DNA of 64,000 nucleotides from Antarcticibacterium sp. 1MA-6-2 (GTDB taxonomy: Bacteria > Bacteroidota > Bacteroidia > Flavobacteriales > Flavobacteriaceae): NCBI RefSeq assembly GCF_021535135.1, contig NZ_CP091036.1:806001-870000 (forward strand). The letters are read 5' to 3'. Shown here one piece after another: positions 1 to 64,000 of this stretch (position 1 is its first letter; each line of letters opens with the position of its first letter). The notes beneath the pieces were generated by a model. The model was not told the DNA's origin. It did no database searches and was given only the letters and a program-made list of their open reading frames with translations. The translations under genes and the position numbers were made by a program.

Positions 1-30
1 AAATCTTTAGATTTAATAAAAGACATCATT

Positions 31-591
31 ATGATAGCATTACAACCAGCCAAAGGTCTCCTCTTAGTAGCCGAGCCTTCTATTTTTGGAGATGCTTCTT
101 TTAACCGTTCAGTAGTTTTACTGGCAGAACATTCTCAAAGTGGTTCCATAGGATTTATTTTGAATAAGGTTCTTGACTTTACCCTCAAAGAATTAATCCC
201 TGAACTAAATAAAAGTTTCAAAATTTACAACGGAGGTCCTGTAGAGCAGGATAATCTTTACTTCATACATAAAGTGCCAGATTTAATTCCTGAGAGTATA
301 GAAATAGCCAACGGTATTTACTGGGGTGGTAATTTTGATGCCGTAAAAGAATTAATACTTAAAGGGCTAATTTCTGAAAAGCAAATCCGATTCTTTCTAG
401 GGTATTCAGGCTGGGATGCTACTCAACTAAAAGAAGAACTCGATTCCAATTCCTGGATCATAACAACGCATCACGATGCTAAGGATATAATTGAAAGGCC
501 ATATAGATCCTTCTGGAAAGATAAAATGATGGAGTTGGGAGGAAATTATATGCTCTGGTCAAACGCTCCCGAAAATCCAAGTTACAACTAA
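31..591 (+). CDS. YqgE/AlgH family protein
   Basis: This 186-residue protein has the usual length of the YqgE/AlgH (DUF179) family and reads as that family from end to end. The N-terminal stretch KGLLLVAEPSIFGDASFNRS is followed by the GFILNK segment and a central GGPVE motif typical of these proteins. No signal peptide or membrane helix is visible, so it should be cytoplasmic. The molecular function of the family is not established. The gene converges on the aminotransferase on the other strand and the two stop codons overlap by a few bases. The window begins only 30 bases upstream, so its promoter is outside. Confidence 0.9.
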   Translation: MIALQPAKGLLLVAEPSIFGDASFNRSVVLLAEHSQSGSIGFILNKVLDFTLKELIPELNKSFKIYNGGPVEQDNLYFIHKVPDLIPESIEIANGIYWGGNFDAVKELILKGLISEKQIRFFLGYSGWDATQLKEELDSNSWIITTHHDAKDIIERPYRSFWKDKMMELGGNYMLWSNAPENPSYN

Positions 592-1433
592 CCTAATCTC
601 GCCTTTACATTTAGTTTAGAAAGTAAGTCTTTAGAAACCGTATTTGCAAATTCCTTCTTCCTGTATTTAGTAACAGGTTGAATTCCTACAATTATGTTGG
701 TAACAAAAATTTCATCTGCCTTTTGAAGTTCAAAAGGGGAAATAGAGGTTTCTTCTATTTCCAAATCGGGCATGGTTTTAATTATGGAAAGAAGTTGTTT
801 TCTTACAATTCCATTTAACACTCCTTCGGCCAGGGATGGAGTTTTGATCTTACTGTCGCATACCAGGAAGACGTTTCCGTTAAGAGCTTCTACTATAGAT
901 TTGCGCTCATTTAAGAGAAAACAATTGCTGTAAGCATTTTCTTTTGCAAAGATACTACCTAATACATTTACCGCCCGATTATTCGTTTTAATGGTAGATA
1001 ATAAGCCGCTGGTGATATAGTGATCTTTAAAAAGCTCAACTTCATACGGCTCCTCATTAAGGAGATAGAAAGGATCCTCCAGTTCTGAAGTATGAATTAA
1101 ATAATCAATGTCACGGGATGCCGGAGTATATAAGCCACCTTCCTTGCGTAGTACAGTAAAACGTACCCGGGCAGGTTTTGTAATTAAATTATTTTCCTTC
1201 AGGATATTTAAAATTTCTAATTCGAGAAATTCAGGAGAAAAAGTTGAAGGAATTTCCATCCTCATTATTCTCATTGATGCCATTAACCTGAAATAATGAT
1301 CTTCCCAAAAAATAATTTTTCCGTTAATCACCCTTATCGTTTCAAAAACTGAATCACCGTAAAATAGACCCCTGTTGGCAACAGGTAATTTTACATCTTC
1401 CTCTGCTACGGCTGCACCATTAAAATTGATCAT
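588..1433 (-). CDS. Class IV PLP-dependent aminotransferase (BCAT/D-amino acid/ADC-lyase type)
   Basis: A fold-type IV PLP enzyme of about 281 residues. Family features seen are the N-terminal INFNGAA and LFYGDSVFETIRV segments, the probable PLP lysine in STIKTNNRAVNVLGS, and a C-terminal FVTNIIVGIQPV segment. I start it at ATG 1433 (MINFNG) because the reading frame upstream of that codon is a terminator hairpin rather than conserved protein. Members of this family are branched-chain aminotransferase, D-amino-acid aminotransferase or aminodeoxychorismate lyase (PabC), and the sequence alone does not let me choose. It lies downstream of the START-like gene, separated by a hairpin with a T-run that abuts the start codon. 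Confidence 0.85.
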   Translation of the reverse strand: MINFNGAAVAEEDVKLPVANRGLFYGDSVFETIRVINGKIIFWEDHYFRLMASMRIMRMEIPSTFSPEFLELEILNILKENNLITKPARVRFTVLRKEGGLYTPASRDIDYLIHTSELEDPFYLLNEEPYEVELFKDHYITSGLLSTIKTNNRAVNVLGSIFAKENAYSNCFLLNERKSIVEALNGNVFLVCDSKIKTPSLAEGVLNGIVRKQLLSIIKTMPDLEIEETSISPFELQKADEIFVTNIIVGIQPVTKYRKKEFANTVSKDLLSKLNVKARLG

Positions 1434-1460
1434 AAAAAAGCCCCGTTTTGTTGACGGGGC
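1434..1460 (-). terminator. Intrinsic terminator abutting a start codon
   Basis: Read on the minus strand, GCCCCGT and ACGGGGC form a 7-bp GC-rich stem with a 7-base loop, followed directly by TTTTTT and then the ATG of the aminotransferase. It would end transcripts coming from the START-like gene. It could also act as an attenuator, because the hairpin occupies the leader where the ribosome must load. Confidence 0.7.
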
Positions 1461-1485
1461 AAAGGTACTATATAATAAAGGATTT

Positions 1486-1872
1486 TTATACCGAACCAAG
1501 AACCTGTTTAAGGTCGGAGATCATGTTTTCCCACAGCATTTTACCCTCATTTACTTCGTCTTCTTCAGCAAAATCGGTAACCATGACCGAAACATCTTTT
1601 GTAATTTCATCCACCTGGATACGTATTTCAAAGAAGTAGGTAGTCTCTTCATCTGCCAACCAACGAAATTTGATCCTTTCCCCGTTCTTTTTACTTAGCA
1701 ATTTTGCTTTTTCTTCTGAACCATCCCAAATAAAGGTGAATAATTCCCCACGGGAATTAACATTATCTGCATACCATTCGCTTAAGCCTGAGGGGGTTGA
1801 AATATATTGATATAATAACGATGGAGAGGCCTGTATTGGGAATTCCATTTCGTACTTAACTTTATCTTCCAT
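1486..1872 (-). CDS. START-like (SRPBCC fold) domain protein
   Basis: This 128-residue acidic protein matches the small START-like/AHSA1-related proteins of Bacteroidota: an N-terminal FPIQASPSLLYQYISTPSGL segment, a WYADNV stretch, IRFRWLADEE-like strands, and a C-terminal helix (MLWENMISDLKQVLGS). The fold is a hydrophobic-ligand cavity; the ligand is unknown. No signal peptide is present. It lies about 50 bases upstream of the aminotransferase start, separated by a terminator-like hairpin. Confidence 0.8.
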   Translation of the reverse strand: MEDKVKYEMEFPIQASPSLLYQYISTPSGLSEWYADNVNSRGELFTFIWDGSEEKAKLLSKKNGERIKFRWLADEETTYFFEIRIQVDEITKDVSVMVTDFAEEDEVNEGKMLWENMISDLKQVLGSV

Positions 1873-1955
1873 GCTTTATTCGTTAGATTTTGGGCAATAT
1901 AAATATTAATTATTAACATAAAAAGAAATCAAAATAAATAATTCAGAAAATATTG

Positions 1956-1986
1956 TTTGCCTCAATTCAAATAGTTTTTATATTTG
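1956..1986 (+). promoter_or_regulatory. Bacteroidota-type promoter for the tRNA
   Basis: TTTG at 1956-1959 and TATATTTG at 1979-1986 match the Bacteroidota sigma-70 consensus TTTG(N19)TAnnTTTG with exact 19-base spacing. It points at the tRNA-Met that starts about 60 bases downstream. Confidence 0.75.
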
Positions 1987-2047
1987 CACCCGCTAACAGG
2001 GAAGCTTACTTAATATTTCAGCTTTTTTTGATAGTCTTAAAAAGAAT

Positions 2048-2121
2048 GGCGAGGTAGCTCAGTTGGTTAGAGCGTCGGATTCATAACCCGGAGGTCACGA
2101 GTTCAAATCTCGTTCTCGCTA
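2048..2121 (+). tRNA. tRNA-Met (CAT anticodon)
   Basis: A 74-nt cloverleaf: acceptor GGCGAGG pairing with TCTCGCT (two G-U pairs), D-stem GCTC/GAGC, anticodon loop TTCATAA, T-arm ACGAG TTCAAAT CTCGT, discriminator A. CCA is not encoded. The CAT anticodon normally means elongator Met, but a lysidine-modified tRNA-Ile2 has the same anticodon and cannot be excluded by eye. The top of the anticodon stem has an A-C mismatch. Confidence 0.9.
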
Positions 2122-2128
2122 CAAGCAG

Positions 2129-2160
2129 ACAAAGGCTTTCAGGAAACTGTAAGCCTTTGT
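2129..2160 (+). terminator. Rho-independent terminator after tRNA-Met
   Basis: A perfect 10-bp inverted repeat (ACAAAGGCTT / AAGCCTTTGT) with a 12-base loop, followed by CTTTTC, starting 8 bases after the tRNA. Confidence 0.75.
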
Positions 2161-2329
2161 CTTTTCTATTTAGTACAGAATAAGTACAGAATTATATATT
2201 TTCAGGGTTAGAATTTAAATTGCCTTTTTTTAATTCTTTTTGTAGGCAGATTTTATTTCCAAAAAAGACCATAAAAATTAGAAAATAATATTCCCTGTTT
2301 TGAATTGTCGGCTTTGGCACTTTAATGAT

Positions 2330-5317
2330 TTATGGATTATTTTTCACTAATTTATAGTCATTCACCATCCTCGGGTCTCCCACCGTTTCCTGTCTGGAAA
2401 TCCATTTCAGATTTAATGAAATATAATCCAGCTCATTAACGATTGTACCATAACACAAAAAAATACCTTTGCTTCGGAACGGGTATTTTTCCGCAACTGT
2501 GGGAAAAGAAACAGTATCAAAGATTTCATTTTCTTCATCGAAGAATGTTCCAAAGTACATGTACTTATTATTAGCTGTGGGAACGCGCTTGGCTGTGATC
2601 AAGTTCCCATAAATGTATACATCCTGCCCAATGTAGTTTTTGAAATCTTTGACTTTTAGGGTAGGTTTCAAGGTGTTTTTAAGGAGGTCGAAATGACTGC
2701 AAAGAGGAAAACCCAATAGTTCCATTTGGTCATAAGCTTCAACTAATCTATCAAAATGGAATTCGGGAAGATCAAAATCTTTGTGAGCAGTTCTGAACAG
2801 TACAGGCTGATCTGATTTTGTTTTACTGTTTTTCAACTTGAAATGTGCTTTCCATGACAGGTGATGCTTATCTAAACCTGTAAATCTGAAGGCGTTTATT
2901 TTTAAGAGTATGCTTAGTTGTTCAATTGAAATATCCACCCGATCTATAAAATTATCTAATGACCTAAAATCTCCAAAAAATTGTCTATTCTCAATGATTC
3001 GCTGTACCACCTTTGTTTCAAGTTCTTTGACATAACCAAGCCCTAAATAGATATCCTTTCCGTAGATCACATTTGGATGATCACTGTTATTGATACACGG
3101 TGCATGAACAGTTCCACCGCACCTTCTTATTTCTTGAATATAAGTTTCTACATCATAAAACCCGCCTCCATTGTTCAGTGCTGCTACCATAAATTCCAGC
3201 GGGAAGTATTTTTTTAAATATAGACTTTGATAGCTCTCAACTGCATAAGAGGCTGAATGTCCTTTTGGAAAAGCATATCCTGCGAAGGAGGCTATTTGAT
3301 CCCAAACTTCATTTATAAGTTTCTCCTCATAACCTTTGTCCCTGCAATTCTGCCTGAATTTTTGTTCTATCTTTTCAATTTGTCCTTTTGAAGTTTTCTT
3401 TCCGCTCATTCCCCGCCTCAAAACATCGGCCTCTTCAAAAGATAATCCTGCAAAATGATGAGCGACTTTTAGCACATCCTCCTGGTACACCATAACTCCA
3501 TAGGTTTCGGATAAGATTTCGTACAGAATAGGATGCGCCTGTTTTCTTCTTTGGGGATCCCTGTGGCGTTTGATATATTCTTCTTTCATTCCGCCGTTTG
3601 AAACCCCCGGTCGTATGATGGAACTTGCCGCCACAAGTCCAAGATAGGTCTGGGTTTGCAGCTTCTGAAATAACCCTCGCATAGCAGGAGATTCAATATA
3701 AAATACACCCATACAATCTCCTGTTTTGAGCAGGTGGTTGATCTCAGGATCATTTTTAAAAACAGATACATTCTCAATATCTTCAATTTTCGCATCTGGT
3801 TGGTTCTGCTTTATGATTTCAATAGCATCGGTGATTTTTGAAAGCCCTCGTTGAGCAAGAATATCAAATTTATGGATCCTTACTTCTTCACTAATGTTCA
3901 TATCAATCTGGACTGTCGGGAAACCTTTGGGTGGCATAAATGTACCCGAGTAATTGTAAACAGAATCATTCAAGATTAAGATCCCACCTGAATGTACGCT
4001 CACGTAATTTGGAAATCCCTTAATCAATCCACTATACTTTAGCACAAGCTTTTCCAAATGGTCTAATTGATTATAACTGAAATAGCCGGATGATAATTTA
4101 TCAATGCTTTCCTTTGGGAGGCCGAATACTTTTCCCAGCTCTCTCACTACTGCTCTATATTTGAAAGTGACGTACGTTCCCATTAAGGCGGTATTTTCAT
4201 ACCGTCTGAAGATATATGCAGTAATATCTTGTCGATCTTTCCAGGAAAAATCAATATCAAAATCGGGCGGAGATTTTCTGCTCTCGTTGAGGAAACGCTC
4301 AAAGTAAAGATCGAGTTCTATGGGATCTACATTGGTTATACCAAGGATATAAGCGACGATAGAATTTGCACCACTTCCACGTCCGATATAGGGATATTCT
4401 TTTGACCTGGCATATTGTATTATATCATAGTTAATTAGGAAGTAGGAGACAAAGCCAAGGCCAATGATCGCTTTCAGTTCTTTCTCTACCCGCTCGAAAA
4501 CTACTTCTGAAGCATTGGGATAGCGTTTAAGAAGATTATCTCTGCACAATTGCTTTAACAATTCTTCATCCTCCTTTTTGCTTTCTCCATAAACCTGAAG
4601 GTTTCGGTTGAGACGATCCTGACCAACGCCGAACTCTATTTTACAGTTTTCAATAAGATGTCTCGTATTCTCCAGGATAAAGGGGTAATCTTCAAATTCA
4701 GCTTTAATTATTTCCGGGGAAAACATTTGCTGTGAATATTGACCTTCTTCAGTTTTTGAAAGTTTACTTAAAAGGGTATTATTATCTATTGCACGTAATA
4801 GGCGGTGTGCGTTGTAATCTTTTTTGCTCCTGAAGGAAACAGTTTGCAACAATACCAGCTTATCCTGAAGCTTAAGATATTCCGAAAATTTGAGCTTACG
4901 TAAAGTTTCTACAGAAACACCGATGAATTCATTTGCTCTGAAAGCATTCAATTTATTCTTTACAACTTCTTCAAAAGGATAAATTTTATAACAATCCGGT
5001 AATTCTGGAGCCTTATTTAAAAAAGGTATTCCTTTATGAAGATGAACCGAAAGATGTTCATTCAGTTGCCGAAAACCTTCATTGTTCCTTGCGATCCCGA
5101 CATACTGCTGCTGTACCCCATTCCTGAAATCGATGCCGATGATTGGCTTTATTCCGTATTCTGATGCAGTTTGCACAAAATTCATACAGGCTGAAGTATT
5201 GTTGATATCAGTTACCGCAATATTGTGCACCCCAAATTTTTCTGCAAGATTACAAAGGTCATCAACAGAGAAAGTTCCGTAGCGTAAAGAATACCAGGTG
5301 TGGCAATTTAAAAACAT
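2330..5317 (-). CDS. Short DnaE-type DNA polymerase III alpha subunit (error-prone class)
   Basis: A 995-residue C-family polymerase. It opens with a PHP domain (NCHTWYSLRYG, about 1-220). The palm carries the catalytic acidic motif PDFDIDFSWKDR near residue 355, fingers follow with GYAFPKGHSASYA near residue 680, and an OB fold (DVYIYGNLITAKRV) lies near 900. Main replicative DnaE of Bacteroidota is around 1450 residues, so this is the short accessory class that usually partners a Y-family polymerase in damage-induced mutagenesis (known for ImuC/DnaE2-like enzymes). It sits immediately downstream of dinB on the same strand with a 23-base gap, presumably under the operator at 6551-6579. It appears intact although dinB is broken. 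Confidence 0.9.
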   Translation of the reverse strand: MFLNCHTWYSLRYGTFSVDDLCNLAEKFGVHNIAVTDINNTSACMNFVQTASEYGIKPIIGIDFRNGVQQQYVGIARNNEGFRQLNEHLSVHLHKGIPFLNKAPELPDCYKIYPFEEVVKNKLNAFRANEFIGVSVETLRKLKFSEYLKLQDKLVLLQTVSFRSKKDYNAHRLLRAIDNNTLLSKLSKTEEGQYSQQMFSPEIIKAEFEDYPFILENTRHLIENCKIEFGVGQDRLNRNLQVYGESKKEDEELLKQLCRDNLLKRYPNASEVVFERVEKELKAIIGLGFVSYFLINYDIIQYARSKEYPYIGRGSGANSIVAYILGITNVDPIELDLYFERFLNESRKSPPDFDIDFSWKDRQDITAYIFRRYENTALMGTYVTFKYRAVVRELGKVFGLPKESIDKLSSGYFSYNQLDHLEKLVLKYSGLIKGFPNYVSVHSGGILILNDSVYNYSGTFMPPKGFPTVQIDMNISEEVRIHKFDILAQRGLSKITDAIEIIKQNQPDAKIEDIENVSVFKNDPEINHLLKTGDCMGVFYIESPAMRGLFQKLQTQTYLGLVAASSIIRPGVSNGGMKEEYIKRHRDPQRRKQAHPILYEILSETYGVMVYQEDVLKVAHHFAGLSFEEADVLRRGMSGKKTSKGQIEKIEQKFRQNCRDKGYEEKLINEVWDQIASFAGYAFPKGHSASYAVESYQSLYLKKYFPLEFMVAALNNGGGFYDVETYIQEIRRCGGTVHAPCINNSDHPNVIYGKDIYLGLGYVKELETKVVQRIIENRQFFGDFRSLDNFIDRVDISIEQLSILLKINAFRFTGLDKHHLSWKAHFKLKNSKTKSDQPVLFRTAHKDFDLPEFHFDRLVEAYDQMELLGFPLCSHFDLLKNTLKPTLKVKDFKNYIGQDVYIYGNLITAKRVPTANNKYMYFGTFFDEENEIFDTVSFPTVAEKYPFRSKGIFLCYGTIVNELDYISLNLKWISRQETVGDPRMVNDYKLVKNNP

Positions 5318-5340
5318 AAGTTTTTTTAAATAGTTGTATG

Positions 5341-6545
5341 TTATTGTTGCCTATGCGCATGAAGCATTGGGGGTTCTCCATTAAAAGGATTTTCCATTCT
5401 TCCAACGCTGGTGCCGCCAAGAGTAGCTGCCTTGAATATACTGTGGTCTCCAAACCGTTCCCGGATTTTATCCAATGCATTATAAAGGTTTAGCATATCT
5501 TCAGAATCATCAAAAAGATTGATCTGGTAGTGGCCCCCTACAAGTCCGGTGAATTTTACTCCTATTAATCGAATGAGCAGCCGTCGATTATAAAGCTGAT
5601 TAAATAGTTCTACAATTTTTGGAATTATAATATGATCTGCACTTGTATAAGGGATTTTTGCCTGTTTCGTGTACGTCTGAAAATCTGAATACCTGATCTT
5701 CACGCTTACATTAGAGGTTAGTTTGTTACCACGCCTTAACTGGAATGCAAGATTCTCTGCCATCGCTACGAAAGTTGCATGCAGCTGTACCATATTGATT
5801 GTATCCTTATGAAAAGTACGCTCTGCAGAAATAGATTTCCGCTCGTGGAAAGGAACAATAGGGGAATCATCTATGCCATTCGCTCTCTTCCAGATGTTTC
5901 TGCCGTTTTTGCCAAAAAGACTTTCGAGCACCTCCACAGGCATCTCCTGAACCATTCTGATATCCCTTACACCTTCTGAAAAGTTTTACTGCCAATCATT
6001 GGGATCTTCCGTACAGACAAAGGTGCCAGAAAAGATTTTTCATTCCCTCTCCGAATCATTATTTGATTATTAGGCTTCGCTTCCCCTGTGGCTATTTTAG
6101 AAACTACTTTATTCTGTGAGAGTCCAAAGGAAATTGGAAGTCCGCTTTCTTTAATTATTTCTTGCCTAAGCTCAGTAGCAAATTTATAGGTTCTGAAGAA
6201 TTTGTCCATTCCACTAAGGTCTGCGTAAAATTCATCTATACTTGCCTATTCAAAGGAGGGAACACGGTTTTTAATTAGCTCTGTAACTATATGAGAATGT
6301 TTTGTATAAATTCCGGAATCACCTTTTATTACAGTAGCTTGTGGACAAAGGTGGCGAGCAACCCTCATAGCCATTCCCGAATGCACTCCGAATTTTCGGG
6401 TTTCATAACTGCAAGCAGCTACCACCCCTCGATCTCCCAATCCGCCTACTAAAAGAGGCTTATTTTGCAATTCTGGATGGAGCAAACGTTCCACAGAAAC
6501 AAAAAAAGTATCCAGATCTAAATGTAAAATTGCACGCTTTTTCAT
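5341..6545 (-). pseudogene. dinB: DNA polymerase IV (DinB), disrupted by a stop and a frameshift
   Basis: Three consecutive pieces together make a full Y-family polymerase of about 400 residues. The N-terminal piece has the metal-binding motif DLDTFFVSVE and ends at SFE followed by TAG at 6246-6248. The frame then continues as ASIDEFYADLSGMD, the second catalytic motif, so this is a nonsense change at a position that is usually Lys. A second break after KTFQKV (about 5967) shifts the frame into RDIRMVQEMPVEVLESLFGK. Neither site fits the RCCGGY pattern that explains most other breaks here, so this may be a true pseudogene or ordinary sequencing error. It lies directly upstream of the short dnaE and behind a palindromic operator. 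Confidence 0.85.
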
Positions 6546-6550
6546 TATTA

Positions 6551-6579
6551 GGAAATATTCCTATTTTTGGAATATTTCC
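6551..6579. promoter_or_regulatory. Perfect inverted-repeat operator upstream of dinB-dnaE
   Basis: GGAAATATTCC and GGAATATTTCC are exact reverse complements separated by TATTTTT. The 29-bp element ends 6 bases upstream of the dinB ATG. Such dyads are expected for a dimeric repressor of a DNA-damage operon (LexA-like or XRE/S24 type), but no repressor gene lies in the window. The binding protein is inferred, not seen. Confidence 0.65.
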
Positions 6580-6796
6580 AAAGGTAAAAATTAATTGAAG
6601 AGAGAAATCAAAAGGAGCGTTAAAATCAAAAAGAGAAAATTTTTTAAATATTGAACTTTCTCCCCGAATGGGATTTCTCTTAAATTCACACAAAACATGA
6701 ATATGTGTTACCGTACAAAGCTCAATGCGAAGTTGCAGGTTTTTGCCAGAAATAAAAAAGCTCCACCTGAGGTACTCTAAGGAAATCTCAGTAGAA

Positions 6797-6952
6797 TTAC
6801 TGCTTTGGTTGCACCATTCCTTTTTCGAATGCGGTTTCCTTTTGTTTAAGAGTAATTATTACTATTCTGAATGACTCAGTAGAACTCTCCTCTAAACTCT
6901 CCAGGAATTTGATTGTCTGTCTAATTTGTTCTAACTGGTTTGCTGGTGTCAT
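6797..6952 (-). CDS. Small hypothetical protein (51 aa)
   Basis: An uninterrupted 51-codon frame starting MTPANQLEQIRQTIKFLESL, with an amphipathic helical N-terminal half (coiled-coil-like heptads) and a basic tail. I do not recognise the family. It is the only plausible gene in the roughly 700 bases between dinB and the DUF3347 gene; the rest of that interval (6580-6796 and 6953-7275) is AT-rich with nothing I can name. Confidence 0.35.
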   Translation of the reverse strand: MTPANQLEQIRQTIKFLESLEESSTESFRIVIITLKQKETAFEKGMVQPKQ

Positions 6953-7275
6953 AATCCTTGAATAAAGAATCAAATATATACTTTAATCTCTTCTTGTCTT
7001 TCTTCAAGTTATTTTTTGGTACCAGGTGATACTGGTGGGAGAAAATATCCAGATGTAATAGCGTAAAAAGTGGTATATATGCCTGTTAAAATTAACTACA
7101 GCTTTATAACATCTAAAAATCGTTAATTTTTAAATCCAGGAATACTACACAATTAATTAGTCCACCAAATTATGAATGTTTTTTCCATAATTTCGAAACA
7201 ACAATCTAGTGAAAATCTATAATTTCGGTCTAGATCTAAAACCTCAATATAAATGTTTGTAAATTAAATAAAAAT

Positions 7276-7812
7276 ATGAAATTACTCTTCAAAACAGTCA
7301 TTACAGTGTTCGCAGTTACAGCGTTAATTGGATGTAAAGAAAGGCAAAGCGTAGAAATAAACACGCCGACAGAAGTTAAAAAAGAAGCAAGTAAAACTCC
7401 TGATATTGCCGATGTGGAATTTAGTGATGGATCGATTGGTAAAATATGGCACAATTATCTGGAAATAAAAATGGCATTAACTGAATCTGATGAAAATCAG
7501 GTGCAACAAACGGCAAACAGTATGGCAGAAACTTTCAGTGAAGAATTGGCTATATTGAAGTCCCTTTCCCTACAATTATCAGAGACAGACGATATTGAAG
7601 CGCAAAGGGAATTATTTGCCCAACTCACCGAAGAAATCGGAACGTTGTTTGAAGATGCTCTCTCAAGTGGTACCATCTATAAAAAGCTATGTCCAATGGC
7701 TTTCAATAATAAAGGAGCTTATTGGTATGCTGATGTGAAAGAAATTTCAAATCCATATTTTGGAGATAAAATGCCTAATTGCGGATCTGTTGAAAAAACA
7801 ATTTCAAAATAA
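7276..7812 (+). CDS. DUF3347 lipoprotein
   Basis: 178 residues. The N-terminus has a lipoprotein signal with a lipobox-like ALIGC, so the mature protein should be anchored from Cys20. The DUF3347 body follows, with an IWHNYLEIKMALTESDE helix near 60-80 and the conserved C-terminal signature LCPMAFNNKGAYWYAD and NPYFGDKMPNCG. DUF3347 is found next to or fused to CusB efflux adaptors in Bacteroidota and is associated with copper/silver handling; its biochemical role is unknown. Related domains occur at 52.4 kb (fused to CusB) and 48.9 kb (separate). This one is monocistronic on the plus strand. Confidence 0.85.
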   Translation: MKLLFKTVITVFAVTALIGCKERQSVEINTPTEVKKEASKTPDIADVEFSDGSIGKIWHNYLEIKMALTESDENQVQQTANSMAETFSEELAILKSLSLQLSETDDIEAQRELFAQLTEEIGTLFEDALSSGTIYKKLCPMAFNNKGAYWYADVKEISNPYFGDKMPNCGSVEKTISK

Positions 7813-8035
7813 AACAAACCCTAATTTACGAAATAAAATGCTGAAGTCTGATTCTGTAAAGAAATTTACAGAGTAAAGAATAGCCTTAAAAAGAAACTAA
7901 TTTTCTCATAATAATTAGTTGAAATTTCTTTTATAGTTCATTCTTAAAGTCCTTAAAGGAAAGGGGGGTTCTTGATCTAATTAGTGTAAATCCCCTTCCC
8001 TTAACAGGCACAATAAACTGTAAAAAAAGCATCAG

Positions 8036-8173
8036 ATGAAAGACTGTTGTAAGACAGAGGGTGGAAATGAAAAAAATAAAAGTGGATTTAGGAATTGGAT
8101 GATTTACATCATTTACCTCATTGTAGCCATTATTTTCATAGGGGTATTTCTTGTGCAATTAACTCAGGCCTAA
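8036..8173 (+). CDS. Small membrane protein with N-terminal Cys pair (45 aa)
   Basis: A 45-codon frame, MKDCCKTEGG at the start, then one predicted transmembrane helix (MIYIIYLIVAIIFIGVFLV) and a short tail. The CC pair in front of the helix suggests a metal-binding membrane miniprotein. It lies just upstream of the DUF305 gene on the same strand with a gap of about 110 bases. I infer co-expression with metal-resistance genes; no family name is certain. Confidence 0.5.
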   Translation: MKDCCKTEGGNEKNKSGFRNWMIYIIYLIVAIIFIGVFLVQLTQA

Positions 8174-8282
8174 TGATGAATTTTTAACAAAAATATTATA
8201 AAAACTTTTATTATCGCTTAAATCTATAGTACATAAAAGCAAAAAAGGAATTTAAAAGTAACCAACTGTAAATTTAATAACA

Positions 8283-8774
8283 ATGAATCAAGAAAAAGAA
8301 AAACACAGCGGAATGAAAAAAGGGATGTATAGAAAATTTATAATCATGCTTGTTCTTTCATTTATTGCAATGTATATAACTATGTATATGCATACCTATG
8401 ATTGGGACCATGTTTGGTTTAGCCTTACAAGATTGTATATGGCTGTTTTAGGGATTTGTGCAATGGCCGTAATTATGCTATCCATGATGCTGGGAATGTA
8501 CAAAAACCGCAAAAAAAATATTGCTATATACACAGGTAGCATTTTGATTTTTTTTAGTGCTTTAGGTTTAGTAAGGGCACAAATTCCAGTTGATGACGTG
8601 TTATGGATGAAAGCAATGATACCGCATCACTCAGTTGCGATTTTAGCCAGTAAGAGAGCTCATATTACGGACCCCGAAGCTCAAAAACTTGCAAAGGAAA
8701 TTATCGAGGCACAACAACGGGAAATTGCAGAAATGAAAAAAATAATTTATAGACTTGAGAATCAGGAAGAATAG
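8283..8774 (+). CDS. DUF305-type membrane protein
   Basis: 163 residues with three predicted membrane helices (about 20-40, 50-75 and 80-100), followed by the DUF305-like signature VLWMKAMIPHHSVAILASKR and a charged C-terminal helix rich in Glu/Lys. The MIPHH and nearby Met/His residues are the usual metal-ligand candidates of the family. DUF305 proteins are common beside copper-resistance genes; the exact function is unknown. A terminator follows. Confidence 0.8.
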   Translation: MNQEKEKHSGMKKGMYRKFIIMLVLSFIAMYITMYMHTYDWDHVWFSLTRLYMAVLGICAMAVIMLSMMLGMYKNRKKNIAIYTGSILIFFSALGLVRAQIPVDDVLWMKAMIPHHSVAILASKRAHITDPEAQKLAKEIIEAQQREIAEMKKIIYRLENQEE

Positions 8775-8820
8775 ATAAATCTTTCTGTTTAAGGAGTGTT
8801 ATCAAATAATAACTTTTTAG

Positions 8821-8852
8821 AGCGGGATTTCCTCTATGGATTTCCCGCTTTT
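8821..8852 (+). terminator. Terminator after the DUF305 gene
   Basis: AGCGGG at 8821-8826 pairs with CCCGCT at 8844-8849, with partial pairing further in, followed by a short TTTTA tract. Confidence 0.55.
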
Positions 8853-8972
8853 AGTTAAATAAAAAGTGTTCCTCAAAACACCATTTTAATTTTGAGTCCT
8901 TTTACTTCCCCCTATTTGTTCATAACATATACATCAATAAAATTATGGTAAAATTTTAAAAATTTAAACCAG

Positions 8973-11344
8973 ATGAAGCAGTTCTTTACCCTTACCCTCT
9001 CCTTATTGTATTTTATGGCATTCTCATACGGGCAGACAGATCAAAGATTAGCCATTCAGGGAGTCGTGGTTGATAATGAGGGGGTCCCTTTAGAGAATGC
9101 GCAGGTGGAACTATTAAATACTTCCTTTTCCACCAGAACAAATAACTCCGGTAAGTTCGGCTTTCAACAAGTTCCTAATGGCCACTATATTATTGTAGCC
9201 AAAAAACCTGGCTTTGCAACAATCTCTAAGCACTTCCAATTGAATAGCGACACAAGCGAAGTACGGCTAATTATAGAGCCGGAAACGAATCGCCTGGAGG
9301 CTGTAACTGTAACGGCACAAAAAAGAGAAGAGATTGCTCAGGAAATCCCTCTTAGTATCACCAGCCTGTCACATGATGCCGTTAAGGAAAGCCGGATCCA
9401 GAACATAAATGATCTCACAGCAATTTCCCCAAATCTCTATGCAAGTGATCCCGGAGACAGACGCACTGTAACATCCATCAGGGGGATTGTATCGACTTCT
9501 TATGACCCCGCAATTGCAGTCTACATTGATGGAGTAAATCAATTCAACCTGGACACCTATTACGCAGCTTTTTGACGTTGAAAGAATAGAAGTACTGCGA
9601 GGGCCACAGGGAACCCTTTACGGGAGAAATGCGATGGGTGGAGTGATAAATATAATTACCCGAAAACCGGAGAGAGAGACTACGGCATTTGCCGAAGCCA
9701 CTTTTGGAAACTACGGCCGGAAGCAATTTATGGGGGGAATACGAACTCCTGTTGGGGATAGGCTTTTCTTTGGGGCTGCTGGCATGTATTAGGAAAGAGA
9801 AGGATTCTACACTAACTTATTTACCAATTCAAGCTATGATGATCAAAAAAATATTTCCAGCAATTATTACCTGCAGTACCTTTTTGATTCCACCTGGGAT
9901 GCCACTCTCAACTTTAAACACTTTTCAGCCGAAAATGAAGGTGCCTTTCCTCTGAATATGGGAGTAGATGCAGCATTTGAAAATCCTTATACACTTAACC
10001 AGAATGAAATCTCTACTATGAAAGATAATACTTTCAACACCTCTCTTGTTATCGAGCATAAAGGACAGAATATCAACTTCAGTTCTCAAACTTCCTATCA
10101 GAAGAACTACCAGTATTACGAAGACCCTATTGATGCCGATTTTTCCCCTTTAGACGGCATTTCGATTATCAATAACTACGGCAAAGACTGGAATAATGTG
10201 AAAGTAGCTACACAGGAATTCAGGTTCTCCTCTCCTTCCGGTCCCGGCAGAGATCTGGAATGGACTGCAGGAACTTATATGTTTTACCAGGAAAGTCCGG
10301 TAAAACAGGCGACTCATTTCGGGGAGGATGCACCTTTACTGGGGTCCGAAGAAATAAATTACTCCCTCATTAATACCAGTGAAGGAACAAACAAAGGAAT
10401 TGCCTTTTTTGGGCAGCTAAATTATCAGGTGCTCGAAAAAATTGGCGTAATAGCCGGACTCAGGTACGACCATGAGTATAAAAAGCAGTCTGTGTTAGGA
10501 GAGTATCAACCAGATACCGATGCTCAACCTCTATTTGAATACCAGTCAGACTCTAGTGCCACGGCCAGCTTTAAAGCATTTTCTCCCAAAGCTAAGTCTT
10601 ACTTACAATTTTTCAGAAAAGAATCTGCTCTTTTTTACTTACAGCCGTGGATTTCGGGCAGGAGGCCTTACCCCCTTGAGTGCAGATCCTTCCCAGCCAC
10701 CTTTAATTGAGTTTAAACCTGAATTCAGTAACAACTTTGAAATAGGTGCAAAGAACGCATTTTTTGAAAATAAACTGCTTCTGAATGCCACCCTCTTCTA
10801 TACCGAGGTGACGGACGTGCAGGTCCCGACGCTGGTGATGCCAGACGGAGTTATTATTACCCGTAATACCGGAAGACTTACTTCAAAAGGTTTGGAGGTT
10901 GAATTGCAAGCCTTACTGGTTCCAGGTTTAGAAGCCAAATATGATCTTGGCGTGACCAATGCCAGTTATGGATCTTTGCTGGTTGCACAAGACGGGGGTG
11001 AAGTTAATCTACAGGGTAATAAGCAGATTTACACCCCGGAAATGACTTCCATGCTGTCCCTCCAGTACAGATCACATCTAGGACTGGGTAAGGACTGGGA
11101 GTTCTTCGCTCGTGCAGAATGGAAGTATTTGGGAGAGCAGTATTTTGATCTGGCCAATTCCTTTAGACAGGGACCTTACAGCCTTTACAATGGAAATCTT
11201 GGTCTTTCCTATAATGACATACAACTAATGATATGGGGGCGGAACATATTTGACAAACAGTATATAAGTTATGGCTACAACTTCGGCGCGGTGCACTTGG
11301 GCAACCCTGCTACTATGGGAGTAACTTTATCTTTGGACATCTAG
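8973..11344 (+). pseudogene. TonB-dependent outer-membrane receptor, frame disrupted at three places
   Basis: A complete receptor of about 790 residues can be assembled. The signal peptide (ending near FSYGQ) is followed by a CarboxypepD_reg domain (IQGVVVDNEGVPLENAQVEL), a plug domain ([20 protein letters not shown]) and a beta-barrel ending LGNPATMGVTLSLDI. Breaks: near 9570 (CTTTTTGAC, a frame change before FDVERIEV); an in-frame TAG at about 9790 after AAGMY; and a frame change at 10591-10597 (GCTAAGT). The last fits a corrupted GCCGGT, the first two do not. The substrate cannot be told. The gene converges on the sugar dehydrogenase across a shared terminator. Confidence 0.85.
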
Positions 11345-11364
11345 CTTAGGCATTGTTAAAAATA

Positions 11365-11395
11365 AAAGGTTCAACTTTTCCAAAGTTGAACCTTT
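11365..11395. terminator. Bidirectional terminator between receptor and sugar dehydrogenase
   Basis: A perfect 14-bp stem (AAAGGTTCAACTTT / AAAGTTGAACCTTT) with a three-base loop between two convergent genes. T-rich flanks lie on both sides. Confidence 0.85.
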
Positions 11396-11440
11396 CTATT
11401 CCTGGTTTAGTTGTCTTAGGTGATTGCCAAACTTTTAATT

Positions 11441-12751
11441 TTAATTGGTAGGTATCAGTTTGTAAACCTTTCCTGTATTTCCGACAGGTCCTTCTTCATC
11501 AGTGGTCAAAACAAAAATTTCACCCGTATTGTTTTGGCCGAATCCCAGCAGATAATGTCCTAGTCCAGTCGAATTGTTCTTTCTCACATCCAGTTGTTGA
11601 AAGTCCCACATTCCTGTCTCTTTCATTTCTGCAACAAAAACTGCTCCAGTAGCTTTCCATGGTGCTGGGTCCAGGTACCAAAGATGTAGTCACCAGCTAA
11701 TTCCTTAAGCTCATTTCCTCTGTAGACGTTACCGCCAATGACGACAAGGCCTTTTCCACCATTGTCAACTCCACCTTGTTTGAATTCAAGAACTGGATCT
11801 ATCAATGGTTGTCCCATCTTATCATGCTGTGGACAATTTTCTCTGGTCTTGTCATTGTTGTAAGCATTAAAGCAATGGGTGCCTTCCTTCACATTCCAAC
11901 CATAATTACCACCTTTAATTATTACATCGATTTCTTCCCACAGTACCTGGTAAGCATCCCCGGCAATGAGTTTATGGTCCCCTTCGGGATCGAAGGAAAA
12001 CCTGAGGGATTTCGCAATCCATAGGCGTAAATTTCGTCCATTCCTTCTTGATTAACAAAAGGGTTATCTTCAGGAATACCATAGCGAGATTCACTGTCAA
12101 CATCGATACGAAGGATACTACCAAGAAGGTTTTGTTCTACATCCTGACCGTTTCCTCCACCATTTTCTTCGTACCAGTCGGGAACATGACCAAGATCTAT
12201 GTCATTGGCACCGCCGCCATCACCCACAGATATGTAAAGATAATTATCTGGGCCAAATGCTAAAGTACCCCCGTTGTGGTTGTATTGCGGCTGGTTGATT
12301 TTCAGGATAATCTTCTCAGAAGTTTTGTTAGCCAAATTCTTATTGTTCGCCGAAGCCTGAAATTCCGAAATATGGCTGGTGTGATCCCAATTATCTGGGG
12401 CTTCATCCGCTAGGGGGCGCTGTAGTAGACAAAGAACCTGCCGTTTTGGGCGTAATTGGGATGAAAAGCAAGTCCCAAAAGTCCTCTTTCCTCATGTGCA
12501 TCTTTAAGAGGAACTATTTTATCCCTTAAATCCAGAAATGGCTCTTGAAGTAGACCGCTTTCCGGGGTATGTATCCTTATCACCCCCACCTGATCTACAA
12601 TAAAATATCTTTTAGATTCATCCGGTGATTCCACCAAGGCGACTGGTGAAACCAGGTTTTCAGCTATTAATTTTGAGCCCACTTGTTCCTGCGAAAAAGT
12701 CGAAAGCGAAATAAATAAACAGGTTAAGAAGAAAAATGATCTGATTTTCAT
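11441..12751 (-). pseudogene. PQQ-dependent sugar dehydrogenase (aldose/glucose-sorbosone type), frame disrupted
   Basis: Read across breaks this is a secreted six-bladed beta-propeller dehydrogenase of about 435 residues. The signal peptide (residues 1-20, ending TFSQE) is followed by LVSPVALVESPDESKRYFIV, HEERGLLGLAFHPNYAQNG, a GGTLAFGPDNYLYISVGDGG blade and a C-terminal GEIFVLTTDEEG. These match soluble aldose sugar dehydrogenases that oxidise sugars with PQQ in the periplasm. Frame changes lie at about 12410 (CCCTAGC), about 12008 (before FSFDPEGD) and about 11655 (after HHGK). Only the first fits the RCCGGY pattern. Whether the gene is truly dead is undecided. Confidence 0.8.
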
Positions 12752-12816
12752 AATGTCCTTTTTTAATTAATATTGCTTGTTGTAAATTTACTAGCCAATT
12801 ATTGAATATTTATATT

Positions 12817-13794
12817 TCAGTTTATTTGATTTTGTTCCACTACCTGGCGCCAGCTAAATCCTTCACTTTTAAGTAAGCTCTCCAGAGTCCGCCTACGCTC
12901 AACCAATTCCTGTGAATTTCTTGCAGTTAATCCTAGTGGTAAATCTTCACTGCTGTGGGCACCTTCTACTTTAGGCAGGCTGCGGGAAAAGTTTTTATCA
13001 AGATTCTGAAGAAAATTTGATATAGAAGAACGAAGAAGTTCAAGCTCTTCCTGTAAATTTTGTCCTTTATCGGAATAGAATAAAATTGACAAGGCCTCAT
13101 CTAATCTTGTGATGTTGATACTAAAACAGTCCTTTCCTTCAGACCGACTATAAAAATGAACAACCGGATAAGCTTGATGGTTTACTGAATGTTGATCCAC
13201 CTTCTCCTGCAGGTCATGAATTTGTTGGTAACTATAAGAAGAATCCAGTGCAAGTATCTTCTTTGCTATGGCCTTTGGATTCTTACCTAAATTATAGATG
13301 CTTTTTGCCAAGGTTCTTTTTTTTACTACAGCAGATGACACAGAAAGAAAATAAGTCATGGAGCTGGTGAAAAAAATAAAGCCGAAGAAAGAAAAACAAC
13401 TTGTGACCAGCTCAAAGAAAGGCGAAGTAGGCTTAAAATTTCCCATCCCCAGAGTGGAAAGTGTATATCCCGTAAAATAGAGCCGTTCCCAGTTATATGC
13501 TGCCCTGCCGCTACTGTTGGTTATAGCCTCGGGGTTTGAAGAATAAACCATGAAAAGGCCTAGCCAAATAAGGAGAAGCCACACAAAGAGTATCATAAGA
13601 TTAACAAATAGGCCATGATAATCATAAGCCTTCCTCCCGAAAGTCGAGGCACCAAACTGAATTATTCTATCGGATAAGATTGCCACATTTTCAGAAATAA
13701 AACCACCTCCGCTAGCGGAAAGGGTGGTGTAAAAGAAATCATGTATAGCTAATAATAGTATAATGAATCCAAGGATAAGTAAGGTTTCTGCCAT
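12817..13794 (-). CDS. Ion-channel-like membrane protein with an atypical pore motif
   Basis: 325 residues. Three hydrophobic segments are visible (about 1-20, 62-85 and 120-150), with a pore-loop-like stretch YTLSTLGMGNFKPTSP between the last two, as in two-helix K+ channels (Ion_trans_2). The usual filter TVGYG is replaced by TLGMG, so K+ selectivity is uncertain. The C-terminal half is cytoplasmic and partly helical. The Ser-Ala-Ser stretch near residue 27 contains an in-frame GCTAGC (13711-13716) that may be a corrupted GCCGGC, which would make it Ala-Gly. No neighbour explains its role. Confidence 0.65.
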   Translation of the reverse strand: MAETLLILGFIILLLAIHDFFYTTLSASGGGFISENVAILSDRIIQFGASTFGRKAYDYHGLFVNLMILFVWLLLIWLGLFMVYSSNPEAITNSSGRAAYNWERLYFTGYTLSTLGMGNFKPTSPFFELVTSCFSFFGFIFFTSSMTYFLSVSSAVVKKRTLAKSIYNLGKNPKAIAKKILALDSSYSYQQIHDLQEKVDQHSVNHQAYPVVHFYSRSEGKDCFSINITRLDEALSILFYSDKGQNLQEELELLRSSISNFLQNLDKNFSRSLPKVEGAHSSEDLPLGLTARNSQELVERRRTLESLLKSEGFSWRQVVEQNQIN

Positions 13795-13870
13795 TTTATT
13801 TGTTTATAATAGTTTAATTTTAAACTTAAGGTTTTGCCTTTGGATTTAGTAAATTGATGAAAGACAAAAT

Positions 13871-14059
13871 TTATCTTGAGAGCCTACAAAAAAAAGAATT
13901 ATTTGGTGTGACTTCCTTCGCTCCTCTGGAATTAATGTGAACTTTAGGATCGCAGAAGACTTCTTCTGCAATCCACCACCCCAATTCCACAATAACCAAA
14001 GAAATGAGAATTAAAAACCATATTCGTCTATTTGTTGTTCTCTCTCTTTTTGATTTCAT
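13871..14059 (-). CDS. Small membrane protein (62 aa), unknown
   Basis: A basic N-terminus (MKSKRERTTNRR), then one clear membrane helix (IWFLILISLVIVELGWWIA), then a short polar tail. It sits between the channel-like gene and the copper ATPase on the same strand. I do not recognise the family, and the C-terminal 20 residues are low in conservation signal, so the frame may be shorter in reality. Confidence 0.45.
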   Translation of the reverse strand: MKSKRERTTNRRIWFLILISLVIVELGWWIAEEVFCDPKVHINSRGAKEVTPNNSFFCRLSR

Positions 14060-14173
14060 AGTTCTTACTGAGATTCTTCAATGGGTTATTTAAAGAAGAA
14101 ATTTTCTTGCTATTCATTTTTTTTAATTTTAATAGCAGTTATTCTTTATCATTACTTAAACTCGTGCAATTAC

Positions 14174-16673
14174 CTAAAGCTTTACAGCTCTCAAACGAAG
14201 GGCGTTTGCTATCACTGATACAGAACTCAGGCTCATAGCCAAAGCGGCAATCATTGGCGATAACAATAATCCGAAAAATGGGTACAATAATCCTGCTGCA
14301 ATTGGAATACCCAGGGTATTGTATATCAGCGCGAAAAAAAGATTTTGTTTAATATTCTTCATCACCTTTTGGCTCAAAATTTTAGCCTTGGCAATGCCTT
14401 TTAAATCCCCTTTCACTAGAGTAATTCCTGCACTTTCAATAGCAACATCTGTCCCGGTACCCATCGCTATTCCAATATCAGCCTGAGCTAAAGCAGGAGC
14501 ATCATTTATTCCGTCGCCTGCCATAGCGACTTTTTTACCTTCCATCTGTAAGCGCTCCACTTCCTTCAATTTGTCCTCCGGAAGCATTTGTGCTTTAAAA
14601 CCGTCCAGGTTTAAAGTTTCACTAACAGCTTTGGCAGTATCTTCATTGTCCCCGGTTAGCATAAAAACTTCCATCCCCAGATCATGAAGCTCTTTGATAG
14701 CCTCCTTACTTGAAGCTTTAATTCTATCTGATATAACAACAAATCCAATAATCCCGTTTCCTTCAGCTACATAAGAAACGGTTTTTCCTAATCGCTGTTC
14801 TGCTTTTACCTGTTCACGAAGTTCTTCAGAAATTTGAGCGTTTTCCTGCTCCATTAGTCTATCATTTCCTAAAGATATTTTCTTCCCGTCCAGTTCAGCG
14901 GTCACACCTTTTCCTGTGACCGAATTAAAATTAGAGACTGACTTCACTTCTATTTCCTTTTCTTCAGCGTAACGTATAGTAGCCTCTGCCAAAGGATGTT
15001 CACTACTGCTATTAACCGAAGCTATCTTCTGAAGGACCTCTTCTTCAGAATATTTTAATGATGCAGAAATTACTTTTTCTACTGAAGGTTTTCCTTCAGT
15101 GACAGTTCCTGTCTTATCAATTATTACCACATCAACCTTGTTAAACCTTTCCAGTGATTCGGCATTTTTTATTAGAACCCCCGATTGGGCACCTTTTCCT
15201 ACTCCTACCATAATAGACATAGGAGTAGCCAATCCCAGGGCACAGGGACAAGCAATGATTAATACTGCGATGGCATTTACCAACGCATACACGTAGGCCT
15301 AGTTCGGGACCAAAAATTGCCCAGATGACAAAGGTGAGGACAGACACTGCAACTACAACGGGAACAAAATAACCTGAAATTCTATCAGCGAGTTTTTGTA
15401 TTGGTGCCCGGGATCTACTCGCAGCATTTACCATTTCAATAATTTGAGAGAGGAGGGTTTCTGATCCGACCTTTTCAGCCACCATAATGAAGGTTTTGTT
15501 TCCATTTATAGTCCCCGAGCTTATTTTATCGCCTACCTCCTTGTCCACCGGAATAGGTTCCCCTGTTATCATGGACTCATCAATATTGCTTTCCCCTTCT
15601 TTTATACTTCCGTCTACAGGGATTTTCTCCCCCGGTTTAACCCGAAGCAGATCTCCTTTGTTGATATCGTCTATCATAACCACTTGCTCCTTCCCATCCA
15701 CAATCCGAGTAGCTTTGTTTGGCGCCAGCTTTAAAAGTTCCTTAATGGCTGAATTTGTTTTTCCGTGAGCTCGTGCTTCCAGCAACTGCCCCAGCAGCAC
15801 GAGGGTTAGGATGATTGTAGCAACTTCATAATAGACAAAAACGGTACCCTGATCTGTTTTAAATTGAGCAGGGAGAACATCCGGAAACAGCATAGCTGCC
15901 ACGCTGAAAAGCCAGGCAACCCCTGCACCTATCCCTATTAGCGTAAACATGTTTAGGTTCCACGTCTTTATAGATCTATAGGCACGTTCAAAAAACATCC
16001 ACGTTGCATAAAAAACAACAGGAATAGATAGACCTAATTGAATCCAGTTCCAGTACTCCCAATCCATTACCTCCAACAGTGGATTATCTGAAAATATTTC
16101 TTCAGACATCGCTATTATCAGAATAGGAATAGTGAAGGCAGTAGCAATCCAGAACTTCTGCAGCAGTTTCTTATAAGTCTTGTCCTCTTCATCCACACCT
16201 CCCTCCATAGGAACAAGATCCATCCCGCAGATAGGGCAGGAACCCATTTCATCCTCTACTATTTCAGGATGCATGGGGCAGGTAAATCGCTGAGGCATCT
16301 TTTGAGAGGACGGTGCTTCAACGAGATCCATCCCACACACCGGGCAATCACCGGGTTTGTTATAGGTTTTTTCTCCCTCACAGTGCATGGGACAATAAAA
16401 GGTTCCAGATCCTCCCGTAGCTTTTTCTGTACTTTTTTTAGACGGTTTTTTAGGTTTCTCTCCCGGCATAGTGATGGAATAAGTTCCTCCATCGGCCTCC
16501 AGTTTATTCTGAAAAGTTTTCAGTGGAATATGTTTTTCCATCTCTATCACCGCCTCTTCCTTTTCCAGGTTTACCGATGCATTAATGACCCCTTCTACTT
16601 CACTCAAAGCTTTTTCCACATGATTTCTGCAACCGCTACAAGTCATTCCATGAACGGCATAAGCGTGCTTCAT
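14174..16673 (-). CDS. copA: Copper-translocating P1B-type ATPase CopA (one frame break)
   Basis: About 830 residues when read through. In order: an HMA domain with GMTCSGC (residues 8-15); two HMBD zinc-ribbon-like units with CPMHC..CPVCGM and CPMHP..CPICGM; membrane helices; [13 protein letters not shown] in the actuator; the metal-binding [14 protein letters not shown] in helix 6; the phosphorylation site [19 protein letters not shown]; and [17 protein letters not shown] marks the Cu+/Ag+ exporter group. The frame breaks at 15297-15303 after FGPEL; reading GAACCGGCC there gives [13 protein letters not shown], the family consensus. Its ATG overlaps the stop of the upstream triple-HMA gene by four bases, indicating translational coupling. 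Confidence 0.93.
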
Positions 16674-17407
16674 TTTTTTCCTCCGCTATGCTCTTCTGAA
16701 GGTTGATAAATACTGTAATTAGAACCTTTTAAAGCCTCCTGAAATTTATCAATTTCAATAGGGCGTTCCATTTCTACAGTAGCTTCAGCTTTTTCGAGAT
16801 TTACCGAGGCCTTTGTGACTCCCTCTACTTCATTCAGGGTTTTTTCGACATGACTTCGGCAGCCGTTGCAGGTCATGCCGTGAACAGCATAGGTGTGCGT
16901 CATATTTGCGTGTGAACCACCTTCTTCCTCATGAGGTAGAGCAATAGAATAGCTTCCTTTCGTTTCTTCCAGTGCCTGTTGTAGCCTTACCAGGGGCACA
17001 TGCTGCTTCATCTCAATAACTGCCTGTTCATCCTGAAGGTTTACTTCAACCTTAGAGACTCCTTCAACTCCCTGCAAAGCTTTCTCCACCGTACTTCGGC
17101 AACCATTGCAGGTCATTCCCGATATTATATAAGAATGTTTCATCATTTTTTCCCGCCCAGGCTCCTCTGGCCCCGGGGCAATACTATAATTTGACCCTTT
17201 TAAAGCCTCCTGAAATTTATCAATTTCAATATGGCGCTCCATTTCTACGGTAGCTTCAGCTTTTTCAAGATCTACAGAGGCCTTTGTGACCCCTTCTACT
17301 TCATTTAAGTTTTTTTCTACATGACTTCGGCAGCCATTACAGGTCATCCCGGTTATTTTATATGTGTGTATCATTGCCATTTCGTTTTCCTTAAAAAAAT
17401 TAAACAT
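16670..17407 (-). CDS. Triple heavy-metal-associated (HMA) domain protein
   Basis: 245 residues containing three HMA units, each with [13 protein letters not shown] or [13 protein letters not shown] followed by the [10 protein letters not shown] strand-turn. Units 1 and 3 are almost identical over about 65 residues and at the DNA level (about 16690-16900 versus 17180-17390), indicating recent internal duplication; unit 2 is more diverged. No membrane segment is present, so it is a cytosolic copper carrier. Its stop overlaps the copA start (ATGA), and copA itself begins with a fourth HMA domain. The array behaves like a detached extension of the ATPase N-terminal metal-binding region. Confidence 0.9.
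16690..17390. repeat. Internal tandem duplication of HMA coding units
   Basis: Two blocks of roughly 200 bp, at about 16690-16900 and 17180-17390, encode nearly the same HMA domain with only scattered differences. A diverged third unit lies between them. Confidence 0.8.
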
Positions 17408-17454
17408 TATTATATTTAAATCCTGTAAAATGTGGTTGTTATAAATTAGCTTTG

Positions 17455-18789
17455 CTACGTATTATCATTATGGGAATGGTCCACACTATCTTCATCATTT
17501 AATCTTTTTTTCAGAAAGAAAAATTCAGCAATAAAGATGAGTATAATTGCAGGAACCGCTATATAAATAATAAAGACATCCGTTCGTGCCTTTACGATTA
17601 AGAAGGCTGCAAGTACAACCGCATCCAGAATGATCGCTGTTACTAAAATAGATGGCTTTGCATCTATTTCCTTTCTTAAATATCGAAAAACCCCCACATG
17701 CACGATTATATCCATTACTAAATAAAAAATAGCACCCAAAGAAGCAATTCGGCTCAAGTCAAAGAATATGGTTAAGATAATTGCAATTACTACTATATAT
17801 ACGAGCATATGCCTTTGAATAGTTCCAGACATTCCAAGATGGCTGTGTGGGATTAAATGCATATCTGTCAGCATTCCTGTCATTCGGGAGACTGCAAAAA
17901 TACTTGCGATCACCCCGGAAATTGTTGCTACAACAGCGATCCCAACAGTAAACCACAACCCGAAATCCCCAAACAATGGCCTGGCAGCTTCCGCAAGCGA
18001 GTAATCCTTGGCTTCTATTATTTGAGGAATAGAAAGATTCGATCCTACAGCCAGAGCTACTAAAAAATATATCACCACACAGATTGCCAAAGAAATTACT
18101 ATGGCCCTACTCACGTTTTTGTGAGGCTTTTCAATTTCACTCCCGCTATTGGTAATGGTGGTAAAACCTTTATATGCAAGAATAGAAAGTGCCAGTGCGG
18201 CAATGTAATCCACCAACTGGTTACCACCTGCATCTTCAGAAGGAACAGCCGCACCTAAATCCACACCGGAAGCCCACAGAGCTCCTGCCGCAAAAATTAT
18301 TAAACCTCCTATTTTTAACGCTGCCATATAGAGGGAAATTTTTCCTATAGCCTTATTTCCAAGGATGTTTACAATAAAAGCGCATAGAAGCAATGCTACT
18401 CCTAAAACAGGAACCCAGAAACTATTTTCCCCAGCGTCGAATAGCTGTAGGGTATAACTTCCAAAGGTTCTTGCAACAAGACTTTCATTGATAACCATAG
18501 AAAAGGCCATGAGCAAAGATGCGGCAGCTGTGATGGTTCCTTTGCCATAAGCTTTTTGTAAATACATAGCTATCCCTCCTGCTGAAGGATAAGCATTGGA
18601 CATTTTAATATAAGAGTATGCACTAAAACCGGAAATAATTCCTCCCAGGATAAAAGCATACGCGAAATACTCCCCGGAGAGTTCAGCCACCTGCCCAAGG
18701 AGCGCAAAAATCCCGGCACCAATCATAACGCCTGTTCCCATAGCTACCGCTCCGGTAAGGGAAAGGCTGTTTTTTTTATAGTTATTCAT
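17455..18789 (-). CDS. APC-family amino acid/polyamine permease
   Basis: About 444 residues and twelve hydrophobic segments. The N-terminal GAVAMGTGVMIGAGIFALLG is the classic APC TM1 substrate-binding motif. I start at ATG 18789 (MNNYKKNSLSLTG); the longer frame upstream lacks conservation. The C-terminus is His/Asp-rich (DSVDHSHNDNT). It is an inner-membrane transporter; the substrate is not predictable. It sits between copper ATPase and copper-storage genes on the same strand, a placement that suggests regulation with them but does not prove a metal role. Confidence 0.85.
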   Translation of the reverse strand: MNNYKKNSLSLTGAVAMGTGVMIGAGIFALLGQVAELSGEYFAYAFILGGIISGFSAYSYIKMSNAYPSAGGIAMYLQKAYGKGTITAAASLLMAFSMVINESLVARTFGSYTLQLFDAGENSFWVPVLGVALLLCAFIVNILGNKAIGKISLYMAALKIGGLIIFAAGALWASGVDLGAAVPSEDAGGNQLVDYIAALALSILAYKGFTTITNSGSEIEKPHKNVSRAIVISLAICVVIYFLVALAVGSNLSIPQIIEAKDYSLAEAARPLFGDFGLWFTVGIAVVATISGVIASIFAVSRMTGMLTDMHLIPHSHLGMSGTIQRHMLVYIVVIAIILTIFFDLSRIASLGAIFYLVMDIIVHVGVFRYLRKEIDAKPSILVTAIILDAVVLAAFLIVKARTDVFIIYIAVPAIILIFIAEFFFLKKRLNDEDSVDHSHNDNT

Positions 18790-18879
18790 ATCAAAATTTA
18801 CCAAAAACCCGCTTTGGTGAGTACAATTAGAAGTGTTATTACATTTCGTGGTGTAAACCACCTTTAAAGTCTATGATTT

Positions 18880-19203
18880 CTACCAAGGTTCATATTTACC
18901 ACAAGCCTCTGCACATTTTTTGCAAGCTTCGGCACAGTCATTACAATGTTGTACCTCATGTTTCGCACATTCGTTGGCACATTTTTTACAAATTTCCCAG
19001 CAAAAATATATTAGTCCTTTTACATCCTCTGAATTTACAGACAACGCCTGCGCGGTCGCAGTACACGTAGTGGCACAAATAAAATCCAAACGTATACTTT
19101 TCACCATTACTTTTACATCCTGTTCATCTAAGCAGGCACCAGCGCACTTATTACATTCTGCTGCGCACTCATACAAGATTTTAATCAATTCTGCATTTCT
19201 CAT
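18880..19203 (-). CDS. Four-helix-bundle copper-storage-like protein (Csp/DUF326)
   Basis: 107 residues with 15 cysteines in helical CxxxC and CxxC spacing: ECAAECNKCAGACL, ICATTCTATA, ICKKCANECAKH and CNDCAEACKKCAEAC. This is the Csp pattern, in which Cys residues line the inside of a four-helix bundle and bind many Cu(I) ions. No signal peptide is present, so it resembles the cytosolic Csp3 type. A paralogue lies 220 bases upstream on the same strand. Its likely role is buffering cuprous ions beside CopA. Confidence 0.9.
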   Translation of the reverse strand: MRNAELIKILYECAAECNKCAGACLDEQDVKVMVKSIRLDFICATTCTATAQALSVNSEDVKGLIYFCWEICKKCANECAKHEVQHCNDCAEACKKCAEACGKYEPW

Positions 19204-19377
19204 AAAGGATGATTTTTTGCTTTTGACTTTAAAATTACCGATTAGAAGACGAACTTTCTTCTAAAATTGTTGTATGATTTTACGTTTTAATGGTATTATA
19301 TTATTTTTTGAACAAACCTTTTTTCTGCCTTTCTTCCAGTATCTTTTAAGTGTGCCTCGCTTCCCTTCTGAAACAAC

Positions 19378-19399
19378 AAAGCCCGGAATTCCGGGCTTT
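19378..19399. terminator. Terminator downstream of the second Csp gene
   Basis: A perfect inverted repeat AAAGCCCGG-AATT-CCGGGCTTT. On the plus strand it runs into TTTTTCTTTTTT and on the minus strand into a TTTGTTGTTT tract, so it can stop transcription of the Csp gene at 19425-19745 before its paralogue. Confidence 0.7.
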
Positions 19400-19424
19400 T
19401 TCTTTTTTAACAGCAGTGCTTCAA

Positions 19425-19745
19425 TTAAGCAGCATACTGCGAACAAGCCTCGGCACACTTTCTACAAGCTTCGGCACATTGCTTACAATGATCTGATTTA
19501 TGCTTTTCACATTCATCAGCACATTTTTGACATATTTCCTGACAATACCTTACTAAACCTGATATGTCTTGCGAATCCACTGCTAAGGCTTCGGCTGTTG
19601 CAGTACAAGTCGTAGCACAAATTTTGTCTAAACGAATACATCTTACCATCATTTTGATATCCTCTTCATCTAAACAGGCATCTGCACAATGGTAACAATG
19701 TGCGGCACAATTATACAAAGCACTAATTAATTCTTGATTTCTCAT
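19425..19745 (-). CDS. Four-helix-bundle copper-storage-like protein (Csp/DUF326), second copy
   Basis: 106 residues, 16 cysteines, in the same arrangement as its downstream paralogue (NCAAHCYHCADACL, ICATTCTATA, CQEICQKCADEC, CAEACRKCAEAC). The two proteins share most positions, so this is a tandem duplication, but each copy has its own spacing and the terminator between them suggests separate transcripts. Cytosolic, no leader. Inferred role: Cu(I) sequestration. Confidence 0.9.
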   Translation of the reverse strand: MRNQELISALYNCAAHCYHCADACLDEEDIKMMVRCIRLDKICATTCTATAEALAVDSQDISGLVRYCQEICQKCADECEKHKSDHCKQCAEACRKCAEACSQYAA

Positions 19746-20181
19746 TTTATTTGGTTTTAGTTAAACGTATTCCGAAGTTACAACATCAAAAGAGTGAATT
19801 ATATAAAAAATATGGTAAAAACATTAGGTATTAAGGGTTTATGATTTTTTTAAGATCTAAATGTTGTTTTGCTTATAGGGTTTGGATAGTATTGCAGTGG
19901 GTAATTACCAGTTAATATGGACTTTTTTATTCTAGAAATTTCGGAGTTCAGATATATTTTAAGGAAATCTTTTCTATAGGTTGTGAAAAAATAATTGGCC
20001 TCTCTGGAATGTAATGATTTTACCTCTCATTCAATTCCTATTCCTGTGAAGATTTTGGGACCTGCACTTAACAGTTTGTATTTTAGAGCAGTTTTTTTTC
20101 ACCTCGTTAGCAACATTAATAGAAGAAATGAAAGAGGCTATGCTTAAATTCAGCTACTGAAGAAATTCTGCTACTCAGGTT
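19746..20181. other. Gene-free interval upstream of the Csp genes
   Basis: AT-rich sequence of about 430 bases that should hold the promoter of the second Csp gene. I see no convincing frame, RNA or repeat in it. Confidence 0.4.
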
Positions 20182-20333
20182 CTAAAAGAGAAGAAGATAA
20201 ACCAACAGAAGAAGCCCGACTCCAAGTACTGCAATTTGCCATAGCTTAAGTCCCTTCCTCTCAAGATATTCGACTCCCACCAAAGCACCCAGGCTACAAC
20301 TAGAAAAAGGATCGACCAGCTCCAGCTATTCAT
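20182..20333 (-). pseudogene. Small membrane protein, frame shifted
   Basis: A start MNSWSWSILFLVVAW and, in another frame, a continuation ALVGVEYLERKGLKLWQ followed by a hydrophobic helix ending VYLLLF. Joined, these make a two-helix protein of about 50 residues. The frame change lies near 20290. I do not know the family, and it may be chance. Confidence 0.3.
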
Positions 20334-20554
20334 TGCAAAGAGCTTTCAAAAAGACCTTGTTCATCTCTAAATTCTCTATTTCTATATTGGTAAGCTATTA
20401 ATGTTCAAAAACAACTGTTGTTCTTTTGTTAACTTGAAAAAGCTCTTAGCTCATAAACATTCTGCTCAAAGTCTGCACTTAAGGATTACTACAAAAAAAG
20501 GGCTGCTTCTATATAGCACAAAGACCGTTGTGAAGTCTTTGGCCACTAAATCAC

Positions 20555-21112
20555 CTATTCCTCATCAGAACCGAAAAAAGTCCTTTCATTGAAATCCTCC
20601 TGGTTGTAGAAATTTTCTTGGGTGTAATCTAATTCTTCCTTTTGTTTAGATGAAAAAATCAGAAGAGTCTTTTTTTCATCTTCAATAGCAAGGCTTTTTA
20701 CGCTTCTATAGGTAGGCAAGGATTTAAGGTTTTCAAAACTTACTTGTTCCTGAACAAAGACTTTTTGTTCCTTTTGATTTAATTCTGCTCTTCCTATGGG
20801 AATTAAAATGTCCTTTTCTTCTTTTAATCTTGCCCCTTTCTCCAGACTCACAACGAGGTATCTAATTCTTTTATCAGTTTTGTCATACAAAAAATCCTTT
20901 AGAATCCCCATTCTTGCGCCAACAGCATCAACTACTGGCCATCCATAAATTCGGGAAAAAAGATCATCAATTTTGTAGTCACTGTTCTTCAGTTCCTGCA
21001 GGTGTTCAAGTGGTGCAGAAATTTCATTAGGGTCTCTTGAGGTATCTCTTTGAATATCTTGACCAACCTCATCATACTTCCACTTCTGTATCATAATTCT
21101 GTGTCTAGTCAT
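20555..21112 (-). CDS. PRC-barrel domain protein
   Basis: 185 residues. The PRC barrel spans about residues 45-120 with GWPVVDAVGARMGILKDFLYD and RIRYLVVSLEKGA, the usual strand pattern. The N- and C-terminal regions are charged and probably disordered (KQKEELDYTQENFYNQEDF). PRC-barrel proteins of this type are general stress or membrane-associated proteins in many bacteria; the specific role is unknown. It stands alone with gaps on both sides. Confidence 0.75.
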   Translation of the reverse strand: MTRHRIMIQKWKYDEVGQDIQRDTSRDPNEISAPLEHLQELKNSDYKIDDLFSRIYGWPVVDAVGARMGILKDFLYDKTDKRIRYLVVSLEKGARLKEEKDILIPIGRAELNQKEQKVFVQEQVSFENLKSLPTYRSVKSLAIEDEKKTLLIFSSKQKEELDYTQENFYNQEDFNERTFFGSDEE

Positions 21113-21274
21113 GTGTATTGTTTTTGATGTTAATAACTAAAGACTCTTTACTCTAAATTAATAATAATGATCTTTAAAATTAATAAATGAATTATAAGTT
21201 TTTTTTAAAACTGAATCACTTTTACCAAAGGAAATTTTTGCTGATTAAGAACTCTTAAAAAAGTATTTAATTTA

Positions 21275-21604
21275 TCAATGATGTTCCGGTATGGTTTTCC
21301 TGTTATTTTGGAGTCTTTTCCTCGAACATGAATCGCAACAATAAAAATGCTCAAATCCATCAAGAAAGACCCCTAAAGGGCCTAAAATAAACCCTGTGGA
21401 GTAGAAAACTCCGGCAGCTAAAGGAACGGCCATGACATTATATGAATCTTTGTATAAATGCAATAAATCCAGGGATAGCCTCAGCTCGGAAATATCGCCT
21501 GAACATGAAAATTCATTTTTCGATGTTATCGAGTCTTTCAGATTTGTTTCTTCAACCAATTTTATTTCTTCTTTGTAGAAATTTGTAAGAATAAGTTTAT
21601 GCAC
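21275..21604 (-). pseudogene. Remnant of a P1B-type ATPase C-terminus
   Basis: The segment SYNVMAVPLAAGVFYSTGFI is the last-helix region of copper ATPases (compare GYNVVAIPLAA in CopB at 23.0 kb). The frame shifts just after LGPLG; in the next frame the family continues as FLMDLSIFIVAIHVRG. The first 50 residues resemble nothing in the family. I read it as a leftover 3' end of a second CopB-like gene, perhaps from a duplication or a failed exchange with the complete gene 1.3 kb upstream. Confidence 0.65.
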
Positions 21605-21753
21605 AATAAATAATGGGCTTTTTACATGGATTACTTATTAATTTTTTTAGTAACTCATAGTTTTCTCATATAGGGGACTTTTTAAGAAAAATGAGAAAAC
21701 TGGTAGCAACCAGAATAATACTACCTGCAATTATGAAAGGATAGTAAAAACCA

Positions 21754-22884
21754 CTAAGTAATTAGCCAAATCCCTAAAATGGGACCTAAAATTTGACCAA
21801 TGCTATTGGTTGAACTTTGAATAGAAATATTCCTGCCAGTATTTTTATTTGATATTAATGAAACCGCAGAAAGCAAATTTGGTGTTACCATAGCGCCTCC
21901 AGCAGCAAAAACAACGATTAATCCATATACCAAGAATTCATTGCTGAAAAATGGAAAGGCAATTAAGGATAACCCGGATAATAACAACCCCAGAGCAATT
22001 TGTTTTTTAGAGGATAAAATATTCCCTCCGTAAGATGCAAAAACAGGCTGAAGAACAGCCATTATAGACCCACAAAGCATAAAACCAATAGCAACTTGTT
22101 TACTATTAAATCCTAATTCATCTTTCCCGTAGATTGAAAAGACAGTTTCAAACAGCGTCACTACAAATTGGATGACAAACGAAAGAGCTAGTAATACGAT
22201 AAAATATTTGGTAAATGTAAACCGTAAGCTCACTTTTTGTATGGTGAATTTGTGTACGGGAGTGCTGTGTTTTAACCATTTCATCACAAAGAACAGGACA
22301 ATCAGTCCTAGTAGGGCAACAAATAAAAAGGGCACTGAAAATCGGTCTAAATGTAGCAGACCAATAGTATGTTTTATATGAATGTCTGTTTGGTATAGAA
22401 AGCCACCAATAGCAGGACCAAAAATAACCCCAGAGCTAATGGCAACACCAGACCAGGCCATTATTTTTGTTCTCCTTTTTTCAGAAGTAATGTCGCTTAA
22501 ATAGGCGTTACTAACTGGAATAACTGAAGATGTAAAAATGCCTCCAAAAATCCGAGCGATATAGAGCATTGTCAAGGATGTGGCTAAACCAGTAAGTAAT
22601 TGCATAATTACGAAACCGATCAATCCACAAATGATAATAGGTTTACGACCATATTTGTCTGATAGCTTTCCCCAAACCACTACGAATAGTAACTGAAAAA
22701 ATGGATAAATACTTGTGAGCAATCCAATATGGAAGTTGATTAAATCGGTGTCAAGATTATCTTCTAAAGCTAATCTTTCGGTATAGTAGGGAAGGGTTGG
22801 CAATAATATACCATAGCCCAACATCACTACAAATAAACTCAACAGAATTAAAAATATCCTGTTGAGTTTTTTTTTACTTTCCAT
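21754..22884 (-). CDS. MFS efflux transporter (drug:H+ antiporter type)
   Basis: 376 residues and about twelve membrane helices. The MFS signature GKLSDKYGRKPIIICG lies between helices 2 and 3, as in TetA/Bcr-like exporters. The N-terminus MESKKKLNRIFLILLSLFVV begins directly with helix 1. Its ATG immediately follows the true stop of copB (22885-22887), so the two are in one transcript. The substrate is unknown; the position suggests a metal or stress-related export role, but that is only association. Confidence 0.85.
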   Translation of the reverse strand: MESKKKLNRIFLILLSLFVVMLGYGILLPTLPYYTERLALEDNLDTDLINFHIGLLTSIYPFFQLLFVVVWGKLSDKYGRKPIIICGLIGFVIMQLLTGLATSLTMLYIARIFGGIFTSSVIPVSNAYLSDITSEKRRTKIMAWSGVAISSGVIFGPAIGGFLYQTDIHIKHTIGLLHLDRFSVPFLFVALLGLIVLFFVMKWLKHSTPVHKFTIQKVSLRFTFTKYFIVLLALSFVIQFVVTLFETVFSIYGKDELGFNSKQVAIGFMLCGSIMAVLQPVFASYGGNILSSKKQIALGLLLSGLSLIAFPFFSNEFLVYGLIVVFAAGGAMVTPNLLSAVSLISNKNTGRNISIQSSTNSIGQILGPILGIWLIT

Positions 22885-25042
22885 TTATTTTTTACCGATC
22901 TTTCTCTTTAGTAATTGGGCATTTATGGCAACGATGACCGTACTCAAACTCATAAATACAGCTCCTACTGCTGGTCCTAAAACAAAGCCTGAAGAATATA
23001 GAACGCTAAGCAGCTAAAGGAATGGCTACCACATTATATCCTGTTGCCCATATTAGGTTTTGAATCATTTTATTGTATGTTGCCTTTCCAAATAAAATTA
23101 GGTTGGCAATATCTTGTGGATTGCTATTTACCAATATAATATCGGCTGTTTCAGCAGCCACATCTGTACCAGAACCAACAGCAATACCCACATCTGCTTT
23201 TGCAAGGGCAGGAGCGTCATTAACACCATCACCCGTCATCGCTACAAAATCGCCTTTGTTCTGTAACTCTTCTACAATTTCAACTTTTTGATGTGGCAAT
23301 ACTTCGGCGTAGTAACCATCCAATCCAAGTTTTTCACTCACAGCCTTAGCGGTTTTTTCATTATCGCCAGTTGCCATCAAGACTTTAATATTGTTTTTTT
23401 TGAATATTTTTATAGCTTCCGCAGATTCAGGTCTTATTTCATCAGCAAGAGCAATGTATCCTGCTAGCTGGCCATCTATTAATACAAATACAACAGTTTC
23501 AGCAGCGTCACTATAAGCATCTTCGGGAATGTCTATTTTTTCATCCCTTAAATAGCCCGGGCTTACAACTTTTACTTGCATACCTTCTACATTTGCCTCT
23601 ACACCTTTTCCTGTAATTGCATTAAAGTTTTCAGGTTTTGGAATAGTAATGTTATCTTCTTTAACTCTTTTAATAATACCAACTGCAATGGGGTGTTCTG
23701 AGCTTTGTTCCAATGCACTTGAAAGTCTTAAAATTTCCTCTGTTGAATAAGCTTCTTTAACAGATTCGATTCGAGTGACACCAAAATCACCTTTGGTTAG
23801 TGTTCCTGTTTTATCAAAAAGCAAAGCTGAAATTTTTCTTGACTCTTCAAAAGCAGTTCTATTTCGGATAAGCAATCCATTTTGAGCAGATACTGCCGTA
23901 GAAATCGCAACCACAAGGGGAATGGCAAGACCCAATGCGTGTGGACAAGCAATGACCATAACGGTAACCATTCTTTCTAAAGCATAGACAAATGGAAAGC
24001 CTAAAATCAGCCATACCGCTAATGTTCCAAAACCAATAGCCAAAGCGATATAGGTTAACCATTTTGCAGCCCTGTCTGAAAGATTTTGCATCTTGGATTT
24101 GGTTTTTTGCGCTTCTTCGACCATTTTGATGACCTTGTTGAGATAGCTATCTTTTCCAGTATGCTCAACCTTTACTTTTAAGGTACTGTTACCATTTACC
24201 GAACCACCAATAACCTTATCGTTTTCATCTTTTTTTACAGGTTTGGATTCGCCTGTAAGCATAGATTCGTTCAGGTAACTTGAACCGTCTACTATAATCC
24301 CATCAGCAGGAACTTTTTCACCTGGTTTAACCAAAATCACATCATCCTTTAGTAAATCTTCAAGAGGGATGTCTTCTATGATGTCGCCTTTTACCCTGTG
24401 CGCTTCCGCAGGCATCATACTTACCAGTAACTGTAAAGCTTTTGACGCACCTAACACACTTTTCATTTCTATCCAATGACCAAGCAACATTATGGCTATA
24501 AGTGTTGATAGCTCCCAGAAAAAGTCTTCGCCTCTTAAGCCAAATACGGTCGCGGTGCTATAAAAATAAGCTACAGAAATTGCCATAGAAATCAAGGTCA
24601 TCATTCCTGGCGCACCTTTTTTGATTTCAGACCAGAATCCTTTTAAAAATGGCCAACCACCATAGAAATATACGATTGTGGAAAGTGCAAAAAGGATATA
24701 TGGATTTCCGGGAAGCAAAAACTCATATCCAAAAAAGTCCTGAATCATCGGCGAGAAGAACAGTATGGGAATAGTAAGTACAAGGGTTACCCAAAACCGT
24801 TTTCTAAAATCGGCAATCATCATTTTATGATGGTCGTGGCCCATCTCGCCGTGACCGGGATCATGATCGGAATGGCCACTATGTCCCGAATGGTCACTTT
24901 CATCCATTGCTTCGTTATGGCCGTGTTTGGTTTTTTCGACTAGGTTATCTTTTATATCAGCTTCTTTTTTTAATGCTTCATTCTTTGCTGAATTATTCCC
25001 TTTGCCATTATGTTCGTGGGGATGATGTTTGTGATTTTCCAT
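22885..25042 (-). CDS. copB: CopB-type P1B-3 ATPase (one frame break near the C-terminus)
   Basis: About 720 residues. A His-rich cytosolic N-terminus (HKHHPHEH, then HSGHSGHSDHDPGHGEMGHDHH) replaces HMA domains. Helix 6 has IACPHALGLAIP, and CPH is the P1B-3 metal signature. DKTGTLTKGD, SSEHPIAVG and GDGVNDAPALAKAD are intact. The frame stops after VVAIPLAA at 23006 because of GCTTAGC. Reading GCCGGC restores AAGVLYSSGFVLGPAVGAVF and carries the gene on to a TAA at 22885-22887, touching the MFS start. Known CopB proteins export Cu or Ag from the cytoplasm. Confidence 0.92.
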
Positions 25043-25063
25043 AATTTCTGTTTTTGTTGATTT

Positions 25064-25357
25064 TTATCTTAATTTTTTTCGCATTTCTTCTGAAATGTTT
25101 TCGGCATAGACGCCATAGGCATCTACCAGAAGTCCTTTAATTCCATCATTGGAGGATATAGCATATAAAATGCTATTATCGTCGGTACTGCTCATTCCTT
25201 CAAAGCGAAAGGTTTTATCTACTTTAAAATCTTCAGGCCGGATTTCAATTTTTAGCGAAGCACATTCCAAGCATTCAGGCTTCAAATTGAAATCGTAGGG
25301 ATAATCGTTTGCCTGTAAATCGTTTATGGCTTCTGAAAGTGTGTTGTAATTGTTCAT
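25064..25357 (-). CDS. Conserved small protein often labelled PRPP-synthetase-like (97 aa)
   Basis: 97 acidic residues beginning MNNYNTLSEAINDLQANDY, with a CLECASLKIEIRPEDF stretch and a conserved GIKGLLVDAYGVYAENIS end. Homologues of this size occur in Bacteroidota and are sometimes annotated as phosphoribosylpyrophosphate synthetase, but it is far too short and lacks the PRPP loop. I regard the function as unknown. The gene lies 21 bases upstream of copB and 1 base downstream of the next gene, so it is in the same transcript. Confidence 0.6.
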   Translation of the reverse strand: MNNYNTLSEAINDLQANDYPYDFNLKPECLECASLKIEIRPEDFKVDKTFRFEGMSSTDDNSILYAISSNDGIKGLLVDAYGVYAENISEEMRKKLR

Positions 25358-25358
25358 T

Positions 25359-26003
25359 TTATTTATATGTCATTGTAAAATAACTATTATCTTCCTCTGT
25401 AAATTTCTGAAAGGTCAGTAAACCTTTTTCATTTAATTTTTCGTTGACGGTATAGTTGAGTTGCTTGATGCGAATTCCCCACGCATAGGCCTTTATATTG
25501 ATTTTTGAATTAATCTTGTTTTTGTTGCCCTCAAATATTCGGTCGTAAATCTTTATGATGCTTTTTGAACCAAAAAAATCCAACAGTCCCGAATCAAAAG
25601 TCATTTCCAATTCTATATTTTCAAGGTTGTCCAAATCGTAGAGCTCTTTAAATTTTTCAGAGGTGGTATTAATTTCGGTCTCCTTTGATTTTGGATTGGA
25701 AAACGGGAAAGCCATTACCACTACACTTGCTTCATCAGGCTTGCAACGATAGGTTGTGGTGTATTTATCGGTCAATTTTTTGTCTTTATCAAACAATTCC
25801 GTAACTACCTCAATTTCATAGTATCCATTTTTCTTTATTGTTTCACTGGCTTTGAAAGTTTGTTTATTTAAAAAAGAACCATTTTCATCAAAGTTTTCCC
25901 GAATAACAACTCTGCCTGAAATCTGCCCAATGAGCATTTCAGTTTGTCCAGTCATTGTTGCTATGGATAGGATAAAAAACAGAATGAAGCTTTGTTTTTT
26001 CAT
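25359..26003 (-). CDS. Secreted hypothetical protein, DUF3108-like
   Basis: 214 residues with a signal peptide (MKKQSFILFFILSIATMTGQ). The rest alternates beta strands (VVIRENFDENGSF, YYEIEVVTELFDKD, TTTYRCKPDEASVVVMAF) and resembles the small DUF3108/TapB-like periplasmic proteins of Bacteroidota. No catalytic residue pattern is apparent. The ATG overlaps the stop of a truncated remnant just upstream. Confidence 0.5.
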   Translation of the reverse strand: MKKQSFILFFILSIATMTGQTEMLIGQISGRVVIRENFDENGSFLNKQTFKASETIKKNGYYEIEVVTELFDKDKKLTDKYTTTYRCKPDEASVVVMAFPFSNPKSKETEINTTSEKFKELYDLDNLENIELEMTFDSGLLDFFGSKSIIKIYDRIFEGNKNKINSKINIKAYAWGIRIKQLNYTVNEKLNEKGLLTFQKFTEEDNSYFTMTYK

Positions 26004-26130
26004 ATATGGTGCATAAATCTCTTTACTTCTTTTGCCATTACATCGCTCAAATCAATAACATTTGAAGGGTGTGGAATAGTATTGCGAGTAGCAATTTTTT
26101 CTGTGCCTATTTTATTGATTGTTGTAATTT
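26000..26130 (-). pseudogene. C-terminal remnant resembling ribose-phosphate pyrophosphokinase
   Basis: A frame of about 40 codons with no start, reading GTEKIATRNTIPHPSNVIDL then SDVMAKEVKRFM before its TGA. The NTIPHP-type strand followed by a final SDVxAKE helix resembles the C-terminus of PRPP synthetases. It directly follows the MBL-RNase stop in another frame, so a large deletion probably fused the tail of a lost gene here. The identification is an inference from the short motif and from the presence of such a gene in comparable stress islands. Confidence 0.35.
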
Positions 26131-27515
26131 TTCGATTTGTTCTATTTCTTCTATATTATATAATTGCGGGATTTCTGCATCCCACCCATAGGTTTCCTTA
26201 ATGCCTTTTTGTAATGCTTCTGCACTCTCTTTTTCACCGTGTACAATGAAAATACGTTCGGGTTGGATTTTTATTTTGCTCAACCAATCCATAAGTTCAG
26301 CGTGGTCTGCGTGTGCTGAAAGACCTTCAATTTCCGCAACTTGCATTTTAAATGGCACCCATTTTCCATAGACTTTTAGTTCTTTCTCACCTTCCAATAA
26401 TTTTCTACCTCGTGTGCCTTCAGCTTGATAGCCTACAAAAAGCAAGGTGTTATTTGGATTTTGTGCCTGTGTTTCAAGATAGTTTAGCATTCTGCCACCA
26501 GTGAGCATTCCGCTTCCTGCAATCACGATTTTTGGTTTGTTGTCTGTTCTTAACTCCATTGTTTCCCGATAACTGCTAACGACCGTAAAGTGTGAGCACA
26601 TTTCGTCACATTCGTTATCTTCCAATCTGTGCCAATCACGAGTTCTATGAAACAGTTCCAATACGTTGGCACCCATCGGACTGTCCATAATCATTTGTAC
26701 TTTTGGAATTTTGTTCTCCTTGAGTAATTTCCAAAAGATGAGCATCATCAGTTGGGCACGCTCTACCGAAAAACTGGGGATAAATAAGCTGCCACCTCTA
26801 TCAATGGTTTCGTTGACCAATTTTTCAATCTGCGGAAGTGCTTCTGCTTCATCTGGATGAAACCTTCCACCATAAGTGGATTCAATGAAAAGTACATCCG
26901 CTTTTTTTGGCTTTAAGGGTGGAAACAGTAATAAATCGTTTGTTCTACCGATATCACCTGAAAAAACGAAACGTTTTCCACGTATATCTAACTCAATGTA
27001 TGTGGCACCAAGGATGTGTCCGTTGTATTGAAACCTCGCTTTCACATCTTTGAGAATGGGTAGCCATTGCGAGGTCGGTACTCCTTTGAAGTAAGGGATT
27101 GTTTTTTCTACATCTTTTACATCGTAAAGTGGTTCAGCAGGATTATGTTTGGAATAGCCTTCTTTATTGGCACGTTCGGCTTCCTGTTCCTGTATTTTGG
27201 CACTATCGTTCAATATGATTCTTGCTATATCCAAAGTGGGGTTGGTACCATAGATGGGTCCATTAAAGCCTTGCTTTACCAATCTCGGCAGATAACCTGT
27301 GTGGTCCATATGGCCGTGGGTGAGCAAAACAGCATCAATATCAGCAACATTAACAGGTGGGTACTCCCAGTTTTTAAGGCGTAATTCCTTTAGCCCTTGA
27401 AAAAGTCCGCAGTCTATGAGTATCTTTTTATCTCCTGTATCCACTAAATATTTTGAGCTTGAGTTACTGTGCCTGCCGCTCCTAAAAAATGGATGTTTAT
27501 TTTATTTTTTTTCAT
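26107..27515 (-). CDS. MBL-fold/beta-CASP RNA exonuclease-type hydrolase (one frame break)
   Basis: About 468 residues. The metallo-beta-lactamase motif LLTHGHMDHTGYLPRL, the motif FSGDIGR and the beta-CASP part with GSGMLTGGRMLNYL and LSAHADHAELM are all present, as in bacterial and archaeal CPSF-like nucleases. The N-terminus is cut off by a frame change at 27457-27464: the true start is ATG 27515 (MKKNKINIHFLGAAGTVT), and reading ACCGGC there restores GTVTGSKYLVDTGDKK, the family consensus. A ligand set for two zinc ions is complete. It heads the distal part of the stress island and its stop is followed by a gene remnant. Confidence 0.88.
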
Positions 27516-27547
27516 TGGTATCTATTTAGGTTGTTGTACATAATTTA

Positions 27548-27823
27548 CTACAAGAGCTGCTCCCCAAATTTGTGACCACCGCAGCAGGAAGGTGAGTTTC
27601 CTTTATCCTGGTCCGATTTATATAGTAGTACTATTTCATTATATAGATTGCGCGAATCTTCTTTTATAAGAAGCGCTAATTTTTTTACGGATTTAGGCTC
27701 TGGGTTTACCATATCTAATAATATTTCCAGTGCTTCTTCAAGTAGTTTTGAGTCATCTTCCAATGCCTGGTAAAATGGTTCTAAATCTATGTTGCCCTGT
27801 TTTTGCAATTCTTCAGTTTTCAT
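27548..27823 (-). CDS. Hypothetical helical protein (91 aa)
   Basis: An acidic helical protein (SKLLEEALEILLDMVNPEPK, KKLALLIKEDSRNLYNEIVL) ending in SCCGGHKFGEQLL, with a CC pair that could bind metal. I do not recognise a family. It lies between the RNase and the ATP-cone gene with small gaps and is probably translated as part of the island. Confidence 0.5.
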   Translation of the reverse strand: MKTEELQKQGNIDLEPFYQALEDDSKLLEEALEILLDMVNPEPKSVKKLALLIKEDSRNLYNEIVLLYKSDQDKGNSPSCCGGHKFGEQLL

Positions 27824-27864
27824 TTGTATTATTTTTAAAAATTAGTAATTATTCATTATTTGAA

Positions 27865-28707
27865 TTAATGGGATCTACATAATTCTCTTGAATCTTCGAG
27901 TATCTTATTTTGCCTTAGCTTACTGATACCCATTTGTTCCAAAAAGTCTGGATTTTCGTGTAGCTCCTTGCAGAGTATGATGCCTTGATCCAATAATTTT
28001 GTTTTTTCAGCTTTGGTAAGTGTTGTTAAAGCGGTTAAGGGATGTAGCCCCGATTTATCTATTCTGTCCTTGAGACCATTTCCTCTTGGATAATCCCAAC
28101 TGGTCATAAGCATTCCAACACATTTCCCGTACTGAATGGCATCGGTTGTGAAACGCGTATTGGTGTAAACCCCGCCTTTATGAAGTTTAGCCTCGTGACC
28201 TTTTTGGTGTTTCCATTGCTTTTCCACGTCCAAAAACCGTGAATGGATATATAATGGGATTTTTACATTGCAAAACCTGCCTTGGTCACTATGGTATTTA
28301 CATTCAATCATATAATGTTTATTTCCTTTTTGCGCTATCACATCCACTTCGTGCTGAACGCAATTGCCTTGAACTATGACACCAACCTGTGTTGAAAATC
28401 CTTCGTGTGCCAATAGTTTGCCTACTAACTTTTCAAATGGGAAGCCAGAAGGGCCTAATTCCATCAGGGCTTTTTTGAGTTTGTATTTTGAAGCACTTAC
28501 TCTCGACTTACCTTTTAGCATTTTAAATGCCATTTGATATATTTTTTTGGTGGTAATGCCTTCATATAATTGGTCTTCAACTTGTCCTATTATTTGCTGA
28601 ATCAATTCTTCACTTGCTTGCGAACGTCTTAATGAATTGATAAGTTTCTCCACATCAAAAGCTACCACATCTCCTGAATATTTTACTATGTTGATTGGAT
28701 GTTTCAT
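27865..28707 (-). CDS. ATP-cone domain fused to a Mrr-like restriction endonuclease fold
   Basis: 280 residues. The N-terminal 90 residues form an ATP-cone (INIVKYSGDVVAFDVEKL .. LIQQIIGQVEDQLYEG). It is followed by a short link (GPSGFPFEKLVGKLLAHEG) and a PD-(D/E)XK-type nuclease core: HEVDVIAQKGNKHYMIECKYH has the Asp, Glu and Lys expected of the active site. A C-terminal helical part closes with LRQNKILEDSRELC. Such fusions occur in stress islands of many bacteria; DNA cleavage and nucleotide sensing are inferred from the domains, not known. Its ATG overlaps the universal stress protein stop. Confidence 0.8.
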   Translation of the reverse strand: MKHPINIVKYSGDVVAFDVEKLINSLRRSQASEELIQQIIGQVEDQLYEGITTKKIYQMAFKMLKGKSRVSASKYKLKKALMELGPSGFPFEKLVGKLLAHEGFSTQVGVIVQGNCVQHEVDVIAQKGNKHYMIECKYHSDQGRFCNVKIPLYIHSRFLDVEKQWKHQKGHEAKLHKGGVYTNTRFTTDAIQYGKCVGMLMTSWDYPRGNGLKDRIDKSGLHPLTALTTLTKAEKTKLLDQGIILCKELHENPDFLEQMGISKLRQNKILEDSRELCRSH

Positions 28708-29541
28708 TTTTTAATATGTATGGTCATCACAGGAAGTTCTGAATGATTAGTTACACCTTCGGCAATACTTTTTGAAAATAGGCTCAAAAATCCTGTACGG
28801 CCGTGGGTACACATAGCTATCAAATCGGCATCATTATACTTTAAGTAATTGTTTATACCCGTTTCTACAGCAGGTTCGTTATATACATTCATTGAGTACT
28901 TCTCCAAATCCGGAAACCTTTCCAGGAACTTCTTAAGGGGGTTCAAACCCTGTTCAATACTATTAAAATCAGTCTGTGTATTGACCCTTACTAAGTGGAT
29001 ATGTGCACCGCATTTTTTAGCAATAGAAATAACCTGCTTAAAGGCTTCACTCACATCTTCCAGAAAATCTGAAACAAAAACGATATCTTTAAAAGGAAAG
29101 GATACTTCTTTGTTCTTCACCACAATTACGGGCACATCTGCTTTTCTCACAATTTTCTCAACGTTGCTTCCCAATAATTCCCTTACACCGCCTTGCGTAC
29201 CGCTACTTCCCGTAACTATAAAATCGTGATGAAAATGCCCGGAATGTTTTAAAATATTGGCCTGGCCTCCATCAAATTCCAGAAAAGTCCTGCATTTAAG
29301 TCCTTCGCGTTCCGCTTTTAACCCCAGTTCCCTCAAATCGGCTCTTGCGCTACCTATTTGTTGAACCGTTTGCGGATATCTTTTTTCTTTCTCCTTATCC
29401 AGGTTTATCCAATCTACTGGTTGTGTTCATTAAATGGAAAAAATGTATTTCTGAATTGTACAGTTTTGCCATTTTAATTCCAAGTTCTGCTGCCTTGTTA
29501 CAGTTTTCAGAAAAGTCTGTTGGTACGAGTATATTTTTCAT
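28704..29541 (-). CDS. Universal stress protein, two UspA domains (one frame break)
   Basis: About 279 residues as restored. It starts at ATG 29541 with MKNILVPTDFSENCNKAAEL, a UspA first strand. The frame is interrupted at 29416-29422 after FFHLMNT; reading ACCGGT restores NTPVDWINLDKEKEKRYP. A first ATP-loop-like GSSGTQGGVRELLGSNVEK is followed by the second domain (KDIVFVSDFLEDVSEAFKQ) ending with CTHGRTGFLSLFSKSIAEGV. Tandem Usp proteins act as cytosolic nucleotide-binding stress factors. It is transcribed with the ATP-cone/nuclease gene. Confidence 0.88.
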
Positions 29542-29574
29542 CGATTAAAAATTTTATTTGATTATTCCTTTTAT

Positions 29575-30564
29575 TTAATAAACTTCATTCACAGAAGGTA
29601 TTTGCTTTTCAAAACAATCCAGGTTATAGATAGTCGTTTCTGCAATATTGGTCAATGCGGTTTTGGTTAAAAAAGCTTGATGACTTGTTATTAGCACATT
29701 ATTGAAAGTCATTAACCGCGCAATGACATCGTCTTGTAAAATATCTTCGGAATGGTCTTCAAAGAACAATCCTTCTTCTTCCTCATACACATCGATGCCG
29801 AAATACCCTATTTTTTTCGTCTTTAGGCCTTCAATAACCGCTTTGGTGTCGACAAGTCCTCCACGACTTGTATTTATTAACATTACACCAGGTTTCATAA
29901 GCTCAATGTGTTTTTTATCAATTAAATGTTTTGTTGATGGTGCCAGTGGTACGTGTAGACTTATAATATCGGCCTGTTTGCAAATTGTCCCACAATCTGT
30001 ATAGCGCAGACCGTATGATTTGATAAGGTTTTCATCTTCAACTATATCCTGTACAAGGATGTTACAGCCAAAACCGTGTAGAATTTTGACCAATACAGAA
30101 CCGATTTTCCCTGTACCTATAACACCAACTGTTTTTCCGTTTAAGTCGAAACCTGTAAGTCCGTTCAAAGAAAAATTTTGTTCACGTACCCTATTGTGTG
30201 CTTTAATCAGTTTTCGGTTTAACGCAAGTATCAAAGCCATTGTATGTTCTGCAATGGCATAAGGTGAATAGGCTGGGACACGAGCCACTTTAATTCCTAG
30301 TTCTGATGCTTTTATTAAATCGACGTGATTGAACCCTGCCGAACGTAATGCGATACATTTTACGCCAAAAGCATTTAATTTTTCAAGGATATGCGCCGTG
30401 GCATCATCACCTGTAAAAAGGCTAACGGCTTTAGAGCCTGTAGCGAGAATAGCTGTTTCTTCGGTCAAACGACTCTCCAATAGCTTTAATTGGTGTGTGC
30501 CATTATTGGCCTTTACCAGATAAGGTTCTTCAAACTTATGTGTACTGAATACTGTTGTTTTCAT
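29575..30564 (-). CDS. D-lactate dehydrogenase (2-hydroxyacid dehydrogenase family)
   Basis: 329 residues. The Rossmann motif GKTVGVIGTGKIGSVLVKIL is at about 145-165. The catalytic set of the family is present: an Arg in NTSRGGLVD, a Glu in DVYEEEEGLFFED and a His in LITSHQAFLTKTA. The length and the N-terminal MKTTVFSTHKFEEPYLVKAN fit fermentative LdhA-type enzymes, which reduce pyruvate to D-lactate with NADH. Its place beside PFK, aldolase and GAPDH suggests redox balancing when respiration stops. I do not assign ldhA because substrate discrimination within the family is not certain by eye. Confidence 0.88.
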   Translation of the reverse strand: MKTTVFSTHKFEEPYLVKANNGTHQLKLLESRLTEETAILATGSKAVSLFTGDDATAHILEKLNAFGVKCIALRSAGFNHVDLIKASELGIKVARVPAYSPYAIAEHTMALILALNRKLIKAHNRVREQNFSLNGLTGFDLNGKTVGVIGTGKIGSVLVKILHGFGCNILVQDIVEDENLIKSYGLRYTDCGTICKQADIISLHVPLAPSTKHLIDKKHIELMKPGVMLINTSRGGLVDTKAVIEGLKTKKIGYFGIDVYEEEEGLFFEDHSEDILQDDVIARLMTFNNVLITSHQAFLTKTALTNIAETTIYNLDCFEKQIPSVNEVY

Positions 30565-30625
30565 TTCACTTTTTTTAATTTCCTAACTGTATTAAATTAT
30601 ATACTAACACTACGATGACAACAGT

Positions 30626-31843
30626 TCAAAAAATTAGCATCACGAATTTTCCGTTTTTTTTAGAACCTTTGAAATAGGTAATCCCTAGTTTTACAATCAT
30701 ATTGCTTGTGGTTGCTGTTAAAATGACATTGGTGGCCAGCGTGAATTTTTCTTCCAATGACCCAAATTTTGCCATACTAATAGTTATCGCATCCGTATCT
30801 GCCAATCCTGCGATTAGGGCTGAATAGTATAAACCGCTTTCGCCAAAAAATTGATTTCCATAAAAAACTGCAAACAGGATGACCACATAAATACCACCAA
30901 ACCCAAGAGCGTTCCAAATATTGAGCGGACTACCCAGATTGATAATTGTTTTTGTGACATCTGTATCCTTTTTGATAAATATGAGTGCACTAATCAAACA
31001 AATGAGTGTAAATATGGTAAATGGAATAGCTAAATAAGAAAGTATGGCACTATTGAAAATATAGGCCAGAATTGCCAGTCTTGGAAACAGTATGGCAGAA
31101 GCTATGATGATGCCAGCTGCATATTTTTTTGAGAGCTCTGGCGATTCCTTACTTCGGGATGCATAAATCCACGCCACTGCGGTACTTGAAATCAATCCGC
31201 CTAAAATTGCTGTGAGCAGAATACCACGTTTAGAACCTACATATTTTACAAGAAAGTAGCCGATGAAATTCAGAAAAAAGACAATCACTATAATTGCTCC
31301 TATCTCAAAAGGGTTAAGCAATCCTTCCGGCCCATAGTCTTGATCTGGTAAGAAAGGCAAAATAAGAAGCGCAATAATTGAAAACTTAATAAAGGCAAAA
31401 AGCTCTTCTGAAGTAATATTTTTTATGAATGTATTGAAGGTGGCTTTTAATGATATCAGAGTAACCACTATAACTGCGGTGGCAACTGCTTCCTTATGCA
31501 AATGATTGGCAACCATAACACCTAAAATCAGCGTAGCGAACAATGCCATATTAGTGGTTATCCCAGTCATTACGTGTTTTTGCACAACAGAAAGATGACT
31601 AAACGTCAAAAACAAGAGAAATGCTGCCGAAATAATAATGACCAACCAAGGTGTGTAAGCTGCGGTAAGGTTGCCTAATATAAAACCGATGATTGCGACA
31701 ATTGGGAAGGTTATTATCCCTGCAAAACCGTGTTCTTCCTTCAACTTGTCGTACTCACCTTCCAATCCAAGGGTTAAACCTATACCCATACTAATAAATA
31801 ATCCAAGGATAAATGGGTTGATATTTTTAAAGGCCTCGGTCAT
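30626..31843 (-). CDS. MgtC/SapB family membrane protein with DUF4010
   Basis: 405 residues and roughly twelve hydrophobic helices. The N-terminal MgtC-like part has SMGIGLTLGLEGEYD and GIITFPIVAIIGFILG; the C-terminal DUF4010 part includes LLTAILGGLISSTAVAWIYA and ALIAGLADTDAITISMAKFG. MgtC proteins influence ATP synthase and Mg/phosphate homeostasis in other bacteria, but the role of the long DUF4010 form is unknown. It lies between LDH and the glycosyltransferase in the same direction. Confidence 0.8.
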   Translation of the reverse strand: MTEAFKNINPFILGLFISMGIGLTLGLEGEYDKLKEEHGFAGIITFPIVAIIGFILGNLTAAYTPWLVIIISAAFLLFLTFSHLSVVQKHVMTGITTNMALFATLILGVMVANHLHKEAVATAVIVVTLISLKATFNTFIKNITSEELFAFIKFSIIALLILPFLPDQDYGPEGLLNPFEIGAIIVIVFFLNFIGYFLVKYVGSKRGILLTAILGGLISSTAVAWIYASRSKESPELSKKYAAGIIIASAILFPRLAILAYIFNSAILSYLAIPFTIFTLICLISALIFIKKDTDVTKTIINLGSPLNIWNALGFGGIYVVILFAVFYGNQFFGESGLYYSALIAGLADTDAITISMAKFGSLEEKFTLATNVILTATTSNMIVKLGITYFKGSKKNGKFVMLIF

Positions 31844-31877
31844 AACTACTTTTTTATTGCTTGGTTTGATAAAATCG

Positions 31878-34222
31878 CTAACTGTTTAATACATTGCGTT
31901 CTATTTTTAAACTTTTACCGATGCACTTTTCTTGCATGATCTTTCTGCCACGTTTTGAAGCCGAGTCCATCTTTAAACTTAAATCTGATTTATTTTCTTT
32001 AAGACCAACCTCCAAAGGGTAACCCTCAACAACTAAACGCGCCATTAAGTAGCACAAGCTGGATTCCGCACCTTGATTTATATTAATATTTTCTTTTTCA
32101 AGACCATCATAACAGGCACCATTAACAGGGTTGTACATAATTTGCTTGAGATGGTTATTGCCTAAAAACCAACTAAATGCGGTATGAAGCTGTTTGGAGT
32201 ATTTCTTTTTATGGGTAACGCTACAGAATAGGTCCAATGAAAGAATGGTATAAGCCACCTCAATGGGTTGTTCGCCGTGAAAGGTTCGTTTGTTTCTTTT
32301 GTGAAACCATCCGTCATTAGAAATGACTTTAATTTGCCCTTTCATAAAATATTGTGATAATAAAAAGTCAAAAGTAGTTTCGGCAACGTCCTTGTATTTT
32401 TTATTTTTTGTGATTAGCCAAGCATAAAAAAGCGCTTCTGGCAATATACTATTGGCATAGGTCAGGTAATCTTCAAACCATTCCCATTTTTTATCACTGG
32501 AAATATTAAAAACGCGCAAGAGCTCCTCAGCCAATGTATCTGCTAATTGATTATATTGGGTTTTAGGCTCATTTTCTTGATAATAATAGAGTCCTTTTAA
32601 TATAAAACCAATGGCTCTTGGGGATTTGAAATCCGCTACATTTCGTATGACGTTTTTAAAACAGTTTTCTGCTTTGGCTACTAAACTTTTTGGCAGGTTT
32701 TCTGTAGCAGACAATACATAGCCAAGTGCCCAAATGGCCCTGCCATTGGAATCTTCCAGGTTCACTTCGGTATTCTGATTGGTAAATTGCTTTTCATAAT
32801 CCACATAATTATAGAACAGTCCATCGTCCTGTTGACAAAACACAATAAAGTCCATATAAATTTCAATTAGTCGCAGGACTTTGTCATTTCTTTTTTCTTA
32901 TAATACATAAGCATTGCTATAAGAGCCCTTGCATTATCATCAAGTGTATAACCAAAAGACGTATCCGGGACACTAAAATTTGAAAATTGAAGCATCCCAA
33001 AGTCAGTAGTCATATCTTCAATATGGTCTGTTTTTATGGGTGGTAAACTAAAATCCAAAGAATTATTATGTTGCAAATAATCCTGAAAAATACCGGAATA
33101 GGAAATGGCTACATTTTCCCAACTAAAAGCACGCATTTTAAGAAAAGCATTTTTTCCCATTGATGTTGCTGTTAGCGGTTGTTCCAACAAATCGATAACA
33201 GCGTTACTAATTGCTATGGGATCTTCAAAATCATTCAATAAAATACCAGTACTGGAATCAAGGTATTCTTTAGAATGGGGAATAGGTGTTGATATAACAG
33301 GGGTTCCGCAACTCATGGCATAAGCAAAAGTACCGCTAACGGCCTGGTTGGGATCTTTAGATGAGAATAAGTAAACATCGGACAAGGATAGGTATTCCAA
33401 CAATCTGGAAAGTTCCAAATAATCGTTTATAAAAATGACATGGTCTTTAATATCTAAATCATCGACTATTGTTAAAAGTGCATTTCTATATGATTCGCCT
33501 TCTCTCTTTATTATATCAGGATGTGTTTTGCCTATAACCAGATAAACTGTGTTAGGGAATTTTTGGAGTATTTTTGGCAATGCACGAAGTGCTGTTTCTA
33601 TATTTTTATTCTCACTTAATAATCCAAATGTGGAGAGTACATTTTTATTTTGAAAGCCATATCTATTTTTAAGCCGTTGTTTTTCTTTCCATAGTACAAC
33701 ATGGGTGCCATGGGGTATGACAGCTAATTTGTTATTATCAATATGATAATCACTTTCTAATATTTCTGCGGATTTATTGGTAAGAACGATCAGTTTCTCG
33801 GAAAGATCACCCAACACTTGCACTATTTTAGTTCTTTTTTCATCTGGATAGGGAAGAACGGTATGAAACACACAAGAAATAGGGATGTCTAACTTTAGCA
33901 GAAAAGCCACTAAATGGCCACCGTAGTCACCTCCAAACAGCCCAAACTCGTGTTGTACACAGACCATCCCAATATCGTCCCTTTCATTTAACTTATTAGC
34001 TACTTTGAAAAAGGAACTTAACTCTTGGGCATCTATTTTATATTTAACTTCCTCTGGATAATCATTAGCGTCGCAGTACTCATTTTCCAGAGCACAAACC
34101 TCGATCTCTATGGTTGAGCCAAAGCATCTTTTCAAGGCCCGTATCAAATCTTGTGAATAAGTAGCAATACCGCACTCGCGGGGAGGATATGAGCAAACCA
34201 TTAAAATTCTATGATTTTTCAT
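31878..34222 (-). CDS. GT4 glycosyltransferase fused to a helical toroid-like domain (frame break at an A-run)
   Basis: The N-terminal 450 residues are a GT-B glycosyltransferase: MKNHRILMVCSYPPRECGIA, VCVQHEFGLFGGDYGGH, VLSTFGLLSENKNIETALRA and YAMSCGTPVISTPIPHSKEY are family 4 signatures. The frame then stops at 32867 in KKKEMTKSCD. One frame over, the sequence continues VLRLIEIYMDFIVFCQQDDG and a 300-residue alpha-helical region with DSNGRAIWALGYVLSATE, the pattern of an (alpha/alpha) barrel. The break lies in or near an A6 run, so I treat this as one protein of about 780 residues. Its start overlaps the GH130 stop by four bases. The donor and acceptor are unknown; mannose is suggested by the neighbours. 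Confidence 0.8.
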
Positions 34223-35289
34223 GATATAGCTGTTTTTTTTAATTCATTCAATAATAGTTGTAGGCTTACTTTAGCTACCGCCGTATGTTTGTCGGCCGCT
34301 CCATAATAGATATGAAGGTCGTCCCCGAACAATGCGGTCCCGGTAGGAAATACTACATGATCTACAACACCAAGCAGTTCCCATTCTTCGGTAGGGGAAA
34401 ATAAGGGATAGGGCAATCGCCCAATTACTTTTATAGGGTCTTCAATATCCAGTAACGCAGCGGCGGCGTGATAAGTCTTTCCAATGTGGGTTTCACAAAC
34501 TCCGTGGTAAATCATCAGCCAACCATCCTTTGTTTCTATGGGAGGGCATCCGGCACCGAGATAATTCACTTCAAAATCGTAGAACGGATCTATAAGAATA
34601 TGATCGTGAAGGTTCTTTATATGATTTTCCCAAAATTCTTTGGTAAGGTTTTCCCACTTTTCAAACTGTACTATTTGTATTCCTGGCCATATACGGTGGA
34701 GCATTACAAATTTACCGTTGATTTTTTTGGGGAACAGGACAATGTCCTTATCCCTCAGATACCTATGTTTTTCATCTGCCAATCCAATTTGTGCAAACAA
34801 GTTGTAGTAATAATAATACTTTGGATTCAATCTTTCCTGATTACAATGCTCCAAATGGTATTTATATTCTTTGTAGGTAATGAATGGTGTGATTATCCCC
34901 TTTTTCTCAAAATGTTTCAGGTCTTTTGAAGTTGCCAAAGCACCCATGGCATTGAACCCGTCATAAGCTGTATAAGTTAAATAATAGATATCTTCAATTT
35001 TAACAATACGAGCATCTTCCACACCATGTTTTTCATAATCAAAATCACGAGTTATTAACGGGCTTGATTTCCTTTCTATGAGATCTAAATGCTCATTGGT
35101 TTTGGCATATCCAATGGTAGAGTAATTGCCATCTTCCACCGCACGGTAAAAGATATGCACCTCTTCACCTTCTTGAAATATTCCAGGGTTTAAAACCCCA
35201 TTGCTCTCAAATTTCAATTTAGTGGGACTGAGCAGTATCCCTTTTTTCTCTATGGGTATTCTGGTATTAATTTGATGTGTATGTTCCAT
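34219..35289 (-). CDS. GH130 beta-mannoside phosphorylase/hydrolase family protein
   Basis: 356 residues forming a five-bladed propeller. Conserved GH130 features are VEDARIVKIEDIYYLTYTAY with the catalytic Asp, EAGCPPIETKDGWLMIYHG-like C-terminal segment (seen as GAGCPPIETKDGWLMIYHG) and DIEDPIKVIGRLPYPLFSP. No signal peptide, hence cytosolic, as expected for phosphorylases that release mannose-1-phosphate from beta-mannosides. The upstream cupin and downstream glycosyltransferase make a small mannoside module with it. Specific linkage cannot be read from the sequence. Confidence 0.85.
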   Translation of the reverse strand: MEHTHQINTRIPIEKKGILLSPTKLKFESNGVLNPGIFQEGEEVHIFYRAVEDGNYSTIGYAKTNEHLDLIERKSSPLITRDFDYEKHGVEDARIVKIEDIYYLTYTAYDGFNAMGALATSKDLKHFEKKGIITPFITYKEYKYHLEHCNQERLNPKYYYYYNLFAQIGLADEKHRYLRDKDIVLFPKKINGKFVMLHRIWPGIQIVQFEKWENLTKEFWENHIKNLHDHILIDPFYDFEVNYLGAGCPPIETKDGWLMIYHGVCETHIGKTYHAAAALLDIEDPIKVIGRLPYPLFSPTEEWELLGVVDHVVFPTGTALFGDDLHIYYGAADKHTAVAKVSLQLLLNELKKTAIS

Positions 35290-35299
35290 ATTGTAATAT

Positions 35300-35650
35300 T
35301 TATTTGGGGTCTTCCCTGTTGTATTTGTCCTTTAGCCTGACAATATCGTTTTCATCAAAATTTCCAAAAGCAATTTCAAGTACACTTACAGAAGAATCAG
35401 ATGTTTTTATTTGATGTACGGTTTCCTTCGGGATAAAAAATTCGTCCCCTTTATGGCCAACTTTGGTATTGTCGCCAATTACGAAAGTTCCCGTTCCATC
35501 TATTACTCTCCAGAATTCTTCCCTGTTATGGTGAAACTGTAGACTTAGCTCTTCGTTTGGATTAACCGTAAGTATTTTTACGGTGCTAATCTCGTTATGG
35601 GTAAAGCGTTCAAAGTTTCCCCAAGGTCTTTCCTCTATGTATGTTTTCAT
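35300..35650 (-). CDS. Cupin resembling the mannose-6-phosphate isomerase type II C-terminal domain
   Basis: 116 residues making one cupin barrel: RPWGNFERFTHNEISTVKIL, then SLQFHHNREEFWRVIDGTG and GDEFFIPKETVHQIKTSD. The HHxxxxE and later His are the metal ligands of the cupin. The family is the C-terminal domain of bifunctional ManC/PMI proteins, here stand-alone, so mannose-6-phosphate/fructose-6-phosphate isomerase activity is plausible. That would link mannose from GH130 to the PFK encoded immediately upstream. Confidence 0.8.
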   Translation of the reverse strand: MKTYIEERPWGNFERFTHNEISTVKILTVNPNEELSLQFHHNREEFWRVIDGTGTFVIGDNTKVGHKGDEFFIPKETVHQIKTSDSSVSVLEIAFGNFDENDIVRLKDKYNREDPK

Positions 35651-35661
35651 TTTTCTCGTTT

Positions 35662-36633
35662 TTATTTTCCAAATAGTTCTAAGAGTTCGTGCAATTCTTT
35701 ATTGACCTGATGTTGTTTGACCACTTCATTAAAAGGGGTTAAGTGCAATTGATTGTTTAAAATCCCGACCATTACATTCTTTTTACTTTGTAAAAGTGAT
35801 TTTACGGCTTCCACCCCAAGCCTAATACCCAACATCCTATCTAAAGCAGAAGGATTTCCACCACGCTGTACGTGCCCAAGTTTTGTAATTCGTAAATCGA
35901 CATTGGGGTTGACTTCCTTTATTTTTGAAGAAACAAGTTCGGCACCTATTTCATCGCCTTCTGAAACCACGACAAGAAAAGCATCTTCGCTATCGTAATT
36001 TTTAACCTTATCCAATAGATAAATAAAGTCCTTTCCACTCTCGGGAATTAAAATGGCATCTGCTCCTGTGGTAAGTCCTGAATGAATGGCGATGTAGCCA
36101 GAATCCCTGCCCATTACTTCCACAATGAATACCCGATTGTGAGATTCCGCAGTGTCCTTTATTTTATCAATATTCTCAATGGCTGTATTTACTGCGGAAT
36201 CAAAACCAAGGGTATAATCTGTTCCTGAAATATCATTATCTATAGTACCAGGAATGCCGATAAACGGAATGTCGCATATTTCTGAAAAAGTAAGTAGTCC
36301 TTTAAATGTGCCATCGCCACCAATGGCAATCAGGGCATCTATGTTATTTTCCTGTAGGTGTTTCAAGGCCAATTTCCTGCCTTCTATAGTTAGAAATCTC
36401 TTACTTCTGGCAGTCTTAAGTAATGTTCCGCCCCTATGCACCATTTTTTTTAAGTCACTGCTCTTAAGAGGTGAAAAATCACCATTAATCATTCCCTCGT
36501 AACCTTTTAGAATCCCGGTAATTTTAATCCCATTTATCTCTGCCACTTTAGCAATTCCATATAAGGCCGCGTTCATTCCCGGCGAATCACCCCCAGAAGT
36601 AAACAACCCGATATTTTTAATTTTCTTATTCAT
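35662..36633 (-). CDS. pfkA: 6-phosphofructokinase (ATP-PFK, PfkA type)
   Basis: 323 residues, the normal PfkA length. Motifs in order: LFTSGGDSPGMNAAL for ATP binding, IGGDGTFKG, the catalytic PGTIDNDISGTDYTLGFD, VEVMGRDSGYIA for fructose-6-phosphate, and KLGHVQRGGNPSALDRML. All catalytic residues are intact. Cytosolic enzyme phosphorylating fructose-6-phosphate. As the genome surely has housekeeping glycolysis genes elsewhere, this copy belongs to the stress island together with the aldolase and GAPDH downstream of the NDH-2 gene. Confidence 0.93.
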   Translation of the reverse strand: MNKKIKNIGLFTSGGDSPGMNAALYGIAKVAEINGIKITGILKGYEGMINGDFSPLKSSDLKKMVHRGGTLLKTARSKRFLTIEGRKLALKHLQENNIDALIAIGGDGTFKGLLTFSEICDIPFIGIPGTIDNDISGTDYTLGFDSAVNTAIENIDKIKDTAESHNRVFIVEVMGRDSGYIAIHSGLTTGADAILIPESGKDFIYLLDKVKNYDSEDAFLVVVSEGDEIGAELVSSKIKEVNPNVDLRITKLGHVQRGGNPSALDRMLGIRLGVEAVKSLLQSKKNVMVGILNNQLHLTPFNEVVKQHQVNKELHELLELFGK

Positions 36634-36660
36634 GGTTTTTATATCATTTTTAAAAAGAGT

Positions 36661-37722
36661 TTAAGCTACCGATATGCTTTTTTCCAAATAAACTTGTTGC
36701 ACGGTTTGCAATAACTCAATCCCCTTATTGAAAGGTTTTTGAAATGCCTTTCTTCCCATTATCAAACCAGAACCACCAGCTCTTTTATTGATGACGGCAG
36801 TTGTTATCGCCTCAACTAAATCAGATTCACCTTTGGACCCACCTCCTGAATTAATCAGTCCTATTTTGCCCATATAGCAGTTTGCTACTTGCAATCGACA
36901 TAAGTCAATAGGGTGGTCGGTTGTGAGGGTTTTATACATTTTATCATCATATTTTCCAAATCCTATCTCTTTGAAACCAAAATTATTGGTGGGTAATTTT
37001 TGTTTGATGATGTCTGCTTGAATAGTAACACCCAAATGGTTTGCCTGCCCGGTTAAATCGGCAGCTGCGTGATAATCTTCCTTGTTGGTTTTAAATGCCT
37101 CGTTCCGTGTATAGCACCATAAGATGGTGGCCATTCCCAAATTGTGGGCTTCTTCAAAAGCTTCAGCAATTTCTTTAAACTGTCTGTTACTCTCCGCTGA
37201 ACCAAAATAAATGGTAGCGCCAATAGCAACCGCTCCCATATCCCAGGCCGATTTTACCTTACCAAAAAGTGTTTGGTCATATTTATTTGGATAGGTGAGC
37301 AACTCATTGTGATTAATTTTTACGATAAAAGGGATTTTATGGGCATATTTTCGGGCGTTCAAACCCAAAACCCCAAACGTGGATGCCACACCATTACAAC
37401 CAGCTTCAATAGCAAGTTTTATAATATTTTCCGGGTCAAAATAATCCGGGTTTTTATAGAATGAAAATGCTGCGCTATGCTCAATACCCTGGTCCACAGG
37501 AAGGATACTTAAATAACCACTTCCTACCAGGTTGCCGTGATTGTATAATTGGGAAAGGCTACGAAGAACCTGTGGATTACGATTACTTTTCAAAAATACA
37601 TTATCGATAAAGTTTTTGCCAGGTAGCTGTAATTCATCTTTCGTAATTTTTTTACTAACGTACTCAAGGTAAAAGGAAGCTTTATCCCCTAAATGATCTA
37701 CTATGTTTTTATATGTGTCCAT
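36661..37722 (-). CDS. Class I fructose-bisphosphate aldolase (DhnA/FbaB type)
   Basis: 353 residues of the archaeal/bacterial class I family, unrelated to the zinc-dependent class II enzyme: [56 protein letters not shown] and C-terminal [15 protein letters not shown]. The Schiff-base lysine of the family is expected in the later barrel strands. It cleaves fructose-1,6-bisphosphate. Position between pfkA and the archaeal-type GAPDH gives a nearly complete upper-to-middle glycolytic set in one transcript. Confidence 0.9.
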
Positions 37723-37734
37723 AACGCTTATTTT

Positions 37735-38748
37735 TTAATTAATTCCCAAGGTTTTATTTGTTCTGGTAATGGATTTTGCCCCATCCATTTCAATTCCGGT
37801 AAGTGCCCTAATGGCATCTATGGTCTCTGGTATAACAATGGCTTGGTTATCGACTACATAAGCGTAAAAAAGTTCGTCTCCCTGTACTTTCAGCATATCT
37901 TCCCAAAGAGCCACTTCGTACATATCGCCCCACGGCCTTCCCATATCCAAGAACATTTCCTTAATGGTATTGTTAGAAACCAGACCCTGGTCATATTGAA
38001 TTAATTTAATACGGCTCGACGTCTTGAAGGCTTTTAGCACTTCTTCTTTATTCGCTTTTTTCTTTAATTTCACATTCCAATAATGCATATGGCTTAAGGT
38101 TTCGGGTACCTTTACCGCTGCGGTGATGACATCCAATTCTGGATCTACACTTTTAGCATCTGGACCTTGATGGCTTGGGATATCTTTTTCGGGAACCATT
38201 GTATTCATAATACCACCTAAATGACTTTCCCAGGGATCTGTAGCTCTTCTTAAGAGGGTTCCTCTGGCATAATCCAATAAATCGGCTCTTTTTAAAGCGG
38301 TCAAGGTTCTTAAAATAGACGTAGTATTACAGGAAACCACTCTTGTCGCATTCAAGTTTAAAGCCGATTTGTAATTATTTTCAGCACTAAAGGAATGACC
38401 TGTAGTTTCGTGTTTTTCACCTCCTTGTACAATAAATTTGATGTTTTGCTCCTTGTAGATAGCCACATTTTGAGCGGCAATCTTTTTGGGTGTACAATCA
38501 ACAACCAGGTCTGATTTCTTTAAAAGCTCCTGTAAATTTCCTTTTACTGAAATTCCTTCGGATTTCATTTTACCTTCAGCTTCCTGGGTAGCTGCATAAA
38601 TATCGTATTCCTTTCTTACGGCATTTTGAATTCGCCAGTCGGTAATGATATCGCATACTCCCGAAAGCTTCATATCTTCTTGTAGGTTGATGGCATCTGC
38701 CACCCTTTTTCCAATGACTCCGTAACCTATAACTGCTATACTTTTCAT
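37735..38748 (-). CDS. Archaeal-type (type II) glyceraldehyde-3-phosphate dehydrogenase
   Basis: 337 residues that do not resemble the ordinary bacterial GapA. The start is a Rossmann turn (IAVIGYGVIGKRVADAI). The catalytic Cys140 lies in VVSCNTTSILRTL, the signature of the archaeal GAPDH-II family. Downstream RRATDPWESHLGGIMNTMVP and HYWNVKLKKK are family features. It oxidises glyceraldehyde-3-phosphate, often with dual NAD/NADP use in archaea. Horizontal transfer from an archaeal source is inferred from the family; the neighbourhood has normal base composition. Confidence 0.9.
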   Translation of the reverse strand: MKSIAVIGYGVIGKRVADAINLQEDMKLSGVCDIITDWRIQNAVRKEYDIYAATQEAEGKMKSEGISVKGNLQELLKKSDLVVDCTPKKIAAQNVAIYKEQNIKFIVQGGEKHETTGHSFSAENNYKSALNLNATRVVSCNTTSILRTLTALKRADLLDYARGTLLRRATDPWESHLGGIMNTMVPEKDIPSHQGPDAKSVDPELDVITAAVKVPETLSHMHYWNVKLKKKANKEEVLKAFKTSSRIKLIQYDQGLVSNNTIKEMFLDMGRPWGDMYEVALWEDMLKVQGDELFYAYVVDNQAIVIPETIDAIRALTGIEMDGAKSITRTNKTLGIN

Positions 38749-38768
38749 ATCAATTTTGTTTTAATTAG

Positions 38769-40124
38769 TTATTCTTCTGTATTATCGACTAATGATTTTG
38801 AATTAAAATTTCTAATAATCAGGCGGTTGCTCTTTTCGTAGGTGAAATAGCTTACCGCCCAATTAAAGCCAACCATCAATTTGTTTCTAAATCCACTTAT
38901 GGATAATAAGTGTACAACTGACCAAAGTAACCAAGCGGAATAACCTGTAAATTTAAACTTGCCCAAATCTGCTACTGCCTTACGCTTTCCTACGGTGGCC
39001 AAGGAACCTTTGTCTTTATATTGAAAAGGTTTTTTGTGCTTGTTTTTCGTAAATTCCAATAAGGATTCCCCAAGATATTTGCCTTGTTGAATTGCTGTTT
39101 GCGCTACTTGCGGATGTCCTTTTGGTGTGTCTGTGGTAATCATAGCCGCTATGTCACCTATGGCAAAAATGTTTTCAAAACCTTCTACTCTCAAATAAGC
39201 ATCGGTTTTAATCCGGTTGCCTTTTACCACGTGTTTTTCATCGACACCTTTTGGGAATTGACCTTTTACGCCAGCTGTCCAGATGAGGTTTTTTGCTAAA
39301 ATTTTCTTTCCGCTTTTTGTAGTAACCTCTGAACCGTCATAATCACTTACCGACTCATTGAATAGTACTTTTACATTCAAGCCTTTTAAATACTTTAAAG
39401 TTTTTGATGATGCTTTGTCTGACATTGTACTTAACAACTCGTCAATAGCTTCTATTAAGTAAATGTTCATAATGGAAGCAGGGTATTCTGGGTAATCTTT
39501 GGGTAGAATATATTTACGAAATTCAGCTAAAGCCCCTGCCATTTCCACGCCAGCAGGACCACCTCCAACGATAACGAAATTTGTTAGGGCATCCCGTTCA
39601 TCATCATCACAGGTAATCGCTGCTTGTTCCAGATTTTGCAACATCATATGACGGATATTGAGGGAATCGCGAATATCCTTCATCCCCAAACTGTTTTGGG
39701 CTACGGAATCCATACCAAAAAAATTAGTGGTCGTACCAGTTGCAAGTACAAGATAGTCGTAGTGGATTTTTCCTCTGGAAGTTATTAATATATTTGATGA
39801 GGATTGAATTTCCTCGACTTCGGCCAAACGAAATATTACATTCTTATAACCACGAAATTGTTTTCTGAATGGAAAAACAATACTGTCTGGCTCCAAAGCA
39901 CTCGTGGCCACTTGATAGAACAAAGGCTGAAACTGATGGAAGTTGTTTTTATCAAACAATACAACCTGCACCTCTTTGTGTTTCAGTTTTTCAACCAATG
40001 CCAGACCTGCAAATCCTCCACCAATGATAACTACCCGTGGTAAGTTGGAATCTGGCAGGCAGATATCATCTGTTACCTTGCAGGCAGCTTCTGTCGTATT
40101 GTCCGATGCTTTATTATTCTTCAT
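38769..40124 (-). CDS. Type II NADH dehydrogenase (NDH-2)
   Basis: 451 residues. FAD site PRVVIIGGGFAGLALVEKL near residue 30; NADH site NFVIVGGGPAGVEMAGALAE near 185; second FAD strand ENIFAIGDIAAM near 320. A C-terminal region with WLLWSVVHLLSISGF is the membrane-anchoring part. It is a single-subunit, non-proton-pumping NADH:quinone oxidoreductase. An extra 15-20 residues at the N-terminus precede the FAD fold. It would re-oxidise NADH from the GAPDH encoded immediately downstream. Confidence 0.9.
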   Translation of the reverse strand: MKNNKASDNTTEAACKVTDDICLPDSNLPRVVIIGGGFAGLALVEKLKHKEVQVVLFDKNNFHQFQPLFYQVATSALEPDSIVFPFRKQFRGYKNVIFRLAEVEEIQSSSNILITSRGKIHYDYLVLATGTTTNFFGMDSVAQNSLGMKDIRDSLNIRHMMLQNLEQAAITCDDDERDALTNFVIVGGGPAGVEMAGALAEFRKYILPKDYPEYPASIMNIYLIEAIDELLSTMSDKASSKTLKYLKGLNVKVLFNESVSDYDGSEVTTKSGKKILAKNLIWTAGVKGQFPKGVDEKHVVKGNRIKTDAYLRVEGFENIFAIGDIAAMITTDTPKGHPQVAQTAIQQGKYLGESLLEFTKNKHKKPFQYKDKGSLATVGKRKAVADLGKFKFTGYSAWLLWSVVHLLSISGFRNKLMVGFNWAVSYFTYEKSNRLIIRNFNSKSLVDNTEE

Positions 40125-40161
40125 TTTTTCAAGTGTTCTAACAGATCTGGATTTTATTTAA

Positions 40162-40290
40162 TTATCTTAGGCAGGAACTTATGATCCAGTTTATTTTGAG
40201 TATTTCTTTTGTAAAATCATTTACTGCCAGATAGATTACAGGCCATAAAGCAAAAATGATAAGTGACCATATAAACCAGACATATTGCAT
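40162..40290 (-). CDS. Small membrane protein (42 aa)
   Basis: A short frame MQYVWFIWSLIIFALWPVIY followed by a polar segment (LAVNDFTKEILKINWIISSC). One transmembrane helix. The frame may originally end a few residues later, since a CCTAAG site near the stop hints at damage. It sits between NDH-2 and the AlbA-domain gene and is probably co-transcribed. Confidence 0.4.
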   Translation of the reverse strand: MQYVWFIWSLIIFALWPVIYLAVNDFTKEILKINWIISSCLR

Positions 40291-40294
40291 AGGC

Positions 40295-40997
40295 TTATGC
40301 TTTTTGAGTTTTTAAATAATCCACGGTTTCCTTTACGGTTCGAGGATAAGTAGCATTTCCCGTTAGTACATAAAAAGTTGTATTTTCTTCATCGCTAACA
40401 TAAACCTAGTTCGTTCGAAGGTAGAATATTTGTTATCCTGATAACCTCACGCTAGTGGCCATCTTTATTCTTATGTTTAAGGGATTTATAATCCTTTTCG
40501 AGCCCCAGTATATTTCCCTCATCATCAACACCAATAATTAATTTACCACCCTTAGCATTCATAAAACCTGTGATGGTTTTGGCAATGACCAGTTCCAGTT
40601 CCTTATTGGTTGTTTTGCGGTAATAGTCATAATTTATGAAAGACTTAAATTCTACCCGTTCATTTTCGTCCGACTCAATTAATTCTTCAATATCACGAAC
40701 AAGCAGCCGTTGTTGTGTTCCAATGAGTTCATTTTTCCTTTTAAGGTTTATCCATAACAAACCAGAAACTATTCCCAATAAAGTTAAAAGGCCACCCATT
40801 CCCCGCATATCGAAAGTGAAGGACTCTAAAAAACGTTGTTTTAAAACATCCTGGAACAAGGAAATTGAAAAGGCTGTGTCGCTAAATTCAAACCAATAAA
40901 GCACCATTGTAAAGGGGTGTACCAGGAAATAAAAAATGCCTGCACCCAATAGTAAATGAATAAAAATGATCTTAATTTTCGTCAAATCCTTTCTCAA
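40295..40997 (-). CDS. Membrane-anchored Schlafen AlbA_2 domain protein (two damaged sites, internal deletion)
   Basis: The N-terminal part has two hydrophobic helices (about 10-32 and 65-82). It is followed by an AlbA_2 domain: ENERVEFKSFINYDYYRKTT, KTITGFMNAKGGKLIIGVDD and LEKDYKSLKHKNKDG. The frame stops at 40452 (CACTAGC), then continues EVIRITNILPSNE, is shifted at 40404-40410 (CTAG) and resumes VYVSDEENTTFYVLTGNATY and a C-terminal helix to TAA at 40295. Both sites read correctly as ACCGGC and ACCGGT. Compared with the family, about 35 residues between KNKDG and EVIRI are missing. The domain is thought to bind nucleic acid or act in stress; the role here is unknown. Confidence 0.65.
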
Positions 40998-41009
40998 CTT
41001 TCACAATTT

Positions 41010-41285
41010 TTATTTGTTTTTAATTTGCGCATTATAAAAAGCCGCTATACAGGCACCTATAAGCCATCCTAAAATGAATATCTGTACAATTCCCAAACTG
41101 GCTTCCCATAAAGGAACATCCATTCTAATAATACTGGTAACATCCAATCCGTGCACAAGGCTATTAAAAAATGTTATGGATCCTCCTTGTCCGGCTGTAG
41201 CCATTACGATCATACAGCCCAGATATATCAAGGCTCCAGTTAGACCGAGGGCAAAACCGAATTTTTTTACATTTAATCGATACAT
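41010..41285 (-). CDS. DUF5676 family membrane protein
   Basis: 91 residues with two helices: FGFALGLTGALIYLGCMIVM and a longer one including IVQIFILGWLIGACIAAFYN. Matches the small DUF5676 membrane proteins that occur beside copper or SHOCT genes. Function unknown. Gap to the following AlbA gene is 12 bases, so it is probably co-transcribed. Confidence 0.7.
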   Translation of the reverse strand: MYRLNVKKFGFALGLTGALIYLGCMIVMATAGQGGSITFFNSLVHGLDVTSIIRMDVPLWEASLGIVQIFILGWLIGACIAAFYNAQIKNK

Positions 41286-41303
41286 AATTAATGTGTTTTA
41301 AGA

Positions 41304-41522
41304 TTAGTTACCTGAGTTTAATAATTTCTTCGATTTTTCGTATTCTTCCTTTGAAATTTCGCCCTTGGCAAACCTATTTTTTAGGATGTCCAATGGCTTT
41401 TCTTCTTTTGTTCTTTGGTAGGGAATATCTGTTGGGATAAAGAAAATCCATATAATAAATGCTAACCAGATAAACCACCAAATAAGGTGCATACCTCCAA
41501 AAGTTCCGTCGTAATAGTGCAT
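41304..41522 (-). CDS. SHOCT domain membrane protein
   Basis: 72 residues: one membrane helix (LIWWFIWLAFIIWIFF) and a C-terminal SHOCT motif (DILKNRFAKGEISKEEYEKS), a short helical hairpin of unknown oligomerisation function. Small SHOCT proteins of this kind are frequent next to copper-efflux genes. Confidence 0.75.
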   Translation of the reverse strand: MHYYDGTFGGMHLIWWFIWLAFIIWIFFIPTDIPYQRTKEEKPLDILKNRFAKGEISKEEYEKSKKLLNSGN

Positions 41523-41539
41523 AGTGCTGAGTTTTAAAG

Positions 41540-41758
41540 TTATTTTTTAATTTCTTCAATAGTATAGCCCTCTATGTTGTCTAGTTGCTTTTGTAGTTCA
41601 TCAACTGTTAGGGTTTCCTTCATTGTGATAATTGTGGCTCCTTTTGGGTTCAGAAAAACTTCTGTTTTTTCCACAGCTGGGAGCGCCTCTAAAACTTTCT
41701 TAACCCTGTTAACGCATCCACCGCAACTGATGCCATTAATTTGAAATTTTCGTTTCAT
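41540..41758 (-). CDS. Single HMA-domain copper chaperone
   Basis: 72 residues with the CxxC metal site in INGISCGGCVNRVKKVLEAL and the ferredoxin-like continuation VEKTEVFLNPKGATIITMKE. CopZ-like, cytosolic. Probably hands Cu(I) to an ATPase or the regulator of this module. It lies 11 bases from the upstream DUF2933-like gene and 18 from the SHOCT gene. Confidence 0.85.
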   Translation of the reverse strand: MKRKFQINGISCGGCVNRVKKVLEALPAVEKTEVFLNPKGATIITMKETLTVDELQKQLDNIEGYTIEEIKK

Positions 41759-41768
41759 ATCTTAAACT

Positions 41769-42005
41769 TTAGTGATGATGATCTCTTTTTTCATCCTCTT
41801 TTTTGTTCTTCTTATTTAAGTTCTCATCAGATAATCCGTGCGTATGGCTCCCGTGTTGCATTGGCATCAGTAAGTGTATGGCGAACATTATTATGATAAA
41901 TGTAAAAAGCCAGGTCCCGCCTCCAATTCCAATGGATGGTGCTAAAAAAATGAATAACAAGGGAAGCCCGCAACCGAGGACCATCCATAACCAGTGATTT
42001 TTCAT
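41769..42005 (-). CDS. Small DUF2933-like membrane protein, His-rich tail
   Basis: 78 residues: two hydrophobic segments (WLWMVLGCGLPLLFIFLAPS and TWLFTFIIIMFAIHLLMPM), then a polar tail ending KRDHHH. The pattern resembles DUF2933 proteins found in metal-resistance operons. Metal binding by the His tail is an inference. The next gene upstream (the truncated cusA) is 54 bases away. Confidence 0.6.
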   Translation of the reverse strand: MKNHWLWMVLGCGLPLLFIFLAPSIGIGGGTWLFTFIIIMFAIHLLMPMQHGSHTHGLSDENLNKKNKKEDEKRDHHH

Positions 42006-42059
42006 TGTTTTTTGTTTTTAAAATTGATAATATCTGTTTTAATTGATTTTTTTAATCCT

Positions 42060-42684
42060 CTATCCCTTATTATTGTTCCTGATTGCTATTAGATTGTCAG
42101 AAATAAATTTGGAAGTAATAGCTGGGGTATCTTTAACATAGAAGTCCTGGATGGATCTCAATTCCTGGGGATCCCAGCCCCCCGTTGGTTCTCCTGTTTT
42201 TGGGTTTCGACCCTCAAGAGTGTACCAATACACCTGTCCCAAAGCTGTCGCATCAGGACCCAAAGCAGGTTGTACATCTGCAGGTAAGGTACTACGCGGG
42301 AAGAGAATTAAGCTTCTCCAAAATCCGGGACTAGCTCCAGTAGAATTCCACATCCTCCTCAAAAATTACATATATACTGGAAAGGCCGAAAAGCGAACTG
42401 CTTCGAATAGTCTTTACTCCCGGCACTCCCAGAAGGGAAGTAGTGAGGGGATAGGTTATCTGGTCCTCGATATCCTGCGGGGATTTCCCCATCCACTCGG
42501 TATAAACTATTTGTTGGTTTTCACCAATATCGGGTATAGCATCTACGGGAACGGGATCTCTTGGCATCCAGTCAATTTCCCAATTAAATGGTGCTGTAGC
42601 CACCCCCCAGGCTATAAACGCAACCGTAAGTAAAGCGGTCACTAACTTATTCTCTAAAAAGAATTTAATTGTTCTGTTAAGCAT
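42060..42684 (-). pseudogene. Truncated CusA N-terminus
   Basis: The first about 170 residues of a CusA-type RND pump ([50 protein letters not shown]). An in-frame TAG stands at 42331-42333 (read on minus as AGC TAG TCC) where the family has Arg; AGCCGGTCC would restore it. The frame then continues [15 protein letters not shown] through [18 protein letters not shown] to DFYVKD, after which it departs from the family into about 20 unrelated residues and stops. The gene is therefore truly truncated by a deletion, besides the TAG. It mirrors the start of the complete cusA at 59.2 kb. Confidence 0.85.
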
Positions 42685-42854
42685 AATTTTTGATTACAGT
42701 TAATATTCGCCAAAAGAGGCAATACAATCAACCACAACTGTACAAGACAAATGTGGTCATGCGGAAATCAGACTGTAATCAAATAAGGAAGGTCTGGTCG
42801 AGCACCTGTATATCATGGACCAGTAAAGGTGGAATATAATCAGCAAAAGGAACG

Positions 42855-43175
42855 TTATGCGCTTAGCTGTTCCTCGAAAAGACTGGTTAAGGAATAGGTG
42901 AAACCTGCAAGAAACACTTGCTGGTCAAAATTAAGATCATAGAATGATATCTTCAGATCTTTCTGCCCATCAATAGCTACTGTATCCTCCCAGCAACCTT
43001 TCTCGTCAGACATTCCAGGACTATGTTCCATTCCGCAGGTTTCGGCTGCAGAAAAAATGGCCTGATCCACAAGAAAATCTCCACAGAAATGCTTATTCAC
43101 AGTAAAGGACAATGTGGATAGAAGCACCAAGGATGCCAAAAGAGAAGATGATATTTTATACAGGATAGATTTCAC
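42855..43175 (-). CDS. HYC_CC_PP family secreted protein, copy 1
   Basis: 106 residues with a signal peptide (MKSILYKISSSLLASLVLLS). The HFCG motif (VNKHFCGDFLVDQAIF) follows, then CGMEHSPG, KGCWEDT and a hydrophobic DLNFDQQVFLAGFTYSLTSL. The family is named for HYC, CC and PP motifs; this copy keeps the H-x-C and lacks the CC and PP. Function unknown; members lie upstream of CusA-type pumps. Here it precedes the truncated cusA, as the complete copy at 59.4 kb precedes the intact one. Confidence 0.75.
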   Translation of the reverse strand: MKSILYKISSSLLASLVLLSTLSFTVNKHFCGDFLVDQAIFSAAETCGMEHSPGMSDEKGCWEDTVAIDGQKDLKISFYDLNFDQQVFLAGFTYSLTSLFEEQLSA

Positions 43176-43458
43176 AGTATTTTTTCTTTTACTCTTGAGA
43201 TGTTAGATTTTCTGCTGGATTATTTGTAAAAAAAGTTTTAAGTATATCTTATATCCCAAAAATAGTAGGTTTATCACTTTAATAATGTGATTAAAATCAT
43301 ATTTCCCTCTTTTTCTTAGATTATTTCAGTAGCGTGAGACTTCAGTGGTTCAGGGTAAAATTCTGACCTGACGATTAAAAAAATAATAACATAGACAAAC
43401 TTTAAACTTCCGGGTATGTTATTTTCAAAAATTTCACAGTCTTACTGAAAAGAAAAGT

Positions 43459-43490
43459 AAAGTGGAGAGCTTACTAACGGCCTCCACTTT
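43459..43490 (-). terminator. Terminator after the porin gene
   Basis: AAAGTGGAG / CTCCACTTT, a 9-bp inverted repeat with a 14-base loop, placed 26 bases beyond the porin stop, followed on the minus strand by a T-rich tract. The remaining 43176-43458 interval holds nothing I can name. Confidence 0.6.
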
Positions 43491-43515
43491 CAATAAATTT
43501 AAGAATTTTCCGACC

Positions 43516-44768
43516 TTAAAAACTTATTACAGCTTCAAGCACCAGTCCATTGAATTTTCCTCCATCAAACCTTGTACCCGGTAAAAATCCGTTATATTCC
43601 TGATTCACATACTCCACTTTAGCAAGTATATTTTTGGTCATGAACCAACCTCCTGACAACTGGTATCTTGCGATATCAATATCATTCCCGGCCTCCTCAC
43701 CGTCCACAGTATTGTATCTTCCGGCCACGTAATAGTTTTCATCAGCCCCAAATCTATAAATAAGATCTCCGGCAAGTTGTGTAATGGTCCTTTCCTGTGC
43801 TTCGGTTGTACGTTTACCTGAAGCCCTTTCAAAAGTTCCGAAAAATTCCAGTCCTCCCATTTTAATAAAAGGGTTGATCATAAAGGCAGTCATCTCGTTC
43901 CCAAATCGTGGATTGTACCTACCGGAAGTGAATCCATGAACATCTGGTAACTCCATTACTTCATAATATCTCGACCCTGCACGATCACCCCCATACAAGG
44001 ATACATTAGCATTTTTATTGGTATGGTAAACCGAGCTTAGGTTAATCTGAATCTAATGTTATTACTCAGTAATCCATCGTAACCTGCTTTCGCCAGAAAG
44101 GAAGGACCTGTTGCATCTGGATTTGTAACGCTTTGATTTAATTTGCCATTAGTTGCACCTACCATTCCAATAAATCCGTTGTTCCTATAGTAAACTTCTG
44201 CACCAACTTCTGTTGTAAATGAATCCATAATGTAATTCCCCACAAAAGGATTATATATAGCCTGGGCATTATCTGTTCGCCGGAAGTGAGCATCACCATA
44301 GTTGTTTTCCATATGTCCAATTTTGACGGTTACATTATTCATTAAACCTTCCATGAACCCGGTGCTTATAAAATCCAATTTATCGATCAAAATGTATCCA
44401 CTTTTTACGTAAGGTTCATTATGGTGACGTGAAGACAAATAGGTTCTAAGATGCATACGCACCCCGTCGTATAACTGAACATCAAGGTCCAGATTGGCTG
44501 TTGGCAAGTTGAAATTGCTTCCTATTGTTGACAGAGGAACAGTACCTGAATTTTCATGTTCCAGGGCCTGAAATTGAATTGTTGATGCACCACCAATCCT
44601 TACTTCGACCCCATCAAAAGTACTGATTGTATCTTTGGGTGCTTCAAAGGTATTTATGCCTCTTTTATCTGGTGCTCTAAAGTTGTCCAAATCCCGTTGC
44701 TGTGCCTGCAACTGGGATGCTAAGAGCACAAAGGCAATTGTGCTCAAATATAAAATTGAAGTTTTCAT
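43516..44768 (-). CDS. Outer-membrane porin of the phosphate-selective (OprO/OprP-like) type, one frame break
   Basis: About 417 residues. The signal peptide (MKTSILYLSTIAFVLLASQL) is followed by strands such as IGGASTIQFQALEHENSGT, NNVTVKIGHMENNYGDAHFR and a C-terminal IDIARYQLSGGWF and FNGLVLEAVISF, the pattern of large beta-barrels ending in Phe. The frame breaks at 44035-44042 after RFRLT; reading ACCGGC gives LTGSVYHTNKNANVSLYGGD, as expected. Transported solute unknown. Between an HYC_CC_PP gene pair and in the copper module, so metal or anion relevance is possible but unproven. Confidence 0.8.
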
Positions 44769-44870
44769 TTTTGTATTTTTAAAAATTTAGAATAAGAAAT
44801 TGAATAAAAGCAGAACTGTAATTCACTCTAGTTAGAATCAATTCGGTTCGATTTCCAAGTTCAATAAATC

Positions 44871-45248
44871 CTAAATCAAAAATACTTCAAACAATACCTG
44901 GTAGTCTTTTTTTACTAAAGGTGGGATATGCCTAATGGAAGGCACGTATTTTCCCGGAAGAATTGGCGTTCCAAAAAGAGGAGAGAAAGGAATAATTCCA
45001 AAACCAGCTGTAATTTCAAATGAAAGTGAGGAGATTTTTAAATCTTTCTGAGCCGCCTTCCGGATACTTACACCAAAACAACAGGTATCTTCAGCAAATT
45101 TTTCGATTTTAATCTCCCCATTGCAACTCTTAGATTTTTGGTTAAATGCAAAATCTACCAGCTTATCGCTGCAATAATGCATATCCACAGTAATTGAGGA
45201 TGTTGCAAACAGTACAATCAGCGAAAGAAGAATAGAAAGTAGTTTCAT
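44871..45248 (-). CDS. HYC_CC_PP family secreted protein, copy 2
   Basis: About 125 residues starting at ATG 45248 (MKLLSILLSLIVLFATSSIT). All three named motifs are present: MHYCSDKL, DTCCFGV and HIPPLVKKDY. The mature protein is periplasmic or surface-located. Unknown function; three copies occur in this window, always within the copper/porin regions. Confidence 0.8.
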   Translation of the reverse strand: MKLLSILLSLIVLFATSSITVDMHYCSDKLVDFAFNQKSKSCNGEIKIEKFAEDTCCFGVSIRKAAQKDLKISSLSFEITAGFGIIPFSPLFGTPILPGKYVPSIRHIPPLVKKDYQVLFEVFLI

Positions 45249-45576
45249 TGCTAAATAATAAAATTCGAGGCAACTGCTCCTTGGAAACAAAACTATCAAA
45301 AATACAAGGTGAAAAATATGATCTTTATCAGTTTTGGCGTTTTTTGTTGTGCATCATAAAAAGTAGTTGCCCGTTAAATAAAATGGATGTTCTTATAATA
45401 ATAGTCTCTCAAATATTAAAAAATCAACTATCACTTCCCTTAATACCTAAATAAATGATTAGGAAATATTATTAAATTTAAAAGTTCCAGAAGCGTGTTC
45501 TCGCCTTTGCGGGCTTTAAAAAATTAATATGGTATTTTTACTACTTTTCTTAGATTTTAAATTACTCCGGTAGAAC

Positions 45577-46148
45577 TCATAACAAGTTCAGGTCTTCTTC
45601 TCTTTTAAGCTTTTGAAGCCTATAATCAGAAGGACTTAAACCTAGGTTACTTTTCTAAACTGGGTGGAGAGGTAAGTCGCACTGCTGTATCCTGTTTCCC
45701 TGGCAATCTCTGAGATGTTCAACTCATTATATTCAAGTAACTCCTTTATACGTTCAATTTTGACCTGGTTCTGAAATTCCTGTATTGTCTTACCTTCTAT
45801 TGTTGTAAAGAGCCTGGTGAGATGACTGTAGTCGTAATAGAGATATTCACTTAAAACCTTTGATAATTTTCCGCTGCCATAGTTTTCCTCTTTATAAATA
45901 CGTGCTATAATAATTGATTTTATCTTGTTCACAAGCCGCTCATTTTTATCGAAAAGTATCTCAAAACCTACCCTCAAGAATTCTTTCTGAATGGCAGACA
46001 TTTCTGCAGCAGTCAAGGGCTTTACCAGTACCGCTTGCCCCAATGAAACTTCCTGATAGGGAATTTTTAATCCTTCCAATATTTCCCTGACGCTGCTTTT
46101 GCACCGCTGACAAACCACGTTTTTTATATAAAGTACTTTTTCTTCCAT
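45577..46148 (-). CDS. AraC-type regulator with N-terminal Cys-x-x-Cys (HMA-like) sensor region, one frame break
   Basis: About 190 residues. I start at MEEKVLYIKNVVCQRCKSS (ATG 46148): residues 1-70 look like a ferredoxin-like/HMA unit with the metal-type C-x-x-C. The C-terminal 100 residues are two helix-turn-helix motifs of an AraC domain (LSEYLYYDYSHLTRLFTTIE, ISEIARETGYSSATYLSTQF). The frame stops early after FRKVT at 45640-45647 (ACCTAGGT); reading ACCGGT restores RKVTGLSPSDYRLQKLKREE. Probably a copper-responsive activator of the surrounding genes; metal sensing is inferred from the motif. Confidence 0.8.
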
Positions 46149-46258
46149 ATTGGTAATTTCAATGACTATTAAACTTAATTGCACCCCATAATACCGGAAT
46201 GTTGTTAGCGTTAAATGATGACCTTGTAAAAACAAAAGCTTAATCCAGATTTAAGCTC

Positions 46259-46828
46259 TTAATCAGTTAAAACCTGGAATGGAATAGAAATTTTCGTATT
46301 TTCCCAGGATAAAGATATAGTTCCTTGATCCTCATTTTCTTTTCTTATCTCATACTCTAGTGCTTCCTGTGTTTCCGCCAATTCTTCAGGTATTACATCG
46401 ACGCTAAGTACGTTCTCATTTTCATCATATTCGTCTTTTCCGTGCTGGTCCCATCGGGAATTGAACATTACTGTCCAATTTTCTTTTCCGGGGATTACAA
46501 AAAAACCGTACTTTCCGGCGGGCAATGTTTCATCACCAATAACCAAATCTTTACTGGTTTCTATCCAGGTGGCTTTGTGAGCCCCCGCCTGCCAAACCGT
46601 ATTATAGCCAACCAGTCCCCCAAAGATTATCCTGTCCCGTACCCTCGGTGAAGAATAATCGATATGGATATGTGCACCATTAATGATGGCCATAGCACTG
46701 GTGTGCGGACTTAAAACTTTCTTGTTGGTGATACTTTTTTCCTGTTGATGGTTTTCATGTTGGGCTTGCATTCCCTTTATGGTAAACAATGCAAACAGTA
46801 TGTAAAAAATGGATTTTGTGATTTTCAT
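46259..46828 (-). CDS. DUF2911 domain protein
   Basis: 189 residues with a signal peptide (MKITKSIFYILFALFTIKGM). The DUF2911 body is clear: IHIDYSSPRVRDRIIFGGLV, TVWQAGAHKATWIETSKDLV and LPAGKYGFFVIPGKENWTVM. Secreted beta-sandwich protein of unknown function, widespread in Bacteroidota. It sits between AraC and the DUF6503 gene on the same strand. Confidence 0.85.
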   Translation of the reverse strand: MKITKSIFYILFALFTIKGMQAQHENHQQEKSITNKKVLSPHTSAMAIINGAHIHIDYSSPRVRDRIIFGGLVGYNTVWQAGAHKATWIETSKDLVIGDETLPAGKYGFFVIPGKENWTVMFNSRWDQHGKDEYDENENVLSVDVIPEELAETQEALEYEIRKENEDQGTISLSWENTKISIPFQVLTD

Positions 46829-46844
46829 AATTCAGGTTTTAAGA

Positions 46845-47619
46845 TTAATTGTTATTTATTGATACATCAATATTTTCAGTATTGATCTTTGAGAAAAATT
46901 TTAGGGCTCCTTCCTCATAAAGGGAGTCCAGCTCATTTAACGGGGTGGAAAGCTCATCGGTTTCATAGTTTTGGTAGTCTACAAACCGGATACCTTCTAT
47001 GACCCTTGGATTCACCGCTTTCCTAAATCTTATCCCGCCATTGTTGGTGAAAAACTGATACGCCAGATAATCAACAGTGAAATTTTCTTTGTGGATCCAA
47101 TACACAAATTTATCATGGTGATCTGTCCCGCCGCCTTCTTTTCGAAAACTCACTTCAATTTCATAGTAGGGTTCGCCTTCAACTTCATCCTCTCCTGACA
47201 GTTTTTTAATCGCGGCCGGGGAATTGAGTACATAAGGTACCTGCACAAAGTAGTGAACAGAATTTATCCCATCACTTATCCTGGTAACCATCGAATCTGG
47301 AACAGTGACAGCTTTATTGTTTACAAAACGCTTCAGACCCTCATTGCTGAGAACATCATGTGTGGTTTTACTTAGTGGTGGAATCCTTTACAACGCGTTC
47401 CAACCGGAACATGTCCCCATTGCGTTTGCTCTTATATCTCCTGTTCCTAAAAGTAAATCCAATCTCCGCATTTTCATAATTTTTTCCTCCCGAGACCTCT
47501 ATACTTTTTTCTATAATTTTCTCAGCTTCTGATTTCTTTTCGGAAGTTCCACAAGACAGCGATAACACTGAAACCAGTATAGCAGTTAGGACTATGTTTT
47601 TGTGACAAAAGTTTTTCAT
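46845..47619 (-). CDS. DUF6503 family lipoprotein-like protein (one frame break)
   Basis: About 257 residues from ATG 47619 (MKNFCHKNIVLTAILVSVLS) with a lipobox-like LSLSC. The family pattern EKIIEKSIEVSGGKNYENAE then FTFRNRRYKSKRNGDMFRLE is followed by a break at 47370-47376. Reading ACCGGT gives STTGKTTHDVLSNEGLKRFV, which joins to SMVTRISDGINSVHYFVQVP and the rest. Outer-leaflet or periplasmic, LolA/lipoprotein-carrier-like fold possible; function unknown. Confidence 0.7.
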
Positions 47620-47635
47620 GTTAGGTACTCCCATA

Positions 47636-48334
47636 TTAAAATTTTTTGAGCATTTTTCTAACCGAAGGAGAGGAGATGTACCATAGTACAAAGCCACTCA
47701 GCACCGTTATAAGTCCCAACAGGGAAAAGATACGCAGCACAAGATTATTAAAATCATCTCTACCTTCGTAATCCATAGTGTGGGTCATCCACAAGAAATC
47801 AAACCAGCGCCAATCCCGGTGTCTTACAGTTTGAAATGAACCATCGGAGACTGAAACATAAGCTTTAATATTTCCCGCGGTTTCGTAAGAAATCACATAA
47901 GCAGGTAACGACCCGCCACGGTATTCATGATGACCTCCCGTTTCTTCAATCATTTCGATTCCAGCTATTCCAAGATCTTCCCGCATATATTTTTCTGCAA
48001 TTTCGAGAGCCTCTCCTTCAGTTATTCCGAGTTTTTCCTCCCCGGTTTGAGCATCTATCAGTTTTTCATCGTTTACCAGATAAAAAGGTTTACCAGCTAT
48101 TTCCTTAAGCTGAAGGGATTTTACACCACCCGGCAATTCTGAAGGAGCTATTAAACTACTGAAGGATACCTGTTCCACATGATGTTTCCTGAAGTGGTCG
48201 CCGTGGATCTCGTCAATATCTGTCCAGCTAAAATACATGCCGCTTACCGTCCACATAATAAATTGGATCCCAATGAAAAGCCCCAAATAACGATGGGCTT
48301 TCCTTAATTTTAATGCTGTTTTTCTTTTGACCAA
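47636..48334 (-). CDS. PepSY domain membrane protein
   Basis: About 230 residues. An N-terminal helix (ALKLRKAHRYLGLFIGIQFI), two PepSY-like units (IAGKPFYLVNDEKLIDAQTG and EYRGGSLPAYVISYETAG) and a C-terminal helix pair (LVLRIFSLLGLITVLSGF). I start at TTG 48334 because the region upstream in frame is a terminator; an ATG further up (48406) would place the terminator inside the gene. PepSY membrane proteins are linked to siderophore or ferric/copper reduction in Bacteroidota. Confidence 0.75.
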   Translation of the reverse strand: MVKRKTALKLRKAHRYLGLFIGIQFIMWTVSGMYFSWTDIDEIHGDHFRKHHVEQVSFSSLIAPSELPGGVKSLQLKEIAGKPFYLVNDEKLIDAQTGEEKLGITEGEALEIAEKYMREDLGIAGIEMIEETGGHHEYRGGSLPAYVISYETAGNIKAYVSVSDGSFQTVRHRDWRWFDFLWMTHTMDYEGRDDFNNLVLRIFSLLGLITVLSGFVLWYISSPSVRKMLKKF

Positions 48335-48365
48335 TATTATCTTGATTAATTCGTGAAACTTATAT

Positions 48366-48425
48366 AAAAACCCTGCACCTGGAATACTAACTAACCAATT
48401 AAACAAACAATTTCCAGGCGCAGGG
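48366..48425 (-). terminator. Long hairpin terminator between haem-binding and PepSY genes
   Basis: On the minus strand the arms (48412-48425 and 48371-48384, one G-T/A mismatch in 14) form a stem with a 27-base loop and a following TTTTT at 48370-48366. It marks the end of the haem-binding gene and argues for the TTG start of PepSY. Confidence 0.6.
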
Positions 48426-48439
48426 CATCAATTTAATTT

Positions 48440-48895
48440 TCACCTTAATTCCATGGCCAAAGAATCCATCCAGGCAATGAATACTTCCTTTTCTTTAGCC
48501 GAAAGTTTCGCATCCCAATGCACCAGGGTATAGGAAGAAAGTGGCATTTCCCCATCTTCCACCTGGCTGCTTATAGAGCGCAGTTTGCTGCTTTGCCGCC
48601 GGGAAGAATATTCCCCGAACTCACTAAAATTCAATTCTTCCTTGCCTTTTTCAATATGATCGTTCAAATACCAGGTCAATGGCTGGATCTTATTATACCA
48701 GGGATAATTGGTGTTATTGCTATGGCAGTCATAGCAGGAGGTTTGCAGGATTGTATTAATGTTTTCCGGCACTTCAAAAACCTCAGTGAAATCGGATTGG
48801 GGTATATAATCACTCGTATTGCGGTTTGTGGGAATAAATTGTATTCCCACAAACACAACCAATAAAATCAAGCCAATGATCTTTAGGAACTTCAT
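48440..48895 (-). CDS. Haem-binding domain protein (cytochrome-like CxxCH)
   Basis: 151 residues. An N-terminal signal or anchor (FLKIIGLILLVVFVGIQFI), then the haem motif TSCYDCHSNNTNYPWYNKI and a helical C-terminus with HWDAKLSAKEKEVFIAWMDS. Belongs to the periplasmic haem-binding domain family of Bacteroidota. Probably an electron carrier near the multicopper oxidase or PepSY protein; direct partner unknown. Confidence 0.85.
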   Translation of the reverse strand: MKFLKIIGLILLVVFVGIQFIPTNRNTSDYIPQSDFTEVFEVPENINTILQTSCYDCHSNNTNYPWYNKIQPLTWYLNDHIEKGKEELNFSEFGEYSSRRQSSKLRSISSQVEDGEMPLSSYTLVHWDAKLSAKEKEVFIAWMDSLAMELR

Positions 48896-48898
48896 GTA

Positions 48899-49518
48899 CT
48901 AAATTTCTTTCTGGACCTCTCCACAGGTAAGCATTTTTTGTCCAAAATAAGGGTTTTTTATTTCTTCACTGGCACTCAACCATATTGCACCTTTGTTGGA
49001 GTTGTACATAGGACAAAACTGTTGGTAAAGGGTTTTGGGGCTTCCGGTGATTTCCAACATATCTACAAGATCAACGCTAAGGATATCAAAGTGTTCCCGT
49101 TGATGAGCTATATCGCTCATGGTAATATGTTCAGCATGTTCTTTGGCATCCTCTATTATTTCCGTCAACTCTTTTTGCTGCCCTCCCTCATATTCACTCA
49201 TGTCAAACTCTTCAAAAGCTGCTACAAGGCTTTCACTAAGCATTTGCTGCATCTTGTGTATTATCGGCTACAAGCGCATCTTTTAATTTTAAATAGTCAT
49301 TAACGATCCGCCCGGTTTGCGAATTCTTGTTTTCACTAGTCATATCTTGGGAAGCTTGTGATCCACCTTCCATCATATCTGAGCTAAGCGTTCATATTTT
49401 CATGATCCATTGTTGAATGGTCCATCTTTCCTTCTTCAGTGTTGTTCTTACAGGATACTGCTGCCAGGCTTGCAATTACTAACATTGCAATTCCTAAGTT
49501 TACTTTTAAATTCTTCAT
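48899..49518 (-). CDS. DUF3347-type lipoprotein (two frame breaks)
   Basis: About 205 residues as restored. ATG 49518 begins MKNLKVNLGIAMLVIASLAA with the lipobox Cys in AVSC, then a Met/His-rich DHSTMDHENM stretch, and a helical DUF3347 body ending NSNKGAIWLSASEEIKNP and FGQKMLTCGEVQ. The frame breaks at 49383-49389 and 49235-49241 (both CTAAG on the plus strand); reading GCCGGC and GCCGGT joins the parts into one frame (NAG-SDMMEGGSQ and NAG-ESLVAAFEEFD). Copper-associated outer-membrane or periplasmic lipoprotein of unknown activity. Confidence 0.8.
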
Positions 49519-49584
49519 TTTTAGTTGTTTTAAACTGTTTTTAATTATTACTGATTATTTATTTATATACTTATTTGTATTTGG

Positions 49585-51973
49585 CTAGAACCTTATGCTA
49601 AGTCCACCCCCCGCACCAAAACGGTTGTCATAGCTTCCCATGATGGAAAAGTTTTTTGCCAGGAAATATTCAGCCCCCACAGTGAGGACTTCTTCTTTTT
49701 CAAAGTTCACTCCTTCAGAAAGATCATTGACCCATCCAAAATCGGCCTGGAATTCATATTCTCCAAAGACTACGATCCTGCGAAAGACCAGAATTTCCCT
49801 GCTCAGGCTTACTTGTGGCCTTAGTTTATTGTCAAGGCGCACATCTAAATTAAACATGTACGGAGTAAAATATCGTATTCCTGCAACGGCAGTTGTTGCA
49901 ATTTCATCCATACTTCCGGTACTTTCGTTTTCCATATTTATCCCTCCAAATACCCGAAACCAGTCGTTTAAATAACGTTCATAAGTAAGTTCTGCCTCCA
50001 TGTTTTGGTTCCAGCCATATTCTGCACGGGCAGTAAATTGGTTACGAATGTTCGATGAAACAACATTGAATTCTGTCATATGCGAAGCGACATCTACTAT
50101 CCCCCAGGTAAAAAAATGATTGCTTGCATTGGTAAGGATCTTGAGGGGATGATCTTTCAGGCGTTCATCCCTTGGGGTATCGTAACTAAAAATACGTGCC
50201 ATGCCGGAATCCAAATGGTACAGAATATGACAATGAAAGAACCAGTCGCCATATTCATTAGCATCAAATTCTATTACCACTTTTTGCATAGGTGCCACAT
50301 TCACGGTGTGTTTCAAAGGCGAGTATTCCCCGTGCTCGTTTATGACCCTAAAAAAATGCCCATGTAAATGCATGGGATGGTGCATCATGGTAAGGTTGTT
50401 AAGGGTTATACGAGTAACCTCCCCCTGTTTTATTTTTATTTTATCACCTTCAGACAAAGGGACACCGTTTAAGCTCCATATATAACGTTGCATATTACTA
50501 GGTTAAATTCAGGAGGATCTCTTTAACGGGTTTATCTTCAGAAAAATCTGTTATTTCAGGGGCTTTTAAATAATTATAATTAAACTCCGAAAACATGCCG
50601 CCTTGCATGTCCATTTCCTCCTTTTCACCCATATCGTGACCCATTTTTTCTTTAGCATCTTTATCCCTCTTCATGTTTTCCATTTCCTCCTCGTCCATAT
50701 TATCGTGGTCCATTATCACCGTGTCGTTGGACTTTTTCATTTCATCCATCTTATTCATCCCGTGATTCATTCCTTCGTGATCCATCTCCATTTCACCGTG
50801 GTCCATACTTTCCATTCCGTCCATCTGCATCCCGTATTTCTCTGCCGTTTCGTAAGGTGTTTCTTTACCAGGGTTAAATTTCATTGCAGGGGCTCCCATT
50901 TTCATGTCCATGTCTGCCATTTGTTTCATCATGCCAATTAAATCAGGTTTGGACACCTCTGGTGCCCTTATAACTAGCCCCTGGCCAAGGAATGCCGAGG
51001 ATTGGCCAGTACCGTCTTGCGCAGTAGCCCGAACTTCCAATTTTCCGCTCTCGGGAATGGTAACAATAAAGTCATAGGTTTCAGCTACGGCAATAAAAGT
51101 CTTGTTACGCTCTACAGGTACTACGTCCAGTCCATCTGCAGCTACCAATAACGGGGTTTCACCTCCAAATGTCAGCCAAAACTGGGTTGAGGCCGCTGCA
51201 TTTATAAATCTTAACCTTACCCTTTCTCCCGGTTCAAACTCAGGATACTCCTGGCTCGTCGCTCCGTTTATAATGAAAGCAGGATAATACACATCTGAAA
51301 TATCCATCCCTTCCATTCGCTGTTTCCAAAAGTTCAGCTGGGCTCCCAAAGCACCCCGTGCTATCACCCTATTAAGAGGTGTAACTGTATTTTTCTTGAT
51401 CCCATACCACTCATTGCCTCTTTTTAGATTTCTTAAAACATTTTTTGGTTTTTCAAATGTCCAGTCTGCCAGGACAAGGACGAGCTCTGAGTCATAATTA
51501 AGATCCTCTTCAGGATCTTCAATAACAATAGAACCGTATACTCCACTTTGTTCCTGTAATCCTGTATGGGAATGGTACCAGTAGGTTCCTGCTTGCTTTA
51601 AAGCAAATTCATAAGTAAAAGTTTCTCCCGGTTTTATAGGAGGAGTTGTGAGATAGGGCACGCCATCAAAAAAATTGGGAAGTAATAGGCCGTGCCAATG
51701 CACCGAGGTTTCTACATCCATTTCATTTTTTACGTGGATTACAGCATATTCTCCTTCTGTAAACCTTAAGGTAGGGCCGGGAATACTTCCGTTAATGGTC
51801 ATTCCCATTTTCTTTTTTCCGCCAATATTTACTTCCTCCTGATCTATGGTGATGTTATATTCCCTTACTGGTAGGTTATCCACGTTTCCTTCAACAGATT
51901 GCTGCTGTTGCTGCTGGGGATACATTCCCCACGTAATTAATATAAGTCCTATTAAAGTACCGAGTTTTTTCAT
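49585..51973 (-). CDS. Multicopper oxidase (CopA type) fused to a CopB-like outer-membrane barrel domain (one frame break)
   Basis: About 795 residues when read through. The first 490 residues are the oxidase: signal peptide, VHWHGLLLPN and GTYWYHSHTG copper sites, and a Met-rich insert full of MDHGEM and NHGMNKMDEM-like repeats, as in PcoA/CopA. The frame stops at 50498 after LNLT; reading ACCGGT gives LTGNMQRYIWSLNG and joins the third cupredoxin domain with HHPMHLHGHFFRV and WFFHCHILYHLDSGM. The last 170 residues form alternating strands ending RFGAGGGLSIRF, the pattern of a CopB/PcoB barrel. Oxidises Cu(I) in the periplasm. Confidence 0.88.
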
Positions 51974-52070
51974 GGTTTCGTTTTTATCTTTATTTTTTCA
52001 TTACTTCTATAATCTTAAATCTCTTTTTAGTACCCAAAACCAACTTTAAGATTTTCTTCCAGGTTGTTCA

Positions 52071-52219
52071 TTATGCCAGCCATAAAGCGATAAATATTGC
52101 TGCCAGAAAAAGACCTGAAATAATAAGAAAAGCATATAACTTATCTTTTTTAGTTACTTTGGGCCCCTCAAATTTTCTTTTTTCTTTTGTTCTCTCCTGA
52201 ACTTCCTATCACCTTTCAT
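52071..52219 (-). pseudogene. Small membrane protein, frame shifted at an A-run
   Basis: It begins MKGDRKFRREQKKKE and, after a frame change in an A6 run, continues KFEGPKVTKKDKLYAFLIIS with a helix ending FIALWLA. About 49 residues, one membrane helix. The family is unknown. A homopolymer miscall is the likely reason for the break. Confidence 0.4.
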
Positions 52220-52437
52220 AGATTTTTCAGTTTTTTAGCTAATCTATCGTTGTTTTGTGCCTGCCAATGGGTTGGAGAACTTGTAGGGAGATCCAACCCA
52301 TTCCTGCAGGACTTTTTATTAATCTTCTTCATCACATTACCACATCCTAATATTTCTTTACCAAAGTATTAAATGAGTATTCTTTAGGTTGATAAGCAAT
52401 AGCAACCGGGTATCACTTTCAGTTAAAATGTTCAAAA

Positions 52438-54177
52438 TTAATTAATTGTTTCAGTAACTTCTCCACATCTCAACATTGCCGCACCGTAATAGGGATTTTG
52501 TACTTCAGGAGAAGCACTTAACCAATCTGCGCCTTGGTCACTGTTTGCCATAGGGCAGTGGAGTACATACAACCCTTCATTGACGAGTTGAAAGGTTTTC
52601 ACCAATCCTATCATCGTTTCTGAAAAGCCGACAAATCCGTTACGTATCTCACTAATATTTCCTGCCGTTGACAAATCTTCAATGGTGTTTTCCAATGCCT
52701 CCCTGTAACTTTCCCAAACAACCAGGGCATCCTGGCTTAATACTGAAGTATTTACAGCTTCCATAATTTCTTCCAGTTCCGAGGCATTTTCTTTTGCTGC
52801 TGAAAAATTGTCTGCGACCAAAGTCTCTTTCAAGTCTAAATATCCTGCTACAATCGGTTTGAATTCAGATTTGGCTTTTTCTGGAATTTCAATCTGAATG
52901 ATGTCTGCATCGTCAATTTTCTCCATTTCAGGATTCATCATACTGGGTTTGCCTGCCAATTGTGCGGCCGCATCTACGGTAAAAGTACCATTGACCACAA
53001 TTTCCTCTCCCGCTTCCAAACCTTCTTCAATAATATAAGCATCAGCCAGTGCTTAAGCCCCCAGGACTATTTCCCTAAGGGTAAAGCCCACATTGTTGCC
53101 GAGGTTTTCCTTGACATACACTACCGAGCGGGTCCCGGTCCATAGAACTGCAGATTTAGGAACCACTAACTCATTAGAATTGGCTTCCCCAAGAGCTGTC
53201 TGTACCGTTCCCGACACAAACATTTCAGGTTTCAATTTACCTTCGCTATTATCTACTTCCACTCTGGCCCTGGCAACCCGAGACTGGGAATTCAATAAGG
53301 GATCCACAAAAGTGATCTCCCCTTCAAAAGTTTCACCGGGAAGAGCTCTTACAGTGAATTCCACCTTGCTGCCTTCTTCTACCCAGCCTACCTGTCCCTC
53401 GTAAAGGTCAAATAGCACCCAGACTTCCGAAAGGTCTGCGATTTGGTATATAGGCATTCCGCGTTGCACATAATCCCCCAGATTGACCAACTTTTCTGTT
53501 ACAACTCCACTTACATCTGCCGTTACGGGGAAACGCTCAAGAGGTCTTCCACTGTTCAGTATCTGGTTGATCTGATTTTCTCCGATCCTCCAGTTACGAA
53601 GTTTTTCCTTGGCAGCCTCAAATAACTCTGGTTGGCTTTCCCGAATCCTTGCCGCCTGGAGGAGTTCCTCCTGCGCCGTTACAAGTTCTGGCGAATAGAC
53701 GGTGGCAAGGGTTTGACCTCGTCGAACCTGCTCCCCCGTAAAATTTACCTTCAGGCTTTCAATCCGTCCTGGAATGTGGCTGGACTGCGTAACCGTATTA
53801 GTCTCATTCAGTTCTACTTTCCCATTCAAACGAAGCGTTCTTGCAGCTGCACTTTTGCCCACCTGCATAGTACTTACATTGGCCAGCTTCATCGCATTCT
53901 CACTCATCTGGAAAGTAGCGGGATTATCCGTTTCCGCCCCTGCATTCACAGCAGGAATCAGCTCCATACCACAAATGGGACAGTCTCCTGGACCATTTTG
54001 TCTTATTTGTGGGTGCATTGAGCAAGTCCAGATCTGATTTTCCTCAGCTTCTGTATGCGCATGCTCACTTTCAACTAACCTGGCTGCGTTATTGCCCCCG
54101 AAGATCAGCCAGCCTATGAGAAATCCGAGAATGAGGACTCCTCCAATTTTCACTATATTCTTATACTTTGTGTTCAT
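52438..54177 (-). CDS. cusB: CusB-type efflux adaptor with HMBD start and C-terminal DUF3347 (in-frame TAA)
   Basis: About 580 residues. Signal/anchor helix, then a heavy-metal binding domain with WTCSMHPQIRQNGPGDCPIC and GMELIP. The membrane-fusion core includes VNFTGEQVRRGQTLATVYSP, VTEKLVNLGDYVQRGMPIYQ and VEFTVRALPGETFEGEITFV. An in-frame TAA stands at 53053-53055 after VLGA, but the same frame continues ALADAYIIEEGLEAGEEIVV and then DUF3347 with VLHCPMANSDQGADWLSASP. This is a nonsense change rather than a frameshift. Periplasmic adaptor of the CusCBA tripartite pump. Confidence 0.88.
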
Positions 54178-54178
54178 T

Positions 54179-55420
54179 TTATTCTGTTTTAGAGGATAAA
54201 TAATCCATTCGTGCTTGTGCCGTCACCCCGCTTCTTATTGCATTTAGGCGCTGGGTCTTGAGCATTATTATATCTTGATTCATTCTAAGTACTTCATCAA
54301 AATTCCCGGTCGCGGTACTGTAAGCGGAAATCAAAAGGCTTCTTGCCTGTTCTGAACTCTCAATTTGCCTGTTGTATAGATCTATTAAGGTCTCAGCTTT
54401 TTTTAGTTCGAAAAGAGAAAGCTCATACTGTGACCGCAGTTCATTCTGTTGCCGCTGACCTTCCTGTTCCATGGCCGTGGTCATAAATTCAGCCTCTTTC
54501 CTTATGGCTTTGTACTTTTTCCGGAAGATGGGCAGACTCACAGACAACATCGGCATAAAAGCATCATCCCCGTTCATTTCAGGCATTCCCATAGGTGTCT
54601 TTGACATAATGGTATAATCCAGGCCTAAGCCAAGCATCGGCATCCCTTCTTTTCTTGCCAGCTCCTGTTGTGCTTCATAAGCTCTTTTCTGACTCTCAAA
54701 CTGCTGTACAGCCGGGTGATCCTTCAGTACTGGATCCAGCTGGCTCTCATTCCAGTTAAAAACAAGGGTATCAGCAATCTGAACAGGCAGCTCCGGGCTC
54801 CGGTTGAGCATAAGATTAAAATCGGCTTCTAAAGGTTCCAACTGATCCCTTAAAACTTCAATGGCGGTGAGAGCCCCCTCCTTCTGAATATCTATTCTCA
54901 CCACGTCTACCATCTGTCCGCCTCCGCTGCTGAACCTGCTCAATGAAAGATCCTTGTATGAATCCAGGATCTCCAGATTTTCCTCCTGTAACTCTATGGT
55001 TTTCTCCACTTCGTACAGCTGAGCGTAGGCTGATTTAACCTCAAAAAACAACTTGTTGCGCACATCCAGATAATTCTGAAACTGAGCCTCGGCCATTAGG
55101 TTGGCAACGTTCCCCCTGGCTTCCAGGGTGCCAAACCAGGGAAACATCTGCATCAAACTGAATACGGCTTCCTCTGCTCCCATACTACTTTCCATCATCC
55201 GCCCAAAGGCACTGACGGTAAGCGTTGGGTCGGGCAGACTGGAAACCTGAGGCGACTTTTGAAGGGCAGCCTCAAATTGGGCATAAGCTGCCTGTACCCC
55301 AGGATTGTTTGATGCTGCCAGCTGGAGATAATCCTCCAAATCTTCCTGAGCTGTTATAGGAAGACTTAAGAAGCCAGCCAACAGAAAGAGCAGTTTATAT
55401 TTGATATATATATTCATCAT
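54179..55420 (-). CDS. cusC: CusC/TolC-type outer-membrane efflux protein
   Basis: 413 residues. Signal peptide (LLFLLAGFLSLPITAQ), then the two-repeat outer-membrane factor pattern of long helices: YLQLAASNNPGVQAAYAQFE, SRFSSGGGQMVDVVRIDIQK and ATGNFDEVLRMNQDIIMLKT. A MSKTPMGMPEMNGDDAFMPM segment is Met-rich, in keeping with copper or silver. The gene ends 2 bases before the cusB start, so the two are tightly coupled. Confidence 0.88.
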   Translation of the reverse strand: MMNIYIKYKLLFLLAGFLSLPITAQEDLEDYLQLAASNNPGVQAAYAQFEAALQKSPQVSSLPDPTLTVSAFGRMMESSMGAEEAVFSLMQMFPWFGTLEARGNVANLMAEAQFQNYLDVRNKLFFEVKSAYAQLYEVEKTIELQEENLEILDSYKDLSLSRFSSGGGQMVDVVRIDIQKEGALTAIEVLRDQLEPLEADFNLMLNRSPELPVQIADTLVFNWNESQLDPVLKDHPAVQQFESQKRAYEAQQELARKEGMPMLGLGLDYTIMSKTPMGMPEMNGDDAFMPMLSVSLPIFRKKYKAIRKEAEFMTTAMEQEGQRQQNELRSQYELSLFELKKAETLIDLYNRQIESSEQARSLLISAYSTATGNFDEVLRMNQDIIMLKTQRLNAIRSGVTAQARMDYLSSKTE

Positions 55421-55452
55421 TTACTTTTTTTGTTCTTAATTAGTAAGGCCCA

Positions 55453-58400
55453 TTAAACCGGATTCTTTTTCACCACAGTTTCACGCCAATAAGCCTGTAA
55501 CATAAGTACCACAAATATTGTCATGACCTGTATGACCATACCACCGACTATGGGAATGGCCATTGGAACCATAATATCAGAACCTTTACCTGTAGAGGTC
55601 AAGACCGGAAAAAAAGCAATAACCGTAACGGCTGTGGTCATCATTGCCGGGCGGACCCTCTTTAGACTAAGCCTCCAAAACTGCCGCACGAACTTCAGGA
55701 ACCGTCTTAGGATCCTTTTCCTCAAAGATCTGGTGAATGTAAGTTCCCATAAGTACCCCGTCATCGGTGGCAATTCCAAATAAAGCTATAAAACCTACCC
55801 AGACGGCCACACTGAGATTTACCGTCCCCATTTGGAAGAGGTCTCGCATATTTACCCCTGCTACGGCAAAATCCATAAACCAGGGCTGCCCGTACAGCCA
55901 GATCATGATAAAACCTCCTGAAAGGGCTACAAAAACTCCCGAGAAATGAATAGAAGAAGCTATGACAGTTTTAAATTGGAAGTACAGCAACATAAAAATG
56001 ATGATCAGTGCTATTGGGATTACAATGGAAAGGCGTTTCATAGCCCGTACCTGATTCTCATAGTTCCCTGAGAACTTGTAGCTCACCCCTGAAGGTACTA
56101 CCAGCTCTCCACTGTCTATTTTCTTCTCGATCATCTCCTGTGCATCATTTACCACATCAACTTCGGCATAATCGTCTCTTTTATCGAAAAGAACATAACC
56201 AGTCAGGAAAGTATCTTCACTCTTGATCATTTGAGGACCCCTCACGTAATTCAGGTCCGCCAGATTGCCTAAAGGAATTTGTGCTCCACTACTGGTAGGA
56301 ATCAGAATGTTTTTAATGCTGGCGGGATCATCGCGGAGCTCCCTGGGGTAGCGCACCCTCACCGGAAACCGTTGCCTGCCTTCGACGGTAGAAGTGATCT
56401 GCATTCCGCCTACAGCGGTTTCTATTGTCTGTTGCACATCTTCAATGCTTAAACCATAACGTGCAATGGCATCACGATCTATATCAATTTCCAAATAAGG
56501 TTTTCCCACGATCCTGTCGGCAAACACAGCTTCAGCCTTAACTGAAGGAACAGTTTTAAGGATCGTTTCCAGTTCCATTCCAAATTCCTGAATGGTTTGC
56601 AAATCGGGTCCATAAACCTTTATTCCCATAGGAGCCCGCATTCCAGTTTGCAACATCACCAGTCGCGTCTCAATAGGCTGTAATTTGGGTGCAGATGTGA
56701 CTCCGGGCAGTTGAGTGGCATTTACTATTTCAGTCCAAATGTCATCTGGACTCTCTATATGCTCCCTCCAGTTCCTGAAGTAAGTTCCGTCTTCATCCAA
56801 AACCAGATCTTCTGCAGTATATCCCTGCTCTAGAACCTCTTCATTGGTCAGAGTATCTCCTGATTTTAAAATAAACCTGTTCTCCTCGTCTACCTTAAAA
56901 CTCAGCCGCTCTCCCTCCTGAGAAAGAGCATATTCGGGCCTGTAATTAATGATATTCTCATACATAGAAATAGGGGCCGGATCAATGGCTGTTTCTGCCC
57001 TTCCAAGTTTTCCTACCACCATTTCAATTTCGGGAATAGCTGCCACGGCCATATCCAATTGCTGCAGGGTTTCCTTGCTCTCCTCAAATCCCGCATGTGG
57101 CATTGAAGTGGGCATCAGCAGAAAGCTACCTTCATTGAGCGAAGGCATAAACTCCTTGCCAACTCCTGGAAAACTGTGAGTCAGGCCAGACCAGACAGAA
57201 GTGGTCCTGATATTCGCGCCAACTTTGTCAAAACCATTGGCGACAAAGCCAAAAATACTGCCAAACCCGAACCAGATCACGATTCCTAATAAAACTGTCA
57301 CAATTGGAAGTATGAAAAATTTTCCCTTATTGGCAAGACACCATTTAAGTATCGGTTCATAGAATTTCACCATGGACATTAAGGAGGCCAACACAATACC
57401 TAAAAGTACAATAACAAAAATGTAACTTGAGAACAGAGAATTTTTATATCCCAAGGGCAACCATTCCTCAGCAAGAAGGAATAAAGTAACAGCCAGAATA
57501 ATGAATAACATTATCTCATTTGAGTACCTCCCTAAAAATTGTGGGTTTTTATCCTCAACCAGTTTCAGAATACCAATTACAGTAAGGGCAAGAGCGAGCC
57601 AGAAATTAAAGTAGATAGACAGGAACAATCCAGCAACGATCAGGGTACCATTCCATATCTTCGCTATTTTGCCTCTCTCTGTTCTTAAGGAGAACATAAA
57701 ATAGGTAAGAGTTGGCAGCACCACGAATCCGAGAACAAATGATGCCGTCAAAGCGAAGGTCTTCGTAAAGGCAAGAGGCCTGAAAAGTTTTCCTTCAGCG
57801 TTTTCCATAAAAAATATAGGAAGGAAACTTACTATGGTTGTGGCCAGAGCAGTAAAAACAGCGGGGCCCACTTCTGTAGTAGCATTCTGAATTACCAGCA
57901 GAAGTTTTTTCCCTTTGGCACCTTTGTTTTCATCCATTTCCAGATGCCGAATGGTATTTTCGACAAAGACGATTCCAACATCGATCATCACCCCAATGGA
58001 AATCGCTATTCCTGAAAGTGCCACTACGTTGGCATCTACTCCAAAATACCGCATTACAATAAAGGTCATCAGCACCGCAATGGGAAGTAAACTCGAAATT
58101 AAAATTGATGCTCTTAAATTAAGTACCAGCACCACAATCACAATGATACTAATTAATATCTCGTGGGAAAGTGCCGTCTCCAAAGTTTGGAGAGTTTCAT
58201 TTATAAGCCCAGTACGATCATAAAAAGGGACTACGGTCAATTGGCTAATGGTACCATCTGCCAGTGTTTTTTTCGGCATTCCGGGGGCGATCTCCTCAAT
58301 TTTGTCTTTGACGTTTTCAATGACTTCTTTGGGGTTGGAACCGTACCTGGCCAATACTACGCCCCCGACTACCTCGGCACCACCTTTGTCCAGCATTCCA

Positions 58401-59268
58401 CGCCTTTGGGCAGGCCCAAGAGTTACAACCGCCAAATCCTTGATCAGGACAGGCACGTTATCAACTTCGGCAACTACGGTATTCTCTATATCTTCTATAG
58501 ACTCTATAAATCCAAGGCCGCGTACAAGATATTCCACCTTATTTATCTCCAGGGTTTTGGCCCCAATATCGCGGTTGGAATTTTTGACGGCCATCATTAC
58601 CATATCAATTCCAATATTGTAGGCTTTCAAAGCATCAGGATTGACGTCGATCTGATATTCCTGCACAAATCCCCCTGCCGAGGCCACTTCAGAAACGCCC
58701 TGTACCCCGCTCAGACCTAATTTTACATAATAGTCCTGAACCTTTCTTATCTCGTGCAGGTCCCATCCTCCAGTAACGTTACAGCTGAGTCGCGTCCTTC
58801 AAGAGTGTACCAATAAACCTGTCCTAAACCTGTGGCATCGGGACCCAAAGTCGGGGTAACCCCGTCGGGAAGTAATTCTGGCGGAAGGGAGTTGAGTTTC
58901 TCCAGTACCCGTGTGCGCGACCAGTAAAAATCCACATCTTCTTCAAAAATGATGGCGATACTGGAAAACCCGAACATAGAGGTACTGCGGATGGATTTGA
59001 CCCCAGAAATTCCCAAAAGAGAAGACGTCAAAGGATACGTAATCTGGTCTTCTATATCCTGTGGAGATCGGCCGGGCCAGTCGGTAAAAACTATTTGCTG
59101 ATTTTCCCCAATATCAGGGATGGCATCAACAGGTACCGGATCACTGGGAAGAAACCCTGTGTTCCAGTCAAAGGGTGCGGTAACAAGCCCCCAGGCTGTC
59201 ATCGCTATTAACAATAGGATGGTTACCAGCCTATTGTGCAAAAAATATTTAATTATTCTATTGAACAT
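55453..59268 (-). CDS. cusA: CusA-type RND heavy-metal efflux pump (two damaged sites)
   Basis: About 1270 residues, the normal or slightly long size for CusA. It starts [20 protein letters not shown] with [20 protein letters not shown]. The periplasmic part follows, then [15 protein letters not shown] and C-terminal helices ([20 protein letters not shown]). Breaks: at 58781-58785 after GRDSA, where GCCGGT restores [19 protein letters not shown]; and at 55666-55672 after AAVLEA, where GCCGGT restores [21 protein letters not shown] 220-residue insertion with several helices (about 300-430) separates the usual RND parts. Exports Cu+/Ag+ through CusCB. Confidence 0.92.
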
Positions 59269-59368
59269 TATTTTGATTATTTACAATTAGGATCATAAAT
59301 GAATTTTCCGGCCCGCTATAAAGTCCTGAGACTGTACAGAAGCCGTTATCTATGAGAATTGCAAAAGA

Positions 59369-59785
59369 TCAAATAAGGAAGACCTGGTCAAGGATCTGAA
59401 TATCCGTGACCAGAATAGGGGGAGTGTAATGTTTAAACGGCACCACCTGCTGTGGCAGCCCTTCAAAAAGATTAAGATAAGAGTAGGTAAAACTGTTGAG
59501 GAACAGCTGTTGATCAAAACTAAGGGAATCAAAGGAGACTTTTAATTCGTCCTGCCCTTCCACCGCAGTGGTCTGATCGCTGCAACACGGATCCACTTCA
59601 AGGGAGCAGCTATCTCCGTCAGAATGGGAGTGCATTTCCATGCCACAGCTTTCCGCTTCCGAGAAGATTGCAAGATCCATCAGCATTTTTCCACAAAAGT
59701 GCTTGTCAACTGTAAACGAAGTAGTTGAAGCAAACACCAGAATGGCCATACTAAAGGAAACAATATTGTGAAACGCCTTTTTCAT
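59369..59785 (-). CDS. HYC_CC_PP family secreted protein, copy 3
   Basis: About 138 residues from ATG 59785 (MKKAFHNIVSFSMAILVFAS). It has VDKHFCGKML, a CGMEMHSHSDGDSC metal-like stretch, DPCCSD and HYTPPILV, so the HYC-like, CC and PP motifs are all kept. Signal peptide and no other helix: secreted. It directly precedes cusA with a 100-base gap. Role unknown; the association with the pump suggests metal handling. Confidence 0.8.
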   Translation of the reverse strand: MKKAFHNIVSFSMAILVFASTTSFTVDKHFCGKMLMDLAIFSEAESCGMEMHSHSDGDSCSLEVDPCCSDQTTAVEGQDELKVSFDSLSFDQQLFLNSFTYSYLNLFEGLPQQVVPFKHYTPPILVTDIQILDQVFLI

Positions 59786-60088
59786 GAAGCACAAAGTTAA
59801 AAATTTTTATTTATTATAAGTGCTTCATTTCTTTCACTTTCATGGAAAAAACATTAAAACTTTTGAATTGCAAAGACTGAAAGTGATGTGTAGTAGTTTT
59901 GGTTAAAATAAAAGTGAACAACGCAGGAAAATCAGACGCAACTAACCCAATTTTGACTCTTATATAACATTTCTCGATAATTCTCGATGGATCCTAAAAT
60001 AATTGGGTAGAGGTAAAATAAAAAGAAGGACAATAACATAAAAGATACTGCTCGAATCTCAAAGAATGTTTTTAGCTTCAAATGAATC
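59786..60088. other. Gene-free interval between the HYC_CC_PP gene and a Csp remnant
   Basis: AT-rich; it should contain the promoter of the cus operon. I see no convincing frame or RNA structure in it. Confidence 0.4.
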
Positions 60089-60350
60089 TTAAGCTGCCAT
60101 TTTTCCACAGTTTTCCGCACATTGTCTGCACTTCTCTGCACATTGTTGGCATACTTCGCTATCAAATTTGGCACATTGATCGGCACAGGCTTTACAAAGA
60201 TCGGCGCAAATGGCGCAAACACGGCTTGATTAATCGGACTGGCTGGCTAGTAATTGCACACAGACCGTACATAGAGCAATACATTTTAAGCAAAACTGAT
60301 GGCACTTTTTCCTATCCGGTTCCCATAGGTGCTGGTCCAAATAATTAGTG
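60089..60350 (-). pseudogene. Csp-like Cys-rich copper-storage protein, truncated with an in-frame stop
   Basis: One frame reads CHQFCLKCIALCTVCVQLLA, then SQSD, a TAA, and VCAICADLCKACADQCAKFD plus VCQQCAEKCRQCAENCGKMA. The Cys spacing is that of the Csp/DUF326 bundle. The normal N-terminal helix is absent and the TAA interrupts the frame, so this is a broken third member. The stop does not match the RCCGGY pattern. Confidence 0.7.
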
Positions 60351-60495
60351 AAGCGGTAATACTATCGTTTCAAACATCATTACATTTCTAATTTTGAATT
60401 TAATGGTTCAATAATTAGGTCGGTTTTAATGGATTTCCCCGCTTACAGGGGAGCGGGGAACATTGGTTTTAAATAAGCCGTGCCTTTCCTATAAA

Positions 60496-60765
60496 TTAAG
60501 CTTTTCCTATTCCGGCTTCAAACAGTTTTTCTTTTGTGATGGCATTGCCTTTGCAGCAATCCAGTAATTTTCCATCTACTGCAATTGCTTGTAATTTCTT
60601 GATCCCATATTCATTTATCTTGGAAACACAGGACTTATCATCACACTGTTTCACCAAATCATAAGTGGTGAGCTCGCAATTATCACAAGCGAGATCTTTC
60701 ACCATTTTCACAACCGGATCACATACCGGACAATTTGCCGTAAATATTTCTATTTGACGTTTCAT
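60496..60765 (-). CDS. Thioredoxin-like/glutaredoxin-fold small protein
   Basis: 89 residues starting MKRQIEIFTANCPVCDPVVK, a thioredoxin-fold redox site CPVC, followed by a CDNCELTTYDLVKQCDDKSC segment and a CCKG near the end. Eight cysteines in 89 residues suggest metal binding as well as redox function. An operator-like box matching the one in front of the CsoR gene lies about 75-90 bases upstream. Substrate unknown. Confidence 0.75.
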   Translation of the reverse strand: MKRQIEIFTANCPVCDPVVKMVKDLACDNCELTTYDLVKQCDDKSCVSKINEYGIKKLQAIAVDGKLLDCCKGNAITKEKLFEAGIGKA

Positions 60766-60837
60766 CTTTTTAAGTTTTAATTATTAAACAATTTTTATAT
60801 TCTATTAATAATAGAAGAATCTAAAGGTAAGGGAGAC

Positions 60838-60856
60838 CCCGGGGTGGTCTCCAACT
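60838..60856. promoter_or_regulatory. CsoR-type operator-like box 1
   Basis: CCCCGGGGTGGTCTCCAAC, a G/C-tract dyad typical of CsoR/RcnR-family sites. It shares CCCYGGGGTGGTCWCCAA with box 2 upstream of the CsoR-type gene. Lies upstream of the thioredoxin-like gene. Confidence 0.6.
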
Positions 60857-61047
60857 GAAATTCTAAAAAAATTGAGGAATTTTTTTAGTAAGGTAAAATG
60901 AGATTAGGGGCAACAAGCTAATGCCTAAAAAAGGAGATAATCTTATTTGTAGATAGGGTATTATGGGCATTGTTTCTTTATATTCCCATAGCTCCAGAAT
61001 TAAAGCAGTTTTTTCTGCCAGGACAGAAAGAAGAAAATTAATTTTCC

Positions 61048-61416
61048 TTACTCATTCTTTTGGCTATTCCCGTCTATTCTCCTCCGTAAATCGGCTATTT
61101 CACTCATTTTGGAAGTAAGGGTATCCAATTCTAAATCGGGGAATTGTTTTCTTATAAATTCAATGCGATCTTCATTTCCACAATCTCCAGGGCAGGCATC
61201 AACGGTTTCAGAAATTTTTATGGCCAGGGCTTTCCGGTAGGTTTCATCCAACAATAAAAAGTGGGCCTTATCCAGTCCCTTTTGTGCCGCCTTAAACTGA
61301 ATGAGGATCTTCTCGGGGTTGATATCTTCATCAAGCATTTTTATGAGACCTTTTATTTGTCCATTGATGCTCTGTAGCCTGGTTTTGATGTCTTTACTTA
61401 AATCTCGTGGTATCAT
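61048..61416 (-). CDS. CsoR/RcnR family metal-sensing repressor (DUF156)
   Basis: About 122 residues from ATG 61416 (MIPRDLSKDIKTRLQSINGQ). The helical DUF156 pattern has INGQIKGLIKMLDEDINPEK, an LIQFKAAQKGLDKAHFLLLD helix and a CPGDCGNEDRIEFIRKQFPD segment whose Cys may be a metal ligand. These tetrameric repressors bind Cu, Ni or formaldehyde-related signals depending on the residues. A matching operator box sits 31 bases upstream of the start, suggesting autoregulation. Confidence 0.8.
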   Translation of the reverse strand: MIPRDLSKDIKTRLQSINGQIKGLIKMLDEDINPEKILIQFKAAQKGLDKAHFLLLDETYRKALAIKISETVDACPGDCGNEDRIEFIRKQFPDLELDTLTSKMSEIADLRRRIDGNSQKNE

Positions 61417-61446
61417 TTTGTTTAATTTTTTCAAATTTAAAACGTG

Positions 61447-61464
61447 CCCTGGGGTGGTCACCAA
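61447..61464. promoter_or_regulatory. CsoR-type operator-like box 2
   Basis: CCCTGGGGTGGTCACCAA, nearly the same as box 1 at 60838-60856. Position directly upstream of the repressor start suggests autoregulation. Confidence 0.6.
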
Positions 61465-61479
61465 ATTTTAAAAGATAAT

Positions 61480-61689
61480 TTAACAGCAGCTTTTATTCTC
61501 CTGAATAGGAGGACAAGCAACAGAGCCATAAGAACAGAATATACAACAATCACCCTCTTTGGGTTTTAAAACTTCTTTACATTGCCCGCATTCATAAAAA
61601 AATTGGCAGGCATCTGTTGGCATTTCTTCCTGCTTGGAGTGGCCGCAATTAGGGCAAGTGATTTTTGACTGAGTGATAAATGAATTCAT
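61480..61689 (-). CDS. GDCCVxC domain protein
   Basis: 69 residues: ITCPNCGHSKQEEMPTDACQ, then CGQCKEVLKPKEGDCCIFCS and a terminal NKSCC. The GDCCxxC motif names the family, which regularly accompanies mercury-type operons. Eleven cysteines; zinc or mercury binding is likely. Cytosolic. It lies 22 bases from the flavoprotein reductase. Confidence 0.85.
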   Translation of the reverse strand: MNSFITQSKITCPNCGHSKQEEMPTDACQFFYECGQCKEVLKPKEGDCCIFCSYGSVACPPIQENKSCC

Positions 61690-61710
61690 TTTTTTATTAT
61701 TTTTAGTTAA

Positions 61711-63058
61711 TCATACCATATATACAACATCTGAACTTGATGAAGGATAGGTTAGGATCATAGTTTTTAGATCTTTGGAAGTAAATCCCGCTTTTATAGC
61801 CAGGGCAAATAGATTTATTACTTCCTCGGCATGTGGGCCAATAAGATGTGCTCCCAAAATTTTTCCGGTTTCTTTCTCAACGAGTGTTTTATAGGCATAG
61901 GTTTTCTCGTTGATCCTTTTTGCGGTAAACCAGTCGGGAACACGATCCTTGTTCACCTTAAAGTCCAGACCTTTTTTAGTGGCTTCTTTTTCAGAAAGTC
62001 CTACCGAAGCCATTGTGGGCAGCGTAAAAACAACGGTGGGAATTGCGGTGTAATCTGGTTTCTTAGTGTTGCCTTTTAAAATATTGGATGCTACAATATG
62101 TGCTTCCATAACGGCAACTAAGTGTAAGGGGAATACCATCTGTATCTGCTGCATCCCCGGCAGCATAGACATTTGGATTGGTGGTGCTTTGCAAATATTC
62201 ATTCACTTCAACTCCTTTTTTACCAAAGGCGATATTTGCTTTCTTGAGGTCCAAATCAAAAATGGCAGGAGGCCTTCCGGCAGAATTGATCACCTGCGCA
62301 GCCTCCCATATTTTTTCCCCACTTTCACCTTTTCCGGTTACGCGAAAAGCCCCATTCGCCTCTTCAATCGCCGTAACATTGGTGTTCAGAATTAATTGTA
62401 TGTCTAACTTTTTGGTAGCTTCAGTTAATTGATCTACTATAAAAGGATCAAAATTCTCCAGTGGCCTTTTCCCCCTGTGAATTATTGTCACTTTACTGCC
62501 AAAACGGGCAGCCATATGTGCAAACTCAAAAGCGATGTACCCACCGCCAATAAACAGCAAAGAGGATGGCAGGGTTTTGAAATTAAGAAAATCTGTACTA
62601 CTAATAGTATACTCCTCACCCGGGAGATCCAGCTTTCTCGGTTTTGCACCCGTAGCTATTATGATCTTCCCGGCTTCTATAGTTTCTTTTCCTACCTGCA
62701 ATTGAGTTTCAGAAATAAATTTTGCTGATTCATGAAAGGTATCAATTTCGTTTTTTTCGTAAGCTTTTTCAATTTTAGACGGCATAGCATCCACAAAATC
62801 CTGTTTGAATTTCATTGCTTCCTGCCAGAAAATAGCTGGTACTTCAGAAATTTGCTTCTCGTATAAATTATCAGCCAAGTGTTTTGCTTCAGTAGGGCCG
62901 AGTATGATCTTTTTTGGGTCACATCCACGAAGGGCACAGGTACCACCATAGGGTAATTCATCTGTTATTCCTACCCTCAGACCTCTAGAAGCACATTTAT
63001 TGGCAATAGTCATTCCTGCCATTCCGGAACCTATTACAAATACATCATACTTTTTCAT
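61711..63058 (-). CDS. Mercuric-reductase-like flavoprotein disulfide oxidoreductase (one frame break)
   Basis: About 449 residues from ATG 63058 (MKKYDVFVIGSGMAGMTIAN). The redox disulfide is in GGTCALRGCDPKK. The NAD(P) site is LLFIGGGYIAFEFAHMAARF and the FAD strand NVYAAGDAADTDGIPLT. The frame breaks at 62117-62123 after PLT; reading ACCGGT gives LTPVAVMEAHIVASNILKGN. The C-terminal part is the dimer interface. Unlike true MerA there is no N-terminal HMA and no C-terminal Cys pair, so mercury reduction is not assured. It lies with MerTP and GDCCVxC genes. Confidence 0.82.
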
Positions 63059-63171
63059 GTGTTTATATTTTGGCACAAACCTAGGGAATTCAGCACAGGT
63101 TTTTAATCATTCCTCTGAATGTTGACTTTTTTGCGCCCAGCATCATGCTGGTTTCATCTCACTTTTTTAGG

Positions 63172-63780
63172 TCACTTATCTACTACCTTATAATAAGTAC
63201 TGCTTATGGCAGTAATAATTGCAGCCCTATTTACTTTTGTTTTGTCATATTCAACTACCGTATTGGCATTTTCATAACTGGCATTGACCGAAATAATGCC
63301 ATTGAGTTTACTTACCTTACCTTCCACAGGTGCTTCACATCCTGCGCAGGTCATTCCTTCTACAACAAATACCTCCTTAACAATATTTGATTGTGAGACA
63401 TAGACTATTTCTTTTTTGGGTTGGCTGTAAAATACCTCGGAGTAATTTGGAAAAGCCAGCATGAGGCCTGCAAATAATGTTACACCTAATAAAAACTTCT
63501 TTGTCTGCAAAAAAGATTGTTTTTCATCTTCTGCACATCCGCAGTCGCTTTCAGCTTCTTTTCGGGACCTCAACTTTCGATACCAGGCCAGGCCCAGGAT
63601 TAAAACCGTGAGAGCAATTAAATAAGGCCGGAAAGGTTCCATCCACGAGAAGGTAGTTGCCATGCCACTTGTACCTGCTACGAGGGCAAGAACTGGTGCA
63701 ATACAGCATAAAGAAGCCGCTATAGCTGCTACTACTCCGCCAAAAGCAGCTTTATTGTATTTATTTTGGGATGTATCCAT
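63172..63780 (-). CDS. MerTP-type fused mercuric transport protein
   Basis: 202 residues. The N-terminal half is MerT: SLCCIAPVLALVAGTSGMAT with the vicinal Cys pair in the first helix, and three helices overall. A MerP-like HMA domain with VEGMTCAGCEAPVEGKVSKL follows at the C-terminus. Together they bring Hg(II) across the inner membrane. The start codon is one base from the ArsR-type stop. Name merTP is avoided because specificity is not proven. Confidence 0.85.
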   Translation of the reverse strand: MDTSQNKYNKAAFGGVVAAIAASLCCIAPVLALVAGTSGMATTFSWMEPFRPYLIALTVLILGLAWYRKLRSRKEAESDCGCAEDEKQSFLQTKKFLLGVTLFAGLMLAFPNYSEVFYSQPKKEIVYVSQSNIVKEVFVVEGMTCAGCEAPVEGKVSKLNGIISVNASYENANTVVEYDKTKVNRAAIITAISSTYYKVVDK

Positions 63781-63781
63781 T

Positions 63782-64000
63782 TTAAGCGGATTTTTTTAAT
63801 GATTTAATTGAAGTGAAGATGTTATTCAAAATCTGAGTTTCAGATTTTACCAGCGAATAATACAAAGTTTGTCCCTCCCTTCTGGAAGCAATAAAGCCCG
63901 CATCCTTCATTTTCCGGATATGTTGTGAAATCGCTAAGCATACTCATTTTCAAAATGTCTGCTATATCACAGGGGCATAATTCATTCTCCATATTTAAAA
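63782..64000 (-). CDS. ArsR-family metalloregulator, C-terminal part (one frame break, cut by window edge)
   Basis: The readable part begins ENELCPCDIADILKMSM and, after a frame break at 63933-63939, continues AISQHIRKMKDAGFIASRRE, GQTLYYSLVKSETQILNNIF and ends SLKKSA. Reading GCCGGC at the break gives MSMPAISQHIRKMKD, the standard ArsR recognition helix. The N-terminus lies beyond the window. The metal-type ELCPC motif in the first DNA-binding helix is that of ArsR/SmtB proteins. It ends one base before MerTP, so it is the likely autoregulator of this operon. Confidence 0.8.

Follow-up and report, generated by a model that had tools for sequence, protein, structure and literature searches.

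Why a 64,000-nt stretch of bacterial DNA (the window) should lack RCCGGY, and why so many of its genes seem to be broken at CTAG-like words, is the question raised by this locus. An earlier note had attributed both to systematic miscalling of a modified RCCGGY motif. The absence was confirmed by our counts. The window holds 132 CCGG sites with both flanks, where the note had put them at over a hundred; YCCGGR accounts for 37, mixed flanks for 95, and RCCGGY for none, compared to about 37 expected when scaled by the congener G002 (189 RCCGGY to 675 other CCGG). The flank pattern described from the letters, A or G after RCCGG and Y only after YCCGG, was exact.

The hole extends across the genome and is tied to one motif, RCCGGY. 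We read 840 kb of the 4.38-Mb genome at sequence level (approximately 19%, window included), in which RCCGGY made up 14 of 2083 CCGG sites; a normal frequency elsewhere, which would have spoken against the earlier proposal, was not seen. Two congeners predict roughly 550-580 RCCGGY in this length, so that 97-98% have been lost. The most depleted hexamers in a Markov test of the 840 kb, with both strands counted, were the four RCCGGY words: 20 observed and 138 expected for ACCGGT, 4 and 107 for each of ACCGGC and GCCGGT, and 0 and 83 for GCCGGC. Whole-genome figures were pattern counts that left out ACCGGC and GCCGGT; these gave 42 ACCGGT, 1 GCCGGC, and 1408 TCCGGA. Fifteen genomes of the same genus had 282-1166 ACCGGT each. 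Two order-level relatives, G035 and G034, were considered as similar cases with 13 and 25 ACCGGT, but TCCGGA is about as low in them (14 and 33), and their low ACCGGT is therefore a matter of composition.

Breaks in reading frames were called against ORFs of at least 120 aa from 800 kb of the congener G014 and 400 kb of G002; we used alignments of more than 20 residues with at least 45% identity, and where breaks overlapped, they were merged into the narrowest one. Among the 41 breaks outside the window, 22 lay within 15 nt of CTAG, CTTAG, or CTAAG, compared to a mean of 2.5 and a maximum of 8 in 1000 random draws. With R..Y flanks, the same three words stood at 14 of the 41 breaks (random 0.7, maximum 5), and with Y..R flanks at 2 (random 0.6). 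A wider word rule captured 26 of 41 (random mean 1.33, maximum 6), but this rule was set only after the break listing had been inspected and is therefore not blind; the test with CTAG, CTTAG, and CTAAG repeats it with the words of the earlier note. Breaks without the words (19 of 41 for the three words, 15 of 41 for the wider rule) show that errors of other kinds, or looser substitutes, are also present, and some of those counted may instead mark the edges of genes. In 142 kb of aligned coding DNA, 31 of 50 breaks were at the word, and break density was 0.352 per kb, 8 to 15 times that of the congeners (0.023 in G014 and 0.042 in G002), each of which had the substitute word at 0 of 4 breaks.

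The proteins of the relatives carry an imprint of the lost motif. RCCGGY encodes the dipeptides [TA]G and P[AV] in two of its three frames, and one of these was present within 5 residues in the relative's protein at 15 of 32 strict break sites (random mean 1.8, maximum 7; this test merges breaks differently, giving 32 strict sites rather than the 31 of the density test). Direct DNA alignment to 400 kb of G014, with 92% identity in one window piece, found RCCGGY kept at 0 of 12 sites and other CCGG at 9 of 39, the latter being low because the genomes have diverged; with just 12 aligned RCCGGY sites, this comparison is too thin to stand alone. Of 29 relative ORFs that have a strict break, 20 were scanned for protein families, and 5 of these had none at the cut-offs. 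The broken genes include the one locus for phosphoglycerate kinase that we found in this genome and the best copy of accC. Only about the first 27 residues of the phosphoglycerate kinase are out of frame, and accC has two intact paralogues (48% and 44% identity), so neither gene alone proves an artefact.

Of the 19 breaks that the earlier note had placed at CTAG, CTTAG, or CTAAG-type words, 15 match the strict form R-C1-2T1-2A1-2G1-2-Y exactly, and the remaining four, at 12409, 27457, 29416, and 58781, read differently (Table 1). Against G014 and G002 proteins, 10 of the 19 have a frame break no more than 25 nt away or an in-frame stop no more than 15 nt away, and a separate break listing added 23005; seven sites (10591, 12409, 44035, 45640, 47370, 49383, and 58781) fell outside the comparison with sequences of these two congeners.

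Table 1. Words at apparent gene breaks in the window, with their positions and what was found there
Word	Positions	Observation
GCTAAGT	10591..10597	Previously listed site
GCCTAGT	15297..15303	Break in a heavy-metal P-type ATPase gene, - strand (previously named CopA)
GCTAAGC	23005..23011	Frame break, second P-type ATPase gene
GCTTGAGT	27457..27464	Aligned G014 DNA reads RCCGGY, two bases shorter
ACTGGT	29416..29421	Frame break (previously named universal stress protein)
ACCTAGT	40404..40410	In-frame stop relative to G002 protein, 38% identity
GCTAGT	40451..40456	In-frame stop relative to G002 protein, 62% identity
ACTAGC	42330..42335	In-frame stop relative to G014 proteins
GCTTAGGT	44035..44042	Previously listed site; - strand ORF ends at 44037
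ACCTAGGT	45640..45647	Previously listed site; - strand ORF ends at 45642
ACTTAGT	47370..47376	Previously listed site
ACTAAGC	49235..49241	Frame break
GCTAAGC	49383..49389	Previously listed site
ACTAGGT	50497..50503	Frame break, multicopper oxidase gene
ACTAAGC	55666..55672	Frame break and stop, RND (AcrB/CusA-type) transporter gene
ACTAAGT	62117..62123	Frame break, pyridine nucleotide-disulphide oxidoreductase gene
GCTAAGC	63933..63939	Frame break relative to G014 ORF, 50% identity (previously named ArsR start)
Whole window	1..64000	RCCGGY at 0 of 132 CCGG

CTAG had been named as what CCGG becomes. It does occur, as one among several substitutes, and the longer forms CTTAG, CTAAG, and CTTAAG are frequent at the listed breaks; the error spectrum at the motif is C>T/G>A plus indels. 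The window contains 46 words of the strict form, and not every one is a miscall. Across the 840 kb, the strict form numbered 682 with R..Y flanks and 1101 with mixed flanks, and the ratio of R..Y to half of mixed for the substitute form was 1.24, compared to 0.78 and 0.91 in two congeners. This excess covers only part of the lost RCCGGY sites, and a Markov test for over-representation of single substitute words in the 840 kb was not striking.

An RCCGGY methyltransferase had been predicted to lie outside the window, and a candidate was found there. We searched for C5 methyltransferases (PF00145) and found one such gene in the genome, at G000:C1:3944960-3946141 (domain match 5.9e-48 over 14-374). 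In a comparison that took in the pBsrF30, Nostoc, and Moraxella homologues, the PPC, FENV, target region, and C-terminal GNGVP stretches align; we take these to be the conserved C5 methyltransferase motifs. The protein is 53-54% identical to the Nostoc and Moraxella homologues, which lie beside annotated Cfr10I or Cfr10I/Bse634I-family endonucleases, and 37% identical to the methyltransferase on pBsrF30 of strain CPW16. Among the best four of 518 plasmid matches, a Cfr10I or Cfr10I/Bse634I-family gene adjoins the homologue in all three annotated records, the fourth record being without annotation. A Vsr gene is located near the methyltransferase. The homologues suggest that the genome's C5 methyltransferase is probably of the RCCGGY kind, and RCCGGY methylation in this organism is likely, judging from the hole.

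The methyltransferase gene overlaps a restriction-endonuclease-like gene, partner R, and the pair was found in 4 of 4 named loci. A search of 296 genomes for R gave 22 with a match, including its own; in all 3 other genomes with a near full-length match, the methyltransferase adjoins R (63-66% identity for the methyltransferase, 76-80% for R). Partner R had no detectable similarity to the Cfr10I/Bse634I endonuclease family (blastp best E 7.2), no NCBIfam match, a sole Pfam match at chance level (0.16), and no match among the sequences of solved structures or phage records. A fold search with a weak model of the partner suggested, without being decisive, a nuclease-like protein among the families on the list compared. 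The Cfr10I, Bse634I, NgoMIV, and BsaWI endonucleases of CCGG sites are among the closest known systems. In excerpts of the reports cited, m5C at RCCGGY was measured in DNA of strain CPW16 (PMC8112702), and the BsrFI system of that strain, M.AvaIX, and VchM are RCCGGY m5C methyltransferases (PMC8112702, PMC4654547); the enzyme here is likewise of the C5 type. In contrast to those systems, the partner, a putative endonuclease, belongs to another sequence family. We tentatively consider, with more doubt than confidence, that Bacteroidota and Bacillota share a restriction-modification lineage in which an RCCGGY methyltransferase is joined to an endonuclease that shares no sequence kinship with Cfr10I/Bse634I, a way of cutting RCCGGY that arose independently; the assembly could then serve as a methylome readout, with the leftover RCCGGY marking sites that lack the mark or have a readable context.

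The best explanation for these data, to which we give a probability slightly above 0.9, is a restriction-modification pair with an RCCGGY C5 methyltransferase combined with native long reads, most likely nanopore, that were miscalled at RCCGGY. A type II pair would be present, with a C5 cytosine methyltransferase that acts on RCCGGY; the assembly, or its final consensus, would come from native-DNA long reads, called by a model untrained on this mark; and the altered signal would turn nearly every RCCGGY into another word in the consensus, including R-CTAG-Y, R-CTTAG-Y, R-CTAAG-Y, and R-CTTAAG-Y. Many of these substitutes carry TAG, change length, or both, and genes therefore look broken, though the cell itself probably carries intact versions of many of them. 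The sequencing platform, the presence of methylation, and this methyltransferase as its maker are all inferred, and the systematic miscalling that the earlier note proposed is supported by the genome-wide hole, the break test outside the window, the dipeptide imprint in relatives, and the one C5 methyltransferase of the probable RCCGGY kind.

Real avoidance of RCCGGY through self-restriction, with the breaks being true pseudogenes or unrelated errors, would also give a genome-wide hole at the word that this genome's restriction system probably recognises. However, the three other genomes bearing the pair have ordinary counts (ACCGGT 968, 492, and 1028; GCCGGC 352, 161, and 489), which makes avoidance very unlikely, and avoidance gives no reason for breaks to coincide with the substitute words (22 of 41, or 26 of 41 by the wider rule). 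Miscalling carries a requirement of its own here: the pair-bearing single-contig genomes G103 and G156 show no hole, and so must differ in platform, caller, or polishing.

Real mutation, in which methylated cytosines were deaminated and fixed as T, for example after failure of Vsr repair, could account for the inner CG that often reads TA and would fit the Vsr gene; yet the substitutes are often of another length (CTTAG, CTAAG, CTTAAG), and a cell in which so many genes were broken would presumably not be viable. The plain deamination products R-CTGG-Y and R-CCAG-Y had no clear excess in the 840 kb: the ratio of R..Y to half of mixed was 0.77 for CTGG (0.84 and 0.86 in congeners) and 0.89 for CCAG, only slightly higher than in the congeners (0.79 and 0.87). 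We regard real mutation as extremely unlikely. Miscalling of RCCGGY through another modification (N4-methylcytosine, phosphorothioate, or a bulky base) or another enzyme is very unlikely; the insertions among the errors and a gene search confined to C5 methyltransferases leave it some room, but the relatives of the single C5 methyltransferase that was found are the right ones, and both C>T/G>A errors and indels are documented at 5mC (PMC12506013, in part).

The type of error is already known, and is unusually complete here. According to excerpts of the reports cited, nanopore R10 calls at 5mC sites of Neisseria go wrong mainly as C>T/G>A, and indels occur as well (PMC12506013), Dcm CCWGG sites produce modification-mediated errors in nanopore consensus sequences (PMC6591954), and untrained modifications cause errors at GCAGC/GCTGG in Listeria (PMC10687267). 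These cases and this genome are alike in that the errors are bound to one methylated word genome-wide, and Neisseria shares the C>T/G>A spectrum with indels; the Listeria errors, in contrast, are described in that portion as mismatches rather than indels, whereas length changes are frequent here. Compared to these precedents, the word is practically absent from this genome, and the effect was recognised from the assembly alone.

The assembly is a single contig that represents one species, and it seems to hold about 2,800-3,000 corrupted sites when extrapolated from the 840 kb. Judged by break density in the aligned coding DNA, at least several hundred of its frame breaks would be false. Many false pseudogenes are probable in this assembly, and estimates of gene content, pseudogenes, and completeness are misled by such errors. 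A missing palindrome together with breaks at substitute words can serve as a screen for uncorrected modification errors in deposited long-read assemblies, and the same screen can hint at the target of a methyltransferase from the assembly alone. Near-total loss is unusual for modification errors, given the mismatch-only errors of PMC10687267 and the finding, in the part of PMC12392509 drawn on here, that most methylated motifs are without error.

The lack of RCCGGY that the earlier note had reported was real and strong. None of the 132 CCGG sites with both flanks in the window was RCCGGY. The assembly consists of one contig, 4,383,004 bases long, in which the window spans 806001-870000. RCCGGY accounted for 8 of 1002 CCGG in 20 stretches of 20 kb and for 14 of 2083 in 840 kb (further stretches plus the window). 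The corresponding counts were 176 of 838 and 189 of 864 in the congener reference genomes G014 and G002, whose ratios to other CCGG gave an expectation of about 550-580 RCCGGY for the 840 kb; 97-98% of these were missing, and no hexamers in the sample were more strongly depleted than the four RCCGGY words. Pattern counts for the entire genome were 1408 for TCCGGA compared to 42 for ACCGGT and 1 for GCCGGC; 15 genomes of the same genus, part of them incomplete, had 282-1166 ACCGGT each. The 14 survivors in the 840 kb (e.g., L007:2240 and L068:8730, positions in two stretches of the genome) may represent readable contexts or unmethylated sites; 10 of them were ACCGGT. Two survivors sit within similar GACAAAACCGGYACC stretches, perhaps the P-type ATPase DKTGT motif.

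The reference set for frame breaks comprised ORFs no shorter than 120 aa, drawn from 800 kb of G014 sequence and 400 kb of G002 sequence; it was aligned to the 840 kb by tblastn, with 1000 random placements within aligned coding DNA as the null. There were 0.352 breaks per aligned kb compared to 0.023 for G014 and 0.042 for G002 by the identical procedure. Outside the window, CTAG, CTTAG or CTAAG, the proposed substitutes for RCCGGY, lay within 15 nt of 22 of 41 breaks (random mean 2.5, maximum 8); flanked by R..Y these words were at 14 of the 41 (random 0.7, maximum 5), and flanked by Y..R at 2 (random 0.6). A wider word, [AG]C1-2T1-2A1-2G1-2[CT], set only after the listing of breaks was known, was at 26 of the 41 (random 1.33, maximum 6), its Y..R-flanked counterpart at 2 (random 0.72); with window breaks added, it was at 31 of 50. 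It matched 15 of the 19 sites the earlier note had listed and was absent from all breaks of G014 (n = 4) and G002 (n = 4). It was lacking at 15 of the 41 breaks outside the window; some of these had near forms, and others could reflect errors of the ordinary type or the limits of genes.

Genes broken at substitute words included recJ, accC and those for thymidine kinase, purine nucleoside phosphorylase, phosphoglycerate kinase and an LpxH-like protein (the last two named from scores below the NCBIfam cut-off). Phosphoglycerate kinase has a single locus, where a frame change at GCTTAGT cuts off about the first 27 residues; the best copy of accC is split, and two paralogues (48% and 44% identity) are intact. 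RCCGGY translates to [TA]G in frame and P[AV] in the second frame, and in a test covering these two frames one of the dipeptides occurred within 5 residues in the relative's protein at 15 of 32 sites (random mean 1.8, maximum 7 in 1000). Simple deamination words were in no clear excess. In DNA alignment to G014, where numbers were small, RCCGGY was kept at 0 of 12 sites and other CCGG at 9 of 39, with length changes at 4 of the 12 compared to 1 of the 39.

A candidate for the RCCGGY methyltransferase that had been predicted outside the window was found, the single PF00145 match in the genome at E ≤ 0.001. It overlaps the start of the downstream partner gene, and upstream lie genes for a Vsr mismatch endonuclease and an integrase-family protein. 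The best 4 of 518 matching plasmid records were inspected; a gene annotated as Cfr10I or Cfr10I/Bse634I family adjoined the homologue in all 3 that had annotation, from Nostoc (54% identity), Moraxella (53%) and Geobacillus strain CPW16 (plasmid pBsrF30, 37%). RCCGGY is the likely target, because homologues adjoin genes annotated as Cfr10I-family and, according to PMC8112702, DNA of a strain CPW16 carries m5C in RCCGGY (3,050 of 8,133 sites detected, assigned by its authors to BsrFI); the two CPW16 strains were taken as the same from the name. The paper also gives RCCGGY for M.AvaIX of Anabaena variabilis. The partner protein had no Pfam or NCBIfam family and is unrelated in sequence to Cfr10I/Bse634I; its gene stays beside RCCGGY-type methyltransferases in Bacteroidota and Bacillota, and it is apparently a separate endonuclease lineage. 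The Vsr-type gene, which fits repair of deaminated m5C, had no match in nine homologous loci compared.

Locations of features in the genome (G000), its stretch L001 and the window
Feature	Location	Strand	Remark
PF00145 methyltransferase gene	3944960-3946141	minus	394 aa
Partner gene, restriction-endonuclease-like	L001:381-1460 = G000:C1:3943903-3944979	minus	359 aa
Vsr-type mismatch endonuclease gene	L001:2996-3415		near methyltransferase
DNA polymerase III alpha-type gene	window 2330-5317		995 aa, uninterrupted frame (Pfam domains)
7-kb piece similar to G014	window 29562-36628		

If RCCGGY were avoided or mutated owing to the gene pair, the three other bearers would be expected to show the hole, and they do not: G103, G156 and G212 have 968, 492 and 1028 ACCGGT and 352, 161 and 489 GCCGGC, respectively. 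Among the genomes compared, the hole was peculiar to this assembly, and the earlier interpretation of systematic miscalling was right in its main line. We infer a sequencing artefact of the nanopore kind. The errors are of the same kind as those in published nanopore work, which comprise indels as well as C>T/G>A substitutions at 5mC (PMC12506013), Dcm errors when models lack the Dcm mark (PMC6591954) and mismatches at untrained strain-specific marks (PMC10687267). Near-complete loss is unusual, because the majority of methylated motifs were error-free in another study (PMC12392509).

The modification had been placed on the inner cytosine, and the substitute words differ from RCCGGY at inner positions. 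For VchM and some relatives, the marked base is the outer C. The words cannot tell which C is marked, because methylation errors can fall several bases off the mark (PMC12392509).

This kind of error is already known; the value lies in the completeness and readability of the signature, the correction implied for this genome and the apparently separate endonuclease lineage. The 7-kb piece of the window was 92% identical to G014, compared to about 66-87% for other aligned pieces, and looks as it would after recent horizontal transfer.
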